From IMG/VR virus record IMGVR_UViG_3300044846_004303, positions 1 to 50,682 of that record: 50,682 bases of DNA; one strand, given 5' to 3'. Positions 1 through 50,682 of this stretch are shown here, piece after piece. Source of the stretch: a virus. The position numbers were made by a program, and so were the translations under genes. Numbering within the stretch: position 1 is the first letter of the stretch; the number at the start of each line of letters is the position of its first letter. A model generated the notes under the pieces. It was not told the origin of the DNA, searched no databases, and was given only the letters and a program-made list of their open reading frames with translations.

Positions 1-1655
1 CGGAAACACCAACCAATACTCCAACGTTAACTCCAACACCAACCTCAACTGACTTAAGTTCAGTAACTACATTCACAATTTCGGGATGTACCAACTTGAA
101 CGTATTAGTTGCTGACTTAGGACCATCATCTTTAGCACCTGGTGACGTATTCAATCTAACATTCACAGGAGGAACACCAAGTGGATGCTATAGAATTGTT
201 GAAAAGACCGTGGCAACTCCAACAGATGGAGCAACACCACTTCTTTTCTATGTTAACTGTGCTGCATGTGAGGCAACTTTAGTAACACCTACACCAACAA
301 CTACAAGTACGCCAACACCAAGTGTAACTAATACTGGAACACCATCAGTTACACCAACATTAACGCCAACACCATCAACAAGTCCAATACCTGTGACGGG
401 TTATGGATTTAATTTAATTGTATTACCTTACAACTTCCCAAGCACTGGTAATACAATTATGAATCAGGGAGCAATCCAAACAGGAACTACCAACCCTAAT
501 GAATTGACTATAAATGGTAGAGGTATTTATTTCAATTCTATTGATTCTAACGGTATAGATAGGGAAAGTTACTTCTCTCAATTTACTGGACAAAGTATTA
601 CTATTACAATGACACAGACGGGAAGCACTGCAATCTATTCTGGTGACTCACAATCATTGAAATATTGGACAACAACAGGAGATACTGGTTTTGTGTTTGG
701 TACTCAAGTAGGTGTTCCTCCTTTGGGCACTCCGTCAGGAAACGCAGTTTTAATCCAATCAGCAACGACAAATTGGACCGTTGGATTACCTGTTTATATC
801 AGTGCAGAAATTAATGTAGGAGTTACCCCAACGCCAACAGAAACCAGTACAAATACACCAACGCCAAGTGTGACTAATACTCAAACACCATCAGTTACAC
901 CAACATTAACACCAACCAATACGGAGACGACAACACCGACACCAACATTAACACCAACACCTACAAGGACTTCATCAACACCAACACCTACACCAACATT
1001 AACACAAACTCCGAGTCCTACACCATATACAACATTAGCGGGTAGTTTACTATTCAACGGTAGTAATCAGTCATTAGGAATTAGTCCTGGTGTAACTTTT
1101 GGAGCGGGAACATTCACATTGGAGGGATGGTTTTATAATAATGGTCTCTTTAATAATGTGGGAATAGTAGGTTCTCCTGTTACTAGTCCTACAGGATGTT
1201 TGAATTTATATTTTGCGAATGGTACAACAATAACTTCGGACAGAAATGGTGGTGGAGGTTCATTTAGTTATACAATGGGTTCAACCATTACTGCAAATCA
1301 GTGGCATTATTTAATCTATAATAGAAATGCTGATGGAACCACTGCGGTTTATATTGATGGAGTAAGATGTACAGCAACTTCTGTTGATACACTTAATTAT
1401 ACCACTGCAACTGACACTATTGGTAGATTCTACGGTGGATATTGGCCAGGTTATTGGACAAATATGAGAATGACAATTGGAACTGCAGTATATGATTCAA
1501 CTCAAACAACTCAATCAACACCAAGAGGTCCTCTTACATCGTTGGCAAACACCAAATACTTAATGTTGGGTGCTGTGGTGACAACTGATAGTTCAGGAAC
1601 ACAAACCGTAACAAATAATAATGGTGTAACACAAACAAGTGACGAACCATTTTAA
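1..1655 (+). CDS. Thr-Pro-rich fibre/adhesin protein with C-terminal LamG-like domain (5' end outside window)
   Basis: The reading frame is open to the left window edge, so the gene starts upstream; the TTG at 96 is internal. The visible protein alternates compact globular segments with Thr/Pro/Ser stalks (TPTPT runs near nt 3-50, 290-390, 820-1030). From about nt 1040 to the end it resembles a LamG/concanavalin-type jelly roll: an LFNGSNQ-like opening, FTLEGWFY, then a WHYLIYNR strand and a YIDG turn. Such domains bind glycans. The architecture matches the three giant fibre genes at 23-32 kb, so it is probably a tail fibre or virion surface adhesin. The family is known for sugar binding; the virion role is inferred. 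Confidence 0.8.
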   Translation, partial: ETPTNTPTLTPTPTSTDLSSVTTFTISGCTNLNVLVADLGPSSLAPGDVFNLTFTGGTPSGCYRIVEKTVATPTDGATPLLFYVNCAACEATLVTPTPTTTSTPTPSVTNTGTPSVTPTLTPTPSTSPIPVTGYGFNLIVLPYNFPSTGNTIMNQGAIQTGTTNPNELTINGRGIYFNSIDSNGIDRESYFSQFTGQSITITMTQTGSTAIYSGDSQSLKYWTTTGDTGFVFGTQVGVPPLGTPSGNAVLIQSATTNWTVGLPVYISAEINVGVTPTPTETSTNTPTPSVTNTQTPSVTPTLTPTNTETTTPTPTLTPTPTRTSSTPTPTPTLTQTPSPTPYTTLAGSLLFNGSNQSLGISPGVTFGAGTFTLEGWFYNNGLFNNVGIVGSPVTSPTGCLNLYFANGTTITSDRNGGGGSFSYTMGSTITANQWHYLIYNRNADGTTAVYIDGVRCTATSVDTLNYTTATDTIGRFYGGYWPGYWTNMRMTIGTAVYDSTQTTQSTPRGPLTSLANTKYLMLGAVVTTDSSGTQTVTNNNGVTQTSDEPF

Positions 1656-1712
1656 TTTGTAGTATCTTAGAGAAGTTTTAGATATTTATTGGTAAGTAAA
1701 TTACCAAATATT

Positions 1713-1964
1713 ATGAAAAAATTCTTTGCACAGTTGTTTAACGACAACAACACAATTAACGAGAAATCTGTTGTAGGTTTTTTAGCTTTTATTATGATGA
1801 CGGGGTTTGCAATTGCAGACATTGTTACAGGTTCATTAGGAAAAGACTTAGTAATCAACGAATTCATTTTTAATGCGTTCTTATGGTTAGTTTTAGGGTC
1901 TTTTGGAATCGGTTCCATTGACAAATGGATTAATAAAGGAAAAACAGACTCAACAGAAGAGTAA
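1713..1964 (+). CDS. small two-TM membrane protein, holin-like candidate
   Basis: 83 aa. The ATG at 1713 (MKKFFAQLF) is preferred over the in-frame TTG at 1689. Two hydrophobic segments are visible, about residues 20-40 (VVGFLAFIMMTGFAIADIV) and 52-72 (FIFNAFLWLVLGSFGIGSI), followed by a charged tail ending KTDSTEE. Size, topology and position after a fibre gene and before a strong terminator fit a phage holin, but no family signature is recognised, so it could equally be another small inner-membrane protein. Confidence 0.7.
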   Translation: MKKFFAQLFNDNNTINEKSVVGFLAFIMMTGFAIADIVTGSLGKDLVINEFIFNAFLWLVLGSFGIGSIDKWINKGKTDSTEE

Positions 1965-1973
1965 ATTAACTAA

Positions 1974-1998
1974 CCCCCTCCGAAAGAGGGGGTTTTTA
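1974..1998 (+). terminator. intrinsic terminator
   Basis: Stem CCCCCTC / GAGGGGG with loop CGAAA followed by TTTTT. It closes the fibre plus small membrane protein unit. Confidence 0.9.
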
Positions 1999-2009
1999 TT
2001 TATTAGAGG

Positions 2010-2017
2010 TATTTATT
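2010..2017 (+). promoter_or_regulatory. TATTTATT late-type promoter box
   Basis: The octamer ends 14 nt before the ATG at 2032, directly after the 1974 terminator, so it probably starts a new transcription unit. Confidence 0.5.
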
Positions 2018-2031
2018 ATAAAAATAATAAG

Positions 2032-2388
2032 ATGGCAAAGAAAATATTAAGATTAACAGAAAAAGACCTAACTAGATTAGTTAAAAAGGTGGTTAACGAG
2101 CAAACTAAATTTTCATTAGATGAACCACATTATATATTTGATAGAAAAAAGGGAATGGTTGCTTTAATCGAACAAACTCCAAAAATGGTTAGAAGAGTAT
2201 TAAAAAACTTACCACCTAATTTAGAATATTTAGCAATCATTGATTGTGAATTTGCCGATTTTGAGGATATTGATATGTGTTCTTTAAATCAATTAAAAAA
2301 TGTGAATTTGGTTGGTACTGAAAGTAATTTTGAGGAACAAGGATATGACTGTTTGAATAAATGGGATGAAAAGGGCCAATGGCGTTAA
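2032..2388 (+). CDS. N-terminally tagged small protein, unknown function
   Basis: 118 aa. The ATG at 2032 is chosen because the upstream extension of the frame runs through the terminator. The N-terminus carries the clearest copy of the window's recurrent tag: RLTEKDLTRLVKKVVNEQ, an amphipathic helix ending in V-x-E-Q. The remainder has LRR-like spacing (LPPNLEYLAIIDCEF, LNQLKNVNLVG), suggesting a short leucine-rich-repeat-like fold. It is a single-gene unit between two terminators with a TATTTATT box. Packaging into the virion and cleavage after the tag's Glu are inferred. Confidence 0.75.
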   Translation: MAKKILRLTEKDLTRLVKKVVNEQTKFSLDEPHYIFDRKKGMVALIEQTPKMVRRVLKNLPPNLEYLAIIDCEFADFEDIDMCSLNQLKNVNLVGTESNFEEQGYDCLNKWDEKGQWR

Positions 2389-2411
2389 CGATTAATTAAT
2401 ATAATTTAAGT

Positions 2412-2436
2412 CCCCACTCACAAGGTGGGGATTTTT
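2412..2436 (+). terminator. intrinsic terminator
   Basis: Stem CCCCAC / GTGGGG with a 7-nt loop and an ATTTTTG tail, between two tagged genes. Confidence 0.85.
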
Positions 2437-2448
2437 GTTTATTGTAGG

Positions 2449-2456
2449 TATTTATG
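2449..2456 (+). promoter_or_regulatory. TATTTATG late-type box, 4 nt from start codon
   Basis: The octamer ends 4 nt before the ATG at 2461. If it is a -10 element, the transcript would start at or next to the ATG. Confidence 0.5.
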
Positions 2457-2460
2457 TATA

Positions 2461-3495
2461 ATGGATATTCGTACAAAAATAAAACAAGCTTTAATAGAAC
2501 AAAAAAAATCAAAAAAGGTTGAGGTTGGGTGTGATTATTTTCCACAACATACAAACGACTATAGATGGTGTAAGTTTGCAGAAAACAAATTATCAAGAAG
2601 CACTAATAAAATTTCACAAGCTCTAAAAGAATATGTGAGAGATTACTTATCAACATACAAAACAGGTGTTAGGGCAGTAAGATATAACAAAGAACTTGAT
2701 TTTTTTTCTGAAAGGAGGGAAATGGTGATAGACGCTTTGGATAAGTTCAAAACCTCTTGTCCAAAACTTAGAAAATATGTTATTGACAAGATGACTAAAT
2801 TTACAGAACAATATGTAATTTGGAACGAAGAACAACAATATGACCTATTAAACAAATTAAATACAAATTATACCGCCGCAGCATACCTGATTACTTCAGA
2901 ATTACCTGAACATTATAAAACAAATGTATCATTTGAAAATGCTTTAGAATATTTTTTCAAACTTAAAAACAAGGAAGGTGTAACACCGTTTGAAGTGTTC
3001 ATGGGAAAAATTGAGATGGAAAATAAAAAAGAAATTAGAGAAAGAATTAATCAAACCATACAGTATACAACAGATTTAGGTAATCAAATTGAAGATATGT
3101 TTGAAAAATACATTTCAAAACAAATTGGTTCTGAAAATGTCGTAATGTATTCAGGAGATTATTCATTTATGGATATGATTGGCATTGATATGTTAGTGAA
3201 AAATCCTGAAGGTATTTGGGTTCCAGTACAAGTTAAAAAATATGTTGGAGGTTGCGATGATACGACTATCAAATATGCGAGAAAACATATGTGCGAAAAT
3301 TGGTGTGTATCTAATGAATCTAAATATTTTAACATTAGAGTTTATGATGGAGAAAGAATGGTCAAGTCAAAAAAACAATGTAAGACAATAGAGTTAGACC
3401 AAACCACATTCTTAAACGTTCACGGGATACCAAATGACAACAAACAAAATGAGTTTTGTTATTCTACCGATGAGGAAATATTTGGGGAAGATTAG
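2461..3495 (+). CDS. tagged PD-(D/E)xK nuclease-like protein
   Basis: 344 aa. The start at ATG 2461 gives an N-terminal tag-like segment MDIRTKIKQALIEQKK (L-I-E-Q). Residues about 220-300 show a pattern typical of restriction-endonuclease-like folds: an acidic residue in SFMDMIGIDMLV, then a strand WVPVQVKKYVG (Q-x-K in place of E-x-K), and Cys residues further on. Catalysis on DNA or RNA is therefore plausible but unproven. The helical N-terminal half (residues 20-200) is not recognised. If the tag is real, this nuclease would be carried in the capsid and injected. Alternative: a non-catalytic homologue. Confidence 0.65.
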   Translation: MDIRTKIKQALIEQKKSKKVEVGCDYFPQHTNDYRWCKFAENKLSRSTNKISQALKEYVRDYLSTYKTGVRAVRYNKELDFFSERREMVIDALDKFKTSCPKLRKYVIDKMTKFTEQYVIWNEEQQYDLLNKLNTNYTAAAYLITSELPEHYKTNVSFENALEYFFKLKNKEGVTPFEVFMGKIEMENKKEIRERINQTIQYTTDLGNQIEDMFEKYISKQIGSENVVMYSGDYSFMDMIGIDMLVKNPEGIWVPVQVKKYVGGCDDTTIKYARKHMCENWCVSNESKYFNIRVYDGERMVKSKKQCKTIELDQTTFLNVHGIPNDNKQNEFCYSTDEEIFGED

Positions 3496-3504
3496 GAAAA
3501 TTCG

Positions 3505-3512
3505 TATCTTTA
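3505..3512 (+). promoter_or_regulatory. host-type -7 box (TATCTTTA), 4 nt from ATG
   Basis: Near-match to the Bacteroidetes TAnnTTTG box. Only CATC separates it from the ATG at 3517, which predicts a leaderless mRNA. Confidence 0.5.
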
Positions 3513-3516
3513 CATC

Positions 3517-3759
3517 ATGGCAATACCTACTAATTCAAAAACACCAATAAAACCTACCAAATGGGAGGTTGTATACGAAGATGATGAATGTATATCCATT
3601 TGGAGATATAATTCAAAAATAACTACTGCAGGACCTGTAGAAGTTGAACAGAAATATAAGAGAGGTTACGTTCATCCGTTAGATAAGAAAAAGAACACTT
3701 TGGGTGAATTGGCGAAACAGGCGAGAAAAGAATCTAAATTAAATAATTCTAAGTCTTGA
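3517..3759 (+). CDS. small conserved-looking hypothetical protein
   Basis: 80 aa, no recognised family. It has a folded-looking core (KWEVVYEDDECISIWRYN) and a basic C-terminal tail (LGELAKQARKESKLNN). It sits alone under its own host-type box and overlaps the convergent minus-strand gene at 3739-4392 by 21 bp at the 3' ends, so the two transcripts would be antisense there. Confidence 0.65.
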   Translation: MAIPTNSKTPIKPTKWEVVYEDDECISIWRYNSKITTAGPVEVEQKYKRGYVHPLDKKKNTLGELAKQARKESKLNNSKS

Positions 3760-4392
3760 TTCAATAATAGACTTTAGTTTAATTAAAGTTTTTTTGTCTA
3801 AACATTTAATAACATCCGAAGTATTTTCAATTACAAGTCTATCTAAAATAGATTCAGTTTTAATTTCAGTTTCATCAATTTCAGATACATCACCAAACTC
3901 ATAATCACTTTCTTCGTAATTTTCATATTCTGTTGGATGAACATCTTTACTATCCCACATATCCCAATTACCGTCATCTCTTTGTTGTGATGCGGAATCC
4001 CTTACCCAATCCTTGTCATAACAATCAAACTCTTGAGACTTGTATTCAACGTAAGTACAGGTACCATTTGTTTCAAAATGTAAATTGTAACTCTTTGCGA
4101 CAGGTATTTCTAATTGTTCAATCAGTTCCCTGTTATTCATTTGTTTCCTGTTGTTTGCAAAAAGGTCTGCAATGATGTTTTCATTTAATTCTAAAAATTT
4201 TGCAAAAAATTCAACATCTTCTTGAACGGCTTCAATACTAAAATATCTTGAAACTTCTTGTAAAGTAATATAAGCACTTTCAAAACCATCATAAGGGTTC
4301 CCGATAGGAAATTCTTGGTCGACTAACTTTTCAGAAATAAATACTAATTGTTTTTTTGGTAATCTTGAAAATTGACTTTGTTCTGCACCCAT
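3739..4392 (-). CDS. acidic hypothetical protein
   Basis: 217 aa, not recognised. The middle is strongly acidic (about residues 135-180, rich in D/E/Y/W), flanked by a helical N-terminal half and a C-terminal coiled segment (DKKTLIKLKSIIESRL). The start at 4392 is supported by a TATTTATT box ending 3 nt upstream. It is a single-gene late-type unit separated from the next minus-strand operon by a terminator. Confidence 0.7.
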   Translation of the reverse strand: MGAEQSQFSRLPKKQLVFISEKLVDQEFPIGNPYDGFESAYITLQEVSRYFSIEAVQEDVEFFAKFLELNENIIADLFANNRKQMNNRELIEQLEIPVAKSYNLHFETNGTCTYVEYKSQEFDCYDKDWVRDSASQQRDDGNWDMWDSKDVHPTEYENYEESDYEFGDVSEIDETEIKTESILDRLVIENTSDVIKCLDKKTLIKLKSIIESRLRII

Positions 4393-4395
4393 ATT

Positions 4396-4403
4396 AATAA
4401 ATA
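4396..4403 (-). promoter_or_regulatory. TATTTATT late-type box, 3 nt from ATG
   Basis: Reads TATTTATT-AAT-ATG on the minus strand, immediately downstream of the 4406-4431 terminator. Confidence 0.5.
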
Positions 4404-4405
4404 CT

Positions 4406-4431
4406 AAAAAAGGTGGATTTCTCCACCTTTT
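4406..4431 (-). terminator. intrinsic terminator of the 4.4-6.8 kb operon
   Basis: On the minus strand: AAAAGGTGG, 6-nt loop, CCACCTTTT and further T residues, just after the stop of the gene at 4433. Confidence 0.85.
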
Positions 4432-4432
4432 A

Positions 4433-4837
4433 TTATACTGTATGTTCTATTCTCACTCTAACACAATTTTGAGGTAATCTATTTATGTGTCGATAATTGT
4501 TAATATACCCCATCATGTTAGCACTTCCAATTGCATTTGCGGAATGAACTACCACATCTACCACAGGTTTTCCGTCTAACCATTGTTCTACTAACCACTT
4601 GGTGCAATCCATTCCTGTTTTTTCTAAAATGTTATCGTAGTTTAAAGTATAGTTGTGATAAACATTTTTATGCCATTCAGACATTGCAGTGTCCCCCAAG
4701 TCGTGGTCCAAAGAGATTAACTCAATGTTTTCCAATCCAATGTCTTGAATTTTAGATACAAATTGTTCGTAATCTCTTACGATAATCCAATCTTTATCCA
4801 CAGGAGTTCTTACATCATCTAAATAAATTTTAGTCAT
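4433..4837 (-). CDS. cyclic-phosphate processing receiver-domain-like protein
   Basis: 134 aa, one whole domain. Visible signatures are LDDVRTP near the N-terminus, ISLDHDLG in the middle, TGMDCTKWLVE, and VVVHSANAIGSANMM near the end. This pattern matches the atypical receiver (REC) family predicted to handle cyclic-phosphate RNA ends in RNA-repair contexts. The acidic pocket residues (DD, DHD) are retained. It is the last gene of an overlapping operon (ATGA overlap with the gene before it) that also holds a metallophosphoesterase. A role in tRNA/RNA end repair, with the ligase at 34-35 kb, is inferred. Confidence 0.75.
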   Translation of the reverse strand: MTKIYLDDVRTPVDKDWIIVRDYEQFVSKIQDIGLENIELISLDHDLGDTAMSEWHKNVYHNYTLNYDNILEKTGMDCTKWLVEQWLDGKPVVDVVVHSANAIGSANMMGYINNYRHINRLPQNCVRVRIEHTV

Positions 4838-5043
4838 TTTTCTTTATTTTTTTTATAAGATTCATTACCTACAATTTGATATGCCTCGGCTAAAGACATT
4901 ACCGCACTATCAATAAGTTTTTTAGCTTTTTTTATTTTTTTTGTTAATGGATGACTTACTAAGTGGTCATCTATCATACATGTTTGTACATGTAATCTAT
5001 CCATTAATTCTAAATAATGACCATCATTTATCTTATTTTTCAT
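4834..5043 (-). CDS. small helical hypothetical protein
   Basis: 69 aa, Lys-rich at the C-terminus. It is placed by ATGA overlaps with both neighbours (4834-4837 and 5040-5043), the usual sign of translational coupling. No family recognised; probably all-helical (HYLELMDRLHVQTCMIDDHL; KKAKKLIDSAVMSLAEAYQ). Confidence 0.65.
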   Translation of the reverse strand: MKNKINDGHYLELMDRLHVQTCMIDDHLVSHPLTKKIKKAKKLIDSAVMSLAEAYQIVGNESYKKNKEK

Positions 5044-5336
5044 ATAATGTGAGGATTTATTTTTCGTTCATACCCATCAGGGTCGTAATCATATTCTGCA
5101 CAAGGCCATTCTCTACCTTTATCATCGATAGATGTCCAAATACTACCATCTTCAATCCATTTCCAATCAACACCTTCTTGACCCTCAGGTAAATCTGATT
5201 CTTCAATAGATGTGTAATTACAGTCACATCCTCTCGGAACACAATCATCACAAGAGTATGGGTTATCACCAGAAGAATAGCCTGGCATATACACCCATAC
5301 CGCACGATTACCACATTCACATATTTCTTTAGTCAT
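5040..5336 (-). CDS. small Cys-rich, probably zinc-binding protein
   Basis: 98 aa. The ATG at 5336 (MTKEICECG) is preferred over 5369, which would run deep into the phosphoesterase gene. Cys pattern: C-E-C-G near residue 6, then CDDC and GCDC about 25 residues later, consistent with a zinc-ribbon-like knuckle. An acidic W-rich half follows. It overlaps the phosphoesterase gene by 8 nt upstream and the next small gene by ATGA downstream. Function unknown. Confidence 0.7.
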   Translation of the reverse strand: MTKEICECGNRAVWVYMPGYSSGDNPYSCDDCVPRGCDCNYTSIEESDLPEGQEGVDWKWIEDGSIWTSIDDKGREWPCAEYDYDPDGYERKINPHII

Positions 5337-6009
5337 AATACTCAACGATTTTTTTTTCGTTAACATCAAACTCTAATTTGATTGGTTTGTTTGCATAATC
5401 ATATCTTTCATCAAGAACAGACGCATTTAAGAATTCAACACCATTAAAGGTTTTTTGACCATAAGCACAATGTATATGTCCACAAACATGAATTTTTGGT
5501 TGAACTTCCATGATTCTGTGAAACAAATCTTCACAACCAACTAATTGTCCTGACATAGTCCAATCTAACATTCCGTGAGCAGGACCGTGAGTGATTAAGA
5601 TATCGGTATTACCAGGGATTTTAGCCCACTTCTCAGCAAGTTTTTCTCCTCTTGGTAGGTTGAATGCCCAATCGTAGAATTCAGGTTGCCAAGGACTACC
5701 GTAGAACTTCACACCATCGATTACAACTTCACTATCAAAAAGATAGATGATACCTTTTTCTTTGAACTCTTCAGCAATGTCAGTATGCATCTCAAAACCA
5801 AAATCGTGGTTACCTGCGATGAAGATTTTATGTTTAAAATCGGTCATAGCAAACCAGTTCAAGAAGTTTGTGATTTCATGGCTCTTACCCATACTTGTAC
5901 AATCACCTGCGTGTACAAGAACGTCACCACTACCCAATATGTTGCCCATCCCCTTACTTGTAAGGTGGTTGTGTTTGTTGTGCGTGTCTGATATAAATAC
6001 TAGTTTCAT
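5329..6009 (-). CDS. calcineurin-like metallophosphoesterase
   Basis: 226 aa, a complete single-domain enzyme. The metal-binding motifs occur in order: SDTH (residues 7-10), HAGD (about 33-36), GNHD (about 66-69), ITHGP (about 140) and GHIH (about 177). This layout fits the MPPED/UPF0046-like subgroup of binuclear-metal phosphoesterases, which act on phosphodiesters or nucleotides. The specific substrate cannot be read from sequence. It sits in the same operon as the receiver-like protein, which suggests cyclic-phosphate or RNA-end chemistry. Coupled by ATGA to the small membrane gene upstream. Confidence 0.9.
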   Translation of the reverse strand: MKLVFISDTHNKHNHLTSKGMGNILGSGDVLVHAGDCTSMGKSHEITNFLNWFAMTDFKHKIFIAGNHDFGFEMHTDIAEEFKEKGIIYLFDSEVVIDGVKFYGSPWQPEFYDWAFNLPRGEKLAEKWAKIPGNTDILITHGPAHGMLDWTMSGQLVGCEDLFHRIMEVQPKIHVCGHIHCAYGQKTFNGVEFLNASVLDERYDYANKPIKLEFDVNEKKIVEYYD

Positions 6010-6161
6010 AATATATTGTCTTTATCGTCTTCTTCAAATTTTCCAAATAAATCTTCTCCCTTATAATCAGGATGATTTTCTTTCATGTAGTCAATTCCTC
6101 GAACCCAAAAGTACGAAATAATTCCGACTACAATAACCATTAATAGATAAACTTTCCACAT
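6006..6161 (-). CDS. 51-aa single-TM membrane protein
   Basis: Short gene translated by hand from the minus strand. The start CAT at 6159-6161 gives MWKVYLLMVIVVGIISYFWV, one TM helix, then a hydrophilic tail containing DYKGEDLFGKFEED. Its stop overlaps the phosphoesterase start as ATGA (6006-6009) and it begins 15 nt after the upstream gene ends, so the spacing fits the operon exactly. It may tether a partner to the inner membrane; function unknown. Confidence 0.7.
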   Translation of the reverse strand: MWKVYLLMVIVVGIISYFWVRGIDYMKENHPDYKGEDLFGKFEEDDKDNIL

Positions 6162-6176
6162 AATTTTTAAATTTTA

Positions 6177-6812
6177 TTAATCCCACCAACGTTCAATATT
6201 TTCCTCCATTAACTTGAATAGTAACTTTCTTGCTCTGTCATGATTAATATGAGAGATATTCATTGCAATAACTTGTTTATCATCTTCACGACCTTTTCTT
6301 TTAAACATACCTTCTCCATTTAACACTCTCTTGTAAATTAGAGGGTATTTCTTAAAATAATCCTCAAAGTTTTCCTCAAGTAATCTCGACTCCCATGAAC
6401 TAAGTCCTGGTTTATCCTCAATATCTTCAAACCAATGTTTTGTCTTGTGATAATCAGAATATTCAGAACTATAGGTCTCTTCTTGAACAAGTTTCATTAA
6501 TCTGACACATGTCATCATAATTTCAGCATCCCTTTCAGACCGCATATGAAACCCCCTACTTCCAATATATTTCGATTGAGCTTTAAGTTTATGTATCATA
6601 ATCTCAAAGATATAATTAGAATCCCAATTTCGGTCTTTCCAAATAACAGGTAACCAATACCAAATATTCTTTATCCCTGTCCAAACGTTTCTATGTAGAT
6701 ACCTACCTTCCTGATTCCACCATAATGGAATAAATTCTAATTTTCTTACAATCCAAGGTTTTTTAGACCTCTCATCATCCCACTCGTCAAATATGTCTTT
6801 CTCTGGTTCCAT
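6177..6812 (-). CDS. hypothetical protein, first gene of operon
   Basis: 211 aa, Trp-rich. Recognisable stretches are WWNQEGRYLHRNVWTGIKNIWYWL (residues about 31-54) and a helical HMRSERDAEIMMTCVRLMKL. Several phage proteins share this tryptophan-rich start followed by helices, but no function is known to me. It leads the operon 6812 to 4433, under a host-type TATATTTG box at 6830-6837. Confidence 0.75.
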   Translation of the reverse strand: MEPEKDIFDEWDDERSKKPWIVRKLEFIPLWWNQEGRYLHRNVWTGIKNIWYWLPVIWKDRNWDSNYIFEIMIHKLKAQSKYIGSRGFHMRSERDAEIMMTCVRLMKLVQEETYSSEYSDYHKTKHWFEDIEDKPGLSSWESRLLEENFEDYFKKYPLIYKRVLNGEGMFKRKGREDDKQVIAMNISHINHDRARKLLFKLMEENIERWWD

Positions 6813-6829
6813 TTTTCTAAATATTTCTA

Positions 6830-6837
6830 CAAATATA
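6830..6837 (-). promoter_or_regulatory. host-type TATATTTG promoter box
   Basis: TAnnTTTG match 17 nt upstream of the ATG at 6812, just after the 6848-6878 terminator. Confidence 0.6.
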
Positions 6838-6847
6838 ATAAAAAAAT

Positions 6848-6878
6848 AAGACCCGACAAAATAAATTTCGCGGGTCTT
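6848..6878 (-). terminator. intrinsic terminator, possibly bidirectional
   Basis: AAGACCCG / CGGGTCTT stem with T runs on both strands (ATTTTTT on minus). It ends the 7.6-6.96 kb unit. Between it and the stop at 6964 lies about 85 nt holding a CTCC/GGAG mini-hairpin but no ORF. Confidence 0.8.
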
Positions 6879-6963
6879 TTGGAAAAGGGATATATGAGAA
6901 CACTCCTTGTGGAGCGATGTGTACCAATAAATATGGTATTAACTTAAAAAAGTCAAGTTTGCA

Positions 6964-7383
6964 CTACTCTGGAAAGTGTTTTTTTACTCTATCTAATAAT
7001 TTTTCATCAAATTTAATTCCATGTCTCTCTTTAAAATGTTTTAATAAAGGTTTTATTGCCTTTATGTTATTATTTCGGGATAGTAATAAGTAAGCACCTA
7101 AGTCAGCATCTAATTCTTCATCTTCATCTCTTGGTCCCTCATGATTTAAAATAACATGTGCAATTTCATGAGCTTCTATGAATTTTAATAAATCCTCGGT
7201 ATTTCCATTTTCTAAAAGAATTTCACCATCAATTAAAATCATATTTTTATTTGGAATCATAAACCCGTAACCATATTCTTCAAATAATGGTATAAGATGT
7301 TCATACTGTGGGTCATCTGAAAAAACAACAAAGATGGTTATACTTGGTAAAAATTCACTATTATAGGATATATGGTCTGACAT
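6964..7383 (-). CDS. HExxH zinc metallopeptidase-like protein
   Basis: 139 aa. The core EAHEIAHVILNHEG carries the HExxH zinc motif (about residues 71-75), and DEDEELDADLGAYLLL follows about 20 residues later with a candidate third ligand (E/D). The layout resembles small M78/ImmA-IrrE or SprT-like peptidases. Such enzymes in phages may cleave repressors or host factors; the target is unknown. It overlaps the upstream gene by 23 nt. Confidence 0.75.
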   Translation of the reverse strand: MSDHISYNSEFLPSITIFVVFSDDPQYEHLIPLFEEYGYGFMIPNKNMILIDGEILLENGNTEDLLKFIEAHEIAHVILNHEGPRDEDEELDADLGAYLLLSRNNNIKAIKPLLKHFKERHGIKFDEKLLDRVKKHFPE

Positions 7384-7591
7384 GTATGTTTTTATTTTTA
7401 AATAAACCCCAAAAATTATTTTTTAATTTTATGATTAATTTTTTTTCTTTTGAATTAGAATATTTTTTTTCCCACAAATAAAAGCACTTCAATGTACAGT
7501 CCATATGACTTTCGTCTCTTGAAGATTCTAATACTCTTAAAACCCACTCAAAATCATAAATTACATTTGCAATACTCGCTTTTATTACCAT
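7361..7591 (-). CDS. small basic hypothetical protein
   Basis: 76 aa, Lys-rich C-terminal half, two Cys. Supported by a TATTTTTG host-type box 11 nt upstream of the ATG (7603-7610) and by overlap with the peptidase gene. No family recognised. Confidence 0.55.
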   Translation of the reverse strand: MVIKASIANVIYDFEWVLRVLESSRDESHMDCTLKCFYLWEKKYSNSKEKKLIIKLKNNFWGLFKNKNIHVRPYIL

Positions 7592-7602
7592 AATTTCCTT
7601 TT

Positions 7603-7610
7603 CAAAAATA
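7603..7610 (-). promoter_or_regulatory. host-type TATTTTTG promoter box
   Basis: Matches TAnnTTTG upstream of the gene starting at 7591, in the spacer after the endolysin gene. Confidence 0.5.
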
Positions 7611-7634
7611 GTATTAATTCTATTAATAACAAAA

Positions 7635-8486
7635 TTATGATAGTAAATGATAGTATTCTTGGAAGTGTTTAATTCTATCAGGTAAGCCTATAGTTCCACC
7701 ATTAACTCTTTTAGTTACAGCAGTTACTGTTGCGACATCAGCTCCTTTATCACAAATAGACCAAAGTTTGTTCGAATCAAAGAAAAATGCTGCTGAAGCC
7801 AATGGATATTTTGTTGCAACTAAATCAGGATTAGCGACTGTATCTTCACCGATAAATTTAGCAAAGTTTGTATAATTGTCTTTTCCAGTTAATTGAATAT
7901 ATCCTCTGCCACGAAATTTGTAACCTTCTCCTGTTGACTCAGGTCCGTTACCCATTCTTCCACCATAAACTTTACTAGCAATCTTTTGAGGATTTTTAGC
8001 GTAAGGACCTGCAGCAGCTTCATTAATAAAATATTTTCTGAAAGTTCCTGCTAACCCTTTTGCGGAATAATTTAAATTCTCTTGGGTTGCCTTAAATCCA
8101 CCACTTTCATGACCACATTGTGCCAAGAAGTGAGCTAATCTAAGTGAGTTAGTTATGTTGAATTTTTTTGCTGTTTCAGGAATTTGTGCAATTACTGAAT
8201 CGGGAATATGACCCTTTAACTTTTCTAATTTAAAACCACTATTAGATGGAATAGATGTTGATACTACAGGAGCAACAGGTGCAGGTTCTGTAATAACTTG
8301 TTGAGTTGGGAACATTTTACTCCACGTACCTTCACCGACAAGTCCGTCAGCCGCTAAGTCGTGGTCTATTTGCCATTTTTTAACGGCTTTTTCTGTTCCA
8401 GGCCCAAAAACGCCATCAGCGCCAAGACCCAATTTTTCTTGGAGTTTTTTTACGTCTTCTCCTTTAGACCCAATTTTTAATAGCAT
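7635..8486 (-). CDS. endolysin: peptidoglycan-binding domain plus GH19 chitinase-like lysozyme
   Basis: 283 aa. Residues about 1-60 are a PG_binding_1 domain (GSKGEDVKKLQEKLGLGADG, FGPGTEKAVKKWQ). A Pro/Val linker follows (about 65-85), then a GH19-type catalytic domain with the acid in GHESGGF, the NYSAKGL segment and the hallmark RGRGYIQLTGKDNY. It hydrolyses the glycan backbone of peptidoglycan in the periplasm at lysis. No signal peptide, so a holin is needed; candidates are the small two-TM proteins at 1713, 13023 and 13796. A TATTTATA box 19 nt upstream marks late expression. Usual length for this two-domain type. Confidence 0.93.
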   Translation of the reverse strand: MLLKIGSKGEDVKKLQEKLGLGADGVFGPGTEKAVKKWQIDHDLAADGLVGEGTWSKMFPTQQVITEPAPVAPVVSTSIPSNSGFKLEKLKGHIPDSVIAQIPETAKKFNITNSLRLAHFLAQCGHESGGFKATQENLNYSAKGLAGTFRKYFINEAAAGPYAKNPQKIASKVYGGRMGNGPESTGEGYKFRGRGYIQLTGKDNYTNFAKFIGEDTVANPDLVATKYPLASAAFFFDSNKLWSICDKGADVATVTAVTKRVNGGTIGLPDRIKHFQEYYHLLS

Positions 8487-8505
8487 AGTAATTTACGTTT
8501 ATTAC

Positions 8506-8513
8506 TATAAATA
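8506..8513 (-). promoter_or_regulatory. TATTTATA late-type promoter box of the endolysin gene
   Basis: Exact TATTTATA on the minus strand, ending 19 nt before the ATG at 8486. Confidence 0.55.
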
Positions 8514-8541
8514 CTTTTTAATTAAAAGATTTCTTAATTTA

Positions 8542-9645
8542 TTATGATTTTGGTCTTAAAACTGCTAATGCTTCAGGGTAAGATTTGTCTAAAACCTTCT
8601 CGTCTTTACCTTTATAAGGTATATTTTGTAGAATATATCTAATTGCATTTAAACCTGAAACTCTTTTATCTTCTGCGTCAACAATAACCCATGGGTGATT
8701 AACTGTGGACGTTTTATCGAATAGTTTTTCTTTAAATTCTGTAAATCTATCCCATAAATCTTGCATTTTAGAATCGTTTGGCGAATATTTCCAATATTTT
8801 AATGGAGATTGTTGTCTAATATCAAATCTTCTTTTTTGTGTTCCTTTGTCAATTGAAAACCATAATTTAAAAAGGTAATCTCCTTCTTTAACCAAATCCA
8901 TTTCAAATCCTTCTACATTCTTCATAAAATCTTCATATTCTTCAGGACTACCATACCCCATCACTGGCTCAACTAAACCTCTATTATACCAACTTCTATC
9001 AAATAGATTAATCATTCCTGGTTTAATTTCTTTTTTATATCTGTTCCACCAATCTTTTCTATCTTCAGGAGTTGGGACTCCCAATGCAATAATATTGTAA
9101 TATCTTGGATTAAGGTTTTCGGTAAATTTTTTAATTGTACTTCCTTTACCAGCAGAATCTCTACCTTCAAACACAATAATTACAGTTCTATTTGATTCCT
9201 TCAACCATTCTTGCATTTTTAATAGCTCTACTTGTAATTCAAATATTTCTTTTCTATATACCTTTTTAGGTACAATCGATGGCTCCTCAACTTCAAATCC
9301 GTAGTCATCATCCGAGTCAGGGCCATAACCTGTTTTATCTCTTAATTTTAATGATGAAATAATTTTGTTAAAATACTCTTCAACGTTTTTCTTTTTATCT
9401 CCTTTTTTAAGTAATACTGTTTTAAGGCCTCTTTCTAGTAAATGAAAATCGATAATTTGAGATGTCCCCATGTTTGTGATTTCTACCAACATTTTTTCAA
9501 TATTTTTAGAATATAATCTAAGATATTTTAATACTTCCACAGCTTTTTTCAAATTAACATTCATTTGTTCATTTGAATCTTCCTGTTCTGAAACTATTTT
9601 CATTACCGACAATATTCTATCTAATTCTTCATTAAGGACTGACAT
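8542..9645 (-). CDS. ppk2: polyphosphate kinase 2 (PPK2) with N-terminal virion-tag-like extension
   Basis: 367 aa against about 230-300 for ordinary single-domain PPK2. Residues about 130-360 carry the PPK2 signatures: ELLKMQEWL, Walker A EGRDSAGKG (160-168), the lid NPRYYNIIALGVPTPEDR, Walker B LFDRSWYNRGLVE (214-226), and SPLKYWKYSPND. PPK2 enzymes transfer phosphate between polyphosphate and nucleotides, usually regenerating NTPs/NDPs. Residues 1-125 are extra: LNEELDRILSVMKIVSEQ fits the recurrent tag, followed by a helical, then acidic linker (DSDDDYG). The late-type box at 9663 agrees with expression together with virion genes. All catalytic motifs look intact. Packaging is inferred. 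Confidence 0.93.
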   Translation of the reverse strand: MSVLNEELDRILSVMKIVSEQEDSNEQMNVNLKKAVEVLKYLRLYSKNIEKMLVEITNMGTSQIIDFHLLERGLKTVLLKKGDKKKNVEEYFNKIISSLKLRDKTGYGPDSDDDYGFEVEEPSIVPKKVYRKEIFELQVELLKMQEWLKESNRTVIIVFEGRDSAGKGSTIKKFTENLNPRYYNIIALGVPTPEDRKDWWNRYKKEIKPGMINLFDRSWYNRGLVEPVMGYGSPEEYEDFMKNVEGFEMDLVKEGDYLFKLWFSIDKGTQKRRFDIRQQSPLKYWKYSPNDSKMQDLWDRFTEFKEKLFDKTSTVNHPWVIVDAEDKRVSGLNAIRYILQNIPYKGKDEKVLDKSYPEALAVLRPKS

Positions 9646-9662
9646 AATTTTAAATCTTTAGT

Positions 9663-9691
9663 AATAAATAGGCAGTTTGATTGTATTTATC
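9663..9691. promoter_or_regulatory. divergent pair of late-type boxes
   Basis: TATTTATT on minus (9663-9670, 17 nt before the PPK2 ATG) and TATTTATC on plus (9684-9691, 19 nt before ATG 9711) lie back to back in a 65-bp intergenic region. Confidence 0.5.
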
Positions 9692-9710
9692 TATACCAAG
9701 ATACTATAAA

Positions 9711-10205
9711 ATGAATAAGCTATTACTTATCATTGCCTGCGGCATATTAACCACACTTCCGCACAATGAGATAAAACAATCCAAAGAAATATGGATTGAA
9801 TCTGTAACCAACAAGATTCAAGTTGGGAACCTTGCAGGTAATCGTAATCTAGAATTCGGAGTTAAAAACGTTGTTGAAGAATTTCTACAAGAAAAAGATT
9901 TTGAACTTAATCCAGAATCAAAGGATAAAGTTGCAATTGACATCGTTTATTTAGATGTTCTAAAAACCAAATCAAACATTTCCGTTTTTCACAAAAACGC
10001 AGAATCCGTTGTAATCCGACTTAAAGGTACATTAAAACACGACGGAAAAAAAATCAAAGAAGTTATTGTTGAAGAGGAATCTTCAGAAATATCAATGTCA
10101 ACATTGGCAATTGATAATGGTGGTAATTTTAACCAGCAATCATTAAGTAACGCGTTAAAAAAATCTAGTAACAAATTGGTTAATAAATTATTTGAAATAA
10201 AATAA
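9711..10205 (+). CDS. putative exported protein with N-terminal signal
   Basis: 164 aa. The ATG at 9711 gives MNKLLLIIACGILTTLPHNE, a signal-peptide-like start; the Cys at residue 10 could be a lipobox but the hydrophobic core before it is short. The mature part is alternating beta/alpha (VAIDIVYLDVLKTKSN, ESVVIRLKGTLKHDGKKIKEVIVEEESSE), resembling small Bacteroidetes envelope proteins. It is first in a plus-strand run of exported or membrane proteins, 1 nt from the next gene. Function unknown. Confidence 0.7.
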   Translation: MNKLLLIIACGILTTLPHNEIKQSKEIWIESVTNKIQVGNLAGNRNLEFGVKNVVEEFLQEKDFELNPESKDKVAIDIVYLDVLKTKSNISVFHKNAESVVIRLKGTLKHDGKKIKEVIVEEESSEISMSTLAIDNGGNFNQQSLSNALKKSSNKLVNKLFEIK

Positions 10206-10206
10206 A

Positions 10207-12318
10207 ATGAAAAAACTTTTAACAATAGGACTTTTACTATTGTCCTTAACATCATTTAGTCAAATTAAATTTAAGTTCCCTGACACAAGAGTTCTTACCG
10301 ATATTAACGGTGGAGTTATTAATAGAGGAGACCAATTTGATGTTATAGTCCATGCCAATGGTAATGGTGACGCAGTTACAAGACAGTTAATGTTTGATTT
10401 CCAATATGACCAAACAAACTTTGAGGTAGTTTCAGTTAATCACACTGGTACAGGAGGTAACGGAGGGGTTTTCCCACAAGGTTCAAACATACAGTTATCA
10501 TGGCAAAATTATCCTGGATATGGTTATGCTGGAAATACAACGAATACTAACGGTACTGTAAGATATACATCAGGTTTATCGTACACATATAATTTAACAA
10601 GTTCTAATGCACTTCTAAGGGCTACTTTAACTTGGGCAACAGCTTTGGCAATGCCTTTTACTTCTTACTCTCAAATGTTAGTTGTAAGACTTAGATTAAA
10701 AGCGGCATCCACCGCAAATTCATTTAATCCTGTTAAATTAAACTTTGTTGCAGGATGGAATGGACAAGGTGTTGGAGTTCCAACATTTATGGATACACCA
10801 TTATCAACTGAAGTTATTATAGACCAAAACACAGGTAAACTTGTAACTGCTAAAGTTGATGTTAGTTCTAATTTACTTGCACTATCAGATGTTAAAGTTT
10901 CTTTTAGAGATACGATTAGTAATGTAAGTCAATCATTTAACGTACTATCTAATGGTAATGTTGATATTACTCAATCATTATTATCTGAAAACAAAGTTTA
11001 TGAAGTGACTGTAATGCACAACACGGACAAAACAAATGCAATTTATAACGGAGCAATTACAATATCAGATTTTACAACCGCACAAGGGGAATTTACATCA
11101 ATGGGATTAGATGGTAGTAACGGTCAGATATTAAAAACAGGTCAATCTTTATACACAGCAGATATTAATAGAAATAAAATTATTGATGGAGGAGACCTAC
11201 CAAGATTATTAGGTCAAGTGGTTGGATTAGATACACTTGTAACTGTTCCTTCAGGATACGTTATTGGTAGTAATCAGTACACAAGTTTACCAACTTGGAG
11301 GTCAACAGATGCAACTACAATTGGTGGACAAGTTGAATGGTGTGTTGTTAATATAAACTCTTATAGTCAAAATATTTCAAAAATTAGTATTGATTTAAGA
11401 GAGTTTAACGGAACTAATATTTTACCTGAAAACATTAAAAGTTTACAATTATTTGACTTATATACAGGCCCTATTGAGTTTGATAGTAAAGATGGTACAT
11501 GGGCTTATTATAAAATACCTTCAGCGATTTCAAATATATCATTAACAACATTTGCTCCTTATGTTAGAAATATGGGTAATAATGAGTATGGGGTTAAAGC
11601 TGAGTTTGAATTTAATAACTCTCCAAGTAATTCATGGGGCTCAATAACAACAACAAACTGGAAAGATATTACATACCCTAAAACATATCTTAAAACAGAT
11701 GTATTAGGAACAAATAAAATTGTTGATTTAAAATACCTTTTATGGGGTGATGTAAATCGTTCACATTCTTCACAAGTTGTAACTAGTTCAAATGGTACAA
11801 GTACGGTTCAAACAAATGCTGTGAATAGTTTAATGACTAATATGGCGTTTAGAACTATGGCGATACAATCAACATCGTTTATTAATACACCAAATGAAAT
11901 TTTATCAATCGATGTTAATCTATCTAATGTAACAGTAACGTCAAATAATGTTGAAATACCCGTAACACTTAATACAAATGGAAATAGTGTTGGTGGATTA
12001 CAATTTGAATTTAATTACGACAACTCTAAAATCAAATTTGAAGAATTAAAATCAGAGGTTCCAAACTCTTGGTACATCTTTGTCAATTCAAAAGAAGGTA
12101 AAGTTAAATTCGGAGCGATTGACCAAAATAATAAAATCTCAATTAAGGGAAATTTAACACCATTCAAATTAAGATTTTCAACAATAGGAAGTGGTGTTGA
12201 TATTTTAACATCTGTTAAAGTTTCTCCAACAATGGATGCAAGTAGTTCCAATGGAACTCAATTAGGTATTAACTTGAATACTACACAAATAAAATTAACA
12301 GGATATAAAAATTTTTAA
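10207..12318 (+). CDS. secreted cohesin/dockerin-like protein
   Basis: 703 aa. Signal peptide MKKLLTIGLLLLSLTSFSQ with a typical flavobacterial cleavage site. Residues about 30-190 form a cohesin-like beta domain (QLMFDFQYDQTNFEVVSV). A second, clearer cohesin-like domain is near 565-695 (VEIPVTLNTNGNSVGGLQFEF, FKLRFSTIG). In the middle (about 315-340) DINRNKIIDGGDLPRLLGQ looks like a dockerin-type Ca loop, with a degenerate second one (GDVNRSHSS, about 515). No catalytic domain is seen. Cohesin/dockerin pairs mediate protein assembly on cell surfaces, so a self-assembling exported or surface scaffold is possible. Unusual for a phage. Confidence 0.75.
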   Translation: MKKLLTIGLLLLSLTSFSQIKFKFPDTRVLTDINGGVINRGDQFDVIVHANGNGDAVTRQLMFDFQYDQTNFEVVSVNHTGTGGNGGVFPQGSNIQLSWQNYPGYGYAGNTTNTNGTVRYTSGLSYTYNLTSSNALLRATLTWATALAMPFTSYSQMLVVRLRLKAASTANSFNPVKLNFVAGWNGQGVGVPTFMDTPLSTEVIIDQNTGKLVTAKVDVSSNLLALSDVKVSFRDTISNVSQSFNVLSNGNVDITQSLLSENKVYEVTVMHNTDKTNAIYNGAITISDFTTAQGEFTSMGLDGSNGQILKTGQSLYTADINRNKIIDGGDLPRLLGQVVGLDTLVTVPSGYVIGSNQYTSLPTWRSTDATTIGGQVEWCVVNINSYSQNISKISIDLREFNGTNILPENIKSLQLFDLYTGPIEFDSKDGTWAYYKIPSAISNISLTTFAPYVRNMGNNEYGVKAEFEFNNSPSNSWGSITTTNWKDITYPKTYLKTDVLGTNKIVDLKYLLWGDVNRSHSSQVVTSSNGTSTVQTNAVNSLMTNMAFRTMAIQSTSFINTPNEILSIDVNLSNVTVTSNNVEIPVTLNTNGNSVGGLQFEFNYDNSKIKFEELKSEVPNSWYIFVNSKEGKVKFGAIDQNNKISIKGNLTPFKLRFSTIGSGVDILTSVKVSPTMDASSSNGTQLGINLNTTQIKLTGYKNF

Positions 12319-12319
12319 A

Positions 12320-12676
12320 ATGAAAAAAACAATTATCGCATTAGTCTTAATCGTATTAGCGGGTTGTACAAAAATAGAATTACCTGAACCTGTAATAGTT
12401 GACTTAGGAGTTAAGTCAACGTCAACGGCAATTAAATCAATAAATCAAACTAATAACATTGTAACGGCAGTTTTTGAAACAACTGTTGGTTCAAAATATT
12501 CGGTACAAATCGTTCCTTTTGGAAGTGAAGAACCAGTTAAAAAAGATGGGTTCACGGCTAATGAATTGACAACTCAAAAAACTTACGACTTGTCAGGATT
12601 ACCTAAAAAAGACTACGATTTTATCTTCATCGACATTAATGGTAAAGAGGCGAAGTACCCAATCGTAATAAAATAA
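12320..12676 (+). CDS. small lipoprotein
   Basis: 118 aa. MKKTIIALVLIVLAGC is a clean type II signal peptide with lipobox LAGC (Cys16). The mature part (about residues 40-118) looks like one small beta-sandwich domain, with YSVQIVPFG, YDLSGLPKKDYDFIFIDING. It follows the cohesin/dockerin-like gene after 1 nt and so probably works with it in the envelope. Confidence 0.75.
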   Translation: MKKTIIALVLIVLAGCTKIELPEPVIVDLGVKSTSTAIKSINQTNNIVTAVFETTVGSKYSVQIVPFGSEEPVKKDGFTANELTTQKTYDLSGLPKKDYDFIFIDINGKEAKYPIVIK

Positions 12677-12699
12677 ACTAAAAATAAAAAACAAATTTT

Positions 12700-13017
12700 A
12701 TGTCAGAGGAAACACAAGACCACAATGACGGTACATGGTCAGGTCTTAAAAAAACAATCATTGGATTGGTCACAACTATCGTCTTAGGCGCTGGTGGTGT
12801 GGTTACAACTAAACTAATTGGTGGTGAAGAAGAAAAACCAGCAACACAACAAGCGGCACCTGTGATTAATATCAACAACACTCAAACTCAACAACAAGCT
12901 GCGGGTGGTGGAAAAACAATAATCATAAAAGAAAATTCTAGTGTACCTGCAACAGCGGCACCTAAACCTAAGAAGAAAGAAGGAGACGAATTTAAAGAAG
13001 AAGCTCCTAAATGGTAA
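12700..13017 (+). CDS. single-TM protein with Gln/Ala-rich tail
   Basis: 105 aa. A short polar N-terminus, then one TM with glycine-rich character (KTIIGLVTTIVLGAGGVVTT, about residues 17-37), then a long low-complexity tail rich in Q, A, N and K. No family recognised. Its stop overlaps the possible upstream start (13011) of the next membrane protein. A role in lysis or the envelope is conceivable. Confidence 0.65.
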   Translation: MSEETQDHNDGTWSGLKKTIIGLVTTIVLGAGGVVTTKLIGGEEEKPATQQAAPVININNTQTQQQAAGGGKTIIIKENSSVPATAAPKPKKKEGDEFKEEAPKW

Positions 13018-13022
13018 ATTAT

Positions 13023-13541
13023 ATGAAAGAAAGTACTGGTTTTAAAGAATTGTTAAATAAGATGATGACAAGAAGATGGTATATAACTGCCATGGTTCTT
13101 GGAGGATTCATGTTAATAATGGGAGGAATCTTTGCAGCCATCATGGGAAAAACTGCAATGGAAACTGAGTGGAAAGAACTTATGTTGTTATTGTTGGGTG
13201 CCTTTATTGGTTCATATGGTAAAATCATTGACTATTGGTTCAGTGATACAGACAAAGATAAAATGTTAGTTCAGAAAATGGACGAGGAGGACGGTATTTC
13301 ATTATCTAATACACAAGATATAAAAGACTCGACTCCATTACCAAGTAACGTAACAACACCACAAGTTAAAGTTGAGATAGACGAAGATGGTGACGGAACT
13401 ATGGATGGATATGATATTGATGGTGATGGTAAAATAGATGAATATTTTGACCACAGAAACTGTCAACACGTTTGGGGTGATGTGGACGGAGATGGCGACG
13501 AAGAGTGCGTAATCTGCGGAGCAATCAAACCAATCGAATAA
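13023..13541 (+). CDS. two-TM protein with Ca-binding-like repeats and a zinc-finger-like tail
   Basis: 172 aa from ATG 13023; an in-frame ATG at 13011 would add four residues and overlap the previous gene. Two TM helices (about residues 20-42 and 55-75) are followed by a cytosolic or periplasmic region with acidic loops DEDGDGTMDGYDIDGDGKIDE and DVDGDGDE, like EF-hand/thrombospondin-3 calcium loops. These enclose CQHVW and CVICG, a probable zinc knuckle. The TM part is holin-like in size and topology. The combination with metal-binding repeats is unusual; the role is unknown. Confidence 0.7.
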   Translation: MKESTGFKELLNKMMTRRWYITAMVLGGFMLIMGGIFAAIMGKTAMETEWKELMLLLLGAFIGSYGKIIDYWFSDTDKDKMLVQKMDEEDGISLSNTQDIKDSTPLPSNVTTPQVKVEIDEDGDGTMDGYDIDGDGKIDEYFDHRNCQHVWGDVDGDGDEECVICGAIKPIE

Positions 13542-13565
13542 ATAAAAAAATAAAATTGAGGAAAA

Positions 13566-13796
13566 ATGAAAAAAATTAACTTTCAAAAAATTGGTGATGT
13601 AATGTTTAAGGCATACTTGGGATTAGTCGGATTATGGCTTGCATTTGCATTATCAACACAAGTATTCTTTCTTTATTTGCAATTCACAAGTCAAGACGAA
13701 AGAATGAGAAACATTGTAAATGAGATAGAATGGAAAATAGACGGAACGTTCAAGGACAATCCTGATAATATTTGGTATGAAGGGGATAAGAAATAA
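13566..13796 (+). CDS. small single-TM protein
   Basis: 76 aa, one TM (YLGLVGLWLAFALSTQVFFL, about residues 17-36) followed by a charged C-terminal tail (DERMRNIVNEIEWKIDG). Overlaps the next gene by one base (TAATG). Part of a run of four small membrane proteins; unrecognised. Confidence 0.7.
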   Translation: MKKINFQKIGDVMFKAYLGLVGLWLAFALSTQVFFLYLQFTSQDERMRNIVNEIEWKIDGTFKDNPDNIWYEGDKK

Positions 13797-14005
13797 TGAT
13801 TAAAAAATTCTATCAAGAGTTTGAACAAGTAATCTTGTTTTGCTCAACAATCATCTATCTAATCGGGTTTATGTTCTATTTTAATAACGAAATGAGAACT
13901 ACAGATTGGATGGGACCTCTTTGGATTATACAGTTCTTTACATTAGGAACATTACTAGGTCTGTACAGTAGAAAGAAGGACTGGAGATGGCCTAAAAGAT
14001 ATTAA
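13796..14005 (+). CDS. small two-TM protein
   Basis: 69 aa, TM helices at about residues 10-30 (VILFCSTIIYLIGFMFYF) and 40-57 (GPLWIIQFFTLGTLLGLY), then a basic tail RKKDWRWPKRY. Start fixed by the TAATG overlap. Hairpin topology with a basic end is compatible with a holin or small accessory membrane protein. Confidence 0.7.
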   Translation: MIKKFYQEFEQVILFCSTIIYLIGFMFYFNNEMRTTDWMGPLWIIQFFTLGTLLGLYSRKKDWRWPKRY

Positions 14006-14012
14006 TCAACAT

Positions 14013-14729
14013 ATGAAAAAGATATTATTAATGGCGGGACTTTTAGTCTCAATGGCTTCCTATGGCCAAACTGTAGGTAAAACTCAGACAGAACAATATA
14101 AAGCATCTTTTGAGACCGCAATAGATATTAGTCGGTTTTTGGATTACGATGGACCACAAATACCAATACAAATATTAAAGGCGGGAATCTCAGACGAAAT
14201 GTATGAGATGTATCCTGAACTTAAAGAAAAAAGAGTTGGATTAGGGGTTGCGAATATTTCAATGGAATACCTTGAGAATCTTAATCGTTTTAAATTCACA
14301 GAAGATAAAACAGAAATTAAGAATAGAATGGTTAAGCAATTCCAAGCTTCACAATCGGGAATTTCTGAGAATAAATTAGACGGTAGAGGTAAAATTAATT
14401 TGGCACAATACTTCGTAACAATTGAGTGTTACGATTATTCTGTATCTGAAGATGAAACCGTCAATTTACAGAATGGGGTTAAAAATTTAATGGTTACCCG
14501 TATTGGTTTACAAGTAAGATTCACAAATGCAGAAACAGGAGTTGTATTTGGTGCGTCAGGATTAGGTGAAGCAAAGACAACAAGAGAACTAACTTTATTA
14601 TCAGATGCAACCGTAGACCCAATTAAATTTAATCAATCAACAATATCAATTGCGACTAAAAAAGCTCTTGATATTGCTTGTGCTAGAATCTTAGATAGGA
14701 TGATTAAAAAAGGAATTTACACCAAATAA
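14013..14729 (+). CDS. CsgG-like exported protein
   Basis: 238 aa. Signal peptide MKKILLMAGLLVSMASYGQ without a lipobox Cys, unlike classical CsgG. The mature sequence follows the CsgG family plan: GVANISMEYLENLNRFKFTEDK (about residues 75-96), then a long amphipathic helix with KQFQASQSG, a central YFVTIECYDYSV strand, a second block IGLQVRFTNAETGVVFGASG, and a closing helix ATKKALDIACARILDRM. CsgG forms the outer-membrane curli secretion pore; relatives occur in phage genomes. It directly precedes a putative outer-membrane barrel gene. Assignment is by pattern only. Confidence 0.65.
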   Translation: MKKILLMAGLLVSMASYGQTVGKTQTEQYKASFETAIDISRFLDYDGPQIPIQILKAGISDEMYEMYPELKEKRVGLGVANISMEYLENLNRFKFTEDKTEIKNRMVKQFQASQSGISENKLDGRGKINLAQYFVTIECYDYSVSEDETVNLQNGVKNLMVTRIGLQVRFTNAETGVVFGASGLGEAKTTRELTLLSDATVDPIKFNQSTISIATKKALDIACARILDRMIKKGIYTK

Positions 14730-14741
14730 GATACAATATAA

Positions 14742-15995
14742 TTGAAAGGTATAAAAATATTATTAATTATCTTATTTGTGGTTTTCCTCACCCACAGGTC
14801 ACAAGGACAGGTAGTGACTCAAACCTACCTGGACCCTTGTGATTTAAAAACCTATGTCGTATCAATACCAATTCAATCTACAACAGGGGTATTGGTTATT
14901 ATTAGAGGAACCTCCAAAATTTTTACGTATTCACAATTTACAAGTGGGGAAGTAGACAGATGGGTTAATTCAATATTCGCAACACCATGTCCATCAACAA
15001 CAGTAGTAACTCAAACAGTAGCGACAACAGTAACTCAGGCGGTAGCTGCGGCGGCTTCTTCAGCGGCATCATCGGCTGCAAGTTCTGCTGCTGGTTCGGC
15101 CGCAAGTTCAGCGGCATCCTCACAACCTCAATCCTCCTCGTCATCTTCATCTTCATCCTCCCAATCGTCATCATCTTCTGGGGAATCATCCTCATCAGAG
15201 GGTGGGTCTGGAGATTCAAAAGGAGAAACTTCAGAAAGTAAAAGTGAAGAAAAGAAAGAAGAAAAAAAATCTGACGAGAAAAAGAAAGAAGAAAAAAAGA
15301 AAGCGATTAGTGCAAACCCAATGTTATTTGCTTCAGACCTAACAACATCTCAAGGACCTAATATGAACTATGATGTTATTGCGTCATTTGGTGTTAGTAA
15401 ATCATCCATGGCGGGAAATGAAAGTTGGGGTGCAAATGCGATGGTTTGGAGTACGTTAAAACAATTCGCATTAAGTGGTGGATATACAAAAATGGATTTT
15501 AAAAACGGTAAGTTAGAATCAATTAATTCATATTCTATGACTGCTGCTTATTTGGACGGAAATTACATGAATCTTGTTGGATATACCCACATTATACCAA
15601 ATCCAAAATACGGAACATACGGTTATAACGTAGGAGCAATTACTTTATTGTTACAAGATAAAGAATTGGTTAATATAAAAACAGGAGAAATGAGAGACGT
15701 TTTAAATGTCTCATTTTCAACATCTTTGGTTGGGTTTTGGACTAAACCATTTCCTGTTAGTTCAAAGATAGTTTTATCACCACAAGTATTTGTTATGAAT
15801 TCACCAATAAGTTGGAATTCAAAAACTGGAGAAACAACAGTTAATCGACAATTTGGATTTTTAGTTGGTTCATCGTTTGATTATAAAATAAGTAAACGAT
15901 TTGGTTTAAGCCTAAACTATAAAGCTTCGGGTTCCACTCAAAAAGGAACACCGATTCTCAATAACTTCTTGATTGGTTCAAGATTAATGCTATAA
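14742..15995 (+). CDS. exported outer-membrane-type protein with Ala/Ser-rich low-complexity linker
   Basis: 417 aa from a TTG start at 14742; no ATG exists before the signal peptide, and the TTG start gives an intact one (GIKILLIILFVVFLTHRSQG). Residues about 95-175 are extreme low complexity: Ala/Ser repeats, then poly-Ser, then Lys/Glu. Residues about 190-417 have alternating amphipathic strands (GANAMVWSTLKQFALSGGYT; SMTAAYLDGNYMNLVGYTHI) ending FLIGSRLML, typical of an outer-membrane beta-barrel. Likely inserted in the host outer membrane or attached to the envelope. Partner candidate: the CsgG-like protein 12 nt upstream. Function unknown. Confidence 0.7.
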   Translation: MKGIKILLIILFVVFLTHRSQGQVVTQTYLDPCDLKTYVVSIPIQSTTGVLVIIRGTSKIFTYSQFTSGEVDRWVNSIFATPCPSTTVVTQTVATTVTQAVAAAASSAASSAASSAAGSAASSAASSQPQSSSSSSSSSSQSSSSSGESSSSEGGSGDSKGETSESKSEEKKEEKKSDEKKKEEKKKAISANPMLFASDLTTSQGPNMNYDVIASFGVSKSSMAGNESWGANAMVWSTLKQFALSGGYTKMDFKNGKLESINSYSMTAAYLDGNYMNLVGYTHIIPNPKYGTYGYNVGAITLLLQDKELVNIKTGEMRDVLNVSFSTSLVGFWTKPFPVSSKIVLSPQVFVMNSPISWNSKTGETTVNRQFGFLVGSSFDYKISKRFGLSLNYKASGSTQKGTPILNNFLIGSRLML

Positions 15996-15999
15996 GACT

Positions 16000-16620
16000 A
16001 TGAAAAAAATACTGGACGTTAGACATTTTATAATATTAGCTTTATTAATTGCTGTATTAGTTTTACAAAGTGATAAAAAAGTTAAAATTGAAAAAGTAAT
16101 TGAAAAAATTCCTGGAGAATCTATTCACGATACAATACCTCAAGAAGTTCCTGTGTATATTGAGGGAGAAGACATTTATCATGACACTACAATCTATGTA
16201 CCAACATTAGTACAGGTCGATACTGCGGAAATCCTTAAAGGATTTTATGCTAAAATGATTAACATGGATACTATTAAGTTGAATAATAATCAGGGGTTTA
16301 TATATTTGTCTGATAGTATATCTCAAAACAAAATAGTATCAAGGAACTGGTCATCGTTAATTAAACCAAAAATAGTTAGAGAACCTGCGCCATTACCTCC
16401 ACCTATTAGAAACCAAATATTTTTGGGTGTTGATGGTTCTTGGAGTCAAAAAGACTGGATTAATTCTTTGGGGATGGGATTAATATTAAAAACTAAAAAA
16501 GACCATTTATATCACGTAGGTGTCGGAGTTGCAAATAGAACTACAGACGGAATATCAGGAGAATTCACACCGTATATTAATGGGGGGGTTTACTGGAAAC
16601 TTAAAGTTAAAAAAAACTAG
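16000..16620 (+). CDS. N-terminally anchored envelope protein
   Basis: 206 aa. One TM at residues about 9-24 (HFIILALLIAVLVLQS), then a periplasmic-looking region with a short Pro-rich stretch (REPAPLPPPIRN) and a C-terminal beta-rich part (IFLGVDGSW, HVGVGVANR, FTPYINGGVYWKL). Four nt separate it from the barrel gene. Topology would suit an inner-membrane spanin-like subunit, but the C-terminus looks like beta strands rather than coiled coil, so this is only an option. Confidence 0.65.
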   Translation: MKKILDVRHFIILALLIAVLVLQSDKKVKIEKVIEKIPGESIHDTIPQEVPVYIEGEDIYHDTTIYVPTLVQVDTAEILKGFYAKMINMDTIKLNNNQGFIYLSDSISQNKIVSRNWSSLIKPKIVREPAPLPPPIRNQIFLGVDGSWSQKDWINSLGMGLILKTKKDHLYHVGVGVANRTTDGISGEFTPYINGGVYWKLKVKKN

Positions 16621-16622
16621 AC

Positions 16623-16630
16623 TATTTATA
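16623..16630 (+). promoter_or_regulatory. TATTTATA late-type box
   Basis: Exact TATTTATA ending 14 nt before ATG 16645. Confidence 0.5.
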
Positions 16631-16644
16631 TAAAAAATAATCTC

Positions 16645-17187
16645 ATGGGTTTACGTGAATTAATTAAAGAAACATTAGAACAACAATTAAATAAATCTTT
16701 AATGTTAAAAGAAGATGTTGAAATTTCAGAGGTATTACAATATCATATTGATAATGAAATGACGTTAACTAAAAATGCGTTTAGTGTTTATTCTGAAAGG
16801 TATTTTGATTTGGTTAATGAAGTTAGAGAATTGTTTAATAAAGGTAAAATTGAACTTAATCAGGAGGATACTTTAATGGTTGAATCTGATTTAGGAATTA
16901 AAGTAAAAATTGGTAAAGAATACGTTTATTTAGACGCTCCTTATATCTCTGAAACTGAAGAGGATATTTTAACAGAATCCAAAATTCCAAGAGGGTCTAA
17001 GAAATTTACAGTTTATACTAAGAGTAAAAATGGAGGAGTTAAAAAAGTGACTTTTGGTAACTCTAACTTAATAATTAAAGAGAGTCGCAAATGTTTTCAA
17101 AAAACAGATAGAACAACCGCAGGATATTGGTCTTGTAATCTTGGTAGATATTCTAAACAACTTGGACTTTCTTCATCAAATTATTAG
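16645..17187 (+). CDS. tagged protein, unknown function
   Basis: 180 aa. N-terminus MGLRELIKETLEQQLNKS fits the recurrent tag (helix then T-L-E-Q), with a second possible boundary at LMLKE. The rest is mixed alpha/beta; the C-terminal part has basic KKFTVYTKSKNGGVKKVTFG and KCFQKTDRTTAGYWSCNLGRY with two Cys. That tail resembles small structural proteins of phage heads, but I do not recognise a family. First gene of a three-gene unit. Confidence 0.65.
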   Translation: MGLRELIKETLEQQLNKSLMLKEDVEISEVLQYHIDNEMTLTKNAFSVYSERYFDLVNEVRELFNKGKIELNQEDTLMVESDLGIKVKIGKEYVYLDAPYISETEEDILTESKIPRGSKKFTVYTKSKNGGVKKVTFGNSNLIIKESRKCFQKTDRTTAGYWSCNLGRYSKQLGLSSSNY

Positions 17188-17189
17188 TA

Positions 17190-17483
17190 ATGACTATAGA
17201 TAAAATTGAAAAATACTTACAAGTCTATCTTGATGATGTTATAACACCAGAAATTAATAATGAATTAGTTGGTGATGACGATAAACCAATAAGAATCACC
17301 ATATATAAGATTAATTTTGGAGAATCAAATCCAAATAGAATAAATTTTTTCTTAGATATGGACCCAGATTGGTCCAAAGGTAGTTTTACCAATAAAATTA
17401 ATTCTGATATTTCAGGATTTTTTAGAATGTTAGGTGTTGATAAAAATCTACATATCTATTGGAATAAAAGACCGTTATTTTAA
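17190..17483 (+). CDS. small hypothetical protein, paralogue of the next gene
   Basis: 97 aa. Starts 2 nt after the previous stop. N-terminal helix IEKYLQVYLDDVITPEIN and C-terminal LHIYWNKRP are shared with the following protein (see 17485), so the two arose by tandem duplication. No family recognised. Confidence 0.7.
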   Translation: MTIDKIEKYLQVYLDDVITPEINNELVGDDDKPIRITIYKINFGESNPNRINFFLDMDPDWSKGSFTNKINSDISGFFRMLGVDKNLHIYWNKRPLF

Positions 17484-17484
17484 T

Positions 17485-17805
17485 ATGAATTTAGAGAAAA
17501 TAAAAGAATATTTACAAAATTATTTAAATGATGTTATTTTACCAAACATCAATACAGATGAGTCTTTGGTTGAACCTATTACTATGAATGTGAGTGATGT
17601 TCTAAAAGGGAGTTATCAACCACCAATATATCATGTGTTTATTCAAATTGAACCTCATGATACATTAAAAAGTTTATTAAAAAATAGTGAAGTAGCTATT
17701 GCTGACTTTTTTAAAATTTTTTCTATTAATAATAGAATAAAGGTTCATTGGAATAAAAGCCCCGCATTCAAAGACAAAAAATTTTACGGAACCCAAGATT
17801 TATAA
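17485..17805 (+). CDS. small hypothetical protein, paralogue of the previous gene
   Basis: 106 aa from ATG 17485, 1 nt after the previous stop; the in-frame TTG at 17434 lies inside the neighbour and is rejected. Shared features: IKEYLQNYLNDVILPNIN at the N-terminus and IKVHWNKSP near the end. The middle has diverged. Last gene before the hairpin at 17868. Confidence 0.7.
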   Translation: MNLEKIKEYLQNYLNDVILPNINTDESLVEPITMNVSDVLKGSYQPPIYHVFIQIEPHDTLKSLLKNSEVAIADFFKIFSINNRIKVHWNKSPAFKDKKFYGTQDL

Positions 17806-17867
17806 CACGGATTTCCCATTTCAACAATATATTAGTAAGGTAAATTTCTTGCCAGTCAAATTGTATA

Positions 17868-17905
17868 ATGCCAGACAAATTTCAATTTCAAAATTTGTCT
17901 GGCAT
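17868..17905. repeat. perfect 15-bp inverted repeat between convergent genes
   Basis: ATGCCAGACAAATTT and its exact complement, separated by 8 nt. A partial third copy (GCCAGTCAAATT) lies just upstream at about 17851-17862. No T run follows on either strand, so it is not a canonical intrinsic terminator. It may be a transcript-end hairpin, a protein-binding site or an RNase site. Confidence 0.8.
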
Positions 17906-17929
17906 CGAGTTATTAAGGGAAAAAGAATT

Positions 17930-18928
17930 TTAAGCTCTCATTGTTGGAACAATATCTTCCTCCGTCATAGCCATATCATTAATTAATTCGCGTATTGTAC
18001 CTATTTCTCTTTGATAATTATGGACGGGTAATTCTGGTTGTTCCATTGATACCTCCGTTGGTTGTTCTGACATTTCATTAGAAAATTCAACTCTCATTTT
18101 TTCATGAACACTTATACATTCTGTATAAACTTGTTGTTGAATTTCATCTGAACATAAATTTTTGTTTGTAAATTCGGACCTAAATATTTTTTTAACAATA
18201 GGATATAGATAATCATCAGCATCAACATCAAGGTAATCAACTCTACTATCTTCAGCATTCCAAAAACTAAATTCTGAATCACCATCTAATCCTTTGTAAC
18301 CCGCAAACTTATATCCTGTTTCTTTATTGATAAAATATACCAAAATACCTCGTCTCCAATATTTTTCAAAATAGTTTTTTTCTTTTTGATATGTTGTACA
18401 CCATCTTGTTGATGAACCATATTTTGCCGATGCTGAAAATGTTAAAGGTCTAACAACAACCCACTTTTCGTCTTCATATTCTTTGATAACCTGACCCTCA
18501 AGTTCTTTTGTAAGTTCTTTCATGGTAGCTAATGTTACAGCACCTCTAATATCATCAATATCTTTATAACTTGTAACGTCATTTTTTTCAATCATATTTT
18601 TATCCATATATTCCATGAATAAGTTTAAGGTATGATATGTTTCAGTAGTGAAATTTTCAGTAATATAGTTTGACAAATAAAACATTTGATTATCTGTAAG
18701 TCCATCAGTTGAAATTCCTTTATTAATCAAATTTGATTGCATTTCTAATGCGCTTATGGATAATTCATCTTTATGCCACATTTCTTTTACATTAAATCTT
18801 TTTCCAAAAATTTTACACATTAAAGGAAGATATTTGTGAGTTTTAGTGGTGTCTAATCTAACCATTAAATCGAACATCGTAATATTCAATTCTGGATATT
18901 GTTTTTTTAATTCATTTATACGAGACAT
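17930..18928 (-). CDS. hypothetical protein with xTxWCT motif
   Basis: 332 aa. Helical N-terminal half. The conserved-looking centre is about residues 155-220: WVVVRPLTFSASAKYGSSTRWCTTYQ, then YWRRGILVYFINKETGYKF and FSFWNAEDSRVD. I have seen this small-G/S-T-x-WCT pattern followed by a YF(I)x strand in phage proteins of unknown function. The C-terminus is polar with repeated EQP. Alone on the minus strand, divergent from nothing and downstream of the tRNA unit's terminator. Function unknown. Confidence 0.7.
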   Translation of the reverse strand: MSRINELKKQYPELNITMFDLMVRLDTTKTHKYLPLMCKIFGKRFNVKEMWHKDELSISALEMQSNLINKGISTDGLTDNQMFYLSNYITENFTTETYHTLNLFMEYMDKNMIEKNDVTSYKDIDDIRGAVTLATMKELTKELEGQVIKEYEDEKWVVVRPLTFSASAKYGSSTRWCTTYQKEKNYFEKYWRRGILVYFINKETGYKFAGYKGLDGDSEFSFWNAEDSRVDYLDVDADDYLYPIVKKIFRSEFTNKNLCSDEIQQQVYTECISVHEKMRVEFSNEMSEQPTEVSMEQPELPVHNYQREIGTIRELINDMAMTEEDIVPTMRA

Positions 18929-18971
18929 ATTTTTGCTTTTTTAAAATATAAGTTAAATAAAAATATTAGTC

Positions 18972-19004
18972 AAAAAAAAACATTCAGTATTTCTACCGAA
19001 TGTT
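18972..19004 (-). terminator. intrinsic terminator of the tRNA unit
   Basis: On minus: AACATTC (plus extension GGTA/TACT) / GAATGTT followed by nine T residues. Terminates the tRNA-Ser / tRNA-like transcript. Confidence 0.88.
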
Positions 19005-19015
19005 AATAACTTAAG

Positions 19016-19185
19016 CTGTAAGGGAAGGATTCGAACCTTCAAGGGGAGATTCAATTAATAACACAACGCTTGCAAGCTGGTGGTCTACCCCATATTATTA
19101 ATCTATTTCTTTGTCCCCGCCCACGAGACAGGTGGGTGCGTATGCCAAGGTCATAACTGAGACAACCCAATTTCGCCACCTTACA
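19016..19185 (-). tRNA. aberrant 170-nt tRNA-like gene (interrupted or expanded)
   Basis: A 7-bp acceptor stem (TGTAAGG / CCTTACA), discriminator G and a canonical T arm (GAAGG-TTCGAAT-CCTTC) are clear. A GCG/CGC D stem and a perfect anticodon-like hairpin CCCAC-CTGTCTC-GTGGG also form. This would read anticodon GUC, but base 37 would be U, which is abnormal. The D loop carries about 22 extra nt between two TTGG copies. The region between anticodon and T arms is about 79 nt, with GGGGA/TCCCC and ATTAATAA/TTATTAAT helices. Alternatives: an intron-containing tRNA, a decayed tRNA, or a non-tRNA RNA using a tRNA-like cap. No CCA encoded. Confidence 0.55.
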
Positions 19186-19281
19186 ATATTTGAACTAACT
19201 CACTGGAAACCTTATAATTGAATTTAATCAACTTATGGGTTAAGTACTCCGTTTATGTTAGTTCCTCGTACTCCAAGTTTG

Positions 19282-19366
19282 CGGAAGCTCAGGGATTCGA
19301 ACCCCAGATACCTTTCAGTATGACGGTTTTCAAGACCGTTCCATTCAACCACTCTGGCAAGCTTCC
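19282..19366 (-). tRNA. tRNA-Ser(UGA)
   Basis: 85 nt, class II. Acceptor GGAAGCT / AGCTTCC, anticodon arm ACGGT-CTTGAAA-ACCGT (anticodon TGA), extended variable arm, T arm with GGTTCGAATCC, discriminator G. CCA is not encoded. Transcribed with the aberrant tRNA-like gene downstream. Confidence 0.95.
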
Positions 19367-19378
19367 TATTTTAAAACT

Positions 19379-19591
19379 TTATTTTCCACCAAAATACTTC
19401 TCAATAACCCCTAATCTATCTTCAGCATCTACCAACATTTGTAATGCTTCTTCAGCATTGCTGTAGAAGTCTTTAGTTGAGTGGTCACCAATACCGACAC
19501 CTTTATTGCCCAATAGGTCTAAAGTTAATAATGCTTTTGCTTTATCTGACTCTGCAGATAGTCTCAACATGGTAATTAATTTTTCGTTCAT
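19379..19591 (-). CDS. small helical hypothetical protein
   Basis: 70 aa from ATG 19591 (MNEKLITML); the longer frame to 19663 would run through the divergent promoter. Helical, with a C-terminal AEEALQMLVDAEDRLGVIEKYFG. It lies 12 nt upstream of tRNA-Ser in the same direction and may share its transcript. Unrecognised. Confidence 0.65.
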   Translation of the reverse strand: MNEKLITMLRLSAESDKAKALLTLDLLGNKGVGIGDHSTKDFYSNAEEALQMLVDAEDRLGVIEKYFGGK

Positions 19592-19620
19592 GTGTAATTG
19601 ATTTAATAGTCTTTTTATAT

Positions 19621-19647
19621 TGACACAAAAGTAGTATATTTGTGTCA
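19621..19647. promoter_or_regulatory. palindromic operator overlapping a host-type promoter box
   Basis: TGACACAAA-N9-TTTGTGTCA is a perfect 9-bp inverted repeat. The right arm overlaps the -7 box TATATTTG (19635-19642), and its last base is the A of the ATG at 19647. It sits between divergent genes, so a dimeric regulator binding here could control both. As RNA it could also fold as a hairpin. Confidence 0.65.
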
Positions 19648-20069
19648 TGAAAACAACACTCACACTCTTTTTATTATTTATTTCTTTTGTTAGTAAAAGT
19701 CAGACTTCTGATATTATGTATGTTCCCGATGAAAAAAGTTTGGTAGTTACGTACAACAATAATTATAATGGTTTTGGTTATTATATCGGAGCATATATAA
19801 CCACAACGTTTCCTCAACCATATATCTACACAACACCTCAGTCAAGAATTAATAGAGTTGGAATTAGTTTAACCAATCATAAATTTTCTATTATGGGTGG
19901 TGTTTTTGGTGAAACTTATGTCGATGGTGTTGATTTCAAACCTGATGTTTGGGTTAAGGTATATCCGTTGAGAATATTAACTAATACCAAACGTGGACCC
20001 GATTTAACTGTTGGTATAAATTTCATGCAAGGAATTAGATACGGTTTTGGGGTATCAATTCCTTTTTGA
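19647..20069 (+). CDS. small exported outer-membrane-type protein
   Basis: 140 aa. Signal peptide MKTTLTLFLLFISFVSKSQ, then alternating strands typical of a small beta-barrel (GFGYYIGAYITTTF, RVGISLTNHKFSIMGGVFGE, LTVGINFMQGIRYGFGVSIPF) ending in an aromatic residue (F), as outer-membrane proteins do. Its -7 box ends 4 nt before the ATG, so a leaderless mRNA is predicted. A host-like promoter plus operator suggests early, regulated expression, e.g. altering the host surface (inference). Confidence 0.7.
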   Translation: MKTTLTLFLLFISFVSKSQTSDIMYVPDEKSLVVTYNNNYNGFGYYIGAYITTTFPQPYIYTTPQSRINRVGISLTNHKFSIMGGVFGETYVDGVDFKPDVWVKVYPLRILTNTKRGPDLTVGINFMQGIRYGFGVSIPF

Positions 20070-20071
20070 TG

Positions 20072-20079
20072 TATTTATA
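20072..20079 (+). promoter_or_regulatory. TATTTATA late-type box, 4 nt from ATG
   Basis: Exact TATTTATA then GTTA then the ATG at 20084. Confidence 0.55.
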
Positions 20080-20083
20080 GTTA

Positions 20084-21061
20084 ATGAATCAAGAACAGGT
20101 AATAATAGATAGGGTTAATAGATTTTTTGAAAACCACACATTTGAGATATTTTATCTTCAAGATGGGGACGGTGAATATCCTACACCTACTAACATTAAA
20201 GTTGAAATTACAGGAGTAAGAGAATATATCTCAATGGGAGATAAGAAAGATTATGTTACTCTTACATTGTATATCCTACCTTCAAGCGAATTATCTGACT
20301 CTCATAATTCAATTATGAGTGGTTATTTTGGTCATGAAACAAAAATTGAAACATACGATGCTGGTCCTTACCAAAATCTTGTATGGGTTACACAAAAAAA
20401 AGTGGATGAGTTATTAAAATATTTTTCATTACCATCATCAATGATTACAAAAGTTGTAAATGAGGTAGAACCAAAGAAAATGAATGAGTCATTAATAGTT
20501 GAAGGAGAATTAGATAAACTTACCAGAAAATTGGTACAAGATGTTGTACAATTTTTCAAACACCAAAGAAAAGGAGAATTTGGATTACCTGAAGATTTGG
20601 GTAAAGATGAAATGGTTTATACTTATCCTGGATTTGAAGGATTTAGTATATTCTTAGATTTGCAATTAAGTGATGATGTAGAGACTGTTGATGTAGATGG
20701 AGAGTTATACTATGGTGACGATTTAATGTACCTTACAATCATTTCTAATCCAAATGCGGGGTATACAATACTTGATGAATTAACCAAAGAACTAAACGAG
20801 GTTATTCGTCATGAATTAGAACATATTAAACAACACGAACAAGGATATAAGTTTCCAAATAAAGAGCCAAAGTCCCCTGAAAAGTATTATACCCAACAAC
20901 ACGAATTGGAAGCCCAAAGAGCGGGATTTAATAAAAGAGCCAAATCTGAAAAAGCGGATTTTGAAACTTTGGTTAGAACTTGGTTTCAAAAAAATCCACA
21001 TAAGCACACTTTGAATCCAAAACAACAGGAAAAAGTAATCCAACAAATCATTCAGAAATAA
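20084..21061 (+). CDS. HExxH metallopeptidase-like protein
   Basis: 325 aa. Residues about 1-135 form a beta-rich domain. Near residue 146 a tag-like stretch occurs internally (NESLIVEGELDKLTRKLVQD). The C-terminal half carries RHELEHIKQHEQG (HExxH) and, about 35 residues on, QQHELEAQRAG, which could supply the third zinc ligand as in gluzincins. It could be a virion- or assembly-associated protease. If the internal segment is cleaved as in the tagged proteins, the peptidase half would be released. Ends overlapping the next gene (TAATG). Confidence 0.7.
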   Translation: MNQEQVIIDRVNRFFENHTFEIFYLQDGDGEYPTPTNIKVEITGVREYISMGDKKDYVTLTLYILPSSELSDSHNSIMSGYFGHETKIETYDAGPYQNLVWVTQKKVDELLKYFSLPSSMITKVVNEVEPKKMNESLIVEGELDKLTRKLVQDVVQFFKHQRKGEFGLPEDLGKDEMVYTYPGFEGFSIFLDLQLSDDVETVDVDGELYYGDDLMYLTIISNPNAGYTILDELTKELNEVIRHELEHIKQHEQGYKFPNKEPKSPEKYYTQQHELEAQRAGFNKRAKSEKADFETLVRTWFQKNPHKHTLNPKQQEKVIQQIIQK

Positions 21062-21807
21062 TGAGTCAAAAATTTATAGATAAAGAGTTAAAAATATTTC
21101 GTAAAGTATTGATGGACCATTCATTTAATAAGGATGGGTATGAATATCATTTTTTGTCTATTGAACTAGATGAAAAAGGATGGGCTTATAATATTGTGGT
21201 AAATGTTGTTTTACCTGTTAAGGGTCAATCATACGCAACTCCTGTATTTAGTGGACATATTCACGACATTCTAAGTAATATTTGGAAATACGTAGGGAGC
21301 CAATTTTCATATTCAGAAAAAATATTGGTTGATGGTAAAGAACCTGTTGGTAGCGGCCTTTTTATCAGTGAAGAAAAACAAAGAGAGGTTTTAGTTACAA
21401 TGAGAAAGGAAATGAAAGAAGTAACTATATGGACAGCCATTGGTAACTTGACCTTTGATGTGTATTGGAAACCTAATGAAAATTTTTACTCGTTAGAGGA
21501 TGTATATATTGATTTTGATTTTAACATTGAAATTAAAGAGTTTATGTTAGATAGTCATTATGTCGTACCTAATTTAGATATTGCAGATGATGTTGCTGGA
21601 GCTATTTTGAATGTGATGTATGATTCTGAGGGACTCAGAGATGATATTAATAACGTAATCTATGATGCGATGAGTAATGAAATTGACATTACCAATGTCG
21701 ATGATTTATATTTTCAAGGACGATTCTATATTACTAAAATTGATGGATTTGAAGTCGATAAAAAGTGGGGTAATCATTACGATTTAGAGCCCGATATGTT
21801 TACTTAA
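21061..21807 (+). CDS. hypothetical acidic protein
   Basis: 248 aa, start fixed by TAATG. Alternating strands and acidic loops (VYIDFDFNIEIKEFM, NEIDITNVDDLYF). No recognised family. It may have a fold related to the N-terminal domain of the previous protein, since both show a GDKKDYVTLTLYI- or GWAYNIVVNVVL-like strand pair, but this is weak. Overlaps the convergent gene by 8 bp. Confidence 0.65.
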   Translation: MSQKFIDKELKIFRKVLMDHSFNKDGYEYHFLSIELDEKGWAYNIVVNVVLPVKGQSYATPVFSGHIHDILSNIWKYVGSQFSYSEKILVDGKEPVGSGLFISEEKQREVLVTMRKEMKEVTIWTAIGNLTFDVYWKPNENFYSLEDVYIDFDFNIEIKEFMLDSHYVVPNLDIADDVAGAILNVMYDSEGLRDDINNVIYDAMSNEIDITNVDDLYFQGRFYITKIDGFEVDKKWGNHYDLEPDMFT

Positions 21808-22420
21808 TTTTTTCGATGATTTTTTTGATTACTTGAGATAAAACTTGAGCTGTTATTAGGGCACCTCCCGACGCAATCAATCTTTCGGCAATTAATATGG
21901 CACTTTCTTTAGGATTTGATGTTCTATATGCGATATCTTGAATATCCATAATAATTGGTATTAAAAATGAATATGCTACCGTATCCATAAAAGTACTTAC
22001 AGTAATTTTTAATGATGAAAGGAATCCTTTAAATGCTGATTTTAAATCCTTAGCTTTTTCTAATACTAAACGAAATGTATCCTCAAGACCCTCTTCTTTA
22101 ATTTTCTTTAAAATTTTAACTAATCCTCTTTTGTTTTCATAAAATGTTATAAATGCAATACCAGCTAAAACCAAATATCTTTGGTCATCAGTTAGTTCAA
22201 AATTACCGTCTCTAATAAATTTATCTAACGGCATTACTAAACCACCAACGGCTGTACCCCAAGTCATTAACATTTTCACGTTAAGGCCATAAACTTTACT
22301 AACTCTATTTGCAAGATTTTTAGTGAATGAATACATGGTTTTCATGTAGTCAGTCATTTTTGATTCATCTTGTTCCTGTAAAATTATTCTCAATTGAGAT
22401 TCGTTAATTAAAAAATCCAT
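21800..22420 (-). CDS. tagged multi-TM protein
   Basis: 206 aa from ATG 22420, chosen because the TATTTATT box ends 5 nt upstream and the tag FLINESQLRIILQEQDESK then lies at the very N-terminus. Hydrophobic segments at about 50-65 (LMTWGTAVGGLVMP), 80-95 (YLVLAGIAFITFY) and 150-165 (AYSFLIPIIMDI), plus a C-terminal amphipathic helix. A membrane-active protein that is also tagged could be a virion-internal protein forming a DNA-ejection pore. Inference only. Confidence 0.65.
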   Translation of the reverse strand: MDFLINESQLRIILQEQDESKMTDYMKTMYSFTKNLANRVSKVYGLNVKMLMTWGTAVGGLVMPLDKFIRDGNFELTDDQRYLVLAGIAFITFYENKRGLVKILKKIKEEGLEDTFRLVLEKAKDLKSAFKGFLSSLKITVSTFMDTVAYSFLIPIIMDIQDIAYRTSNPKESAILIAERLIASGGALITAQVLSQVIKKIIEKIK

Positions 22421-22425
22421 ATAAC

Positions 22426-22450
22426 AATAAATATACTGCATATATTTATT
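22426..22450. promoter_or_regulatory. divergent late-type boxes
   Basis: TATTTATT on minus (22426-22433, 5 nt from ATG 22420) and on plus (22443-22450, 3 nt from ATG 22454) in a 33-bp intergenic region. Confidence 0.55.
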
Positions 22451-22453
22451 ATC

Positions 22454-23065
22454 ATGAAAGGTGAATTAAATCCAGCATTAAAAGAGGGAGAAAGAGTTAT
22501 TTGTTATCATATGGATGGAGAAACAGGTGTCCCTCCAGGTACTGAAGGTACTGTTAGAAGAATAAGTAGAGACCCATTTGAGCCAAGCGGAGATGAATTA
22601 ATCATTGAAGTAAGTTGGGACAACGGAAGTACGTTAGCATTAGTTTCATCAACCGATGCTTGGAAGAAACCAAAAGAACAAGTTCAAGAGGCGTCAAATA
22701 CAGGAGACCGTCATTATGATTTTTTTGGTAAAAATCCAGATGTTTTTGAAAATTTTGATTGGAGATTTTTTAGAGAATTTTTAAATAAGCTTAGAGAATC
22801 AGGTGTTGTAAACATGTTTCAAGCTCGTCCTTTTTTATATTCAGGTAGAGAATGGATTGACCGATATCACGGAGAAAACCAAGAAGACAATGAATCATTT
22901 CAGGAAGTCTTAGAAATGGCGGAAGAGTCCAAAAACAAATTGGTTCAAGGACTTATGAAATATATGCAATCCAAAAATTTGGATATGGATGATATGAGTA
23001 GAGTGAACCATTTGGCCGAAAAATTTGCCAGCAAAATCGTACAATTGTACATGACATTCACCTAA
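22454..23065 (+). CDS. DUF4314-like SH3-barrel protein
   Basis: 203 aa. Residues about 10-75 match the small beta-barrel domain seen in many phages (DUF4314): GERVICYHM, then PPGTEGTVRRIS, then VSWDNGSTLALVSSTDAW. The rest is helical and acidic (NQEDNESFQEVLEMAEES) with no recognised domain. The function of the family is unknown. Single-gene late-type unit. Confidence 0.75.
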   Translation: MKGELNPALKEGERVICYHMDGETGVPPGTEGTVRRISRDPFEPSGDELIIEVSWDNGSTLALVSSTDAWKKPKEQVQEASNTGDRHYDFFGKNPDVFENFDWRFFREFLNKLRESGVVNMFQARPFLYSGREWIDRYHGENQEDNESFQEVLEMAEESKNKLVQGLMKYMQSKNLDMDDMSRVNHLAEKFASKIVQLYMTFT

Positions 23066-23084
23066 AAGTCTTTTTTTATTTTTT

Positions 23085-25508
23085 TTAACAACCAGGGCAA
23101 TCCCCATTTGCAATATTAGTAAATTCAGTTCCTGAAGGGCTTGATGTTATTCCCACCCAAATTAAACATCCATTAGGTACTATGCCTGTATCTGTTGTAA
23201 AGTAAAAATTATCTGCGTAACTACCAGCAATATAATAATTTGAGAAATCGCAAGGGCTAGTGAACTGAGTATATACTGGAGGACATCCTGTACCGCCCAA
23301 AGTGCTTATTGTAGCCGCACCTGCATTTATTATTGCAGTAGCACTAATATATCCAATAATACTGCCATTTGCTAATACTCTTGCATTTACTGAGAATGCA
23401 CCTATACAATAATTTTGAGTATAAATTGTACTACCATCGGCACAAACATATATTGCGTAAGAATTAGCTACATCACTTTCTAAATTAGATGGGTTACTAA
23501 CTCCATAATAAGTAGAATCTAAATAATATTGATTCCAAGTACTTGAACATTCGTTAGTATCTATATTTACCACTTGAGAAGTTACAACATTAGATGAACA
23601 ACTCCATAAGCGTCCACCTGTATCAGATAATGTAGGTGTAGTGCTTGGGTAAGCATTAGCTGGGCTTGTTGTATAAATATTATTGTTAGCTTTATACTTT
23701 TGGTAAGTAGAAGAACATGGATTAGTATCATAAGTTACTGGGTATGTATTTACTATACCAACTGAACAAGTGTAATAATTAGTTGATGTACTTGTCCAAT
23801 TAGCTGTTGTATTACAATTACCATTAGATGGTGTTGAATTTCCAACATTAACTCCATTTACACGATAATTATTAACTGTTGCAGAACAAGGATTTGTATC
23901 TCTATAAACTAAATAGTTAACACATGTGCCATCATATGGATATCCGCAAGTGTTATACCCTTGACTAGCCCAAGCTGCTGTATAATTACATGGAGCTCCT
24001 GCTCCTAAATTAACGTTTTGAGTTGTATTATAACCCGCGGCACAAGGATTTGTTTGTCTCTGTGTTTGATAAACAACACATGCAGAACAGAATGTCGACC
24101 CTTCATTCACCCAGTTTTGAGTATTATTACCAGAGGCTGGAGGACTCGTACCTAAATCAATTGTTCCTGCCCCTGCAAAGTAATGATTGTAAGTGTAAGA
24201 GTTAGGGTTTATATCCAAATAAACAGTGTAAAGTGTTGTGCTATAACATGTTTGATATCCTTGATTAGAATAATTTGGTGTTCTAATAATACTTGTAGTA
24301 GGAGTTTGTGTAGGAGTAGATGTTACATTTGGAGTAGGAGTTTGTGTAGGTATTGTTGAACAATCTATAAAAGATTGAATAATACCACTTATACTTACTT
24401 CTACCGCCCAATATGTACCTCCTCGACTCATTTTAAACCATCTGTTTCCAGCTATTGAAGGATTCCATGCCGTTGTTAAAGATACGTTAGTGTATAATTG
24501 ATATCCTATACCAGGAGATATACCTGCTGAAGGACTTTGATATAATTGTTGGCCTGTTAAGGTATTACTTTGTCGACAAGCGGTTGATGACTCAGTATAC
24601 GGAGTTGGAGCAGAACCTGGACTATTAGCGGTATAAGTTCCAAACTGAATTGCTGGTGTTGTTGACGTTGGAGTTTGCGTCGGAGTTGCTGTTAATGTTG
24701 TTGTACTTGTTTGTGTTGGCGTTTGCGTTGCGGTTAATGTTGGAGTAGTCGTTGGTGTTGGTGTTTGCGTATTTGTAGGTATTGTTGAACAATCTATGAA
24801 AGATTGAATAACTCCACCAATACTTACTAGTATCGCCCAATATGTACCTCCTCGACTCATTTTAAACCATCTATCTCCAGCTATTGAAGGATTCCATGCA
24901 ATTGTTAAAGAGGTATCGGTGTATAATTGATATCCTACACCTGGAGATGTTCCTGCCACAGGGCTTTGATACAATACTTGACCTATTAAGGTATCGCTTT
25001 GTCGACAAGCGGTTGATGACTCAGTATACGGAGTTGGAGCTGAACCTGGACTATTAGCGGTGTAAGTTCCAAACTGAATTGCAGGTGTTGTTGGCGTTGG
25101 TGTTTGTGTTTGAGTGGCTGTTAATGTTGTTGTGGTTGTTGGAGTTTGTGTTTGTGTTGCGGTTAATGTTGTTGTGGTTGTTGGAGTTTGTGTTGAGGTA
25201 TTAGTAGGAGTTGCGGTATTAGTTGGCGTTGGTGTATATGTTGGTGTTTGAGTTGGTGTTTGAGTTGCCAACATTAATACCTGTTGATTACTATTAGATG
25301 TGTTAACAATAATAACATTAGAGGCACCATCGGGAACGGATACCCCAACACCAGGGAATGTCGTAACCTGTGAATATGTTAATCCTGTTGCATTTCCACC
25401 ACCATAATAAAGAGTTAAGACATTACTTGGACTAACAGAATTATAATAAGCGTTATAAGGACCTTCCGCCGCTCCTGTATCCATGTATATGTAAAAATTT
25501 CTTGCCAT
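23085..25508 (-). CDS. Thr-Pro-rich fibre/adhesin with internal duplication
   Basis: 807 aa. Residues 1-80 form a short attachment-like domain. Then come TP/TQTP stalks and two near-identical units of about 100 residues (AIQFGTYTANSPGSAPTPY ... MSRGGTYWA ... QSFIDCSTIP) separated by another stalk. The C-terminal part (about 410-680) has five related Cys-containing modules around (D/T)-x-N-P-C-S-x-T, e.g. YRDTNPCSAT and YDTNPCSST, and an unrelated end. Probably a virion fibre or adhesin; receptor binding is inferred. Follows the 25531 fibre gene by 22 nt. Confidence 0.8.
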   Translation of the reverse strand: MARNFYIYMDTGAAEGPYNAYYNSVSPSNVLTLYYGGGNATGLTYSQVTTFPGVGVSVPDGASNVIIVNTSNSNQQVLMLATQTPTQTPTYTPTPTNTATPTNTSTQTPTTTTTLTATQTQTPTTTTTLTATQTQTPTPTTPAIQFGTYTANSPGSAPTPYTESSTACRQSDTLIGQVLYQSPVAGTSPGVGYQLYTDTSLTIAWNPSIAGDRWFKMSRGGTYWAILVSIGGVIQSFIDCSTIPTNTQTPTPTTTPTLTATQTPTQTSTTTLTATPTQTPTSTTPAIQFGTYTANSPGSAPTPYTESSTACRQSNTLTGQQLYQSPSAGISPGIGYQLYTNVSLTTAWNPSIAGNRWFKMSRGGTYWAVEVSISGIIQSFIDCSTIPTQTPTPNVTSTPTQTPTTSIIRTPNYSNQGYQTCYSTTLYTVYLDINPNSYTYNHYFAGAGTIDLGTSPPASGNNTQNWVNEGSTFCSACVVYQTQRQTNPCAAGYNTTQNVNLGAGAPCNYTAAWASQGYNTCGYPYDGTCVNYLVYRDTNPCSATVNNYRVNGVNVGNSTPSNGNCNTTANWTSTSTNYYTCSVGIVNTYPVTYDTNPCSSTYQKYKANNNIYTTSPANAYPSTTPTLSDTGGRLWSCSSNVVTSQVVNIDTNECSSTWNQYYLDSTYYGVSNPSNLESDVANSYAIYVCADGSTIYTQNYCIGAFSVNARVLANGSIIGYISATAIINAGAATISTLGGTGCPPVYTQFTSPCDFSNYYIAGSYADNFYFTTDTGIVPNGCLIWVGITSSPSGTEFTNIANGDCPGC
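24352..25092 (-). repeat. tandem ~310-bp coding duplication within a fibre gene
   Basis: Two direct copies, about 24352-24662 and 24780-25092, nearly identical at DNA level, joined by a TP-rich linker. Recent duplication or recombination is likely. Confidence 0.85.
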
Positions 25509-25530
25509 TGTCTATATTATATGTATTAGG

Positions 25531-28395
25531 TTATGATGTTATGTAATTGAATGTTAAACCATAATTTGCAGACCTCCATACTCCAACCGTATCTCTAACA
25601 ATAATGTATTGTCCACTGTTGGAAACAGATAATCTATATCTACAATTTTTAGTTGGTGATACTTCAGTAATAACAGGTGTTGTATCTAAATTCACAACTC
25701 TTACTAAATTACTTGAAATTGTTGTTGACGCATATGCTGTTGTACCACTCACAGCGTCATTATAGATGGCAACAGTTGACCACGTTCTATTAGGAACACT
25801 ACCGCTAGTAATATTATTCCATGTTGTACCTGAATCTTGCGAATATTTTAAGAAGGTATATCCTCCAGAATTATTGAATGCTGAAATTGCACGACTACCG
25901 TCTCTGGATATACTAACACTTGTTCCATTACTTGCCGATAACGTACTTGTAACTTCTGCAAATGTTGCGCCATAATTACTTGAACGATATATTACACCTG
26001 CGCTAGGGTCAACAACACCAGCACTCGCAGTTGCAAGTATAATTTGGCCATTAGAGCTTATTGTAACTTGGCTAATAACTGAATATAGTGATGCAATATA
26101 AAATTGATAACTATTTAAACTCCAAGTTGAACCATAATCATTTGAAACATAAATACAGAAAATTAAAGCGTCTCCACCAGTTCCAAATTGGAACCTTGTT
26201 AAATCAGTTCCAACAACTTGATATTGACCGTCGTTTGAAATTGCAACTGAACTAGAAAACAATTTGTCGCTTGGAATATAACCAGGTGGTGCAGGGAATG
26301 AAGTATTTGGTATTTGTAACCATGTCACGCCATAATCAGACGATTTATAAGTAAAAGTAGTCGTATCATTATAACCTACAGCTAACATATATTGTCCGTC
26401 ATCAGAAACCCCAACACTTCTCCAATATCCAGGAATTCTAACTCCTGTAAAATTCGCACCATAATTATTTGAAACAAATATGTATCCTTTTGCTTTCTTA
26501 TTGATATCCCCTCCCTGAGCAATTATTTGATATTGACCTGTTGTTTGGCTTATTGCGTTTGATGTAAATGCAGATGTTTGGAACCCTGTGGATGGAAATG
26601 GTGTTGCGGTTGGTGTTGGAGTAAGTGTTGGTGTTGTAGTTACAGTTGGTGTTTGAGTTACACATACAGAACATGAACTTGTCACTATTGCAGTTTCATC
26701 ACCAAAAGTGATACTAACCTGAACATAATACGACCCAGATGATATGTAATACGTACCTGTTGAGAATTGAGCAAAAACAGGATTAGTTAAAGTTGTACTA
26801 TTACAGAATGTTGTGTTATTACCAACAGTTGGGTCAGGGTTAAAAAATATTGAACCACATGCTATTGACGGACTAATTTTAGGGTCAGAAGTTATTTCTG
26901 AAAAATATGATGGTGTCTGTGTTGGAGTTTGGGTTGGAGTGGCTGTTGGGCTATAAATTCCGCAACTTGTAGTTTCTGTAATTGTTATACTATCCAATGG
27001 TGTTGAAACTAAAGCACCTCTTTGAGCACAGAAAACTCCATTACCTCCATTAGGAACTGTTAAAGATATTGCAGTTCCATAACAATCCATGTATTGTAAT
27101 CTAGCAGAATTTCCACTGTTATTCACATAACTGTAGTTGTAACAAATAGTATCAATTGGTAATAATACAAAATGAAATGATGCATTACTTGTTGGAGTTG
27201 GTGTTTGAGTAGTTGTTGGTGTTAATGTTTGAGTTGGGCTTACAGATGGTGTTAATGTTGGAGTTACCGATTGTGTTGGAGTTACCGATTGTGTTGGAGT
27301 TGGAGTAACTACCACACAACTTTCTATATTGTATACTGTTGCACCCTCTAAATTAAACGTATTACCACTATAATAGTAATAACCAAATGTTGTATTTCTA
27401 AATAAAGTTAAACCTTTATTATCTTCATATAAAGTTGTTCCATTATCAAAAGTACCATTCCAATATAATGTAATATTATAAATTGTTGTTGTACCACTAC
27501 AAGCATCATAGTTGGAATTAAATCCATCAGGAATTTCTTCACTATACAAGTCGTAATACCCAATCAACCCACTTGAAGTCAGATTAGGAGTTGGTGTTGG
27601 TGTCAGCGTTTGGCTAGCAGTAATTGAAGGTGTTGGAGTTTGTGTTTGAGTAGAGGTATTAGTTGGTGTTGGGGTTTGTGTCTCTGTTGGAGTAGGTGTT
27701 GGAACACAAGATGTTGTTACACTTTTAGCAACTACAGTATCTACACTGTCTTTCATAGAAACCCAAAATGTTCCATCGTTAGTTCCTACATTAATTTGAG
27801 GTGGTTCAGGGTTAGTATAACCCACCCAAGATGTATTTGCCAATGCTTCTTCTTCTGATAGGAAATAAGTAGTAGAACGATAATAAGGTGAAACTCCTCC
27901 CACCACATTGAACGGACCAATTAAAATAGCTTGTAAGTAAAATCCTTCTATACATTGATATCCTAAAGTAAAATTAAATGATATTGGAGTTGGCGTTGGA
28001 GTTGGAGTAGTAGTTGGAGTTGGTGTAACATTAATTGTTGGTGTTGGTGTGGGCGTTAATGTTGGACAAGGTCCTGTTGACCCACTATGGAGGAATATGT
28101 TGTTTGCATTAGTTGCCCATGTAACATTTTCATCTGTAGTTCTTCCAGTACCTCCGAATAGTTGTAAATAATAATTTAATTGTTCTCTGCCAGTGGCAAC
28201 CATTGCCGCCCATCCATGTTGTCCGCCAATCTTATAGACAGTATATCCATCACATGTCGGGTCAACTCCTGACCAAAATCCTGTATCAACCGTTGCACCA
28301 AGGCCTTTTGTAGTTGCAGAGAAATATGTGAAATCACCTTTAACGGTTCCTCCAGCAATAGACGTTGTTCCTGATTTTATAATTAATATGGACAT
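25531..28395 (-). CDS. Thr-Pro-rich fibre/adhesin with Asp-box beta-propeller
   Basis: 954 aa. N-terminal domain about 1-107 (SILIIKSGTTSIAGGTVKGD; a WSGVDPTCDGYTVY segment). TP stalks at about 108-138 and several later points separate small Cys-containing domains. From about residue 605 there are at least five Asp-box/BNR-like repeats: SNNYGANF, SSDYGVTW, SNDYGSTW, SSNYGATF, SQDSGTTW, SANYGLTF. These indicate a sialidase-type beta-propeller. No catalytic sialidase Arg triad can be assigned, so glycan binding is more likely than hydrolysis. Middle gene of the three-fibre cluster. Confidence 0.8.
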   Translation of the reverse strand: MSILIIKSGTTSIAGGTVKGDFTYFSATTKGLGATVDTGFWSGVDPTCDGYTVYKIGGQHGWAAMVATGREQLNYYLQLFGGTGRTTDENVTWATNANNIFLHSGSTGPCPTLTPTPTPTINVTPTPTTTPTPTPTPISFNFTLGYQCIEGFYLQAILIGPFNVVGGVSPYYRSTTYFLSEEEALANTSWVGYTNPEPPQINVGTNDGTFWVSMKDSVDTVVAKSVTTSCVPTPTPTETQTPTPTNTSTQTQTPTPSITASQTLTPTPTPNLTSSGLIGYYDLYSEEIPDGFNSNYDACSGTTTIYNITLYWNGTFDNGTTLYEDNKGLTLFRNTTFGYYYYSGNTFNLEGATVYNIESCVVVTPTPTQSVTPTQSVTPTLTPSVSPTQTLTPTTTQTPTPTSNASFHFVLLPIDTICYNYSYVNNSGNSARLQYMDCYGTAISLTVPNGGNGVFCAQRGALVSTPLDSITITETTSCGIYSPTATPTQTPTQTPSYFSEITSDPKISPSIACGSIFFNPDPTVGNNTTFCNSTTLTNPVFAQFSTGTYYISSGSYYVQVSITFGDETAIVTSSCSVCVTQTPTVTTTPTLTPTPTATPFPSTGFQTSAFTSNAISQTTGQYQIIAQGGDINKKAKGYIFVSNNYGANFTGVRIPGYWRSVGVSDDGQYMLAVGYNDTTTFTYKSSDYGVTWLQIPNTSFPAPPGYIPSDKLFSSSVAISNDGQYQVVGTDLTRFQFGTGGDALIFCIYVSNDYGSTWSLNSYQFYIASLYSVISQVTISSNGQIILATASAGVVDPSAGVIYRSSNYGATFAEVTSTLSASNGTSVSISRDGSRAISAFNNSGGYTFLKYSQDSGTTWNNITSGSVPNRTWSTVAIYNDAVSGTTAYASTTISSNLVRVVNLDTTPVITEVSPTKNCRYRLSVSNSGQYIIVRDTVGVWRSANYGLTFNYITS

Positions 28396-28452
28396 GTAAG
28401 AATCATTTCATTTATTAATATACTGTCCATAAAGCCTTTTTTTATTTATATA

Positions 28453-31400
28453 TTATAACGGAGAAAAACAATCTGTCACTCCAGTTATTACGTAATTATG
28501 ACCTCCTACTGTAATAATTTGAGAAACAGTGTTTATTGTATTCCCATTTACCGTAAAAGAACTTGTTTGATTTTGAGCAGATAATATTGCTGAAATTGAA
28601 CCCCATACTTCAGTTGTTACTTGAGTATCCCCAATACCTAAAACATCGCTAAACGATTGTGTATTTTCTGTTCCACTGCAACCTAAAGATGAATATCCAA
28701 TCCCAATACCACCCCATGATAAACTATCAAGTGTCACTCCACCAGTAACTTCCATACTTGCACTAACAACTCCAGACCCACTGTCATAGAAACTAAATTC
28801 GATGGTTGCTTGTATTCCAGCGGGAGTTGGTGATGGAGTTGGTGTCGTAGTTGGTGTTGGTGTTACCACATTACAACAAGGTCCAATACTATCTATTGTG
28901 AAAGAAGCACTACCCCCAAGAGTGTTTTTATTAATACACGTTGCAACACCAATAACTTCAGGACCAATACCTACGTTTTGGGATTGTCCCACCCCATTAC
29001 AATCTAAATAAGTTATTACACCCGAGCTTGTAACCTCAACATTTACAAATTGAACACAATCGCATGTTGGTGTTAATGTAGGTGTTGGCGTTGGTGTTGC
29101 ACCTCCAGGACATGAACCAAGACAAGTCATAACATAATCATATGCATCACTTATTGGAGTAGTTGGAGACGCATTACCCGCCTCAACTAGCACATATCTA
29201 CCTGATGATGATAAGAAACAAATGTTCGAATTACCTGTTGATGGAGTATTCAAAGAAGCTCCCCAAGGTCCTGCATAATCAGCAAATCCTACCCATCCGC
29301 TAGTCCATAATAATCCAGTAGAATCATATACGGTAAATCTATTAGGTCTATCCAGAGAACCCCAACTAAAGTTAATATAGCTGTCAACACTACTACTAAC
29401 AGGTTGGCTAGGATATGTATACTGATTATTACCTGAATATGTACCTGAAATTGTTCCACCACTACATCCTAAACTAGGAACTAAAGTAGGTGTCGGAGTT
29501 GATGTTTGTGTTGGTGTTGGGGTATTAGAACCACAAGAACTACATTCTCCATCATCATTACAAGTTTGAACGAAACCAGCACATAATCCACCAATTGTTC
29601 CTGATGTTGCAGTTACAGGTTGTCCATATACTGCACAAAAAGTAATGGTTAAACCAGCATTAACAGATGATGTTGTTGGAGAATTACCTAAACAAGAAGT
29701 ATAATAAACTTCCCCAGTAGTCTCAGTTGTATTCGTAAATGAGTAACAAGCGCAAGTACCACTAATTACAGGAGTAACAGAAGGTGTTGGTGTTGGAGTT
29801 GGTGTAAAACAATAATTAGATGGTACTGAGAAACTTCTTACTCCACGAACATTTGCAGAATATGATTTTGAATATCCATTGAAAATGACTCCAGTTGGAT
29901 AATCAAGCCCAAATACTGTATTTGCATTATTTTCTGATGATGTCAACCATGTCAAATTTGCACCACCAATAAAACCGCCAATCAATGCTCTATTTATGTA
30001 TAACTGAGCTAATTCATCCTTGCTCGGCAAGTACCAATCAGAGTAACCACCTTCAGTTAAATCTCCACAAAGTCTAGCAGCAATACCTGCAGTTGCACAA
30101 TCTGTCATAATAGCAATTGTATTTGCATCTCCAGTACCAATTGTAGTTCCTGTCGCACCAGGTATTGATAGACCTTCACATCCCCATATAGCATTTGTAG
30201 AAACATCTCCTGTAGTAGCAATTAAACCTCCAGTATACCCTGGAACATATCCAGAGTCACCAGGTTGTAAAATATATGCCACCACACCACCTTGGAATGA
30301 GGTACCAATTGATAACTCACAAATATTAATAGTAGGTGTTGGAGTTGGTGTCGTAGTTGTAGTTGGTGTTGGCGATGTTGAATAACAATATTCATAGTCA
30401 ATACAATTTCCGCTACAGGTAGAATATACAAAACCTGAAGGGCAAGTATAACCTGACGATAGATATTCTCCTCCTATTGTTTGAACAATATCAGCGGTAG
30501 TATATCCACTACTTGAAAAAATTACATTTAAGTCATTTAATGTTGTTGCACCCGTTAATTCGGAAAGAGTATTATCATAAATTTCCATACCAAAGCCAGC
30601 GATAACACCATAATCTAATCCATATAATTCTAAAGTATGATTTCCTGAAGGTATTGTAACGGGATATACGTGCCAATATTTAAATTTATTTACAGCCCCC
30701 ATAGAACCAAGAGTTGTATTCAATATTGTAACACCATCAAGTACTAATTTAAATTCATTATCGGCTGCAATACCGACATAGTACGTATTTGTTGTAGATA
30801 TCCCACTTAAACAAGTTGAAAATCCTAACCACGTATTAGTAATTGTATATGCACTATACCAAATAGCACATCTATTCATAGGACCATTTACAGTATTATT
30901 AGGTGAATTATACCACAATGGTGCTGTTAATGATGTTTGTAATATGGTACCTGTACCTCCAATACTAAATCCTTCATCATAAAACTGAGTTCCAAATTGA
31001 CTATATTCAACGGCACCTCTTCTTATAAGTGGAATTGAACTAACAGGTGCGGTTGCCGCAGATGTAACCACTTGATAACAAGATGTTGCATTATAAGGAA
31101 TCCATCCAGTGCCAATACAATTGGCACAATTATATAAACAAGATGGTGCAATATCACAAGGGTCAGTATAAGTTCCATTATATCTTGGTAATAATGCGTT
31201 ATAGTTTTGAGTAATTTCAGTAGAACTTAATGCTCTATCAAAAATTTGAACTTCTCCCATGTTACCATCAAAATATTCAGTAGTATTTGTTAGTCCGATT
31301 GTTAAATTACTCGAAGTTGTTACATTGTGTCCTGTTGGAGTATCCGAACCAATTAAAGAACCGTTAACGTAAATTGAACGGGTTGTACCGTCAAAAGTTG

Positions 31401-32169
31401 CAACCGCGTAGTACCAATTTCCAGGAGTTATTGTCGTAACTACCGCTAAATCATTTGCCCACCAATAATTAGTTAATCCATTTGAGGTTAATCTAAATGC
31501 ATTAACCTCGTTTGTGGTACCATAATTACCCCACCCAACAAGACCTTTGTCTCCAAGGGTGTCAGCATTAAACCAAACTCCAATAGTGTAATTAGAATTT
31601 CCTACAGGAATTCCTGTTGTAGCGCTAAATGAAACATATTGGTTAGCACCATTTAGTACTAAACTACCTCGTAATGCCGAATTGTAAGTAATACCATTAT
31701 TTAATAGACCCGTGTTACCATTTCCTGTTAAATCATACCATGTGTTAAATACTAAAGGATATGATGGTGGAAAATTTGAATCTAAATTTAAAACACAACC
31801 ACTTGTAACTATTGAGGGATATTCTTGATTTGTAATAAAATAACCTTCATAAATTGCCCAATTTATTGCATCTGATAATGTTCCAAAAGGACCTGCGAAT
31901 TTTGATGAGGCTAATTTATTAATCCCATCAATTAAATCGGAATCGGTCAAACCAGAAGTTTGAAATCCCATCGCTCTTGCGGTTAATTGATTGGTTTTAC
32001 CATTTGTGTAACTATCAGTAACAATTAAGTATTGATTACATATTCCGTAATCTGGACACCAAAGTAAAGAACCTAAATTAACAGTGTTATTAACGTCCAT
32101 TACAATTGTTCCAAATTGCAATGCGTTTGAGATGGTACTTCCAGAATTATAAGCGACAAGATTCGGCAT
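28453..32169 (-). CDS. giant Thr-Pro-rich fibre/adhesin with LamG and DUF1566-like domains
   Basis: 1238 aa, the largest gene here. The N-terminal 110 residues may be the virion anchor. Residues about 121-328 are LamG/concanavalin-like (LVLNGANQYVSF, YTIGVWFNADTLG, WYYAVATFDG, SIYVNGSLIG). Residues about 630-780 resemble DUF1566/Fib_succ-type lectin-like modules: GGYSDWYLPSKDELAQLY, TWLTSSE, VRGVRSF. At least five TP stalks separate these from further small domains (e.g. TDPCDIAPSCLYNCANCIG). A TATTTATT box lies 14 nt upstream of the start. Probably the proximal long fibre or adhesin. Confidence 0.82.
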   Translation of the reverse strand: MPNLVAYNSGSTISNALQFGTIVMDVNNTVNLGSLLWCPDYGICNQYLIVTDSYTNGKTNQLTARAMGFQTSGLTDSDLIDGINKLASSKFAGPFGTLSDAINWAIYEGYFITNQEYPSIVTSGCVLNLDSNFPPSYPLVFNTWYDLTGNGNTGLLNNGITYNSALRGSLVLNGANQYVSFSATTGIPVGNSNYTIGVWFNADTLGDKGLVGWGNYGTTNEVNAFRLTSNGLTNYWWANDLAVVTTITPGNWYYAVATFDGTTRSIYVNGSLIGSDTPTGHNVTTSSNLTIGLTNTTEYFDGNMGEVQIFDRALSSTEITQNYNALLPRYNGTYTDPCDIAPSCLYNCANCIGTGWIPYNATSCYQVVTSAATAPVSSIPLIRRGAVEYSQFGTQFYDEGFSIGGTGTILQTSLTAPLWYNSPNNTVNGPMNRCAIWYSAYTITNTWLGFSTCLSGISTTNTYYVGIAADNEFKLVLDGVTILNTTLGSMGAVNKFKYWHVYPVTIPSGNHTLELYGLDYGVIAGFGMEIYDNTLSELTGATTLNDLNVIFSSSGYTTADIVQTIGGEYLSSGYTCPSGFVYSTCSGNCIDYEYCYSTSPTPTTTTTPTPTPTINICELSIGTSFQGGVVAYILQPGDSGYVPGYTGGLIATTGDVSTNAIWGCEGLSIPGATGTTIGTGDANTIAIMTDCATAGIAARLCGDLTEGGYSDWYLPSKDELAQLYINRALIGGFIGGANLTWLTSSENNANTVFGLDYPTGVIFNGYSKSYSANVRGVRSFSVPSNYCFTPTPTPTPSVTPVISGTCACYSFTNTTETTGEVYYTSCLGNSPTTSSVNAGLTITFCAVYGQPVTATSGTIGGLCAGFVQTCNDDGECSSCGSNTPTPTQTSTPTPTLVPSLGCSGGTISGTYSGNNQYTYPSQPVSSSVDSYINFSWGSLDRPNRFTVYDSTGLLWTSGWVGFADYAGPWGASLNTPSTGNSNICFLSSSGRYVLVEAGNASPTTPISDAYDYVMTCLGSCPGGATPTPTPTLTPTCDCVQFVNVEVTSSGVITYLDCNGVGQSQNVGIGPEVIGVATCINKNTLGGSASFTIDSIGPCCNVVTPTPTTTPTPSPTPAGIQATIEFSFYDSGSGVVSASMEVTGGVTLDSLSWGGIGIGYSSLGCSGTENTQSFSDVLGIGDTQVTTEVWGSISAILSAQNQTSSFTVNGNTINTVSQIITVGGHNYVITGVTDCFSPL

Positions 32170-32183
32170 TAATTAATTAATTA

Positions 32184-32191
32184 TATCAATA
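32184..32191 (-). promoter_or_regulatory. TATTTATT late-type box of the fibre cluster
   Basis: Ends 14 nt before ATG 32169. No comparable box precedes the two downstream fibre genes, suggesting one transcript. Confidence 0.45.
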
Positions 32192-32286
32192 AATATAACA
32201 ACAAATTAATTAGGAAGAGGAAATGCTATTTTACGGTGAGATTTATAATTCTCTAAAATAAACTCCTCATAAACTTTCTTCTCTCA

Positions 32287-32721
32287 TTACTTCTTATTAA
32301 TAATGTCACTTGACTTGTGGGTTTTTAACCCTAATCCGTCAACTATTTTTATTCCTAATGACTCACAAACTACTTTCTCAGGGATTTCGTTTGCAAATCG
32401 GTCTCCACCCTTTGTAAAAATAATTTCAGACTCAGGGTCTAACGATTTAATCTTATCGTAAAATAATTTAATTGTTTCACAAACACTACCATCTTGGTCG
32501 ATAGCGATTTCTGCGTGGTCGACGTATCTGATTGATTCAATAACCACTTTACGATATTCTTCATCTTGAAAAGAAGGTATTCCTCTTTTTAATTCAGCTT
32601 GTTTATCATTGTTTACAATAACCCATAGTTTGTCCACAAGTTCTTTGGACAACATAAGACATTCAATATGTCCTGGATGGATTGGGTTTCCGTACATTGA
32701 TGTTATTCCATATTTTTTCAT
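32287..32721 (-). CDS. nucleotidyltransferase (HxGH cytidylyl/adenylyltransferase family)
   Basis: 144 aa, one domain. N-terminal GNPIHPGHIECLMLSKEL holds the HxGH nucleotide-binding motif. WVIVNNDKQAELKRG follows, and the C-terminal KTHKSSDII corresponds to the SST-type motif. Family members join CTP or ATP to phospho-sugars, glycerol phosphate or cofactors; the substrate cannot be told. Last gene of the metabolic operon; start overlaps the previous stop (TAATG). A role in host-envelope or DNA sugar modification is possible. Confidence 0.85.
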   Translation of the reverse strand: MKKYGITSMYGNPIHPGHIECLMLSKELVDKLWVIVNNDKQAELKRGIPSFQDEEYRKVVIESIRYVDHAEIAIDQDGSVCETIKLFYDKIKSLDPESEIIFTKGGDRFANEIPEKVVCESLGIKIVDGLGLKTHKSSDIINKK

Positions 32722-32942
32722 TAAACAGTAATTTGAATTATTGTTTTATCTTCTTTCTTTATTATTTTGTAATTTTTTAAAAAACGATTGTCTAGTGAAA
32801 GACAATATTTTTTCAAATCAATAATTGTTTTATCCTTATCTTCACCTCTGATGACTCCAGTAATTGTTTGAGGTGCAAAATCAATTCCAATATTGTGCCA
32901 TTCGTCACCGATTATTTCGGGTAATATTATTTCGTATTCCAT
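32721..32942 (-). CDS. small hypothetical protein
   Basis: 73 aa, a compact alternating beta/alpha sequence (YEIILPEIIGDEWHNIGIDF; YKIIKKEDKTIIQITV). Overlaps by one base at both ends (TAATG) with thymidylate synthase upstream and the nucleotidyltransferase downstream. Not recognised. Confidence 0.75.
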   Translation of the reverse strand: MEYEIILPEIIGDEWHNIGIDFAPQTITGVIRGEDKDKTIIDLKKYCLSLDNRFLKNYKIIKKEDKTIIQITV

Positions 32943-34213
32943 TAGTTTGATAAGGGAGCTTTAATCGGTGGATGAGATTTATAATTTAATAATTCAAAAC
33001 AATCAGGTCTTAATGCTAATATTTTTTCATTAAAAGTCTTTTCACCTAAATGTTCTTTAACTTTTTCATGTTGATACCATTCTCTATGAGTTATTTTAAC
33101 TGACGGTAAAGGATAGGGTTCTCTTGTTCTGATTGGGATTTCTTTATCATCCATCATATCTAGCCCATTAATTTTACCATATGAGTTTCCACCATCTTCT
33201 TCCCACGTCTTTTCATTTCCAGTGTATATTGCATATCTTTCATCAAAAGTTAGTTTTTTCCCAATCTGTTCTTTTGCTTGCTCAATGTGGTTTGAATATA
33301 GATGGACATCACCTAAATTTCCAATTAGCTCGTCAGGTAACATTCCAACTTCTTTTGCAATAATTTCTAATAATAGTCCGTAAGAAGCTATGTTAAACGG
33401 TAATCCTAAAAAAGTATCTACAGAACGTTGGTTCCACATTAAAGAAATTCCTCTCTTTGGTGTTGGGGTATAATATGGGTTATCAAAATCAGGTAAATTC
33501 TTTGGGTCAAAGAACCTTTCCATACCTGTTTCGTAGTTGTTATTAAACCAAATATTATATCTTCTTAAGTCACTTAATTCGGTTGTATAAACTTGAAATC
33601 CATAATGACAAGGTGGTAAAACCATTTGGTTTAACTCCCCTACATTCCAAGCATTAACCATCAATCGTCTTGAGTCTGGATTTATTTTAAGGTCGTTGAT
33701 AAGGTTTTGGATTTGGTCAATATACATTGAACCCGCCTCATATAGGGTTTGATTATCTTCAGTTTTTAATGTGGTTTCAATTCCTTTACCAACTCTCCAA
33801 CTTCTCCATTGTGAACCATAAATTGGACCGAGTTCACCCCATTTGTTACTAAACTCTTTTTCATGTTTAATTTTTAAAATGAAGGTGTCCTTTGTATTTG
33901 GTTGGGCGTATGGATTTTCTTTGGTAAATTCTGTAACGTATCTTTTATATGCGTCTCCATCCCAAATATGACAATCGTAATCTAATAGGAATTTGATATT
34001 CGTATCACCTCTTAAAAACCATAATAGTTCTGTTACTACTGAATTCCAGTGCATTTTTTTAGTAGTCAGTAACGGAAACCCTTCATTCATGTTATGGCGT
34101 ATTTGACGACCAAATACTGAAATTGTACCAGTACCTGTTCTATCTTTTTTCTCCACTCCATTATCAAGAATGTCTTGAAGTAACTCTGTGTATTGTTTAT
34201 CTATATTGTTCAT
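32942..34213 (-). CDS. thyA: thymidylate synthase (ThyA), enlarged
   Basis: 423 aa against about 264 for E. coli ThyA. The ATG at 34213 makes an ATGA overlap with the previous gene and is preferred to 34237. Signatures: DRTGTGTISVFG (Arg25), TTKKMHWNSVVTELLWFLRGDTN, catalytic Cys202 in LPPCHYGFQVY, SRRLMVNAWN, QRSVDTFLGLPFNIASYGLLL, GDVHLYSNHIEQ. It methylates dUMP to dTMP. Extra length comes from inserts at about 140-160, 210-260 and a charged segment at about 330-375. The active site looks complete. Supports phage DNA synthesis. Confidence 0.95.
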   Translation of the reverse strand: MNNIDKQYTELLQDILDNGVEKKDRTGTGTISVFGRQIRHNMNEGFPLLTTKKMHWNSVVTELLWFLRGDTNIKFLLDYDCHIWDGDAYKRYVTEFTKENPYAQPNTKDTFILKIKHEKEFSNKWGELGPIYGSQWRSWRVGKGIETTLKTEDNQTLYEAGSMYIDQIQNLINDLKINPDSRRLMVNAWNVGELNQMVLPPCHYGFQVYTTELSDLRRYNIWFNNNYETGMERFFDPKNLPDFDNPYYTPTPKRGISLMWNQRSVDTFLGLPFNIASYGLLLEIIAKEVGMLPDELIGNLGDVHLYSNHIEQAKEQIGKKLTFDERYAIYTGNEKTWEEDGGNSYGKINGLDMMDDKEIPIRTREPYPLPSVKITHREWYQHEKVKEHLGEKTFNEKILALRPDCFELLNYKSHPPIKAPLSN

Positions 34214-34455
34214 ATTAATCCTCCTTCTTTTTTCCAATCTTCTTCCATATGATTTCTTGACGAGTTATAGTTTCCATAATCACCCCAATAATCCAATAAA
34301 GATTCAAAAGCTAATTTAAGTTTATTGTATTTTTCTTCTGATTCGTTTAATCCTAAGATATAAGAATCCATCATTGCATCAACAATGGATTCTTTATCTG
34401 AGAATGAAGTATGTACGATTTTTGATTCGTAGATTTCGTCTATTTTATTTTTCAT
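34210..34455 (-). CDS. small acidic hypothetical protein
   Basis: 81 aa, helical (DKESIVDAMMDSYILGLNES; YNKLKLAFESLLDYWGDYG). Linked by ATGA overlaps to the ligase gene upstream (34452-34455) and thyA downstream (34210-34213). Unrecognised. Confidence 0.75.
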   Translation of the reverse strand: MKNKIDEIYESKIVHTSFSDKESIVDAMMDSYILGLNESEEKYNKLKLAFESLLDYWGDYGNYNSSRNHMEEDWKKEGGLI

Positions 34456-35540
34456 GGCTCAATTTCTTTTTGCCAAAATGGTTTTGAATATTTTGGTTTA
34501 ACTAATTTCCAAATAATATCGTCAACTTTTTCGTTGTTATGGTCCCACATCGCAAACATAATTGCGTGTAAAACTTCTTGTTGTTTCATAACAAATTCTG
34601 CAAATTCTTTTTTTGATGGTTCAGGGTCTACATCACCATATTTTCCATAACGGAATCCATCGTGAAGTTTTCCTGCTCTCTCCCTCAATTGAAAACATCC
34701 GTATTTTAAATCTCGAATTGTGGTTTTAACCCACTTATCAAATTCATCAGGAACCCTATCAAGTAATTCATCAATATTTTTTTCGTCTTTAAGATATTCC
34801 CATATGTCCACATTTGAAAATCCAGTTAAGATTCTGTGAAGACGAACGTATTCTTCTCCTTTGATTTTCATTCTGAATCCATTCTTAAAACGAATTACAT
34901 ATCCTTCTCTGTTACCGTTAATCTTATCTTTAAGGGTATCATAATCTGTGATACCATCGTATTTCTTAATGGTTGGAAATCCACTTACTTCGTTGATTGA
35001 CAACATAGAATCGTAGTCCAATTCTTTACCATTTGCGTTACTCACCATAGACAGTACAACCAATTCTTCATCAACACCGTAATCGCAAACAATACGATTT
35101 TCAGGGTAAATAATTTCAACAACGGTAGTATATCCTTTTGGTAATACTTCTACGTTGTATTTTTTATTTAAAATATCTCTACCCTTAATTGATTGGTCTG
35201 AAGTAAACGAACCTTTACTTGCTAATATCCATTTGCCTTGATACCAAAATAAAATACCTAAAGAACCATCCAATTTTTCAAATACCTCAAAAGATTCTTC
35301 AGGTATATCATTTAAAGTTAATTCTTCGTAGTTAAAAAACTTATTGAACGCTTTGGCAATAACATTACCTTCTCTATCCAAGATAAGACCTCGGCACATT
35401 TTGGTAATATCATCCCACTTATTCTCATACTGACAAGTACGAGAATAATTCCAAATAGACAATGGAAGGGTTGGGTGGTCATTTTTAACCACCAAACCCT
35501 TCTCAAGGTATTCGTTCAATATGTTTATATCTAAGTTCAA
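34452..35540 (-). CDS. RNA ligase, T4 Rnl1-like
   Basis: 362 aa, close to the 374 of T4 Rnl1. Nucleotidyltransferase motifs in order: MCRGLILDREGNVIAKAFNK with KFFNYEE; motif I EKLDGSLGIL with adenylated Lys89; GYTTVVEIIYPENRIV; motif IV EGYVIRF; motif V FRMKIKGEEY. The KFFNYEE block before motif I is characteristic of Rnl1-type ligases. It joins 3'-OH and 5'-phosphate RNA ends using ATP, e.g. to repair cleaved tRNAs. The kinase at 36012 could prepare the ends. Operon with thyA. Confidence 0.9.
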   Translation of the reverse strand: MNLDINILNEYLEKGLVVKNDHPTLPLSIWNYSRTCQYENKWDDITKMCRGLILDREGNVIAKAFNKFFNYEELTLNDIPEESFEVFEKLDGSLGILFWYQGKWILASKGSFTSDQSIKGRDILNKKYNVEVLPKGYTTVVEIIYPENRIVCDYGVDEELVVLSMVSNANGKELDYDSMLSINEVSGFPTIKKYDGITDYDTLKDKINGNREGYVIRFKNGFRMKIKGEEYVRLHRILTGFSNVDIWEYLKDEKNIDELLDRVPDEFDKWVKTTIRDLKYGCFQLRERAGKLHDGFRYGKYGDVDPEPSKKEFAEFVMKQQEVLHAIMFAMWDHNNEKVDDIIWKLVKPKYSKPFWQKEIEP

Positions 35541-35541
35541 T

Positions 35542-35760
35542 TTATTTTTTAATTAACATGTTTGTGTTTGATACAGGGAAACGGGCGACAGGTACTCTTT
35601 TGTCTTCTGTTGATGCTCCGTCTACTTGCATTACTTGATAATAACCAGCTTCAATTTTTACGGTTGGCACTGAGTCAAAAGTATAAAGGATTGGAGATGA
35701 CTCATTTCCTTCATAAAGTTTTACTGATTTTGTTGATGTGTTAAATACTAATGTTTGCAT
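35542..35760 (-). CDS. small beta-rich hypothetical protein
   Basis: 72 aa from ATG 35760 (MQTLVFNTS), which leaves a 13-nt gap to the upstream gene; the ATG at 35787 would overlap it by 14 nt. Short alternating strands (SVKLYEGNESSPILYTF; GYYQVMQVDG). One nt before the ligase gene. Unrecognised. Confidence 0.65.
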   Translation of the reverse strand: MQTLVFNTSTKSVKLYEGNESSPILYTFDSVPTVKIEAGYYQVMQVDGASTEDKRVPVARFPVSNTNMLIKK

Positions 35761-35773
35761 GTGATTGTTTTTT

Positions 35774-36007
35774 TTATAATTGTTCAAATTTTATTGTGTC
35801 GTCTTTACCAATAGTATCAAAATTTCTCCAAAAAGTAAATTTTTTACCAACTCTTGGCAAGGTATGATGTTCTCTATGTCCACACCATTTGCATTCCCTA
35901 ACCACTACTCTGATTACGTCTCTACCTAATGGATGATTCTCTACTTTATGTTTCTCTCTACGGTATTCCCAGTTATGTACCGCAATATAACAAAATGGAC
36001 TTATCAT
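35774..36007 (-). CDS. small Cys/His zinc-binding-like protein
   Basis: 77 aa, basic. RECKWCGHREHHTL holds C-x2-C followed by H-x2-HH, a possible zinc knuckle, near the middle. A His/Arg-rich first half suggests nucleic-acid binding. Four nt downstream of the kinase gene. Confidence 0.65.
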   Translation of the reverse strand: MISPFCYIAVHNWEYRREKHKVENHPLGRDVIRVVVRECKWCGHREHHTLPRVGKKFTFWRNFDTIGKDDTIKFEQL

Positions 36008-36011
36008 AATA

Positions 36012-36425
36012 TTATAATTTAATTTGAAATCTATCTTTCATTATTTGGAGTTTGTCTTCTGGTACTCCATGAACGTTCTGTCCACCATGTCTATTTTCAA
36101 TAATCAAAGATACTACTTTATATCCATATTTTTCTGCTAATTTGAAATAATCTTCCATTTCCCATTCTTGGGTAAAGGTGTTTGAAACTGCAATTTCAGG
36201 GTAATATTGTTGGTTATTTTGATGGTCAATCATTCTGGTCTCAACTTGATTTTTACACCAAGTATGTGCCTCCTTTAACTTTGACACGTCAAAATTGTAG
36301 TTCCCTTCTTTATCGTAAAAAAATTTGTCTGCTTCACATACTGCATATTCATTCCAAATAGCCGTTGCAAATGATGTCTTACCTGAACCAGGTAAACCTC
36401 TTACTAAAAATAATACTCCGCTCAT
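36012..36425 (-). CDS. P-loop kinase, polynucleotide-kinase-like
   Basis: 137 aa. Walker A GLPGSGKTSFA (residues 10-20) at the N-terminus, then EADKFFYDKEGNYNFD, AHTWCKNQVETRMI, AVSNTFTQEWEMEDYFKLAEKYGYKV and a C-terminal HGVPEDKLQIMKDRF lid-like segment. This layout matches the AAA_33/T4-Pnk 5'-kinase domain (also in N4BP2-like proteins). It lacks the 3'-phosphatase domain of T4 Pnk; a separate metallophosphoesterase two genes upstream could substitute. Probably phosphorylates 5'-OH RNA ends for the ligase. Confidence 0.8.
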   Translation of the reverse strand: MSGVLFLVRGLPGSGKTSFATAIWNEYAVCEADKFFYDKEGNYNFDVSKLKEAHTWCKNQVETRMIDHQNNQQYYPEIAVSNTFTQEWEMEDYFKLAEKYGYKVVSLIIENRHGGQNVHGVPEDKLQIMKDRFQIKL

Positions 36426-36742
36426 AAATTATTGTCTATATTCCATATGTTAAAAAAATCAAATTCGTTTTCTGTTTCCCATCCATGTAATCTCATACTA
36501 ATTTCATTTCGAGTTTCCAAAGATAACGCTTTTGCAATAAATTCCCTACTTACTGCATGAATCATTTGAATCATCATCACAAAATTACAACCTTCATTTT
36601 TTAAATTTTTTATTCTATTAATTTTCTCATCTACATATTCAACCTCATCAAAAGTCCTCCAAAAGCGAATGCAAATTGTTCGTAATTCTTCAAAGCATTC
36701 ATCTTTTGGAGGTGTGTAAAATAATTCTACTGACTTATCCAT
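36422..36742 (-). CDS. hypothetical protein
   Basis: 106 aa from ATG 36742 (MDKSVELFY); this gives an 8-nt overlap with the upstream gene rather than 29 nt from ATG 36763. ATGA overlap with the kinase downstream. Helical with Trp and two Cys (FEELRTICIRFWRTFDEVEY). Unrecognised. Confidence 0.65.
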   Translation of the reverse strand: MDKSVELFYTPPKDECFEELRTICIRFWRTFDEVEYVDEKINRIKNLKNEGCNFVMMIQMIHAVSREFIAKALSLETRNEISMRLHGWETENEFDFFNIWNIDNNL

Positions 36743-37412
36743 TATCTTTATTTTGAATATCATCTAAATGATGGTCATGGTCCCCTATTTCAGAAACTTT
36801 AGGTCTGTTTCTAAGTAATGGAACAACTTCCCTATAAACATTGTATGGTCTAAACTCAGGGTGACCATCCATACCTACATCCATTCTTTGACCTTTACTA
36901 AGTTTCAAATTGTTTGGTAAGTGGCAGTGTCCGTGTAAGTGCATTACACCTTTACCAAGACCATCCCATGAACTTATGGGGTAATGCATCAAACGGAACT
37001 TAAACTGTCCGAGCTCAAGTGTATTGTAGTGAGAAACGGATTTAAATAATCCTTGGCACCCATCTCTATTATTTTCGATGTGGTGGTCGTGGTTTCCTAA
37101 CACTAAGTGAATATTTTTACATATGATTCTATCCCAAAATTCTCGTATTTGTTCGTGTCCACCAAACGACCAATCACCAAGGTGAATTAGCATATCATCT
37201 TGACCAACAACTTCATTGATGTTGTTCACAATAGATGCATTCATTTTTTCAATTGTGGAAAAGTCACGAGTTTGAGACACAGGAATTTCACCCGATGCTG
37301 TTCTCCAGTTGGTTACACCCCTGCATATATTCTTGTGAGAATAGTGGGAGTCAGAAGTAATCCATACATTAACTTCTGGGATATTTTTAGTATCTACAGG
37401 TATTTTTATCAT
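36735..37412 (-). CDS. calcineurin-like metallophosphoesterase
   Basis: 225 aa. Metal motifs: ITSDSHYSHKNICRG (D-x-H), HLGDWSFGG, LVLGNHDHH, MHYPISSWDG and LHGHCHLP, giving a full binuclear site. This subgroup is common in phages and near RNA-end or nucleotide enzymes. It differs from the MPPED-like enzyme at 5329. First gene of the RNA-repair/thyA operon under a TATCTTTG box placed 4 nt from the ATG. Possible 2',3'-cyclic phosphate or 3'-phosphate removal (inference). Confidence 0.88.
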   Translation of the reverse strand: MIKIPVDTKNIPEVNVWITSDSHYSHKNICRGVTNWRTASGEIPVSQTRDFSTIEKMNASIVNNINEVVGQDDMLIHLGDWSFGGHEQIREFWDRIICKNIHLVLGNHDHHIENNRDGCQGLFKSVSHYNTLELGQFKFRLMHYPISSWDGLGKGVMHLHGHCHLPNNLKLSKGQRMDVGMDGHPEFRPYNVYREVVPLLRNRPKVSEIGDHDHHLDDIQNKDNG

Positions 37413-37416
37413 AAAA

Positions 37417-37424
37417 CAAAGATA
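37417..37424 (-). promoter_or_regulatory. host-type TATCTTTG box, 4 nt from ATG
   Basis: Exact TAnnTTTG, then TTTT, then the ATG at 37412. Predicts a leaderless operon transcript. Confidence 0.6.
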
Positions 37425-37428
37425 AGAA

Positions 37429-37683
37429 TTATTCTGTAATTAAAAAAATGGGATTTTGGTCTCCAGCAAATAAACCTAAAATATTGTATTCGTAGAATTC
37501 AACTGCTTCGAGGGGAGTCATTCCGTCTCGGTCTTCAAGAATCTGAAGAACTTTGTTTTTGGAGTATAGGATTCTCGGTCCGTTACCGAATTCCTCAACA
37601 ATTCCGATGATTGCATCATTAAGACCATCTAATAAGACGGCTCCTTCTGCTTGTTCATTAATATCGTCGATTGAAATTGTCAT
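37429..37683 (-). CDS. small hypothetical protein
   Basis: 84 aa from ATG 37683 (MTISIDDINEQ); the longer start at 37734 lies in poly-A/T leader and would overlap the plus-strand small ORF. Acidic alpha/beta protein (DAIIGIVEEFGNGPRILYSK). Lies just upstream of the phosphoesterase promoter. Unrecognised. Confidence 0.65.
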   Translation of the reverse strand: MTISIDDINEQAEGAVLLDGLNDAIIGIVEEFGNGPRILYSKNKVLQILEDRDGMTPLEAVEFYEYNILGLFAGDQNPIFLITE

Positions 37684-37709
37684 AATAAAAAAAAAGGAAG
37701 AAGTCCAAA

Positions 37710-37838
37710 ATGAAGGCGATAAGTAAATTACCAAGATACTATCAAAATGAAGATGGACTCCCCCTTTATGTTTTAAAGTATAGAATTAGTTCAGAATATA
37801 GTCAAACTAAAAAAAGAAGAATTTCAAACTATTTATAA
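37710..37838 (+). CDS. 42-aa small ORF
   Basis: Translated by hand: MKAISKLPRYYQNEDGLPLY, then VLKYRISSEYSQTKKRRISN and two more residues. Balanced composition and basic C-terminus suggest a real small protein, but no clear promoter precedes it. Its end overlaps the TATTTATA box of the next gene. Confidence 0.4.
   Translation: MKAISKLPRYYQNEDGLPLYVLKYRISSEYSQTKKRRISNYL
37830..37837 (+). promoter_or_regulatory. TATTTATA late-type box
   Basis: Exact octamer ending 14 nt before ATG 37852. Confidence 0.55.
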
Positions 37839-37851
37839 TAAAAATATTATT

Positions 37852-38952
37852 ATGAGAGGTTATTTTGGATTAGGTCAATTATCTGCAACTGAAAAGTCAG
37901 ATATCTTAGACCAACATAAAAGTGTATACAACGGTTACCAAACAATGCAACCGCAAGTATCAAATACTCAACCATTAACTGTATATGATTTCGCTGGAGA
38001 CAAAGAAGGATTGGTAGTTAATAATAAAGGTGAAGTTAAAAAATATACAAACATGGGGATTAATGAACAAACTTCTAAAAAATCTATGTGTGAATGTGGA
38101 GGAGACATGTACGAAGGTGAGTGTATGGAGTGTGGATATAAAGATGGTATGTCAGAAGAAGATGATTCTGATTGGGACGCAACTTTAATGGATGGATTAG
38201 AAGAAGAAACAGGACATTTAGATGACATTTATAAAGTTAGAGACCTTAACTTAAAACATGGTGATTTTGACTATGTTGAAGGTGGTGGTAATGATGTAGA
38301 TACATTTGAAGGAATGCACAAAAATTTATACAAAGAAGACGAATCAGACGATTACGTAAACTACGATGACAATTTTGAAGACCCTGATAATGAAGATGAT
38401 GGATTTGAAGATTTGAATAGTGCAGAAATGGATGAACAAGGTGGAAATTCTGATGATATGGACGTTGATAATGTTGAACCAGCATACGATTTTGAATCAA
38501 ATGGACCAGATTCTGTTTACCCTGTAAAAGAATATGAAACAATGGAATCCGCATTTTCTGACGAAATTGATGAAGTAGATATTTCAGGTTCTCAAGGCAT
38601 TTATAGTGATATGGACCCAGCATTTGATTTTGATAGTGAAGGACCAGGTAAAGCAGGACCTTATCAAGAGTTTTCATATGAAGGTGAAACTGACGAACAA
38701 TATTTACCACCACATGCGTGGAAAAAGATGAAAAGACAACAAGACGCTAAAGATAAGGGAGAGGATTTTGACGATGATGAATTTGACCCATCAGATTATG
38801 AAGGTTTAGATGCGATGAGTTCATGGGAAGATATTAAATCTCATTTTGGTGATACTGATTGGAGTGAAATTGATGAAGACTTACAAGAGTCGTTTCAAAC
38901 TCAGAAAAACAAAATTATGGAAATGTTTAACAGATTTAACAAATACAATTAA
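37852..38952 (+). CDS. very acidic protein with tag-like N-terminus and zinc-ribbon motif
   Basis: 366 aa. N-terminal LSATEKSDILDQHKSVYNG resembles the ISESEVKEILSMHKSLKEQ tag of the protein at 41215. A zinc-ribbon-like block CECGGDMYEGECMECGY lies at about 80-96. The rest is very Asp/Glu-rich with two related repeats (EPAYDFESNGPDSVYP and DPAFDFDSEGPGKAGPY). Possible extra cleavage sites are MGINEQ and EMDEQ. Such acidic proteins act as prohead core or internal head proteins in large phages; this is inference. Ends at a strong terminator. Confidence 0.7.
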   Translation: MRGYFGLGQLSATEKSDILDQHKSVYNGYQTMQPQVSNTQPLTVYDFAGDKEGLVVNNKGEVKKYTNMGINEQTSKKSMCECGGDMYEGECMECGYKDGMSEEDDSDWDATLMDGLEEETGHLDDIYKVRDLNLKHGDFDYVEGGGNDVDTFEGMHKNLYKEDESDDYVNYDDNFEDPDNEDDGFEDLNSAEMDEQGGNSDDMDVDNVEPAYDFESNGPDSVYPVKEYETMESAFSDEIDEVDISGSQGIYSDMDPAFDFDSEGPGKAGPYQEFSYEGETDEQYLPPHAWKKMKRQQDAKDKGEDFDDDEFDPSDYEGLDAMSSWEDIKSHFGDTDWSEIDEDLQESFQTQKNKIMEMFNRFNKYN

Positions 38953-38957
38953 TAACA

Positions 38958-38983
38958 AACCCCTCCTAATCGAGGGGTTTTTT
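38958..38983 (+). terminator. intrinsic terminator
   Basis: AACCCCTC / GAGGGGTT stem with a TTTTTT tail, 5 nt after the stop of the acidic protein gene. Confidence 0.9.
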
Positions 38984-39068
38984 ATTATAAAAAATAAAAA
39001 TAATATTTCTTGATAAAATTTATGACTTTCGCTATGTTTAAGCATATTTGTTTATAAATTAACTTATT

Positions 39069-39374
39069 ATGGAAATTAAAGAAATTATATCGTACTTCTT
39101 AAACCCAAGCACAAATGTTTTGGATGTTTCATTTAGAACAATTGAGGATAGTGAGGAAGTATTAAGAACTGACAACATTGACTACACATATGTTGAAGAT
39201 TATGGATTTGACCTTGTGTCAGAATCATTTGATTTTTTTGACGACGATTTCGCAGATGATGAAATCTTGGAAGGAGAAGATAAGATTGAGTTAGATGAGG
39301 AAGAGTTAATTATATTCTTGAACGAATATTATACTATTAATCCAGATGCATTACCAAAGAGTGAGTTCTATTAA
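39069..39374 (+). CDS. acidic hypothetical protein
   Basis: 101 aa. Acidic second half (FDFFDDDFADDEILEGEDKIE). A near-consensus host box (CATATTTG, 39043-39050) lies upstream. Its stop overlaps the convergent lipoprotein gene by 4 bp. Acidic size and charge are reminiscent of DNA-mimic proteins, but nothing specific is recognised. Confidence 0.65.
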   Translation: MEIKEIISYFLNPSTNVLDVSFRTIEDSEEVLRTDNIDYTYVEDYGFDLVSESFDFFDDDFADDEILEGEDKIELDEEELIIFLNEYYTINPDALPKSEFY

Positions 39375-39919
39375 GGACCCACTCTTGTTAATTTTAACAC
39401 CAAAGTATAATGAGGTCCATTTTGCGCTTGAGGGGCATGTTCCAACCCTGATAAATGTAAAGACTCTGGTAAATCACTTATAACGTTAAAAATAATTCTG
39501 CGGTAAGACAATTCATTTTTAGGGATATAATTAAAATCAAATTTACCTAAATCATAGGAATTATAACTGTATGGGATTCTGTCATAAAGAATACCTTTGT
39601 TTGAATATGGTTTGTTACGACCATATTCCCAATCCCATATATTATTATCTAACTCAACTTCTTTACTCATATAGACTTCTGAATATGTGAAATGAATTCT
39701 AAAGTGATTTGTCTTTATTTTATTAAATGGGTGTGGTAATGAATTACTAGAATATGTCTCCCCAAAACTATAATTTTGGACTAACCCACCATTAGAATTA
39801 ATAACTTGGACTTCAGTTACTACATATTCCCCACTAAGAGTAAGGTCACTAATTTCTGTGACATATTTTTCACAGGACGATAAGACTAAAACGAGTAATA
39901 ATAAAAAGAGTTTTTTCAT
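39371..39919 (-). CDS. lipoprotein
   Basis: 182 aa. Type II signal peptide MKKLFLLLLVLVLSSC with lipobox LSSC (Cys16), then about 165 residues of beta-rich sequence with DUF-like lipocalin character (LSGEYVVTEVQVIN, HFRIHFTYSEVYMSKEVEL, YTLVLKLTRVG). This suggests a single calycin-type barrel common in Bacteroidetes lipoproteins. Host-type box 4 nt from the ATG. Possible host-surface or periplasmic modification by the phage. Confidence 0.75.
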   Translation of the reverse strand: MKKLFLLLLVLVLSSCEKYVTEISDLTLSGEYVVTEVQVINSNGGLVQNYSFGETYSSNSLPHPFNKIKTNHFRIHFTYSEVYMSKEVELDNNIWDWEYGRNKPYSNKGILYDRIPYSYNSYDLGKFDFNYIPKNELSYRRIIFNVISDLPESLHLSGLEHAPQAQNGPHYTLVLKLTRVGP

Positions 39920-39923
39920 ATCG

Positions 39924-39931
39924 CAAATATA
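39924..39931 (-). promoter_or_regulatory. host-type TATATTTG box, 4 nt from ATG
   Basis: TATATTTG-CGAT-ATG; predicts a leaderless lipoprotein mRNA. Lies back to back with the late-type box at 39957 for the opposite gene. Confidence 0.6.
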
Positions 39932-39956
39932 ATATTTTTTTTTACAAACTACAAAA

Positions 39957-39964
39957 TATTTATA
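39957..39964 (+). promoter_or_regulatory. TATTTATA late-type box, 3 nt from ATG
   Basis: TATTTATA-ACT-ATG at 39968. Confidence 0.55.
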
Positions 39965-39967
39965 ACT

Positions 39968-40213
39968 ATGATATTAGACGTAGATTTCCTTATTGATTTT
40001 TTTAAGAAGCACACTAACGAAGACAGTAAAGGAGAAATGGGAGAACAAGACGCTCCTGCAGCTTCATCACCATCAACAGGTGGTGGAGGAGGTTCAGTTC
40101 CAAAGTGGGCTGACACATATACATTAACAAGAGGTAAAGCAAATAAATTGGGACTTGCGGGTGAAAAATGGGAAACTGGACTTACTCGTGGAGCAGCAAA
40201 CAAAATTTGGTAA
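39968..40213 (+). CDS. small protein with Gly-rich linker and repeated LTRGxANK motif
   Basis: 81 aa. N-terminal hydrophobic/acidic helix (ILDVDFLIDFFKKHTNED) followed by GEMGEQ, possibly another E-Q cleavage site. Then come an Ala/Ser/Pro/Gly linker and a basic C-terminus with LTRGKANKLG and LTRGAANKIW, two related motifs. Likely a small virion component with a binding tail; unrecognised. Confidence 0.65.
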   Translation: MILDVDFLIDFFKKHTNEDSKGEMGEQDAPAASSPSTGGGGGSVPKWADTYTLTRGKANKLGLAGEKWETGLTRGAANKIW

Positions 40214-40221
40214 AACTCACA

Positions 40222-40229
40222 TATTTATA
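40222..40229 (+). promoter_or_regulatory. TATTTATA late-type box
   Basis: Ends 16 nt before ATG 40246; starts the three-gene tagged-protein run. Confidence 0.5.
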
Positions 40230-40245
40230 ATATAAAATACATCAC

Positions 40246-41208
40246 ATGGTACAACCAAAATATAGCCCTGAAGAGGCTTTAGAAAAAATGAAGTTAATGA
40301 TGAAATATGATTCATCAAAAACTTTGAATGAAAACAGACAAATAATTTTAGAACAAGTTTCATTAAATACTGCGGGTTCAACCGCATTAGGTGCTGGACT
40401 TGGGGCGGCAGCCGCTGCAGGAACAACTTTAGGAGCTTCAATTGCGACTGGAGCTGCTATGGGTACGGCAATACCTATTCCAATTGTTGGAACGGCAATA
40501 GGAGCTTTAGCTGGTTTAGGTATTGGTTTGTTAGGTACTTGGGCATTTAATAAAGATGGTAATGCTGAAGGATTTAAAAGGTTAATGGAAGTATGTAAAG
40601 CACCAGGTGCTAACAAACTTGTTAAAAAAATGTCTAATGGTGATATTCGTAGTATCGCTTATGCTATTCAGGATTCTAAAGGAACTTGGAATGATGATGA
40701 AGATACAATTGCTGCAGAATTAGCAAAAATTGAATCAATCGCTGACCTTTGTTCTGTTGATAAGAAAGTTCCAGGAGGTTTATTTGAATTTTTAGATAAT
40801 TTAACTGATGACCCTGATGAGTGGAAAATATTTACAAGACCTATTGAAGGTATGATAGAGGATAGTGAGGTTTTAGTATCACCTGAAGAACAAGAAAAGG
40901 CCAAGACTGACGACGGTAAAAAGAAAACTGGTGGAGGTGGTGGTGGATATAAACCATGTTCAGGAACTTATCAAAAAGGATGTAAGTCTGATGTAATTGC
41001 TAAAGTACAAGGATGTTTAGGATTAGTTACTGACGGTAAATTTGGACCAAAAACTTTAGCTGCTTTAAGTGGTAAAGGATTCACAACATTTACAGATACT
41101 GACGTAACTAAAATATGTACAACAACAACAACAACAACAACAACACCTAAAGACGAATTCGATACACAAGTTGATGCGGACAGTGTTGACGATGTTTTAA
41201 ACAATTAA
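40246..41208 (+). CDS. tagged glycine-zipper protein with peptidoglycan-binding-like C-terminus
   Basis: 320 aa. Tag-like N-terminus ends LNENRQIILEQ (about residues 27-37). Residues about 42-105 are a long Gly/Ala-rich hydrophobic stretch (ALGAGLGAAAAAGTTLGAS; VGTAIGALAGLGIGLLG), a glycine-zipper membrane segment. The C-terminal part (about 235-285) resembles PG_binding_1: DVIAKVQGCLGLVTDGKFGPKTLAAL, flanked by Cys, then a poly-Thr tail. A virion-internal protein that inserts in the membrane and touches peptidoglycan during DNA entry is a reasonable guess. Confidence 0.7.
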   Translation: MVQPKYSPEEALEKMKLMMKYDSSKTLNENRQIILEQVSLNTAGSTALGAGLGAAAAAGTTLGASIATGAAMGTAIPIPIVGTAIGALAGLGIGLLGTWAFNKDGNAEGFKRLMEVCKAPGANKLVKKMSNGDIRSIAYAIQDSKGTWNDDEDTIAAELAKIESIADLCSVDKKVPGGLFEFLDNLTDDPDEWKIFTRPIEGMIEDSEVLVSPEEQEKAKTDDGKKKTGGGGGGYKPCSGTYQKGCKSDVIAKVQGCLGLVTDGKFGPKTLAALSGKGFTTFTDTDVTKICTTTTTTTTTPKDEFDTQVDADSVDDVLNN

Positions 41209-41214
41209 TTTAAT

Positions 41215-42213
41215 ATGAAAAATAATTTAATAAGCGAATCAGAAGTTAAAGAAATCTTGTCAATGCACAAGTCATTAAAAGAACAAGATGAGAAAAAAAT
41301 ATCCTTAGATGTTACAAGTGATTTAGTAAAATTACGTAAAGCAATTACTGCAGGATGTCTTAAAAATGGTAAAATTTTAACAAACGCAAATCAATCAAAA
41401 TATGTTTACAGAGCAACTTCTAAAACTGGTAAAACAGTAGACTTCACGGCTGACATGAATTACAAATTCAAAGACGGCTCCAAGTCAGGTAAATGGAAGT
41501 GTGATGAAATTGCTCAAATGGCGGCATCAGCTGCACAGACAGCTGCACAGGTGGCTCAACAACAAGCGGCAAACGCAGCTGACACTTCTTTGGTACAACA
41601 AGAAGGTGGATGGCAAGAAGCTAAAGACATTAAAACTACTCGTGAAAATTTAGAGAATCCATTAATGTTTGAAAAGAAAGTTGTTAATGGTGTAACATTA
41701 TATAGAAGTGTTCCTGGTAGTGGAATTACAGGAGGATTAACTCCTGACCAAACCAAAACAATTGAAAAATGGAAAGCACAAGGTGCTAAATTAAGAAAAG
41801 AATTAGACCCTGAAGAAGCAAAGACATGGAGCTCAAGAGTTGTTAGTCCTGCAAGTGAAGGATATTTCTCTCAAGATTTAGTAATGTACTTCCCACCTGA
41901 AAATGTTGTGGGAGCAAATGGTTCTAGTATTGAAGCACAATTTAATAGTTCCGTTTCAAGTCAAACTCCATCAAGTAAAAGAGATTGTAGAGATACTATT
42001 GAGGCGTATTACAAAGCTTATGTTACTAAGAAAAGAATTCAACCTAACTCATTCGAACCAATGAAAGAAAAAGTTCAGGCATGTGCAAATGAATTCAATG
42101 GTAAGTGGGGTGGAGTTTTAAGTAAGATTGACAATTACGTTGACATTCTTAGAGGTGTTAAAGAAGGTGGCCCAACGTCATATGGTAGCGATTCTAAATG
42201 GAGAATACAGTAA
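41215..42213 (+). CDS. tagged protein, unknown function
   Basis: 332 aa. Strong tag copy at the N-terminus: NLISESEVKEILSMHKSLKEQ, cleavage predicted after K-E. Later an Ala/Gln-rich helix (AASAAQTAAQVAQQQAANAA, about 98-117) and a basic, mixed C-terminal region (RDCRDTIEAYYKAYVTKKR). No family recognised. Six nt after the previous gene; same unit as the next tagged protein. Confidence 0.7.
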   Translation: MKNNLISESEVKEILSMHKSLKEQDEKKISLDVTSDLVKLRKAITAGCLKNGKILTNANQSKYVYRATSKTGKTVDFTADMNYKFKDGSKSGKWKCDEIAQMAASAAQTAAQVAQQQAANAADTSLVQQEGGWQEAKDIKTTRENLENPLMFEKKVVNGVTLYRSVPGSGITGGLTPDQTKTIEKWKAQGAKLRKELDPEEAKTWSSRVVSPASEGYFSQDLVMYFPPENVVGANGSSIEAQFNSSVSSQTPSSKRDCRDTIEAYYKAYVTKKRIQPNSFEPMKEKVQACANEFNGKWGGVLSKIDNYVDILRGVKEGGPTSYGSDSKWRIQ

Positions 42214-42223
42214 AAAAAAGACA

Positions 42224-42943
42224 ATGTTAAAAAAAGAAATAAAAAAGTCTATTTTAGAGACCAAAGAAAGAAAAGAGAAACTTTTAATTGAACAAAAATT
42301 AGTTGAAAGTAGAATCATGATGATTATTGAATCGAAAGATAATATCAAAAAATTCAAAACATTATCTGAGGAAAAGCAACAAAAAATGGCTTACGCTCTT
42401 TTTGAAGAATTTGGATATCTTGAAGAACAAGGTTTAATGAATGAACAAGTATGGGATTTTTTAGGTAAAATATTTGGAAATTCATTAGGAGGTATTGCTC
42501 AAACAATTGTTGAACCTTTAGTTAATTCTCTTTTAGGTTCAATAGGACTTGGTGGATATTTTAAAGATTTCTTAGTTTCATTTATAACTTCAAATCCGTT
42601 AAGACTTGCAAAAGCACTTAAAAGTTGTGAAGAGTTAACTAAATTAATTGCGGAATCGTTAACTGAGGCTGTTGCCATGATGATTCAAAGAGAAAAGGGA
42701 TTATCAGGTCAAGGTTATACCTTTATTAGAAATGCCTTAGGTGGAGCGGTTAAAGATTATAAATTTATTGAAAGTTTAGAAAAACAACTTAGTTCTACTG
42801 TTTGTAGTCTTTTTGGACAAATTAACGATAAAGCTTCAGATGTTTATGGTAAGTTAAAAACTGATATTTCTAGTGGAGGTGGTCTCGGTGGTTTATTAGA
42901 TGCTGGTAAAAAAGCATTAACACCATCAGTAGCGACTACTTAA
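42224..42943 (+). CDS. tagged protein with membrane-active-looking segments
   Basis: 239 aa from ATG 42224; the longer frame from 42128 overlaps the previous gene. N-terminal helix KKSILETKERKEKLLIEQ ends in L-I-E-Q; a second candidate boundary is GYLEEQGLMNEQ (about residues 64-75). Amphipathic/hydrophobic segments follow (NSLGGIAQTIVEPLVNSLLG, IGLGGYFKDFLVSFI). The C-terminus is Gly-rich. Likely a virion-internal protein like its two upstream neighbours. Confidence 0.7.
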   Translation: MLKKEIKKSILETKERKEKLLIEQKLVESRIMMIIESKDNIKKFKTLSEEKQQKMAYALFEEFGYLEEQGLMNEQVWDFLGKIFGNSLGGIAQTIVEPLVNSLLGSIGLGGYFKDFLVSFITSNPLRLAKALKSCEELTKLIAESLTEAVAMMIQREKGLSGQGYTFIRNALGGAVKDYKFIESLEKQLSSTVCSLFGQINDKASDVYGKLKTDISSGGGLGGLLDAGKKALTPSVATT

Positions 42944-43022
42944 TGCCAAAATAACCTTAAAAAAGTTATTTTCATAAACTGGTGAACAAAAAGAAAAAAG
43001 GGGGTGTTCTAAAGTCTAAAAA

Positions 43023-43050
43023 AAAGAAGGGTTAAATACCCTTCTTTTTT
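43023..43050. terminator. bidirectional intrinsic terminator inside the end of clpP
   Basis: AAAGAAGGG / CCCTTCTTT stem around the clpP stop codon, with T runs on both strands. It serves the convergent tagged-protein and clpP units. Confidence 0.85.
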
Positions 43051-43712
43051 GTTTTAACGATTTCGTCAATAATACCATAATCTAAAGCTTCTTGGCTATC
43101 CAACCATAAATCACGAGTCGCATCAAGTTTAACTTGTTCTGCAGTTTTGCCACAATATTCTCCCAATAAGTCAAATAAAGTATCATTTATTTTTTCCCAC
43201 TCTTTAAACGAAACTCTTGCGTCTTGAATATTGCCACCAGCTCCACCAGAAGATTGATGTAACATAGTTCTTGAGAATTTTAATGAACTTCTTTTACCTT
43301 TAGTACCAGCTCCTAATAATACAGAACCCATAGACGCCGACATACCTGTATTAATCGTTTTAATATCACAAGCGATATAATTCATTACATCAACCATAGA
43401 TAAACCCGATTTAACACTTCCACCTGGAGAATCGATATGCATTGTAATATCGGCTTTGTCGTTTGAATCCAAGAACATTAATTGAGCTTGAACAATAGTT
43501 GACATATGGTCATTAACAGGACCTGCAACCCATAAAATTCTATCTCTCATTAATCTTGAAAAGATGTCAATTTGAGTAGCTCTTAATTCCCTTTCTTCAA
43601 GAATATATGGAGTCATAGAAGACTCAATATGGTTTGAAAAGTTGTGTATGTCTAATGAAGACTTACCTAAATGTTTTACGTAGTAGTTTTGAAAATCTTG
43701 TCCTATATTCAT
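43032..43712 (-). CDS. clpP: ATP-dependent Clp protease proteolytic subunit (ClpP)
   Basis: 226 aa, usual length about 200. Motifs: GPVNDHMSTIVQAQLMFLDS, MHIDSPGGSVKSGLSMVD, catalytic Ser127 in GMSASMGS, His152 in MLHQSSGG and Asp201 in DATRDLWLDSQEALDYG; the triad is complete. The N-terminal 40 residues are less conserved. ClpP normally works with a Clp ATPase, and phage versions can also act as head-maturation proteases. No ATPase is visible here, so it may use host ClpX. No tag is present on this protein itself. Confidence 0.93.
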   Translation of the reverse strand: MNIGQDFQNYYVKHLGKSSLDIHNFSNHIESSMTPYILEERELRATQIDIFSRLMRDRILWVAGPVNDHMSTIVQAQLMFLDSNDKADITMHIDSPGGSVKSGLSMVDVMNYIACDIKTINTGMSASMGSVLLGAGTKGKRSSLKFSRTMLHQSSGGAGGNIQDARVSFKEWEKINDTLFDLLGEYCGKTAEQVKLDATRDLWLDSQEALDYGIIDEIVKTKKKGI

Positions 43713-43727
43713 GTATTTTATTTTTTA

Positions 43728-43735
43728 CAAATGTA
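43728..43735 (-). promoter_or_regulatory. host-type TACATTTG box of clpP
   Basis: TAnnTTTG match 15 nt upstream of the ATG at 43712. Confidence 0.55.
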
Positions 43736-43774
43736 GTGATTTTAATTTAAACCCACAACATTTAATAAAAAAAA

Positions 43775-44080
43775 TTATGACTCCTCAACCACTTCAGTCG
43801 TTTCAGGGTCTTTTTCATTTGTGGACATGTTTACCGCAGTTCCTTCAACCAAATCTTCTTCACACTTATAAATATGTACTTGGTCTTTGTGTTCGAATAC
43901 AATCACTTTTTTAACTTCTTCACCTAAATTAATATTGCCTACGACATCAACTACAATACCTTCGCCATCCTTTAAGATTAGCCCTAAAGCTCTTGCGAAA
44001 ATTAAAGATGCGTTAATTAGGTCTTGAGGATTTTGTCCTTCCCCCGCTTTTTCTGGATTTGTATAATTTACTTCTTGCAT
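43775..44080 (-). CDS. acidic hypothetical protein
   Basis: 101 aa. Segments EGIVVDVVGNINLGEEVKKV and VIVFEHKDQVHIYKCEEDL suggest a small beta-barrel; the C-terminus is acidic. One nt after the upstream gene. Unrecognised. Confidence 0.65.
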   Translation of the reverse strand: MQEVNYTNPEKAGEGQNPQDLINASLIFARALGLILKDGEGIVVDVVGNINLGEEVKKVIVFEHKDQVHIYKCEEDLVEGTAVNMSTNEKDPETTEVVEES

Positions 44081-44081
44081 T

Positions 44082-44354
44082 TTATTCTGTTTGTGTTGTT
44101 TTTATTAATTCGATTTCTTCAACCGCCTTAGGATTTTTGTCTTTATAAATTTCTAAAGCCATTTCATATCTACCAGCTTCAACAAAATGAATAAATGATT
44201 CGTCACGAAGGCTATCAGATATATTTGTTAAACTGTTTATTGTTGCTTTTTGTTCTTTCACGGTTATGATACTATTATTCCACATAACTGTTTCCCATAA
44301 TAGTATTAAAATTGATAACACCAAAAATCCTCTTAATTTAGTTTCTATTGTCAT
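44082..44354 (-). CDS. small membrane-anchored protein
   Basis: 90 aa. One TM at residues about 9-25 (FLVLSILILLWETVMW), then a helical periplasmic or cytosolic part with EAGRYEMALEIYKDK. Third gene of the HNH unit. Unrecognised. Confidence 0.65.
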   Translation of the reverse strand: MTIETKLRGFLVLSILILLWETVMWNNSIITVKEQKATINSLTNISDSLRDESFIHFVEAGRYEMALEIYKDKNPKAVEEIELIKTTQTE

Positions 44355-44377
44355 AATTGTAATTTTAATAAAATTCT

Positions 44378-44866
44378 TTAATAAACAAATGATTTTTGAT
44401 AATCATTCCAAATTTTTTGCATTCCTACGTTTTCATTGATTAATGTTGGAGCAAAGGGTCTATGTTTCATCATCATCTTAGCTTCATCAGGTGTTTTATT
44501 ACCTTTTTTAAGGTTACATTTAAAACAAGATGTTACAAGATTGGTCCATTCATTTCCACCACCTCTTGATTTAGGTAAAACGTGGTCTAATGTCAAATCC
44601 TTTTTTGACCCACAATAAACACATTCATGGCTATCTCTTTTATATATTCTTGTTCTATTAGCTCGTAATCCTCTTGTTTGATATTTGATATATTTTAAAA
44701 GTCGGATGATTACAGGGCGTATGTATATCTTATAACTAGTCATAATAGGTGATTCATCTGATTTAACGACCTCTGCCTTACCCTTATCCACCAATACAAA
44801 CCCTCTCCTTGTAGTTGTAACATTTAGGGGGGTGTAATCATAATTTAATACCAATACCGTACTCAT
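44378..44866 (-). CDS. HNH endonuclease
   Basis: 162 aa. The HNH fold is clear at about 82-135: CVYCGSKKDLTLDHVLPKSRGGGNEWTNLVTSCFKCN, with two CxxC pairs for the structural zinc and the catalytic DH. The N-terminal LVLNYDYTPLNVTTTRRGFVLVDKG is typical of the family found in many bacteria and phages. May cleave host DNA, take part in packaging or be selfish; no flanking intron is seen. Host-type promoter 16 nt upstream. Confidence 0.88.
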   Translation of the reverse strand: MSTVLVLNYDYTPLNVTTTRRGFVLVDKGKAEVVKSDESPIMTSYKIYIRPVIIRLLKYIKYQTRGLRANRTRIYKRDSHECVYCGSKKDLTLDHVLPKSRGGGNEWTNLVTSCFKCNLKKGNKTPDEAKMMMKHRPFAPTLINENVGMQKIWNDYQKSFVY

Positions 44867-44882
44867 TTTTATCCAATTTTTA

Positions 44883-44890
44883 CAAACATA
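44883..44890 (-). promoter_or_regulatory. host-type TATGTTTG promoter box
   Basis: TAnnTTTG match 16 nt before the HNH ATG at 44866, just downstream of the 44906-44939 terminator. Confidence 0.55.
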
Positions 44891-44905
44891 GTTTATTTGG
44901 ATGAT

Positions 44906-44939
44906 AAAAACAAAAAAGGGGACGAACTTCGACCCCTTT
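44906..44939 (-). terminator. intrinsic terminator
   Basis: On minus: AAAGGGG, 11-nt loop, CCCCTTT then T-rich tail. It follows the 34-aa mini-ORF at 44956-45060 by 16 nt. Confidence 0.8.
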
Positions 44940-44955
44940 CAAATATCCTAATGAT

Positions 44956-45060
44956 TTAGCAATAGTTTATGGTTCGAGGTTTTCCACATCTCAACGTTCC
45001 CGAGTTCTCATATTTTTGGTTAATTCCCAAAAGACACGTAATATTATTGTCTATCATCAT
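44956..45060 (-). CDS. 34-aa mini-gene
   Basis: Peptide MMIDNNITCLLGINQKYENS, then GTLRCGKPRTINYC. It is bounded by a TATTTATT box ending 3 nt before the first ATG (45064-45071) and a terminator downstream, so the whole unit looks deliberate. Three Cys. No family; it could also be a non-coding RNA. Confidence 0.45.
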   Translation of the reverse strand: MMIDNNITCLLGINQKYENSGTLRCGKPRTINYC

Positions 45061-45063
45061 AAC

Positions 45064-45071
45064 AATAAATA
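45064..45071 (-). promoter_or_regulatory. TATTTATT late-type box, 3 nt from ATG
   Basis: TATTTATT-GTT-ATG ahead of the mini-gene at 45060. Confidence 0.5.
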
Positions 45072-45105
45072 TCTGTAAATAATTTTCAAAATCAAATTAT
45101 TTTAC

Positions 45106-45113
45106 TATCTTTG
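45106..45113 (+). promoter_or_regulatory. host-type TATCTTTG promoter box
   Basis: Exact TAnnTTTG 14 nt before the lipoprotein ATG at 45128. Confidence 0.6.
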
Positions 45114-45127
45114 TAAAAAAATAACAT

Positions 45128-45904
45128 ATGAAACTAAAACAATTATTTCTCGCAATTTTCGCAACATCGGTATTATTTGTCTCTTGTACAAAAGAAGATG
45201 TCTATGACCCAATTAAACCCACTTCAGCGGTAACGAGCGAACCAACCTCTACAGTAACGAGCGAATCGTCAAATATGAGAGTGATGTCAACACCTGTAAC
45301 GGCAAATAAGGCCTATATTTTTGTTGAACCTATTACCAAATTCCAAACAGTTAAGACTTATTTATTAAGTCTTCCAAAAACCCCATTATATCGTTTTAAC
45401 TTTACAGGATTTTTTGGTGTTAATGCGGATGCTTGGAAATACACATATCAAAACTATGTTGATATGCCGTATTGGAATAACGGAACACTTCCATCAATAA
45501 TTGAATCTAACATTCCACAAACAAGTGGTGGTGTTGATTCATATGGTAACCCTAAGTTGGCTTATTGTTTTGAGACAATTAAAATACCAAAAAATACAAC
45601 TGTTGGGATGGCTTGGATTACCATTTTAGTTCCAGTTTCTGCAATGAATAACGATACTAAAAAACTAAAAACAGTATGGTCTTATCAAAAAAATGCTACA
45701 ACAGGGGCTCTTATAACTAATGGTTGGATTAAAGGTTGGTCATATACTATGAACAATGTTGTCTTGAGTCATGTTATTAATTACCAAGGAAATAGACTTC
45801 CTAAAGGTCTTTATAGACTTTACAGTACATATCCTGACCCAAGTTTAAGAGCTAACTTGAATGCAACAAATGACTATTATTTAAGAGGTAGTCTCGCTTT
45901 ATAA
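45128..45904 (+). CDS. lipoprotein with surface-export-like signal
   Basis: 258 aa. Type II signal peptide MKLKQLFLAIFATSVLFVSC (lipobox FVSC, Cys20). The residues after Cys are T-K-E-D, resembling the Bacteroidetes lipoprotein export signal (Lys followed by acidic residues) that sends lipoproteins to the cell surface. A Ser/Thr-rich spacer follows (SAVTSEPTSTVTSESS), then a beta-rich domain of about 190 residues with aromatics (YRFNFTGFFGVNADAWKYTY; GMAWITILVPVSAM). A candidate for blocking superinfection or altering the host surface early in infection. Confidence 0.75.
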   Translation: MKLKQLFLAIFATSVLFVSCTKEDVYDPIKPTSAVTSEPTSTVTSESSNMRVMSTPVTANKAYIFVEPITKFQTVKTYLLSLPKTPLYRFNFTGFFGVNADAWKYTYQNYVDMPYWNNGTLPSIIESNIPQTSGGVDSYGNPKLAYCFETIKIPKNTTVGMAWITILVPVSAMNNDTKKLKTVWSYQKNATTGALITNGWIKGWSYTMNNVVLSHVINYQGNRLPKGLYRLYSTYPDPSLRANLNATNDYYLRGSLAL

Positions 45905-45925
45905 TCTTTTAATTGACTTTGGATA

Positions 45926-45933
45926 TATTTATT
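45926..45933 (+). promoter_or_regulatory. TATTTATT late-type box
   Basis: Ends 13 nt before the mini-gene ATG at 45947. Confidence 0.45.
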
Positions 45934-45946
45934 GTAATATTGCACT

Positions 45947-46045
45947 ATGAAAACGATGAACACAAATACAAATTTAGACACGCCGACAACTCCTAATGGA
46001 GATGGGGGCACTATATGCGTAAGTTCAGAAGCGAGTGGTTGGTAA
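45947..46045 (+). CDS. 32-aa mini-gene
   Basis: Peptide MKTMNTNTNLDTPTTPNGDG, then GTICVSSEASGW. No signal peptide or TM. Placed between a TATTTATT box and an intrinsic terminator 22 nt after the stop, so it looks like a complete small unit. Unrecognised. Confidence 0.5.
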   Translation: MKTMNTNTNLDTPTTPNGDGGTICVSSEASGW

Positions 46046-46067
46046 CAATATTATAGCCAATTATTTA

Positions 46068-46097
46068 AACCCTGAACTTATCCTTCAGGGTTTTTTT
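46068..46097 (+). terminator. intrinsic terminator
   Basis: AACCCTGAA / TTCAGGGTT stem with a T tail. The CCCTGAAC core recurs in the terminator at the right window edge (50653). Confidence 0.88.
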
Positions 46098-46139
46098 ATT
46101 TACGGGGGTTCTTTGACATATAAAAATGAAATAAAATAT

Positions 46140-46215
46140 AGGGTAGTGGGCTAATTGGCTAAGCCTCCACGTTTGGGACGTGGACATCATCCAAGTTCGA
46201 GTCTTGGTTACCCTA
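46140..46215 (+). tRNA. tRNA-Pro(UGG)
   Basis: 76 nt. Acceptor AGGGTAG / TTACCCT, D stem GGC/GCC, anticodon arm CCACG-TTTGGGA-CGTGG (TGG), T arm CCAAG-TTCGAGT-CTTGG, discriminator A. CCA not encoded. Confidence 0.93.
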
Positions 46216-46221
46216 CATTAT

Positions 46222-46306
46222 TGACACGTTGCCATAGAGGCCGAATGGTCCAGACTGTTAATCTGGTGAGTAAAATCCAACGTAGGTTCGAATCCTACCG
46301 TGTCAG
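46222..46306 (+). tRNA. tRNA with anticodon GUU (Asn) on a class II-like scaffold
   Basis: 85 nt. Acceptor TGACACG / CGTGTCA, anticodon arm CCAGA-CTGTTAA-TCTGG (GTT), T arm GTAGG-TTCGAAT-CCTAC, discriminator G. About 15 nt separate the anticodon and T stems, as in Ser/Leu/Tyr tRNAs; ordinary tRNA-Asn has about 5. The extra arm does not form a strong stem. Aminoacylation identity is therefore uncertain. Confidence 0.85.
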
Positions 46307-46320
46307 CTTTATTTTTTGAA

Positions 46321-46337
46321 TATTTATTATATTTATA
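46321..46337 (+). promoter_or_regulatory. two overlapping late-type boxes
   Basis: TATTTATT (46321-46328) and TATTTATA (46330-46337) upstream of the HNH gene at 46357. Confidence 0.4.
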
Positions 46338-46356
46338 TTAACAAATAATGTTAATC

Positions 46357-46896
46357 ATGAGTAAATACTTCGAAAAAATAATGGAGTTAAGAAGTCAGGG
46401 TAAAACCTATAAAGAAATTTGTAAAGAATTAAATTGCGCAATGTCGACAGTATCGTATCACTGTAAACTCAACAAAGTTGCAGGACATAGTGATAGATTA
46501 ACGGAAGAACAAAAAATAGAATTACAAGGACTTTATAATGAAATTGGTTCGGTAAAAAAAGTTGCAAAATTAAAAGGACATGCAACCAGTACTGTTTTAA
46601 AATATGTTGTAACAAAAAATAAAGGTAAAACAGTTTCAAAAACTGAGGCGGTTATTGAATGGAGAAAACGAACAAAACAAAGACTGATTGAATATAAAGG
46701 TGGTGAGTGTGAATTATGTGGATATAAAAAATGTAACAGGGCTTTACAGTTTCATCATCTAAATCCTGAAGAGAAAGACTTTTCAATCTCAGGTAAAAGC
46801 TTTAGTTTTGATAAACTAAAAGACGAGGTAAAAAAGTGTATATTAGTATGTTCTAATTGTCATTCTGAAATACATGACGGTTTAATTAAATTATAA
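46357..46896 (+). CDS. HTH-HNH endonuclease
   Basis: 179 aa from ATG 46357; an in-frame ATG at 46348 would add three residues. Residues about 1-50 are a recombinase-like helix-turn-helix (YFEKIMELRSQGKTYKEICK, MSTVSYHCK). A second HTH-like repeat lies at about 50-85. The C-terminal HNH is at about 115-175: CELCGYKKC, LQFHHLNPEEKDF, CILVCSNCHSEIHDG. This HTH-plus-HNH arrangement is typical of phage free-standing homing-type endonucleases. No intron boundary is seen, but the neighbours are tRNA genes, a common target region. Confidence 0.88.
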   Translation: MSKYFEKIMELRSQGKTYKEICKELNCAMSTVSYHCKLNKVAGHSDRLTEEQKIELQGLYNEIGSVKKVAKLKGHATSTVLKYVVTKNKGKTVSKTEAVIEWRKRTKQRLIEYKGGECELCGYKKCNRALQFHHLNPEEKDFSISGKSFSFDKLKDEVKKCILVCSNCHSEIHDGLIKL

Positions 46897-46981
46897 CAAG
46901 TGAGGTGGGTGGAAATAAATTCCAATGTTGTAGTATCGTGGATGGAGTAATCCTGAAGCATAAACAGACAAAAAGAAAAAA

Positions 46982-47470
46982 ATGAAGTTAAAAACATTCT
47001 TATTGACTGGGATGTTATTGTTAGGAACAATGGCAACCAAAGCACAAGAGAAGCAAGTACAGATTGAATCAAATACTCAAGAGAGTATCTCAAAAGAAAG
47101 TTTGTATGAGCAGATAATTAAGTATGGTATAAAATTTCCTGATATTGTGTTTGCACAAGCTATATTAGAATCAGGAGAGTTTACATCAAAGTTGTTCAAA
47201 TCAGCTAATAATCTTTTTGGAATGAAAGTTCCTACTAAAAGAGAATCCGCAAAAATTGGGGTAACCCAAAGTGGTTACTCAAAGTACGAAGATTGGGGGT
47301 ATAGCGTGTATGATTACTCATTGTGGCAAGACCACATGTTAAAATCACGTAATGATATGACAAAAAAACAATATTTTGTATTACTTGGTAAAGTTTATGC
47401 TGAGGACCCACAATATGTTAACAAATTGAAGCAAAGAATATCAGAATATAATCATATCTTTGTTCAGTAA
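46982..47470 (+). CDS. secreted glucosaminidase-type peptidoglycan hydrolase
   Basis: 162 aa. Signal peptide MKLKTFLLTGMLLLGTMATKA, then a glucosaminidase/FlgJ-type domain: FPDIVFAQAILESGEFTSKL with the catalytic-type Glu, SANNLFGMK, YSKYEDWGYSVYDYSLWQDH. These enzymes cut the N-acetylglucosaminyl bonds of peptidoglycan. With its own signal peptide it would reach the periplasm without a holin, unlike the endolysin at 7635. Role in wall remodelling, lysis timing or exclusion is unknown. Short (domain only). Confidence 0.85.
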   Translation: MKLKTFLLTGMLLLGTMATKAQEKQVQIESNTQESISKESLYEQIIKYGIKFPDIVFAQAILESGEFTSKLFKSANNLFGMKVPTKRESAKIGVTQSGYSKYEDWGYSVYDYSLWQDHMLKSRNDMTKKQYFVLLGKVYAEDPQYVNKLKQRISEYNHIFVQ

Positions 47471-47498
47471 AAAGTTTGGGGTGAAACTCCCCATACAC

Positions 47499-47571
47499 GG
47501 TTCCGTGGTTGAATGGTTACAATTCCACCCTGTCACGGTGCGAGATACGGGTTCGAATCCCGTCGGGACCG
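47499..47571 (+). tRNA. tRNA-Asp(GUC)
   Basis: 73 nt. Acceptor GGTTCCG / CGGGACC, anticodon loop CTGTCAC (GTC), T loop TTCGAAT, discriminator G. Confidence 0.93.
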
Positions 47572-47628
47572 CAAAGTGGATAAAATGTGTAGTAACCACA
47601 GGGAAGGTACCTCCCACTGCACTCCATT

Positions 47629-47701
47629 GCGGTAGTAGCTCAGTTGGTAGAGCTCGTTCCTTCCAAGTACGAGGTCGCAGGTTCGAACCCTGTCTACCGC
47701 T
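47629..47701 (+). tRNA. tRNA-Gly(UCC)
   Basis: 73 nt. Acceptor GCGGTAG / CTACCGC, D arm AGCTCAGTTGGTAGAGCT, anticodon loop CTTCCAA (TCC) with one mismatch in its stem, discriminator T. Confidence 0.92.
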
Positions 47702-47825
47702 CACTAGATACCTGAAGTGTAAGCATTAGAAGGGTATCAGCGATTAGGGTCTTACAACTCGTGAATCGTGGTATGGTAAGGAATAAAACCATCAGTTGGA
47801 ATACCTTTTAAAGTTCCAACAAAAG

Positions 47826-47899
47826 GCCCCCTTAGCTCAGCAGGCCAGAGCGCGAAATTTGTAATTTCGATGTCGTTGGTTCGATTCCGACAGGGGGCT
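47826..47899 (+). tRNA. tRNA-Thr(UGU)
   Basis: 74 nt. Acceptor GCCCCCT / AGGGGGC, anticodon arm CGAAA-TTTGTAA-TTTCG (TGT), discriminator T. Preceded by a 124-nt spacer without an obvious gene. Confidence 0.93.
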
Positions 47900-47914
47900 C
47901 AAAAATTTTTATTT

Positions 47915-48148
47915 ATGAGTATGTTTATTGGATATTACCTTGTATGTGTAATATATTGTTTTTATCAATTATTTAAAAACCTTAACAAAAGGTATAGTGA
48001 TGACCCAACAGGTGGGTCTCCTGAATTGGATACTATTATGGTGATGGTAATGGCTTGGGTGTTGGCACCAATTGATGTATCCTTAACTTGGATTAGATGG
48101 TATAAAGATGCTGAAACAGCTAGAAGAAGACAAGAGAAATTTTTATAA
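47915..48148 (+). CDS. small two-TM protein
   Basis: 77 aa from ATG 47915. The ATG at 47921 is an alternative because a TATTTATG octamer (47910-47917) ends 3 nt before it, the spacing seen at other genes. Two TM helices (MFIGYYLVCVIYCFYQLF; IMVMVMAWVLAPIDVSLTWI), then a basic tail. Stop overlaps the next start (TAATG). Unrecognised. Confidence 0.65.
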   Translation: MSMFIGYYLVCVIYCFYQLFKNLNKRYSDDPTGGSPELDTIMVMVMAWVLAPIDVSLTWIRWYKDAETARRRQEKFL

Positions 48149-48501
48149 TGGCACACCCTAACTTACATGCAAAATCATCCGCCAAAAAATTTGGTGGAAA
48201 ACCTGAGGACTACATTCATTTACACGAATGGTTAGATGAAACCAAAGGATGGTTTGGGGATTCACTTCATAGAATGTTTAGACATCATAGTGAAGGTATT
48301 TTTGAGATGGAAAAAAGATTTGGTACTGAATTCAAAAATAGTGACGGAACTACTGTTTACACCAGATATGTTGGAGAACAACATATAAAAGAGGATTGTA
48401 ATAACTACATTCCATCTGCCAAAGAATGGATAAATAACGTATCAACAAACCAACGTCCTCAATGGATGTTAAAAACAATTAAACTAGAGTTCAACGACTG
48501 A
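48148..48501 (+). CDS. DUF6915-like protein
   Basis: 117 aa, whole domain. The sequence matches a conserved phage/bacterial family of unknown function: AHPNLHAKSSAKKFGGKPED, IHLHEWLDETKGWFGD, HRMFRHHSEGIFEMEKRFG, NSDGTTVYTRYVGEQHIKED and a closing IPSAKEWI. Several conserved His residues suggest metal binding. The function is not known to me. Confidence 0.75.
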   Translation: MAHPNLHAKSSAKKFGGKPEDYIHLHEWLDETKGWFGDSLHRMFRHHSEGIFEMEKRFGTEFKNSDGTTVYTRYVGEQHIKEDCNNYIPSAKEWINNVSTNQRPQWMLKTIKLEFND

Positions 48502-48509
48502 TATTTATA
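48502..48509 (+). promoter_or_regulatory. TATTTATA late-type box, 3 nt from ATG
   Basis: TATTTATA-AGT-ATG at 48513. Confidence 0.55.
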
Positions 48510-48512
48510 AGT

Positions 48513-49232
48513 ATGAAAGGAATTTTAACACCAGAAGAAAAACAATATTTAAGAAGAATATCCAATTACTTAGGTTCAATGGGAATGCAAGACGGCAACA
48601 TTGAAATTGATATGGATAATCAAGAGGAATTTGAATATGACAATGTTGATTGGGATTACATAACTCATTTTACCAATAACTACAATGCAGATATCCCATC
48701 AGGATTAATTCCAATACTTCAAAAAATTATGAAGTATTGCGATGATAATAATTTAATTAGAGAACCTGATAATGATGATACGAATTATCAAAGACTTGAA
48801 TACGACATTGACGTAGATTCTAAAAAAATTAGTTTTACTCGTTGGTGGTCTTTTTATACTAGAGGAGAGGGTAGTTCAGTTACTTGGGAGGATGAACAAG
48901 GAAAATCATTATTTGAACATTGGGAAGAAAGCGGAGTTTTAGAAGACCTTACAATTCCTGACGATGGGATTTTAATAGTAACATATAATGGTTCTGGTGA
49001 TTCAGGATATCTTGAAAGTAGTTTTAATGAAACAGGTGATGGAGTTCCAGCGGCAATTGAAGATTGGTGTTACAGAGAACTTAGTGATAACTATAGTGGT
49101 TGGGAAATTAATGAAGGTTCTGATGGACAATTTATATTCAACTTTCATGATATGACAATTGAATTGGTTCATACAGAAAATATAGAAGATAACGCAAGCG
49201 ATACTTATTACGAGGAAAGTTTTAATGATTAA
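48513..49232 (+). CDS. acidic hypothetical protein
   Basis: 239 aa, strongly acidic. Short N-terminal helix (LTPEEKQYLRRISNYLGSM), then beta-rich sequence with tandem-looking YDIDVDSKKISFTRWWSFY and DGILIVTYNGSGDSGYLESSF. Single-gene unit between a late-type box and a terminator. No family recognised. Confidence 0.7.
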   Translation: MKGILTPEEKQYLRRISNYLGSMGMQDGNIEIDMDNQEEFEYDNVDWDYITHFTNNYNADIPSGLIPILQKIMKYCDDNNLIREPDNDDTNYQRLEYDIDVDSKKISFTRWWSFYTRGEGSSVTWEDEQGKSLFEHWEESGVLEDLTIPDDGILIVTYNGSGDSGYLESSFNETGDGVPAAIEDWCYRELSDNYSGWEINEGSDGQFIFNFHDMTIELVHTENIEDNASDTYYEESFND

Positions 49233-49252
49233 TAAATAATTATTATAATTAA

Positions 49253-49283
49253 AACCCCGACTAAAAAAGTTCGGGGTTTTTTT
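49253..49283 (+). terminator. intrinsic terminator
   Basis: AACCCCGA / TCGGGGTT stem with a long T tail, before the tRNA-Leu promoter. Confidence 0.9.
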
Positions 49284-49306
49284 ATGACTTTATTAAAGAT
49301 ATTCAC

Positions 49307-49314
49307 TATCTTTG
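49307..49314 (+). promoter_or_regulatory. host-type TATCTTTG promoter of a tRNA unit
   Basis: Exact TAnnTTTG 9 nt before tRNA-Leu(UAA), between the 49253 terminator and the tRNA. Confidence 0.65.
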
Positions 49315-49323
49315 TTAAACAAT

Positions 49324-49408
49324 ACCGAGGTGGTGTAATGGTAGCCACGAGGGACTTAAAATCCCTTGGTCAGTAACGGCCGTGAGGGTTCGAGTCCCTC
49401 CCTTGGTA
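49324..49408 (+). tRNA. tRNA-Leu(UAA)
   Basis: 85 nt, class II. Acceptor ACCGAGG / CCTTGGT, anticodon arm GGGA-CTTAAAA-TCCC (TAA), long variable arm, discriminator A. Confidence 0.93.
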
Positions 49409-49616
49409 CAATGAGTTAGAAGTACTCATCAAGTTTGGTAACGTTCTTTAAAGATGTTATGGTTGTTTCCTACCACGGCCTTAAGAGGGGGTCTCGGAGA
49501 ATGGTCGTAACAACATCACCGAGTATGTTTGACGTTTTAAGCGGTAAGACGCGTTGGGTTTTTCAAGAAGAAAAACTGTGAATATCTACTCACTGGGATT
49601 TCAGGTGGGGAAATTT
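49409..49616 (+). other. 208-nt structured spacer between tRNAs
   Basis: No ORF of note. It contains several hairpins: ATGAGT/ACTCAT at 49411, GATGTTATGG pairing loosely with a later GTAACAACATC, and GTTTTTC/GAAAAAC near 49557. No intact tRNA can be folded. Could hold a small RNA or processing signals. Confidence 0.4.
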
Positions 49617-49690
49617 GGTTCCATAGCTCAACTGGACAGAGCACAATCCTTCTAAGATTGGGGTTTCAGGTTCGAGTCCTGATGGAATCA
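49617..49690 (+). tRNA. tRNA-Arg(UCU)
   Basis: 74 nt. Acceptor GGTTCCA / TGGAATC, anticodon arm CAATC-CTTCTAA-GATTG (TCT), discriminator A. Confidence 0.93.
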
Positions 49691-49789
49691 CAATGTCATA
49701 TCTTCAGGTACCCTCACAGCGGTGAGATGGGCTAAGTTAGATACAATTTCTCGGTGCTGGAAGTAGAATGCCTGTCTGATGTGATATAT

Positions 49790-49870
49790 ACCCCGATGGT
49801 GGAATGGTAGACACGTATGTTTTAGGAACATATGACTTAAGTCATGTCGGTTCGAGTCCGACTTGGGGTA
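49790..49870 (+). tRNA. tRNA-Leu(UAG)
   Basis: 81 nt, class II. Acceptor ACCCCGA / TTGGGGT, anticodon arm TATGT-TTTAGGA-ACATA (TAG), discriminator A. Confidence 0.93.
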
Positions 49871-49900
49871 CAATATTTATAAAAAAAGATATAATAGATT

Positions 49901-49929
49901 TTGTAAACCAAAATATTTTTGTATCTTTG
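49901..49929 (+). promoter_or_regulatory. host-type promoter of a small RNA
   Basis: TTG (49901-49903), 18 nt, TATCTTTG (49922-49929): close to the Bacteroidetes TTG-N19-TAnnTTTG consensus. Confidence 0.7.
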
Positions 49930-49933
49930 TATT

Positions 49934-50022
49934 GTGATTGAGGAGCACGATTTAGATACACAAGCTCGATTACAAACTGGGTAACACGGGAACGATTTAG
50001 ATACTAGTGTTACCCTTTTTTA
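49934..50022 (+). ncRNA. small RNA with two hairpins presenting the same 13-nt loop sequence
   Basis: Bounded by the promoter at 49901-49929 and its own terminator. Hairpin 1: GAGC/GCTC (49943-49946 / 49964-49967). Hairpin 2: GGGTAACAC/GTGTTACCC (49979-49987 / 50007-50015) followed by TTTTTT. Both loops contain ACGATTTAGATAC (49947-49959 and 49992-50004). Such repetition is typical of decoy RNAs for a protein or of antisense seed loops. A 16-codon ORF from GTG 49934, exactly 4 nt after the -7 box, also fits, so a leader peptide plus attenuator-like hairpin is an alternative. Confidence 0.65.
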
Positions 50023-50442
50023 TTAGATGTCAGAATAAATAACCAATTGATTTTTACCAACTCTAAAAGGGTTAAACCTTGATTCTCTGAATACGGTTTT
50101 GATGATTAGTTGCCAATAAGTTCCTCCTATATGAACAGGAGTTATCGCCATTGCCAATTCCCACTTTAAAGATTTTACAACAAAATCTTCTTCAGGCACA
50201 ATTTCTCTTGTTACTATTTTTTCGGATATTTGTTTTGTCACCGTACTGATAATCTCTCTGATTTCCTCATTTACAATCGGCCTTATGTTATATCCTTCAA
50301 TATCATCTCTAGTATCTCTATCGAACGCATGACTGGTTCTATTCACATCAAATACAAATAAAACTTCTAAAGATGCGTTAACTTGAGTTATTCTTTTCTC
50401 AACTAATAAATTTTCCTTAATAATTTGTCTCAATGTTTTCAT
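50023..50442 (-). CDS. tagged protein, unknown function
   Basis: 139 aa. Tag-like N-terminus KTLRQIIKENLLVEKR (L-V-E), here with Lys rather than Gln after Glu. The remainder is alpha/beta (ASLEVLFVFDVNRTSHAFDR; ELAMAITPVHIGGTYWQLII). A TATTTATG box ends 5 nt before the ATG (50448-50455). Unrecognised. Confidence 0.7.
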   Translation of the reverse strand: MKTLRQIIKENLLVEKRITQVNASLEVLFVFDVNRTSHAFDRDTRDDIEGYNIRPIVNEEIREIISTVTKQISEKIVTREIVPEEDFVVKSLKWELAMAITPVHIGGTYWQLIIKTVFRESRFNPFRVGKNQLVIYSDI

Positions 50443-50447
50443 CTTTT

Positions 50448-50455
50448 CATAAATA
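50448..50455 (-). promoter_or_regulatory. TATTTATG late-type box, 5 nt from ATG
   Basis: Minus-strand octamer ahead of the tagged gene at 50442, back to back with the host-type promoter at 50471. Confidence 0.5.
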
Positions 50456-50470
50456 GTTAAAAAAAATAAT

Positions 50471-50500
50471 TTGACAACTAAAAGATTTTTACTATCTTTG
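50471..50500 (+). promoter_or_regulatory. host-type promoter, consensus spacing
   Basis: TTGACA (50471-50476) and TATCTTTG (50493-50500) with 19 nt between TTG and TA: the best Bacteroidetes promoter in the window. Confidence 0.75.
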
Positions 50501-50518
50501 AACTATATATTAGAAACA

Positions 50519-50629
50519 ATGAGAACTACAATAAAACATATGGTCTTTGGTCAACAACAAGAAACTTGTTGGTATGAGCGTATGCAGTCATGTAGTTCGG
50601 ATATAATTTTGAATAATTTTTTAACCTAA
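50519..50629 (+). CDS. 36-aa mini-gene
   Basis: Peptide MRTTIKHMVFGQQQETCWYE, then RMQSCSSDIILNNFLT. It lies between a consensus host promoter and a terminator-like hairpin at the window edge. Could be a leader peptide, a small effector or a chance ORF in a small RNA. Confidence 0.45.
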   Translation: MRTTIKHMVFGQQQETCWYERMQSCSSDIILNNFLT

Positions 50630-50652
50630 AAATAAACCAAATTTTTTATACA

Positions 50653-50682
50653 CCCTGAACTACAGAAATGAAGTTCAGGGTT
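50653..50682 (+). terminator. terminator-like hairpin cut by the window edge
   Basis: CCCTGAACT / AGTTCAGGG stem then TT at the end of the window; shares its core with the 46068 terminator. Confidence 0.7.

Follow-up and report, generated by a model that had tools for sequence, protein, structure and literature searches.

Shared N-terminal tags on unrelated proteins as probable capsid-targeting propeptides in an uncultivated clade of T4-related phages

Introduction

Why do otherwise unrelated proteins of a single viral genome fragment start with similar short N-termini? The question is raised by a stretch of 50,682 bases (hereafter the window), which is an entire, fragmentary IMG/VR record. 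The original prediction listed ten such N-termini, described them as amphipathic helices ending in hydrophobic-x-Glu-Gln, and proposed that the tag and a prohead protease load many proteins, including enzymes, into the phage head.

In phage T4, targeting propeptides of 10-19 residues (CTS) are cut by gp21 after L/I-x-E, and a review of T4 suggests that the CTS may serve T4-like phages generally in the uptake of diverse proteins (PMC9026906). The N-termini of the window are read here as capsid-targeting propeptides of a T4-type head with a large, swappable cargo. This reading is likely (probability about 0.82) and rests on inference; no proteomics is at hand, and cleavage, encapsidation and injection are unproven.

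Materials and methods

Relatives of the window were gathered in two sets: five contigs of 55-130 kb selected by sharing gene 41215, with orthologue identities to the window of 55-82%, and seven contigs that have the capsid protein in common with the first set. All 13 contigs (the window and 12 relatives) were treated with a single, home-made gene-calling rule, a caveat for the choice of start codons, and grouping of the protein bodies resulted in 394 de-duplicated families. The N-terminal zone of the family count comprised [ILVMF]-x-E-Q motifs ending at residues 9-36, the bodies being far longer than this zone. Only families without a member in the window served to train a PSSM, which was then scored on 13,604 window positions. 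HMMs of the tag types A and B were built from relatives only, the window being left out. The DNA pattern used to search 2.9 million viral contigs covered the tag helix alone, without start codon and without Glu-Gln.

Results

Tags in the window

All ten predicted N-termini are present at the genes named (Table 1), and the claim of a shared N-terminal tag on unrelated proteins held in the enrichment, PSSM and HMM analyses and across the 39 unrelated bodies described below. The list was incomplete, having missed gene 39968. The hydrophobic-x-Glu-Gln ending held in part: genes 16645 and 50023 keep I-K-E and not E-Q and thus fit an L/I-x-E rule rather than the one predicted, gene 37852 lacks the ending, and gene 42224 is conserved, yet its conservation extends beyond Glu-Gln, which makes it a weaker member than claimed. 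Amphipathic character held for about four of nine window tags, the hydrophobic moment being clearly high only in genes 2032, 50023, 8542 and 16645. Tag lengths range from 9 to 37 residues, with about 22 for type A and 31-33 for type B.

Table 1 N-terminal tags and tag candidates of the window
Gene	Tag position	Strand	Tag	Protein and remarks
2032	2032..2103	+	MAKKILRLTEKDLTRLVKKVVNEQ	118 aa; type A
2461	2461..2502	+	MDIRTKIKQALIEQ	344 aa
8542-9645	9583..9645	-	MSVLNEELDRILSVMKIVSEQ	Polyphosphate kinase 2 (PPK2)
16645	16645..16680	+	MGLRELIKETLE	L/I-x-E type; Gln not conserved
21800-22420	22370..22420	-	MDFLINESQLRIILQEQ	Predicted membrane protein
37852	37852..37923	+		Weak candidate; conserved N-terminus resembling the first half of type B; no x-Glu-Gln
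39968	39968..40048	+	MILDVDFLIDFFKKHTNEDSKGEMGEQ	81 aa; candidate
40246	40246..40356	+	Ends IILEQ at residue 37	Orthologue conservation partial
41215	41215..41286	+	MKNNLISESEVKEILSMHKSLKEQ	332 aa; type B (HMM from relatives, E=0.03)
42224	42224..42295	+	MLKKEIKKSILETKERKEKLLIEQ	239 aa; candidate
50023-50442	50413..50442	-	MKTLRQIIKE	139 aa

In gene 2461, L-x-E is invariant across 7 homologues and indels occur immediately after the Glu. The protein has weak similarity to the SinI endonuclease (Pfam RE_SinI, E=2e-4, just short of the cut-off); its structure model (pLDDT 42) places a helix over the tag and was too poor for a fold search. Orthologues of gene 16645 keep LIKE and are variable thereafter, while I-K-E of gene 50023 is conserved in its single orthologue. 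Conservation of EQ extends to every orthologue found for gene 39968, and the site of gene 41215 is conserved as well. The model of the latter protein, also too poor for a fold search (pLDDT 62), shows a helix at residues 8-24 and, after it, a linker modelled with low confidence. Gene 40246 retains I-x-E-Q in 4/6 orthologues and has weak PHROG matches; its product contains a hydrophobic stretch rich in Gly and Ala, and a peptidoglycan-binding-like segment at the C-terminus. Both start and site of gene 21800 are conserved among orthologues, whose starts match the inner ATG at 22420, likely the true start. ITESQL-type N-termini related to its tag occur in further contigs.

Enrichment near N-termini

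Within the window, [ILVMF]-x-E-Q occurs 9 times near an N-terminus versus 11 times elsewhere, an enrichment of about 5.3-fold (p about 5e-4 to 6e-4). Across the 394 families, 36 N-terminal occurrences stand against 55 in the bodies (4.5-fold, p=1.4e-10). The control pairs EN, ED, EK, DQ, KQ, NQ and QQ showed no N-terminal enrichment in the same families, and ES, EG and EE a weak one. Among the scored window positions the PSSM ranked gene 2032 first and gene 8542 second; its top 12 also includes 42224, 39968, 41215 and 40246.

The broader [LI]xE motif is enriched 1.6-2.0-fold at N-termini (p 3e-4 to 3e-11) in the window, in the contigs G013, G025 and G028 and in Flavobacterium phage immuto. No such enrichment was seen in crAss001, FCL-2 and phi38:1 (1.0-1.2-fold), three phages without S77 protease. 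A small [hyd]xEQ excess in Flavobacterium phage FCL-2 (4 vs 2, p=0.006), whose annotation has no S77 protease, rests on small numbers and is unexplained.

Tag classes as portable units

The tags sort into several classes. Type A has the consensus M-KKIIKLTESDL-RIVKKV-xEQ and type B DxEExxRILxxHESATKxxYLxEQ; the tag of gene 50023 falls into the same class as MKKSQLRQIIKEAL of phage immuto, which encodes an S77 protease and bears C-type tags beside its head genes. Gene 2032 was recovered by the type-A HMM with E=1.9e-10, and nearly all strong matches of this model begin at residues 1-4. Together, the two models mark 15 families in the 13 contigs. Eight contigs of 99-321 kb each encode between 3 and 13 type-A tags, and the 98-kb contig G013 encodes about ten type-A proteins. 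The type-A tag was not found in any of six comparison phages (6/6 negative), and a tblastn search of cultured phages with the 23-residue consensus tag alone gave no match.

The helix pattern matched at least 120 times in viral contigs. An ATG lies at most 12 residues upstream in 118 of 120 matches and one more apparently uses GTG; four of the 120 copies are located at a C-terminus and have no Glu. The 112 bodies long enough for comparison fell into 39 clusters without detectable mutual similarity, all carrying the tag class of gene 2032. Residue 17 is Glu in 38/39 clusters and displaced by one residue in the 39th, residue 15 is I, L, V or M in 39/39, and the residue after Glu is Gln in 19/39. 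Column entropy is 0.17 bits at the Glu, 2.35 bits one residue further on and no less than 3.4 bits after that. Since the Glu is nearly invariant and the entropy jumps after it, conservation ends at the [hydrophobic]-x-Glu boundary, as a protease site predicts. A common tag on unrelated bodies with a fixed [hydrophobic]-x-E boundary is shown by sequence.

The helix pattern matched once in prokaryote genomes; this match, suspected to be a bacterial copy, proved to be a tag, MKKIIKLTESDLYRIVKKVISEQ, that has an ATG of its own and opens a short ORF on a contig from the Bacteroidota.

Chance likeness among N-termini that are charged and AT-rich, or errors in the choice of start codon, might account for such tags. 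In favour of this explanation are the home-made gene calls, the commonness of Glu and hydrophobic residues, and the failure of amphipathic character in about half of the window tags. Against it stand the enrichment with its mostly flat controls and the distribution of the helix pattern, which has only that one exact match in 85,000 prokaryote genomes (257 Gb) versus the 120 or more in viral contigs. Chance and start-codon artefacts are thereby all but excluded.

Protease, capsid and head module

No head genes lie within the window fragment, and protease and capsid are known only via the relatives. Contigs G001 and G003 encode a Peptidase_S77 homologous to the T4 gp21 structure 5jbl (E=5e-14), with the His and Ser motifs kept. 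In G003 its gene is located between portal gp20 and capsid gp23, and an acidic scaffold-like gene precedes the capsid gene; the order terL-portal-protease-scaffold-capsid is that of T4. The S77 protease is present in 5/5 tag-bearing contigs >160 kb and in 8/15 tag-bearing contigs overall. Those without it may be fragments.

The N-terminal part of the relatives' capsid protein ends in ...SYLINE/ASSTS (slash, presumed cut), and L-I-N-E-A is invariant in 73/73 capsids. The boundary matches in character that of T4 gp23, ...FLTE/AEIGG, and by analogy the capsid is inferred to be cut between LINE and A. The presence of the protease, and of a capsid that obeys the same rule as the tags, is shown by sequence. 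The original prediction had proposed a search for a gp21-like protease and for a capsid with the same site, and both were found in the relatives. In G003 and G001 a type-B tagged gene lies directly downstream of the capsid gene, and in G009 four consecutive tagged genes follow it, three of them type B.

Alternatively, the helix could be a docking signal for another structure (tail, replication site or membrane), the Glu merely marking the helix end. The C-terminal helix copies without Glu agree with this, as do some tagged genes that are close to tail genes or distant from the head module. However, the [ILVM]-x-E boundary is that of the same phages' capsid propeptide and of T4 gp21 sites, and a helix cap would not account for a near-invariant Glu followed by free residues in 39 unrelated proteins. 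We regard this alternative as very unlikely.

Probable cargo of the tags

Most tagged cargo has no Pfam match or known domain. Gene 8542 encodes a PPK2 (E=3e-70) with intact kinase motifs, and the first ~100 residues of its product are without counterpart in solved PPK2s. This PPK2 is present in at least 80 viral contigs. Its tag, MxxLNExxRIxxVMGxxxE, is retained in 47 distinct viral sequences; the site Glu is found in 40/42, and the linker after it varies and contains indels.

Two megaphages, of 642 and 735 kb, have homologues of this PPK2 that start instead with MINNFIKFINEE and MISNYDNFMNES, tags similar to the internal-protein tag found in the T4 record. The replacement of the tag on one enzyme is shown by sequence, and a PPK2 with differing lineage-specific tags argues for selection to bring the enzyme to the destination of the tag. 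Of the 74 genes called in 50 kb of the larger megaphage (735 kb), 14 have such a start, compared with 1/199 internal Met windows; the regular expression was composed after viewing those sequences and hence the count is descriptive only. S77 matches within the megaphages themselves are weak and below the cut-off.

Tagged bodies in the relatives include LysM and PG_binding_1 domains. The tagged proteins might nevertheless be parts of the scaffold or core destroyed by the protease, like T4 gp67 and gp68, and not delivered cargo. In support, the relatives' acidic scaffold-like and small core-like proteins also have L-x-E sites, and a number of the tagged bodies are small, with no known function. 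On the other hand, a single N-terminal site ahead of a long body is the pattern of internal proteins and not of multi-site degradation, the bodies include the intact PPK2 and the cell-wall-binding domains, and up to 13 type-A tags per genome are many for a core. This explanation is considered unlikely.

Discussion

Under the preferred reading of capsid-targeting propeptides, the short helix would dock a protein onto the scaffold core during prohead assembly, and the gp21-like S77 protease would cut after the Glu of [L/I/V]-x-E, mostly before Gln. The cut would free the cargo within the head, and the freed cargo would probably be ejected together with the DNA. Docking, cutting, packaging and ejection are all inferred. 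The predicted loading of heads by a tag and a prohead protease is supported by sequence to this extent, with cleavage, presence in virions and delivery remaining inferences. The proposed HMM of the tag did reveal many additional tagged proteins.

The closest known system is that of T4, in which IPI, IPII, IPIII and Alt likewise bear a short N-terminal propeptide on otherwise unrelated proteins and are cut by an S77 protease after L/I-x-E. Protease and capsid are homologous in both and the gene order is the same. In contrast to T4, the clade described here has different tag sequences of several classes, with Gln mostly after the cut; up to 13 proteins per genome bear tags of one class, whereas T4 has a handful, and the cargo comprises PPK2 and cell-wall-binding domains. 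Against our reading, types A and B are unlike the CTS sequence of T4 itself and several tags exceed 10-19 residues. The window tag types are unlike the ipII/ipIII tag, whereas the megaphage tags do resemble it; in our view, resemblance to the T4 tag is a lineage trait and not part of the mechanism. The system meets every sequence-testable feature of the T4 CTS except for this resemblance and the strict tag length.

In phiKZ and SPN3US, a distant relative of gp21 trims many head proteins at the N-terminus, cutting after Glu (PMC10052503). The SPN3US propeptides differ in that they are mostly 111-254 residues long, only two being short (20 and 24), and they are not known to include a common portable tag. 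For DarB of phage P1, the first 30 residues are enough to package a foreign protein (PMC9024508); there, a single protein is described, and P1 lacks a separate scaffold of the T4 kind.

A search of the open-access literature retrieved no paper combining 'capsid targeting' with phage and metagenomics. The breadth of cargo, predicted to be new, is so in a narrower sense than claimed, as the T4 CTS already occurs on several proteins including the enzyme Alt. The principle itself is familiar from T4, and the clade, the tag classes and the cargo breadth appear to be new.

The host of the clade is likely a member of the Bacteroidota. A bolder reading, towards which we lean only slightly, is that an uncultivated T4-related clade and, separately, some megaphages load their heads via lineage-specific, exchangeable tags with dozens of unrelated proteins, including active PPK2 and peptidoglycan-binding proteins, that are delivered at infection; packaging, delivery and activity are inferred.

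If the capsid-targeting reading is true, a sequence rule would predict the virion cargo of phages that were never grown, and this cargo would probably consist of effectors acting in the first minute and of proteins that counter host defence. Natural tags would be available to load proteins into phage heads. With PPK2 among the virion cargo, a metabolic enzyme would reach the host in finished form and not by expression post-infection. The internal-protein mechanism of T4 would then be a general, modular loading system, extended to a large, uncultivated clade that probably infects Bacteroidota and that has several classes of tag and a far wider cargo.

Further observations on tagged and large proteins

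Window proteins discussed in this section
Feature	Position (nt)
Four very large proteins whose linkers are Thr-Pro repeats	96-1655 and 23085-32169
Secreted protein with cohesin/dockerin-like segments	10207-12318
YGxxTxWC-motif protein	17930-18928

The domain of the YGxxTxWC-motif protein recurs with the type-A tag, a putative capsid-targeting propeptide, which is N-terminal in viral contig L238 and C-terminal in L176. At the C-terminus, the type-A helix was observed four times (L166, L176, L211 and L253), ending immediately ahead of the Glu (e.g. ...RIVKRVIDGK and ...KKVLSSK before the stop); in the L176 protein the N-terminus, MLKESIIKKVLKEM, is tag-like too. In contigs L102 and L230 and the relatives G014 (107547-108299) and G013 (92930-93673), longer open frames carry an internal type-A tag with a domain on either side, by analogy resembling a two-cargo polyprotein.

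Of the 74 genes called in positions 130001-180000 of a 735-kb megaphage (L393, LR756501.1), at least 14, PPK2 among them, open with a tag resembling those of T4 internal proteins (e.g. MIKTFDEFINES, MDKYNNFINEA and MIRKFKIFES). A Bacteroidota MAG contig (L397, around 2169-2330) encodes a ~53-aa ORF with the tag MKKIIKLTESDLYRIVKKVISEQ; it may be left over from a phage and may point to the host.

The Thr-Pro-linker proteins are likely fibres or adhesins. Cohesin/dockerin-like segments are present in the secreted window protein, and a cohesin-domain protein is annotated in Flavobacterium phage immuto. In several tagged bodies (L184, L232, L189 and L237), domains that bind peptidoglycan (LysM, PG_binding_1) or look similar are present, a hint of a cell-wall role at entry.

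Follow-up and report, generated by a model that had tools for sequence, protein, structure and literature searches.

The window, which is the whole 50,682-base virus record analysed here (IMG/VR IMGVR_UViG_3300044846_004303), contains a short element that presents one 13-nt sequence in two loops, and the question is what such an RNA would act on. The sequence-only reading had proposed a decoy or antisense RNA against a host regulator, with a leader peptide as the alternative. The reading preferred here, at a probability of roughly 0.4, is a multivalent binding-site RNA that would sequester or regulate an RNA-binding protein of the phage. The likeliest such protein is the RelE/RegB-like one encoded by the convergent neighbouring gene.

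The 13-mer ACGATTTAGATAC occurred as two exact copies on the forward strand (Table 1), and a third exact copy was absent from the whole window on both strands. When up to two mismatches were allowed, seven matches were found in the window against 1.85 expected, and none of 100 shuffles reached seven. The element folded into two hairpins with ACGATTTAGATAC in both loops (−26.4 kcal/mol, z −2.66), and the stems of these hairpins were unrelated in sequence to each other. The pair of hairpins with an identical loop in about 90 nt, seen earlier in the letters, was confirmed by the exact copies and the fold. The promoter proposed ahead of the RNA was also present; by the Bacteroidota promoter consensus it was of the Bacteroidota type, and not of the E. 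coli sigma-70 type. Hairpin 2 and the six T residues after it formed the probable terminator. From these signals, the transcribed RNA would extend from about 49930–49936 to about 50021. Between the tRNA-Leu and tRNA-Arg genes upstream, a 207-nt non-coding stretch (49410–49616) contained a boxA-like GTTCTTTAA at 49443 and had no Rfam match. The window also encoded a T4-type RNA ligase (34452–35540, minus strand) and a thymidylate synthase (32942–34237, minus strand) by PHROGs, a T4-like repertoire with RNA repair.

Table 1. Features of the hairpin RNA and its surroundings in the window.
Feature	Position	Strand	Details
Promoter, Bacteroidota type	49899–49929	+	TTTG 49900–49903, 18-nt spacer, TATCTTTG 49922–49929
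Hairpin 1	49932–49975	+	Stem 49932–49942/49965–49975, 11 bp including G-U pairs; model match 31.9 bits
Loop motif copy 1, ACGATTTAGATAC	49947–49959	+	12 of 13 positions fixed among relatives
Hairpin 2, doubling as terminator stem	49979–50015	+	Stem 49979–49987/50007–50015, 9 perfect bp; model match 31.5 bits
Loop motif copy 2, ACGATTTAGATAC	49992–50004	+	Exact match
Six-T run, probable intrinsic terminator end	50016–50021	+	Read from the sequence, directly after hairpin 2
Convergent gene, 139-aa protein P0001, candidate partner	50023–50442	−	Predicted RelE/RegB-like fold
tRNA-Leu(taa), tRNA-Arg(tct), tRNA-Leu(tag)	49324–49871	+	Immediately upstream of the RNA; part of the tRNA cluster of the window

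A two-copy pattern matched 7 IMG/VR contigs, and a slightly looser one matched 32. Since the same arrangement was built on different stems in these 32 contigs, the two-loop element is not a chance structure. A single-hairpin pattern also matched 32 IMG/VR contigs, overlapping with the two-copy set, and a further hairpin pattern matched 118, of which 80 loci were examined. The array of locus L003 led to the 634-kb huge phage LR745206.1. Among the isolated phages of INPHARED, neither the window element nor 25 kb of the window had a convincing match. In Rfam 15, no family other than tRNAs reached its gathering cut-off in the window, weak matches at 49880–50060 being far below it, and the relatives L001–L007 gave nothing at the hairpins at the E-value setting. 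The motif, searched in six spellings, was absent from the literature searched, and the element was not described in that on phage or Flavobacterium hairpin RNAs, RNA inhibitors of RegB, GOLLD, or conserved phage RNA loops. The element belongs to a widespread phage RNA family, undescribed in the Rfam models or the literature searched. It recurred in two settings, a short multi-hairpin RNA beside a gene for a protein of about 139 aa (class I) and a single hairpin at tRNA arrays or GOLLD RNAs (class II). The analysis defines a family with a 12-position invariant loop in about 100 metagenomic phage contigs and the huge phage, together with a candidate protein partner.

For covariation, 53 hairpins were aligned from 60 distinct 40-nt ones, and seven near-duplicates were left out. 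With a 7-bp stem adjoining the loop, the paired cells made up 74.9%, compared with 49.2% after shuffling, and pairing fell to 33–56% when the partner columns were slid by 1–3 positions. Changes on both sides of the stem were found in 142 cells against 59.7 in the shuffles, and all seven pairs showed double changes. The stems evolve with pairing kept and the loop stays fixed, so that the related phages bore out the proposed hairpin RNA with strong covariation. The loop consensus of the 53 hairpins was ACGATTNAGATAC, mostly preceded by GGNA and followed by AA. In a set of 76 distinct hairpins, in which the search pattern imposed the other 12 motif positions, base 7 was C in 36, T in 33, and A in 7. 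G was the commonest base at the fourth and third positions before the motif (56 and 58 of 76, respectively), A stood directly before it in 63, and the two bases after it were A in 68 and 72 hairpins. Because the 12 positions were fixed by the search, the loci selected by the protein are the fair test of conservation. The 39 distinct loci chosen by protein alone held 67 exact motif copies and one copy with one mismatch; four strings with three mismatches in that set were taken as unrelated to the motif.

The gene anatomy was compared in 57 distinct loci, which carried two motif copies in 39 cases, one in 13, three in 4, and four in 1. In 51 of the 57 loci, compared with 6.6% of shuffles, the first motif was preceded at a distance of 15–75 nt by the promoter element TAnnTTTG; in 35 of those 51 the distance was exactly 25 nt. 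A run of at least four T residues followed within 47 nt of the last motif in 46 loci. One subgroup (L055, L056, L058, L069, L109, L143, and L164) carried a second recurrent hairpin, with CGAAA in its loop, ahead of the motif hairpins or between them. In L116–L118, a longer, apparently structured non-coding RNA without an Rfam match was located 5′ of a single motif hairpin.

A GTG open reading frame of 16 codons was present in the window RNA and its nearest relatives, and a leader peptide or other small coding unit had been considered on its account. The spacings between motif copies modulo 3 were 0, 1, and 2 in 28, 12, and 10 of 50 cases, respectively, many of the 28 in-frame cases being near relatives, and the motif is therefore not a coding repeat. 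With 22 of 50 spacings off multiples of three, stops and shifts in other groups, and covarying stems, this explanation is refuted for practical purposes; the related phages kept the loops rather than the reading frame, which was not the conserved part.

Among 33 representative loci, 19 had a relative of the 139-aa protein encoded 3′ of the RNA on the opposite strand; these included tRNA-cluster loci as well as loci next to head genes (major head protein and protease). Counted from the hairpin side, the gene was adjacent in 19 of 52 distinct loci and the other 33 were not convergent with it; about six of these 33 were judged to be chance coding matches with weak stems and no promoter. A search by protein only showed that 101 of 191 pattern stretches encoded relatives, and 79 loci were analysed. 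The exact motif was convergent with the gene within 450 nt in 76 of these 79 protein-selected loci, and in 36 of the 39 with distinct downstream sequence. The protein-selected loci comprised 400,177 bases with 142 motif copies, every one of which was at the gene-adjacent site. The linkage of motif and gene held over about 50% protein divergence, and because of it the neighbour protein is the first candidate for the binding partner, which is probably conserved between these phages. In the three exceptions (L125, L127, and L130), the gene was kept, and the place of the motif RNA was taken by another RNA that, judged by eye, was apparently structured and had a similar promoter ahead of it. L024, which is closely related to the window, kept the RNA, but by eye no more than a few terminal codons of the gene were left, and no protein relative was found in its 85-kb contig; RNA and gene can therefore part.

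In the window, the RNA and the 139-aa gene were convergent and a few nucleotides apart, and the stop codon of the gene began at the second base after the T run. This geometry could suit a type I-like antisense RNA, in which the neighbour mRNA would read into the RNA gene, its 3′ UTR would be complementary to the RNA, and the loops would start the pairing. The sRNA strand had no A-run just before hairpin 2 to end an opposite transcript, and the arrangement is like that given for txpA/ratA and bsrG/SR4 in PMC4147584. However, antisense pairing needs no loop that is fixed across phages, whereas here 12 positions were fixed while the stems diverged, and the class II hairpins were not opposite the 139-aa gene. 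An antisense RNA of this type is quite improbable.

Sequence searches of the protein against Pfam, PHROGs, PADLOC, and the PDB gave weak and inconsistent matches, and no family fitted. A match to Cas11a (E 0.0014 in 3 of 17 sequences) was taken as chance. AlphaFold models from 17 and 32 sequences had pLDDT values of 80 and 77, respectively. When the first model was searched against the PDB with Foldseek, T4 RegB was the top row with a weak E of 0.14. In the VIA structure comparison of two models, a transpeptidase was placed first (Z 4.9–5.2), and RelE, HigB2, RegB, ParE, and BrnT recurred at Z 3–5, which is below the level that the tool calls reliable. The Z of 3.9 for RegB came from alignments of 97 residues at rmsd 4.7 and of 89 residues at rmsd 4.3. 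Viral structure models matched better, with E down to 1.6e-5, and a viral model named 'site-specific RNA endonuclease' matched at E 7e-5 and 1.3e-4. Tenacibaculum phage PTm1 supplied the viral protein closest in fold, A0A5S9BZ39, although neither the hairpin nor a sequence relative of the 139-aa protein was found in that phage with the models used here.

The comparison by hhalign with a profile of seven RegB sequences was not significant (probability 0.6–0.7%, E 0.11 and 0.079). In both of these non-significant alignments, His38 of the family was aligned on His48 of RegB, and His38 was the one invariant histidine in family alignments A2 and A5. The catalytic residues of RegB are two histidines, 48 and 68, and the enzyme cuts in GGAG/U aided by S1, according to a T4 review (PMC3014915). 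The pI of the family ranged from 5.5 to 9.5 and was often near neutral, so that the proteins were not uniformly basic. Because of the weak structure matches together with the RegB comparison, the fold is described as possibly RelE/RegB-like, the predicted resemblance being weak, and the protein would accordingly be a putative nuclease.

The class II hairpins were single hairpins before or inside tRNA arrays or GOLLD RNAs (L054, L079, L188, L186, L062, and others). LR745206.1 had three hairpins, which either accompanied tRNAs and a GOLLD RNA or preceded a coding gene, and its protein gene was about 72 kb away. The 195-kb contig G760 contained two hairpins upstream of GOLLD and two beside the protein gene, and contigs G773 and G774 contained both hairpin classes plus the gene. 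In L062, L186, and L188, family hairpins were located upstream of GOLLD within about 1 kb. Of one set of 50 loci, 21 contained tRNAs, and 17 of these 21 were from the group to which the window belongs; of another set of 21 loci, 8 contained tRNAs. The GOLLD RNAs scored 287–328 bits (L062, 4099–4492; L186, 1054–1462; L188, 2876–3281), with Bacteroidota-type promoters in the records. In L186 (G760, 108422 and 108683), near-identical hairpin leaders about 260 nt apart were located 5′ of GOLLD, with a boxA-like site close after each. The tRNA cluster of T4 (NC_000866, 70908–71171; L197) also contains stable RNAs, rnaC and rnaD, in which the half-motifs ACGATT and AGATAC were absent on the strand read.

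Downstream sites were named boxA-like by the motif GTTCTTT[GA]A. In class lists chosen by hand, such a site followed within 300 nt of the hairpin in 13 of 24 class II loci, compared with 0.6% of shuffles, and in none of 21 class I loci. The single hairpins that head tRNA arrays and GOLLD RNAs, and the boxA-like sites after them, favour a general recognition or stability element, which would serve 5′-end protection or boxB/nut/put-like antitermination. Another factor, of host or phage, would bind the hairpin, the multi-hairpin RNA would titrate that factor, and the neighbour gene would be a syntenic passenger. This is the main rival because class II phages without a detected gene exist: no protein relative was detected in the hairpin-bearing contigs G765, G766, and G767 (187, 176, and 152 kb), which may be incomplete, and G764 (385 kb) had a weak protein match only (E 0.0016), without a hairpin nearby. 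The RNA of L024 without its gene points the same way. However, the lack of boxA-like sites in class I argues against a general element, as do the 76 of 79 loci with linked motif and gene and a second promoter that, by eye, apparently separated hairpin and boxA in several class II loci. We consider the general element somewhat unlikely.

The proposal of a decoy RNA against a host regulator held in part. The decoy type agrees with the kept loop, the covarying stems, and the one to four copies, whereas a host regulator as target was not supported, the linkage being to a phage gene and strong matches to the hairpin in about 390 Bacteroidota genomes being confined to one contig. The pattern RGGNNACGATTYAGATACNA was found in 3 of 395 Bacteroidia genomes, namely G021 and two that read as coding sequence. 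The covariance model, run over 395 Bacteroidota genomes, gave a strong match confined to one contig (G021) and then a weak tail. Matches of E 0.01 or better occurred in 64 of the 395 genomes, more than the stated E-values predict, and the excess was taken as rough calibration, AT-richness, and codon bias. Eleven loci from among the best of these matches (L084–L094; the open reading frame was checked for L084) look like coding chance matches with ENDLDT-type codons. Because of this tail, the absence from hosts refers to strong matches. Five stretches matched in the genome_contigs set, of which two, both in Bacteroidota MAGs (L038 and L039), appear to belong to the family. Three were rejected as tandem repeats; these came from Haladaptatus, an acidobacterium, and an Oscillospiraceae MAG. 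In L038, a Flavo-1 RNA (RF01705, 341–419) shared the MAG contig with a motif pair that lacked the usual promoter.

RNAs that present a seed typically expose an identical loop in several copies, and the loop could on this ground be a trans-acting antisense seed against a host or phage RNA. However, in 20 whole phage records the exact motif, with any base at position 7, was found at the RNA locus only (2–4 copies each), and one-mismatch matches were scattered. In 15 tests against four host 16S rRNAs and one weak 6S-like match, the loop never paired well enough to rank in the top 5% of its shuffles, the lowest fraction being 0.10. In 99 Bacteroidia genomes, the 13-mer had 33 matches outside G021 against 19 for a reversed control, a modest and scattered excess. 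Antisense action through the loop, as the sequence-only reading had offered, is therefore not borne out by these searches and is very unlikely.

The loop could also mimic the 790 loop (helix 24) of 16S rRNA, GATTAGATAC, with one inserted base, and bind a ribosome-directed factor. GATTAGATAC was found in three of four host 16S loci, and 2.5% of shuffled 13-mers matched one 16S equally well with one deletion. RegB is discussed in the review literature as acting with ribosomes. However, the resemblance was picked after the fact, an inserted base would distort the loop, and the other invariant flanks had no counterpart, which leaves such mimicry remote. Mimicry of the tRNA-Leu anticodon loop (UUYAG) or of CRISPR repeats and an SD-like GGAGG were dropped, as the fixed block was longer and nothing spoke for them.

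The most likely explanation for a fixed loop on changing stems, repeated on a short RNA that ends in a terminator, is a protein-binding site in a titrating RNA. For the preferred binding-site RNA, host RNA polymerase would start the transcript at the Bacteroidota promoter, and hairpin 2 would end it after about 90 nt. A (GGNA)-ACGAUUYAGAUAC-AA loop on every hairpin would be offered to one RNA-binding protein. By the logic of CsrB or ToxI, an RNA with several such loops would then titrate this protein or inhibit it. The RNA would then be an inhibitor or a regulator of the convergent RelE/RegB-like protein. The class II hairpins point to tRNA and GOLLD transcripts as further targets of this partner, on which it may work in cis in processing, stabilising, or antitermination.

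A more specific form, unlikely as it stands, is a two-part switch of lytic Bacteroidota phages. An endoribonuclease of RelE/RegB fold would read the loop on tRNA and GOLLD transcripts made by the phage itself, and the convergent multi-hairpin RNA would capture the enzyme in an antitoxin-like manner. In the literature searched, no phage nuclease of RegB type was described with an antitoxin-like RNA as its partner. In the T4 review (PMC3014915), an anti-RegB partner is only a possibility, and T4 RIII, a protein, blocks S1-dependent RegB activation according to PMC9409239. The family makes testable an old question, raised in the T4 literature as no more than a possibility, of whether dedicated partners exist for phage nucleases of RegB type. 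It also offers a way into the control of phage tRNA arrays and GOLLD RNAs.

Among known systems, the Csr logic combines a titrating RNA with repeated loops and single sites in other transcripts. The family shares with CsrB/CsrC one short RNA that shows one loop several times, and single sites elsewhere. In CsrB/C, each loop has a GGA core, whereas here the loop is the fixed ACGATTYAGATAC in phages of Bacteroidota; of 76 distinct hairpins, 60 had GGA and 18 had GGAG close to the motif, and the base after GG varied. No CsrB match was found via Rfam in the window or the relatives L001–L007. Like GOLLD (RF02032), the family is a phage RNA near tRNA arrays, but its hairpin is about 40 nt and lies outside the Rfam match, whereas GOLLD is an ornate RNA often of more than 800 nt according to PMC12286853. 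The 139-aa protein shares with T4 RegB a weak fold resemblance, and the sequence similarity was below what would identify a homologue.

The RNA gene is convergent with a protein gene, with a possible 3′ overlap, as in the RatA and SR4 type I antitoxins. In PMC4147584, txpA/ratA and bsrG/SR4 overlap convergently at their 3′ ends, and most toxins of Gram-positive type I systems have a transmembrane domain; here, the protein is of 139 aa and the loop is conserved between phages. With ToxI/ToxN, the family shares repeated RNA units by a gene of possible endoribonuclease fold, although the fold is predicted here. ToxI consists of 5.5 direct 36-nt repeats followed by toxN, as outlined in PMC4147584. 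In the phage family, by contrast, the RNA is convergent and downstream of the gene rather than upstream in one operon, the loop alone repeats while the stems vary, and the predicted fold is RelE-like.
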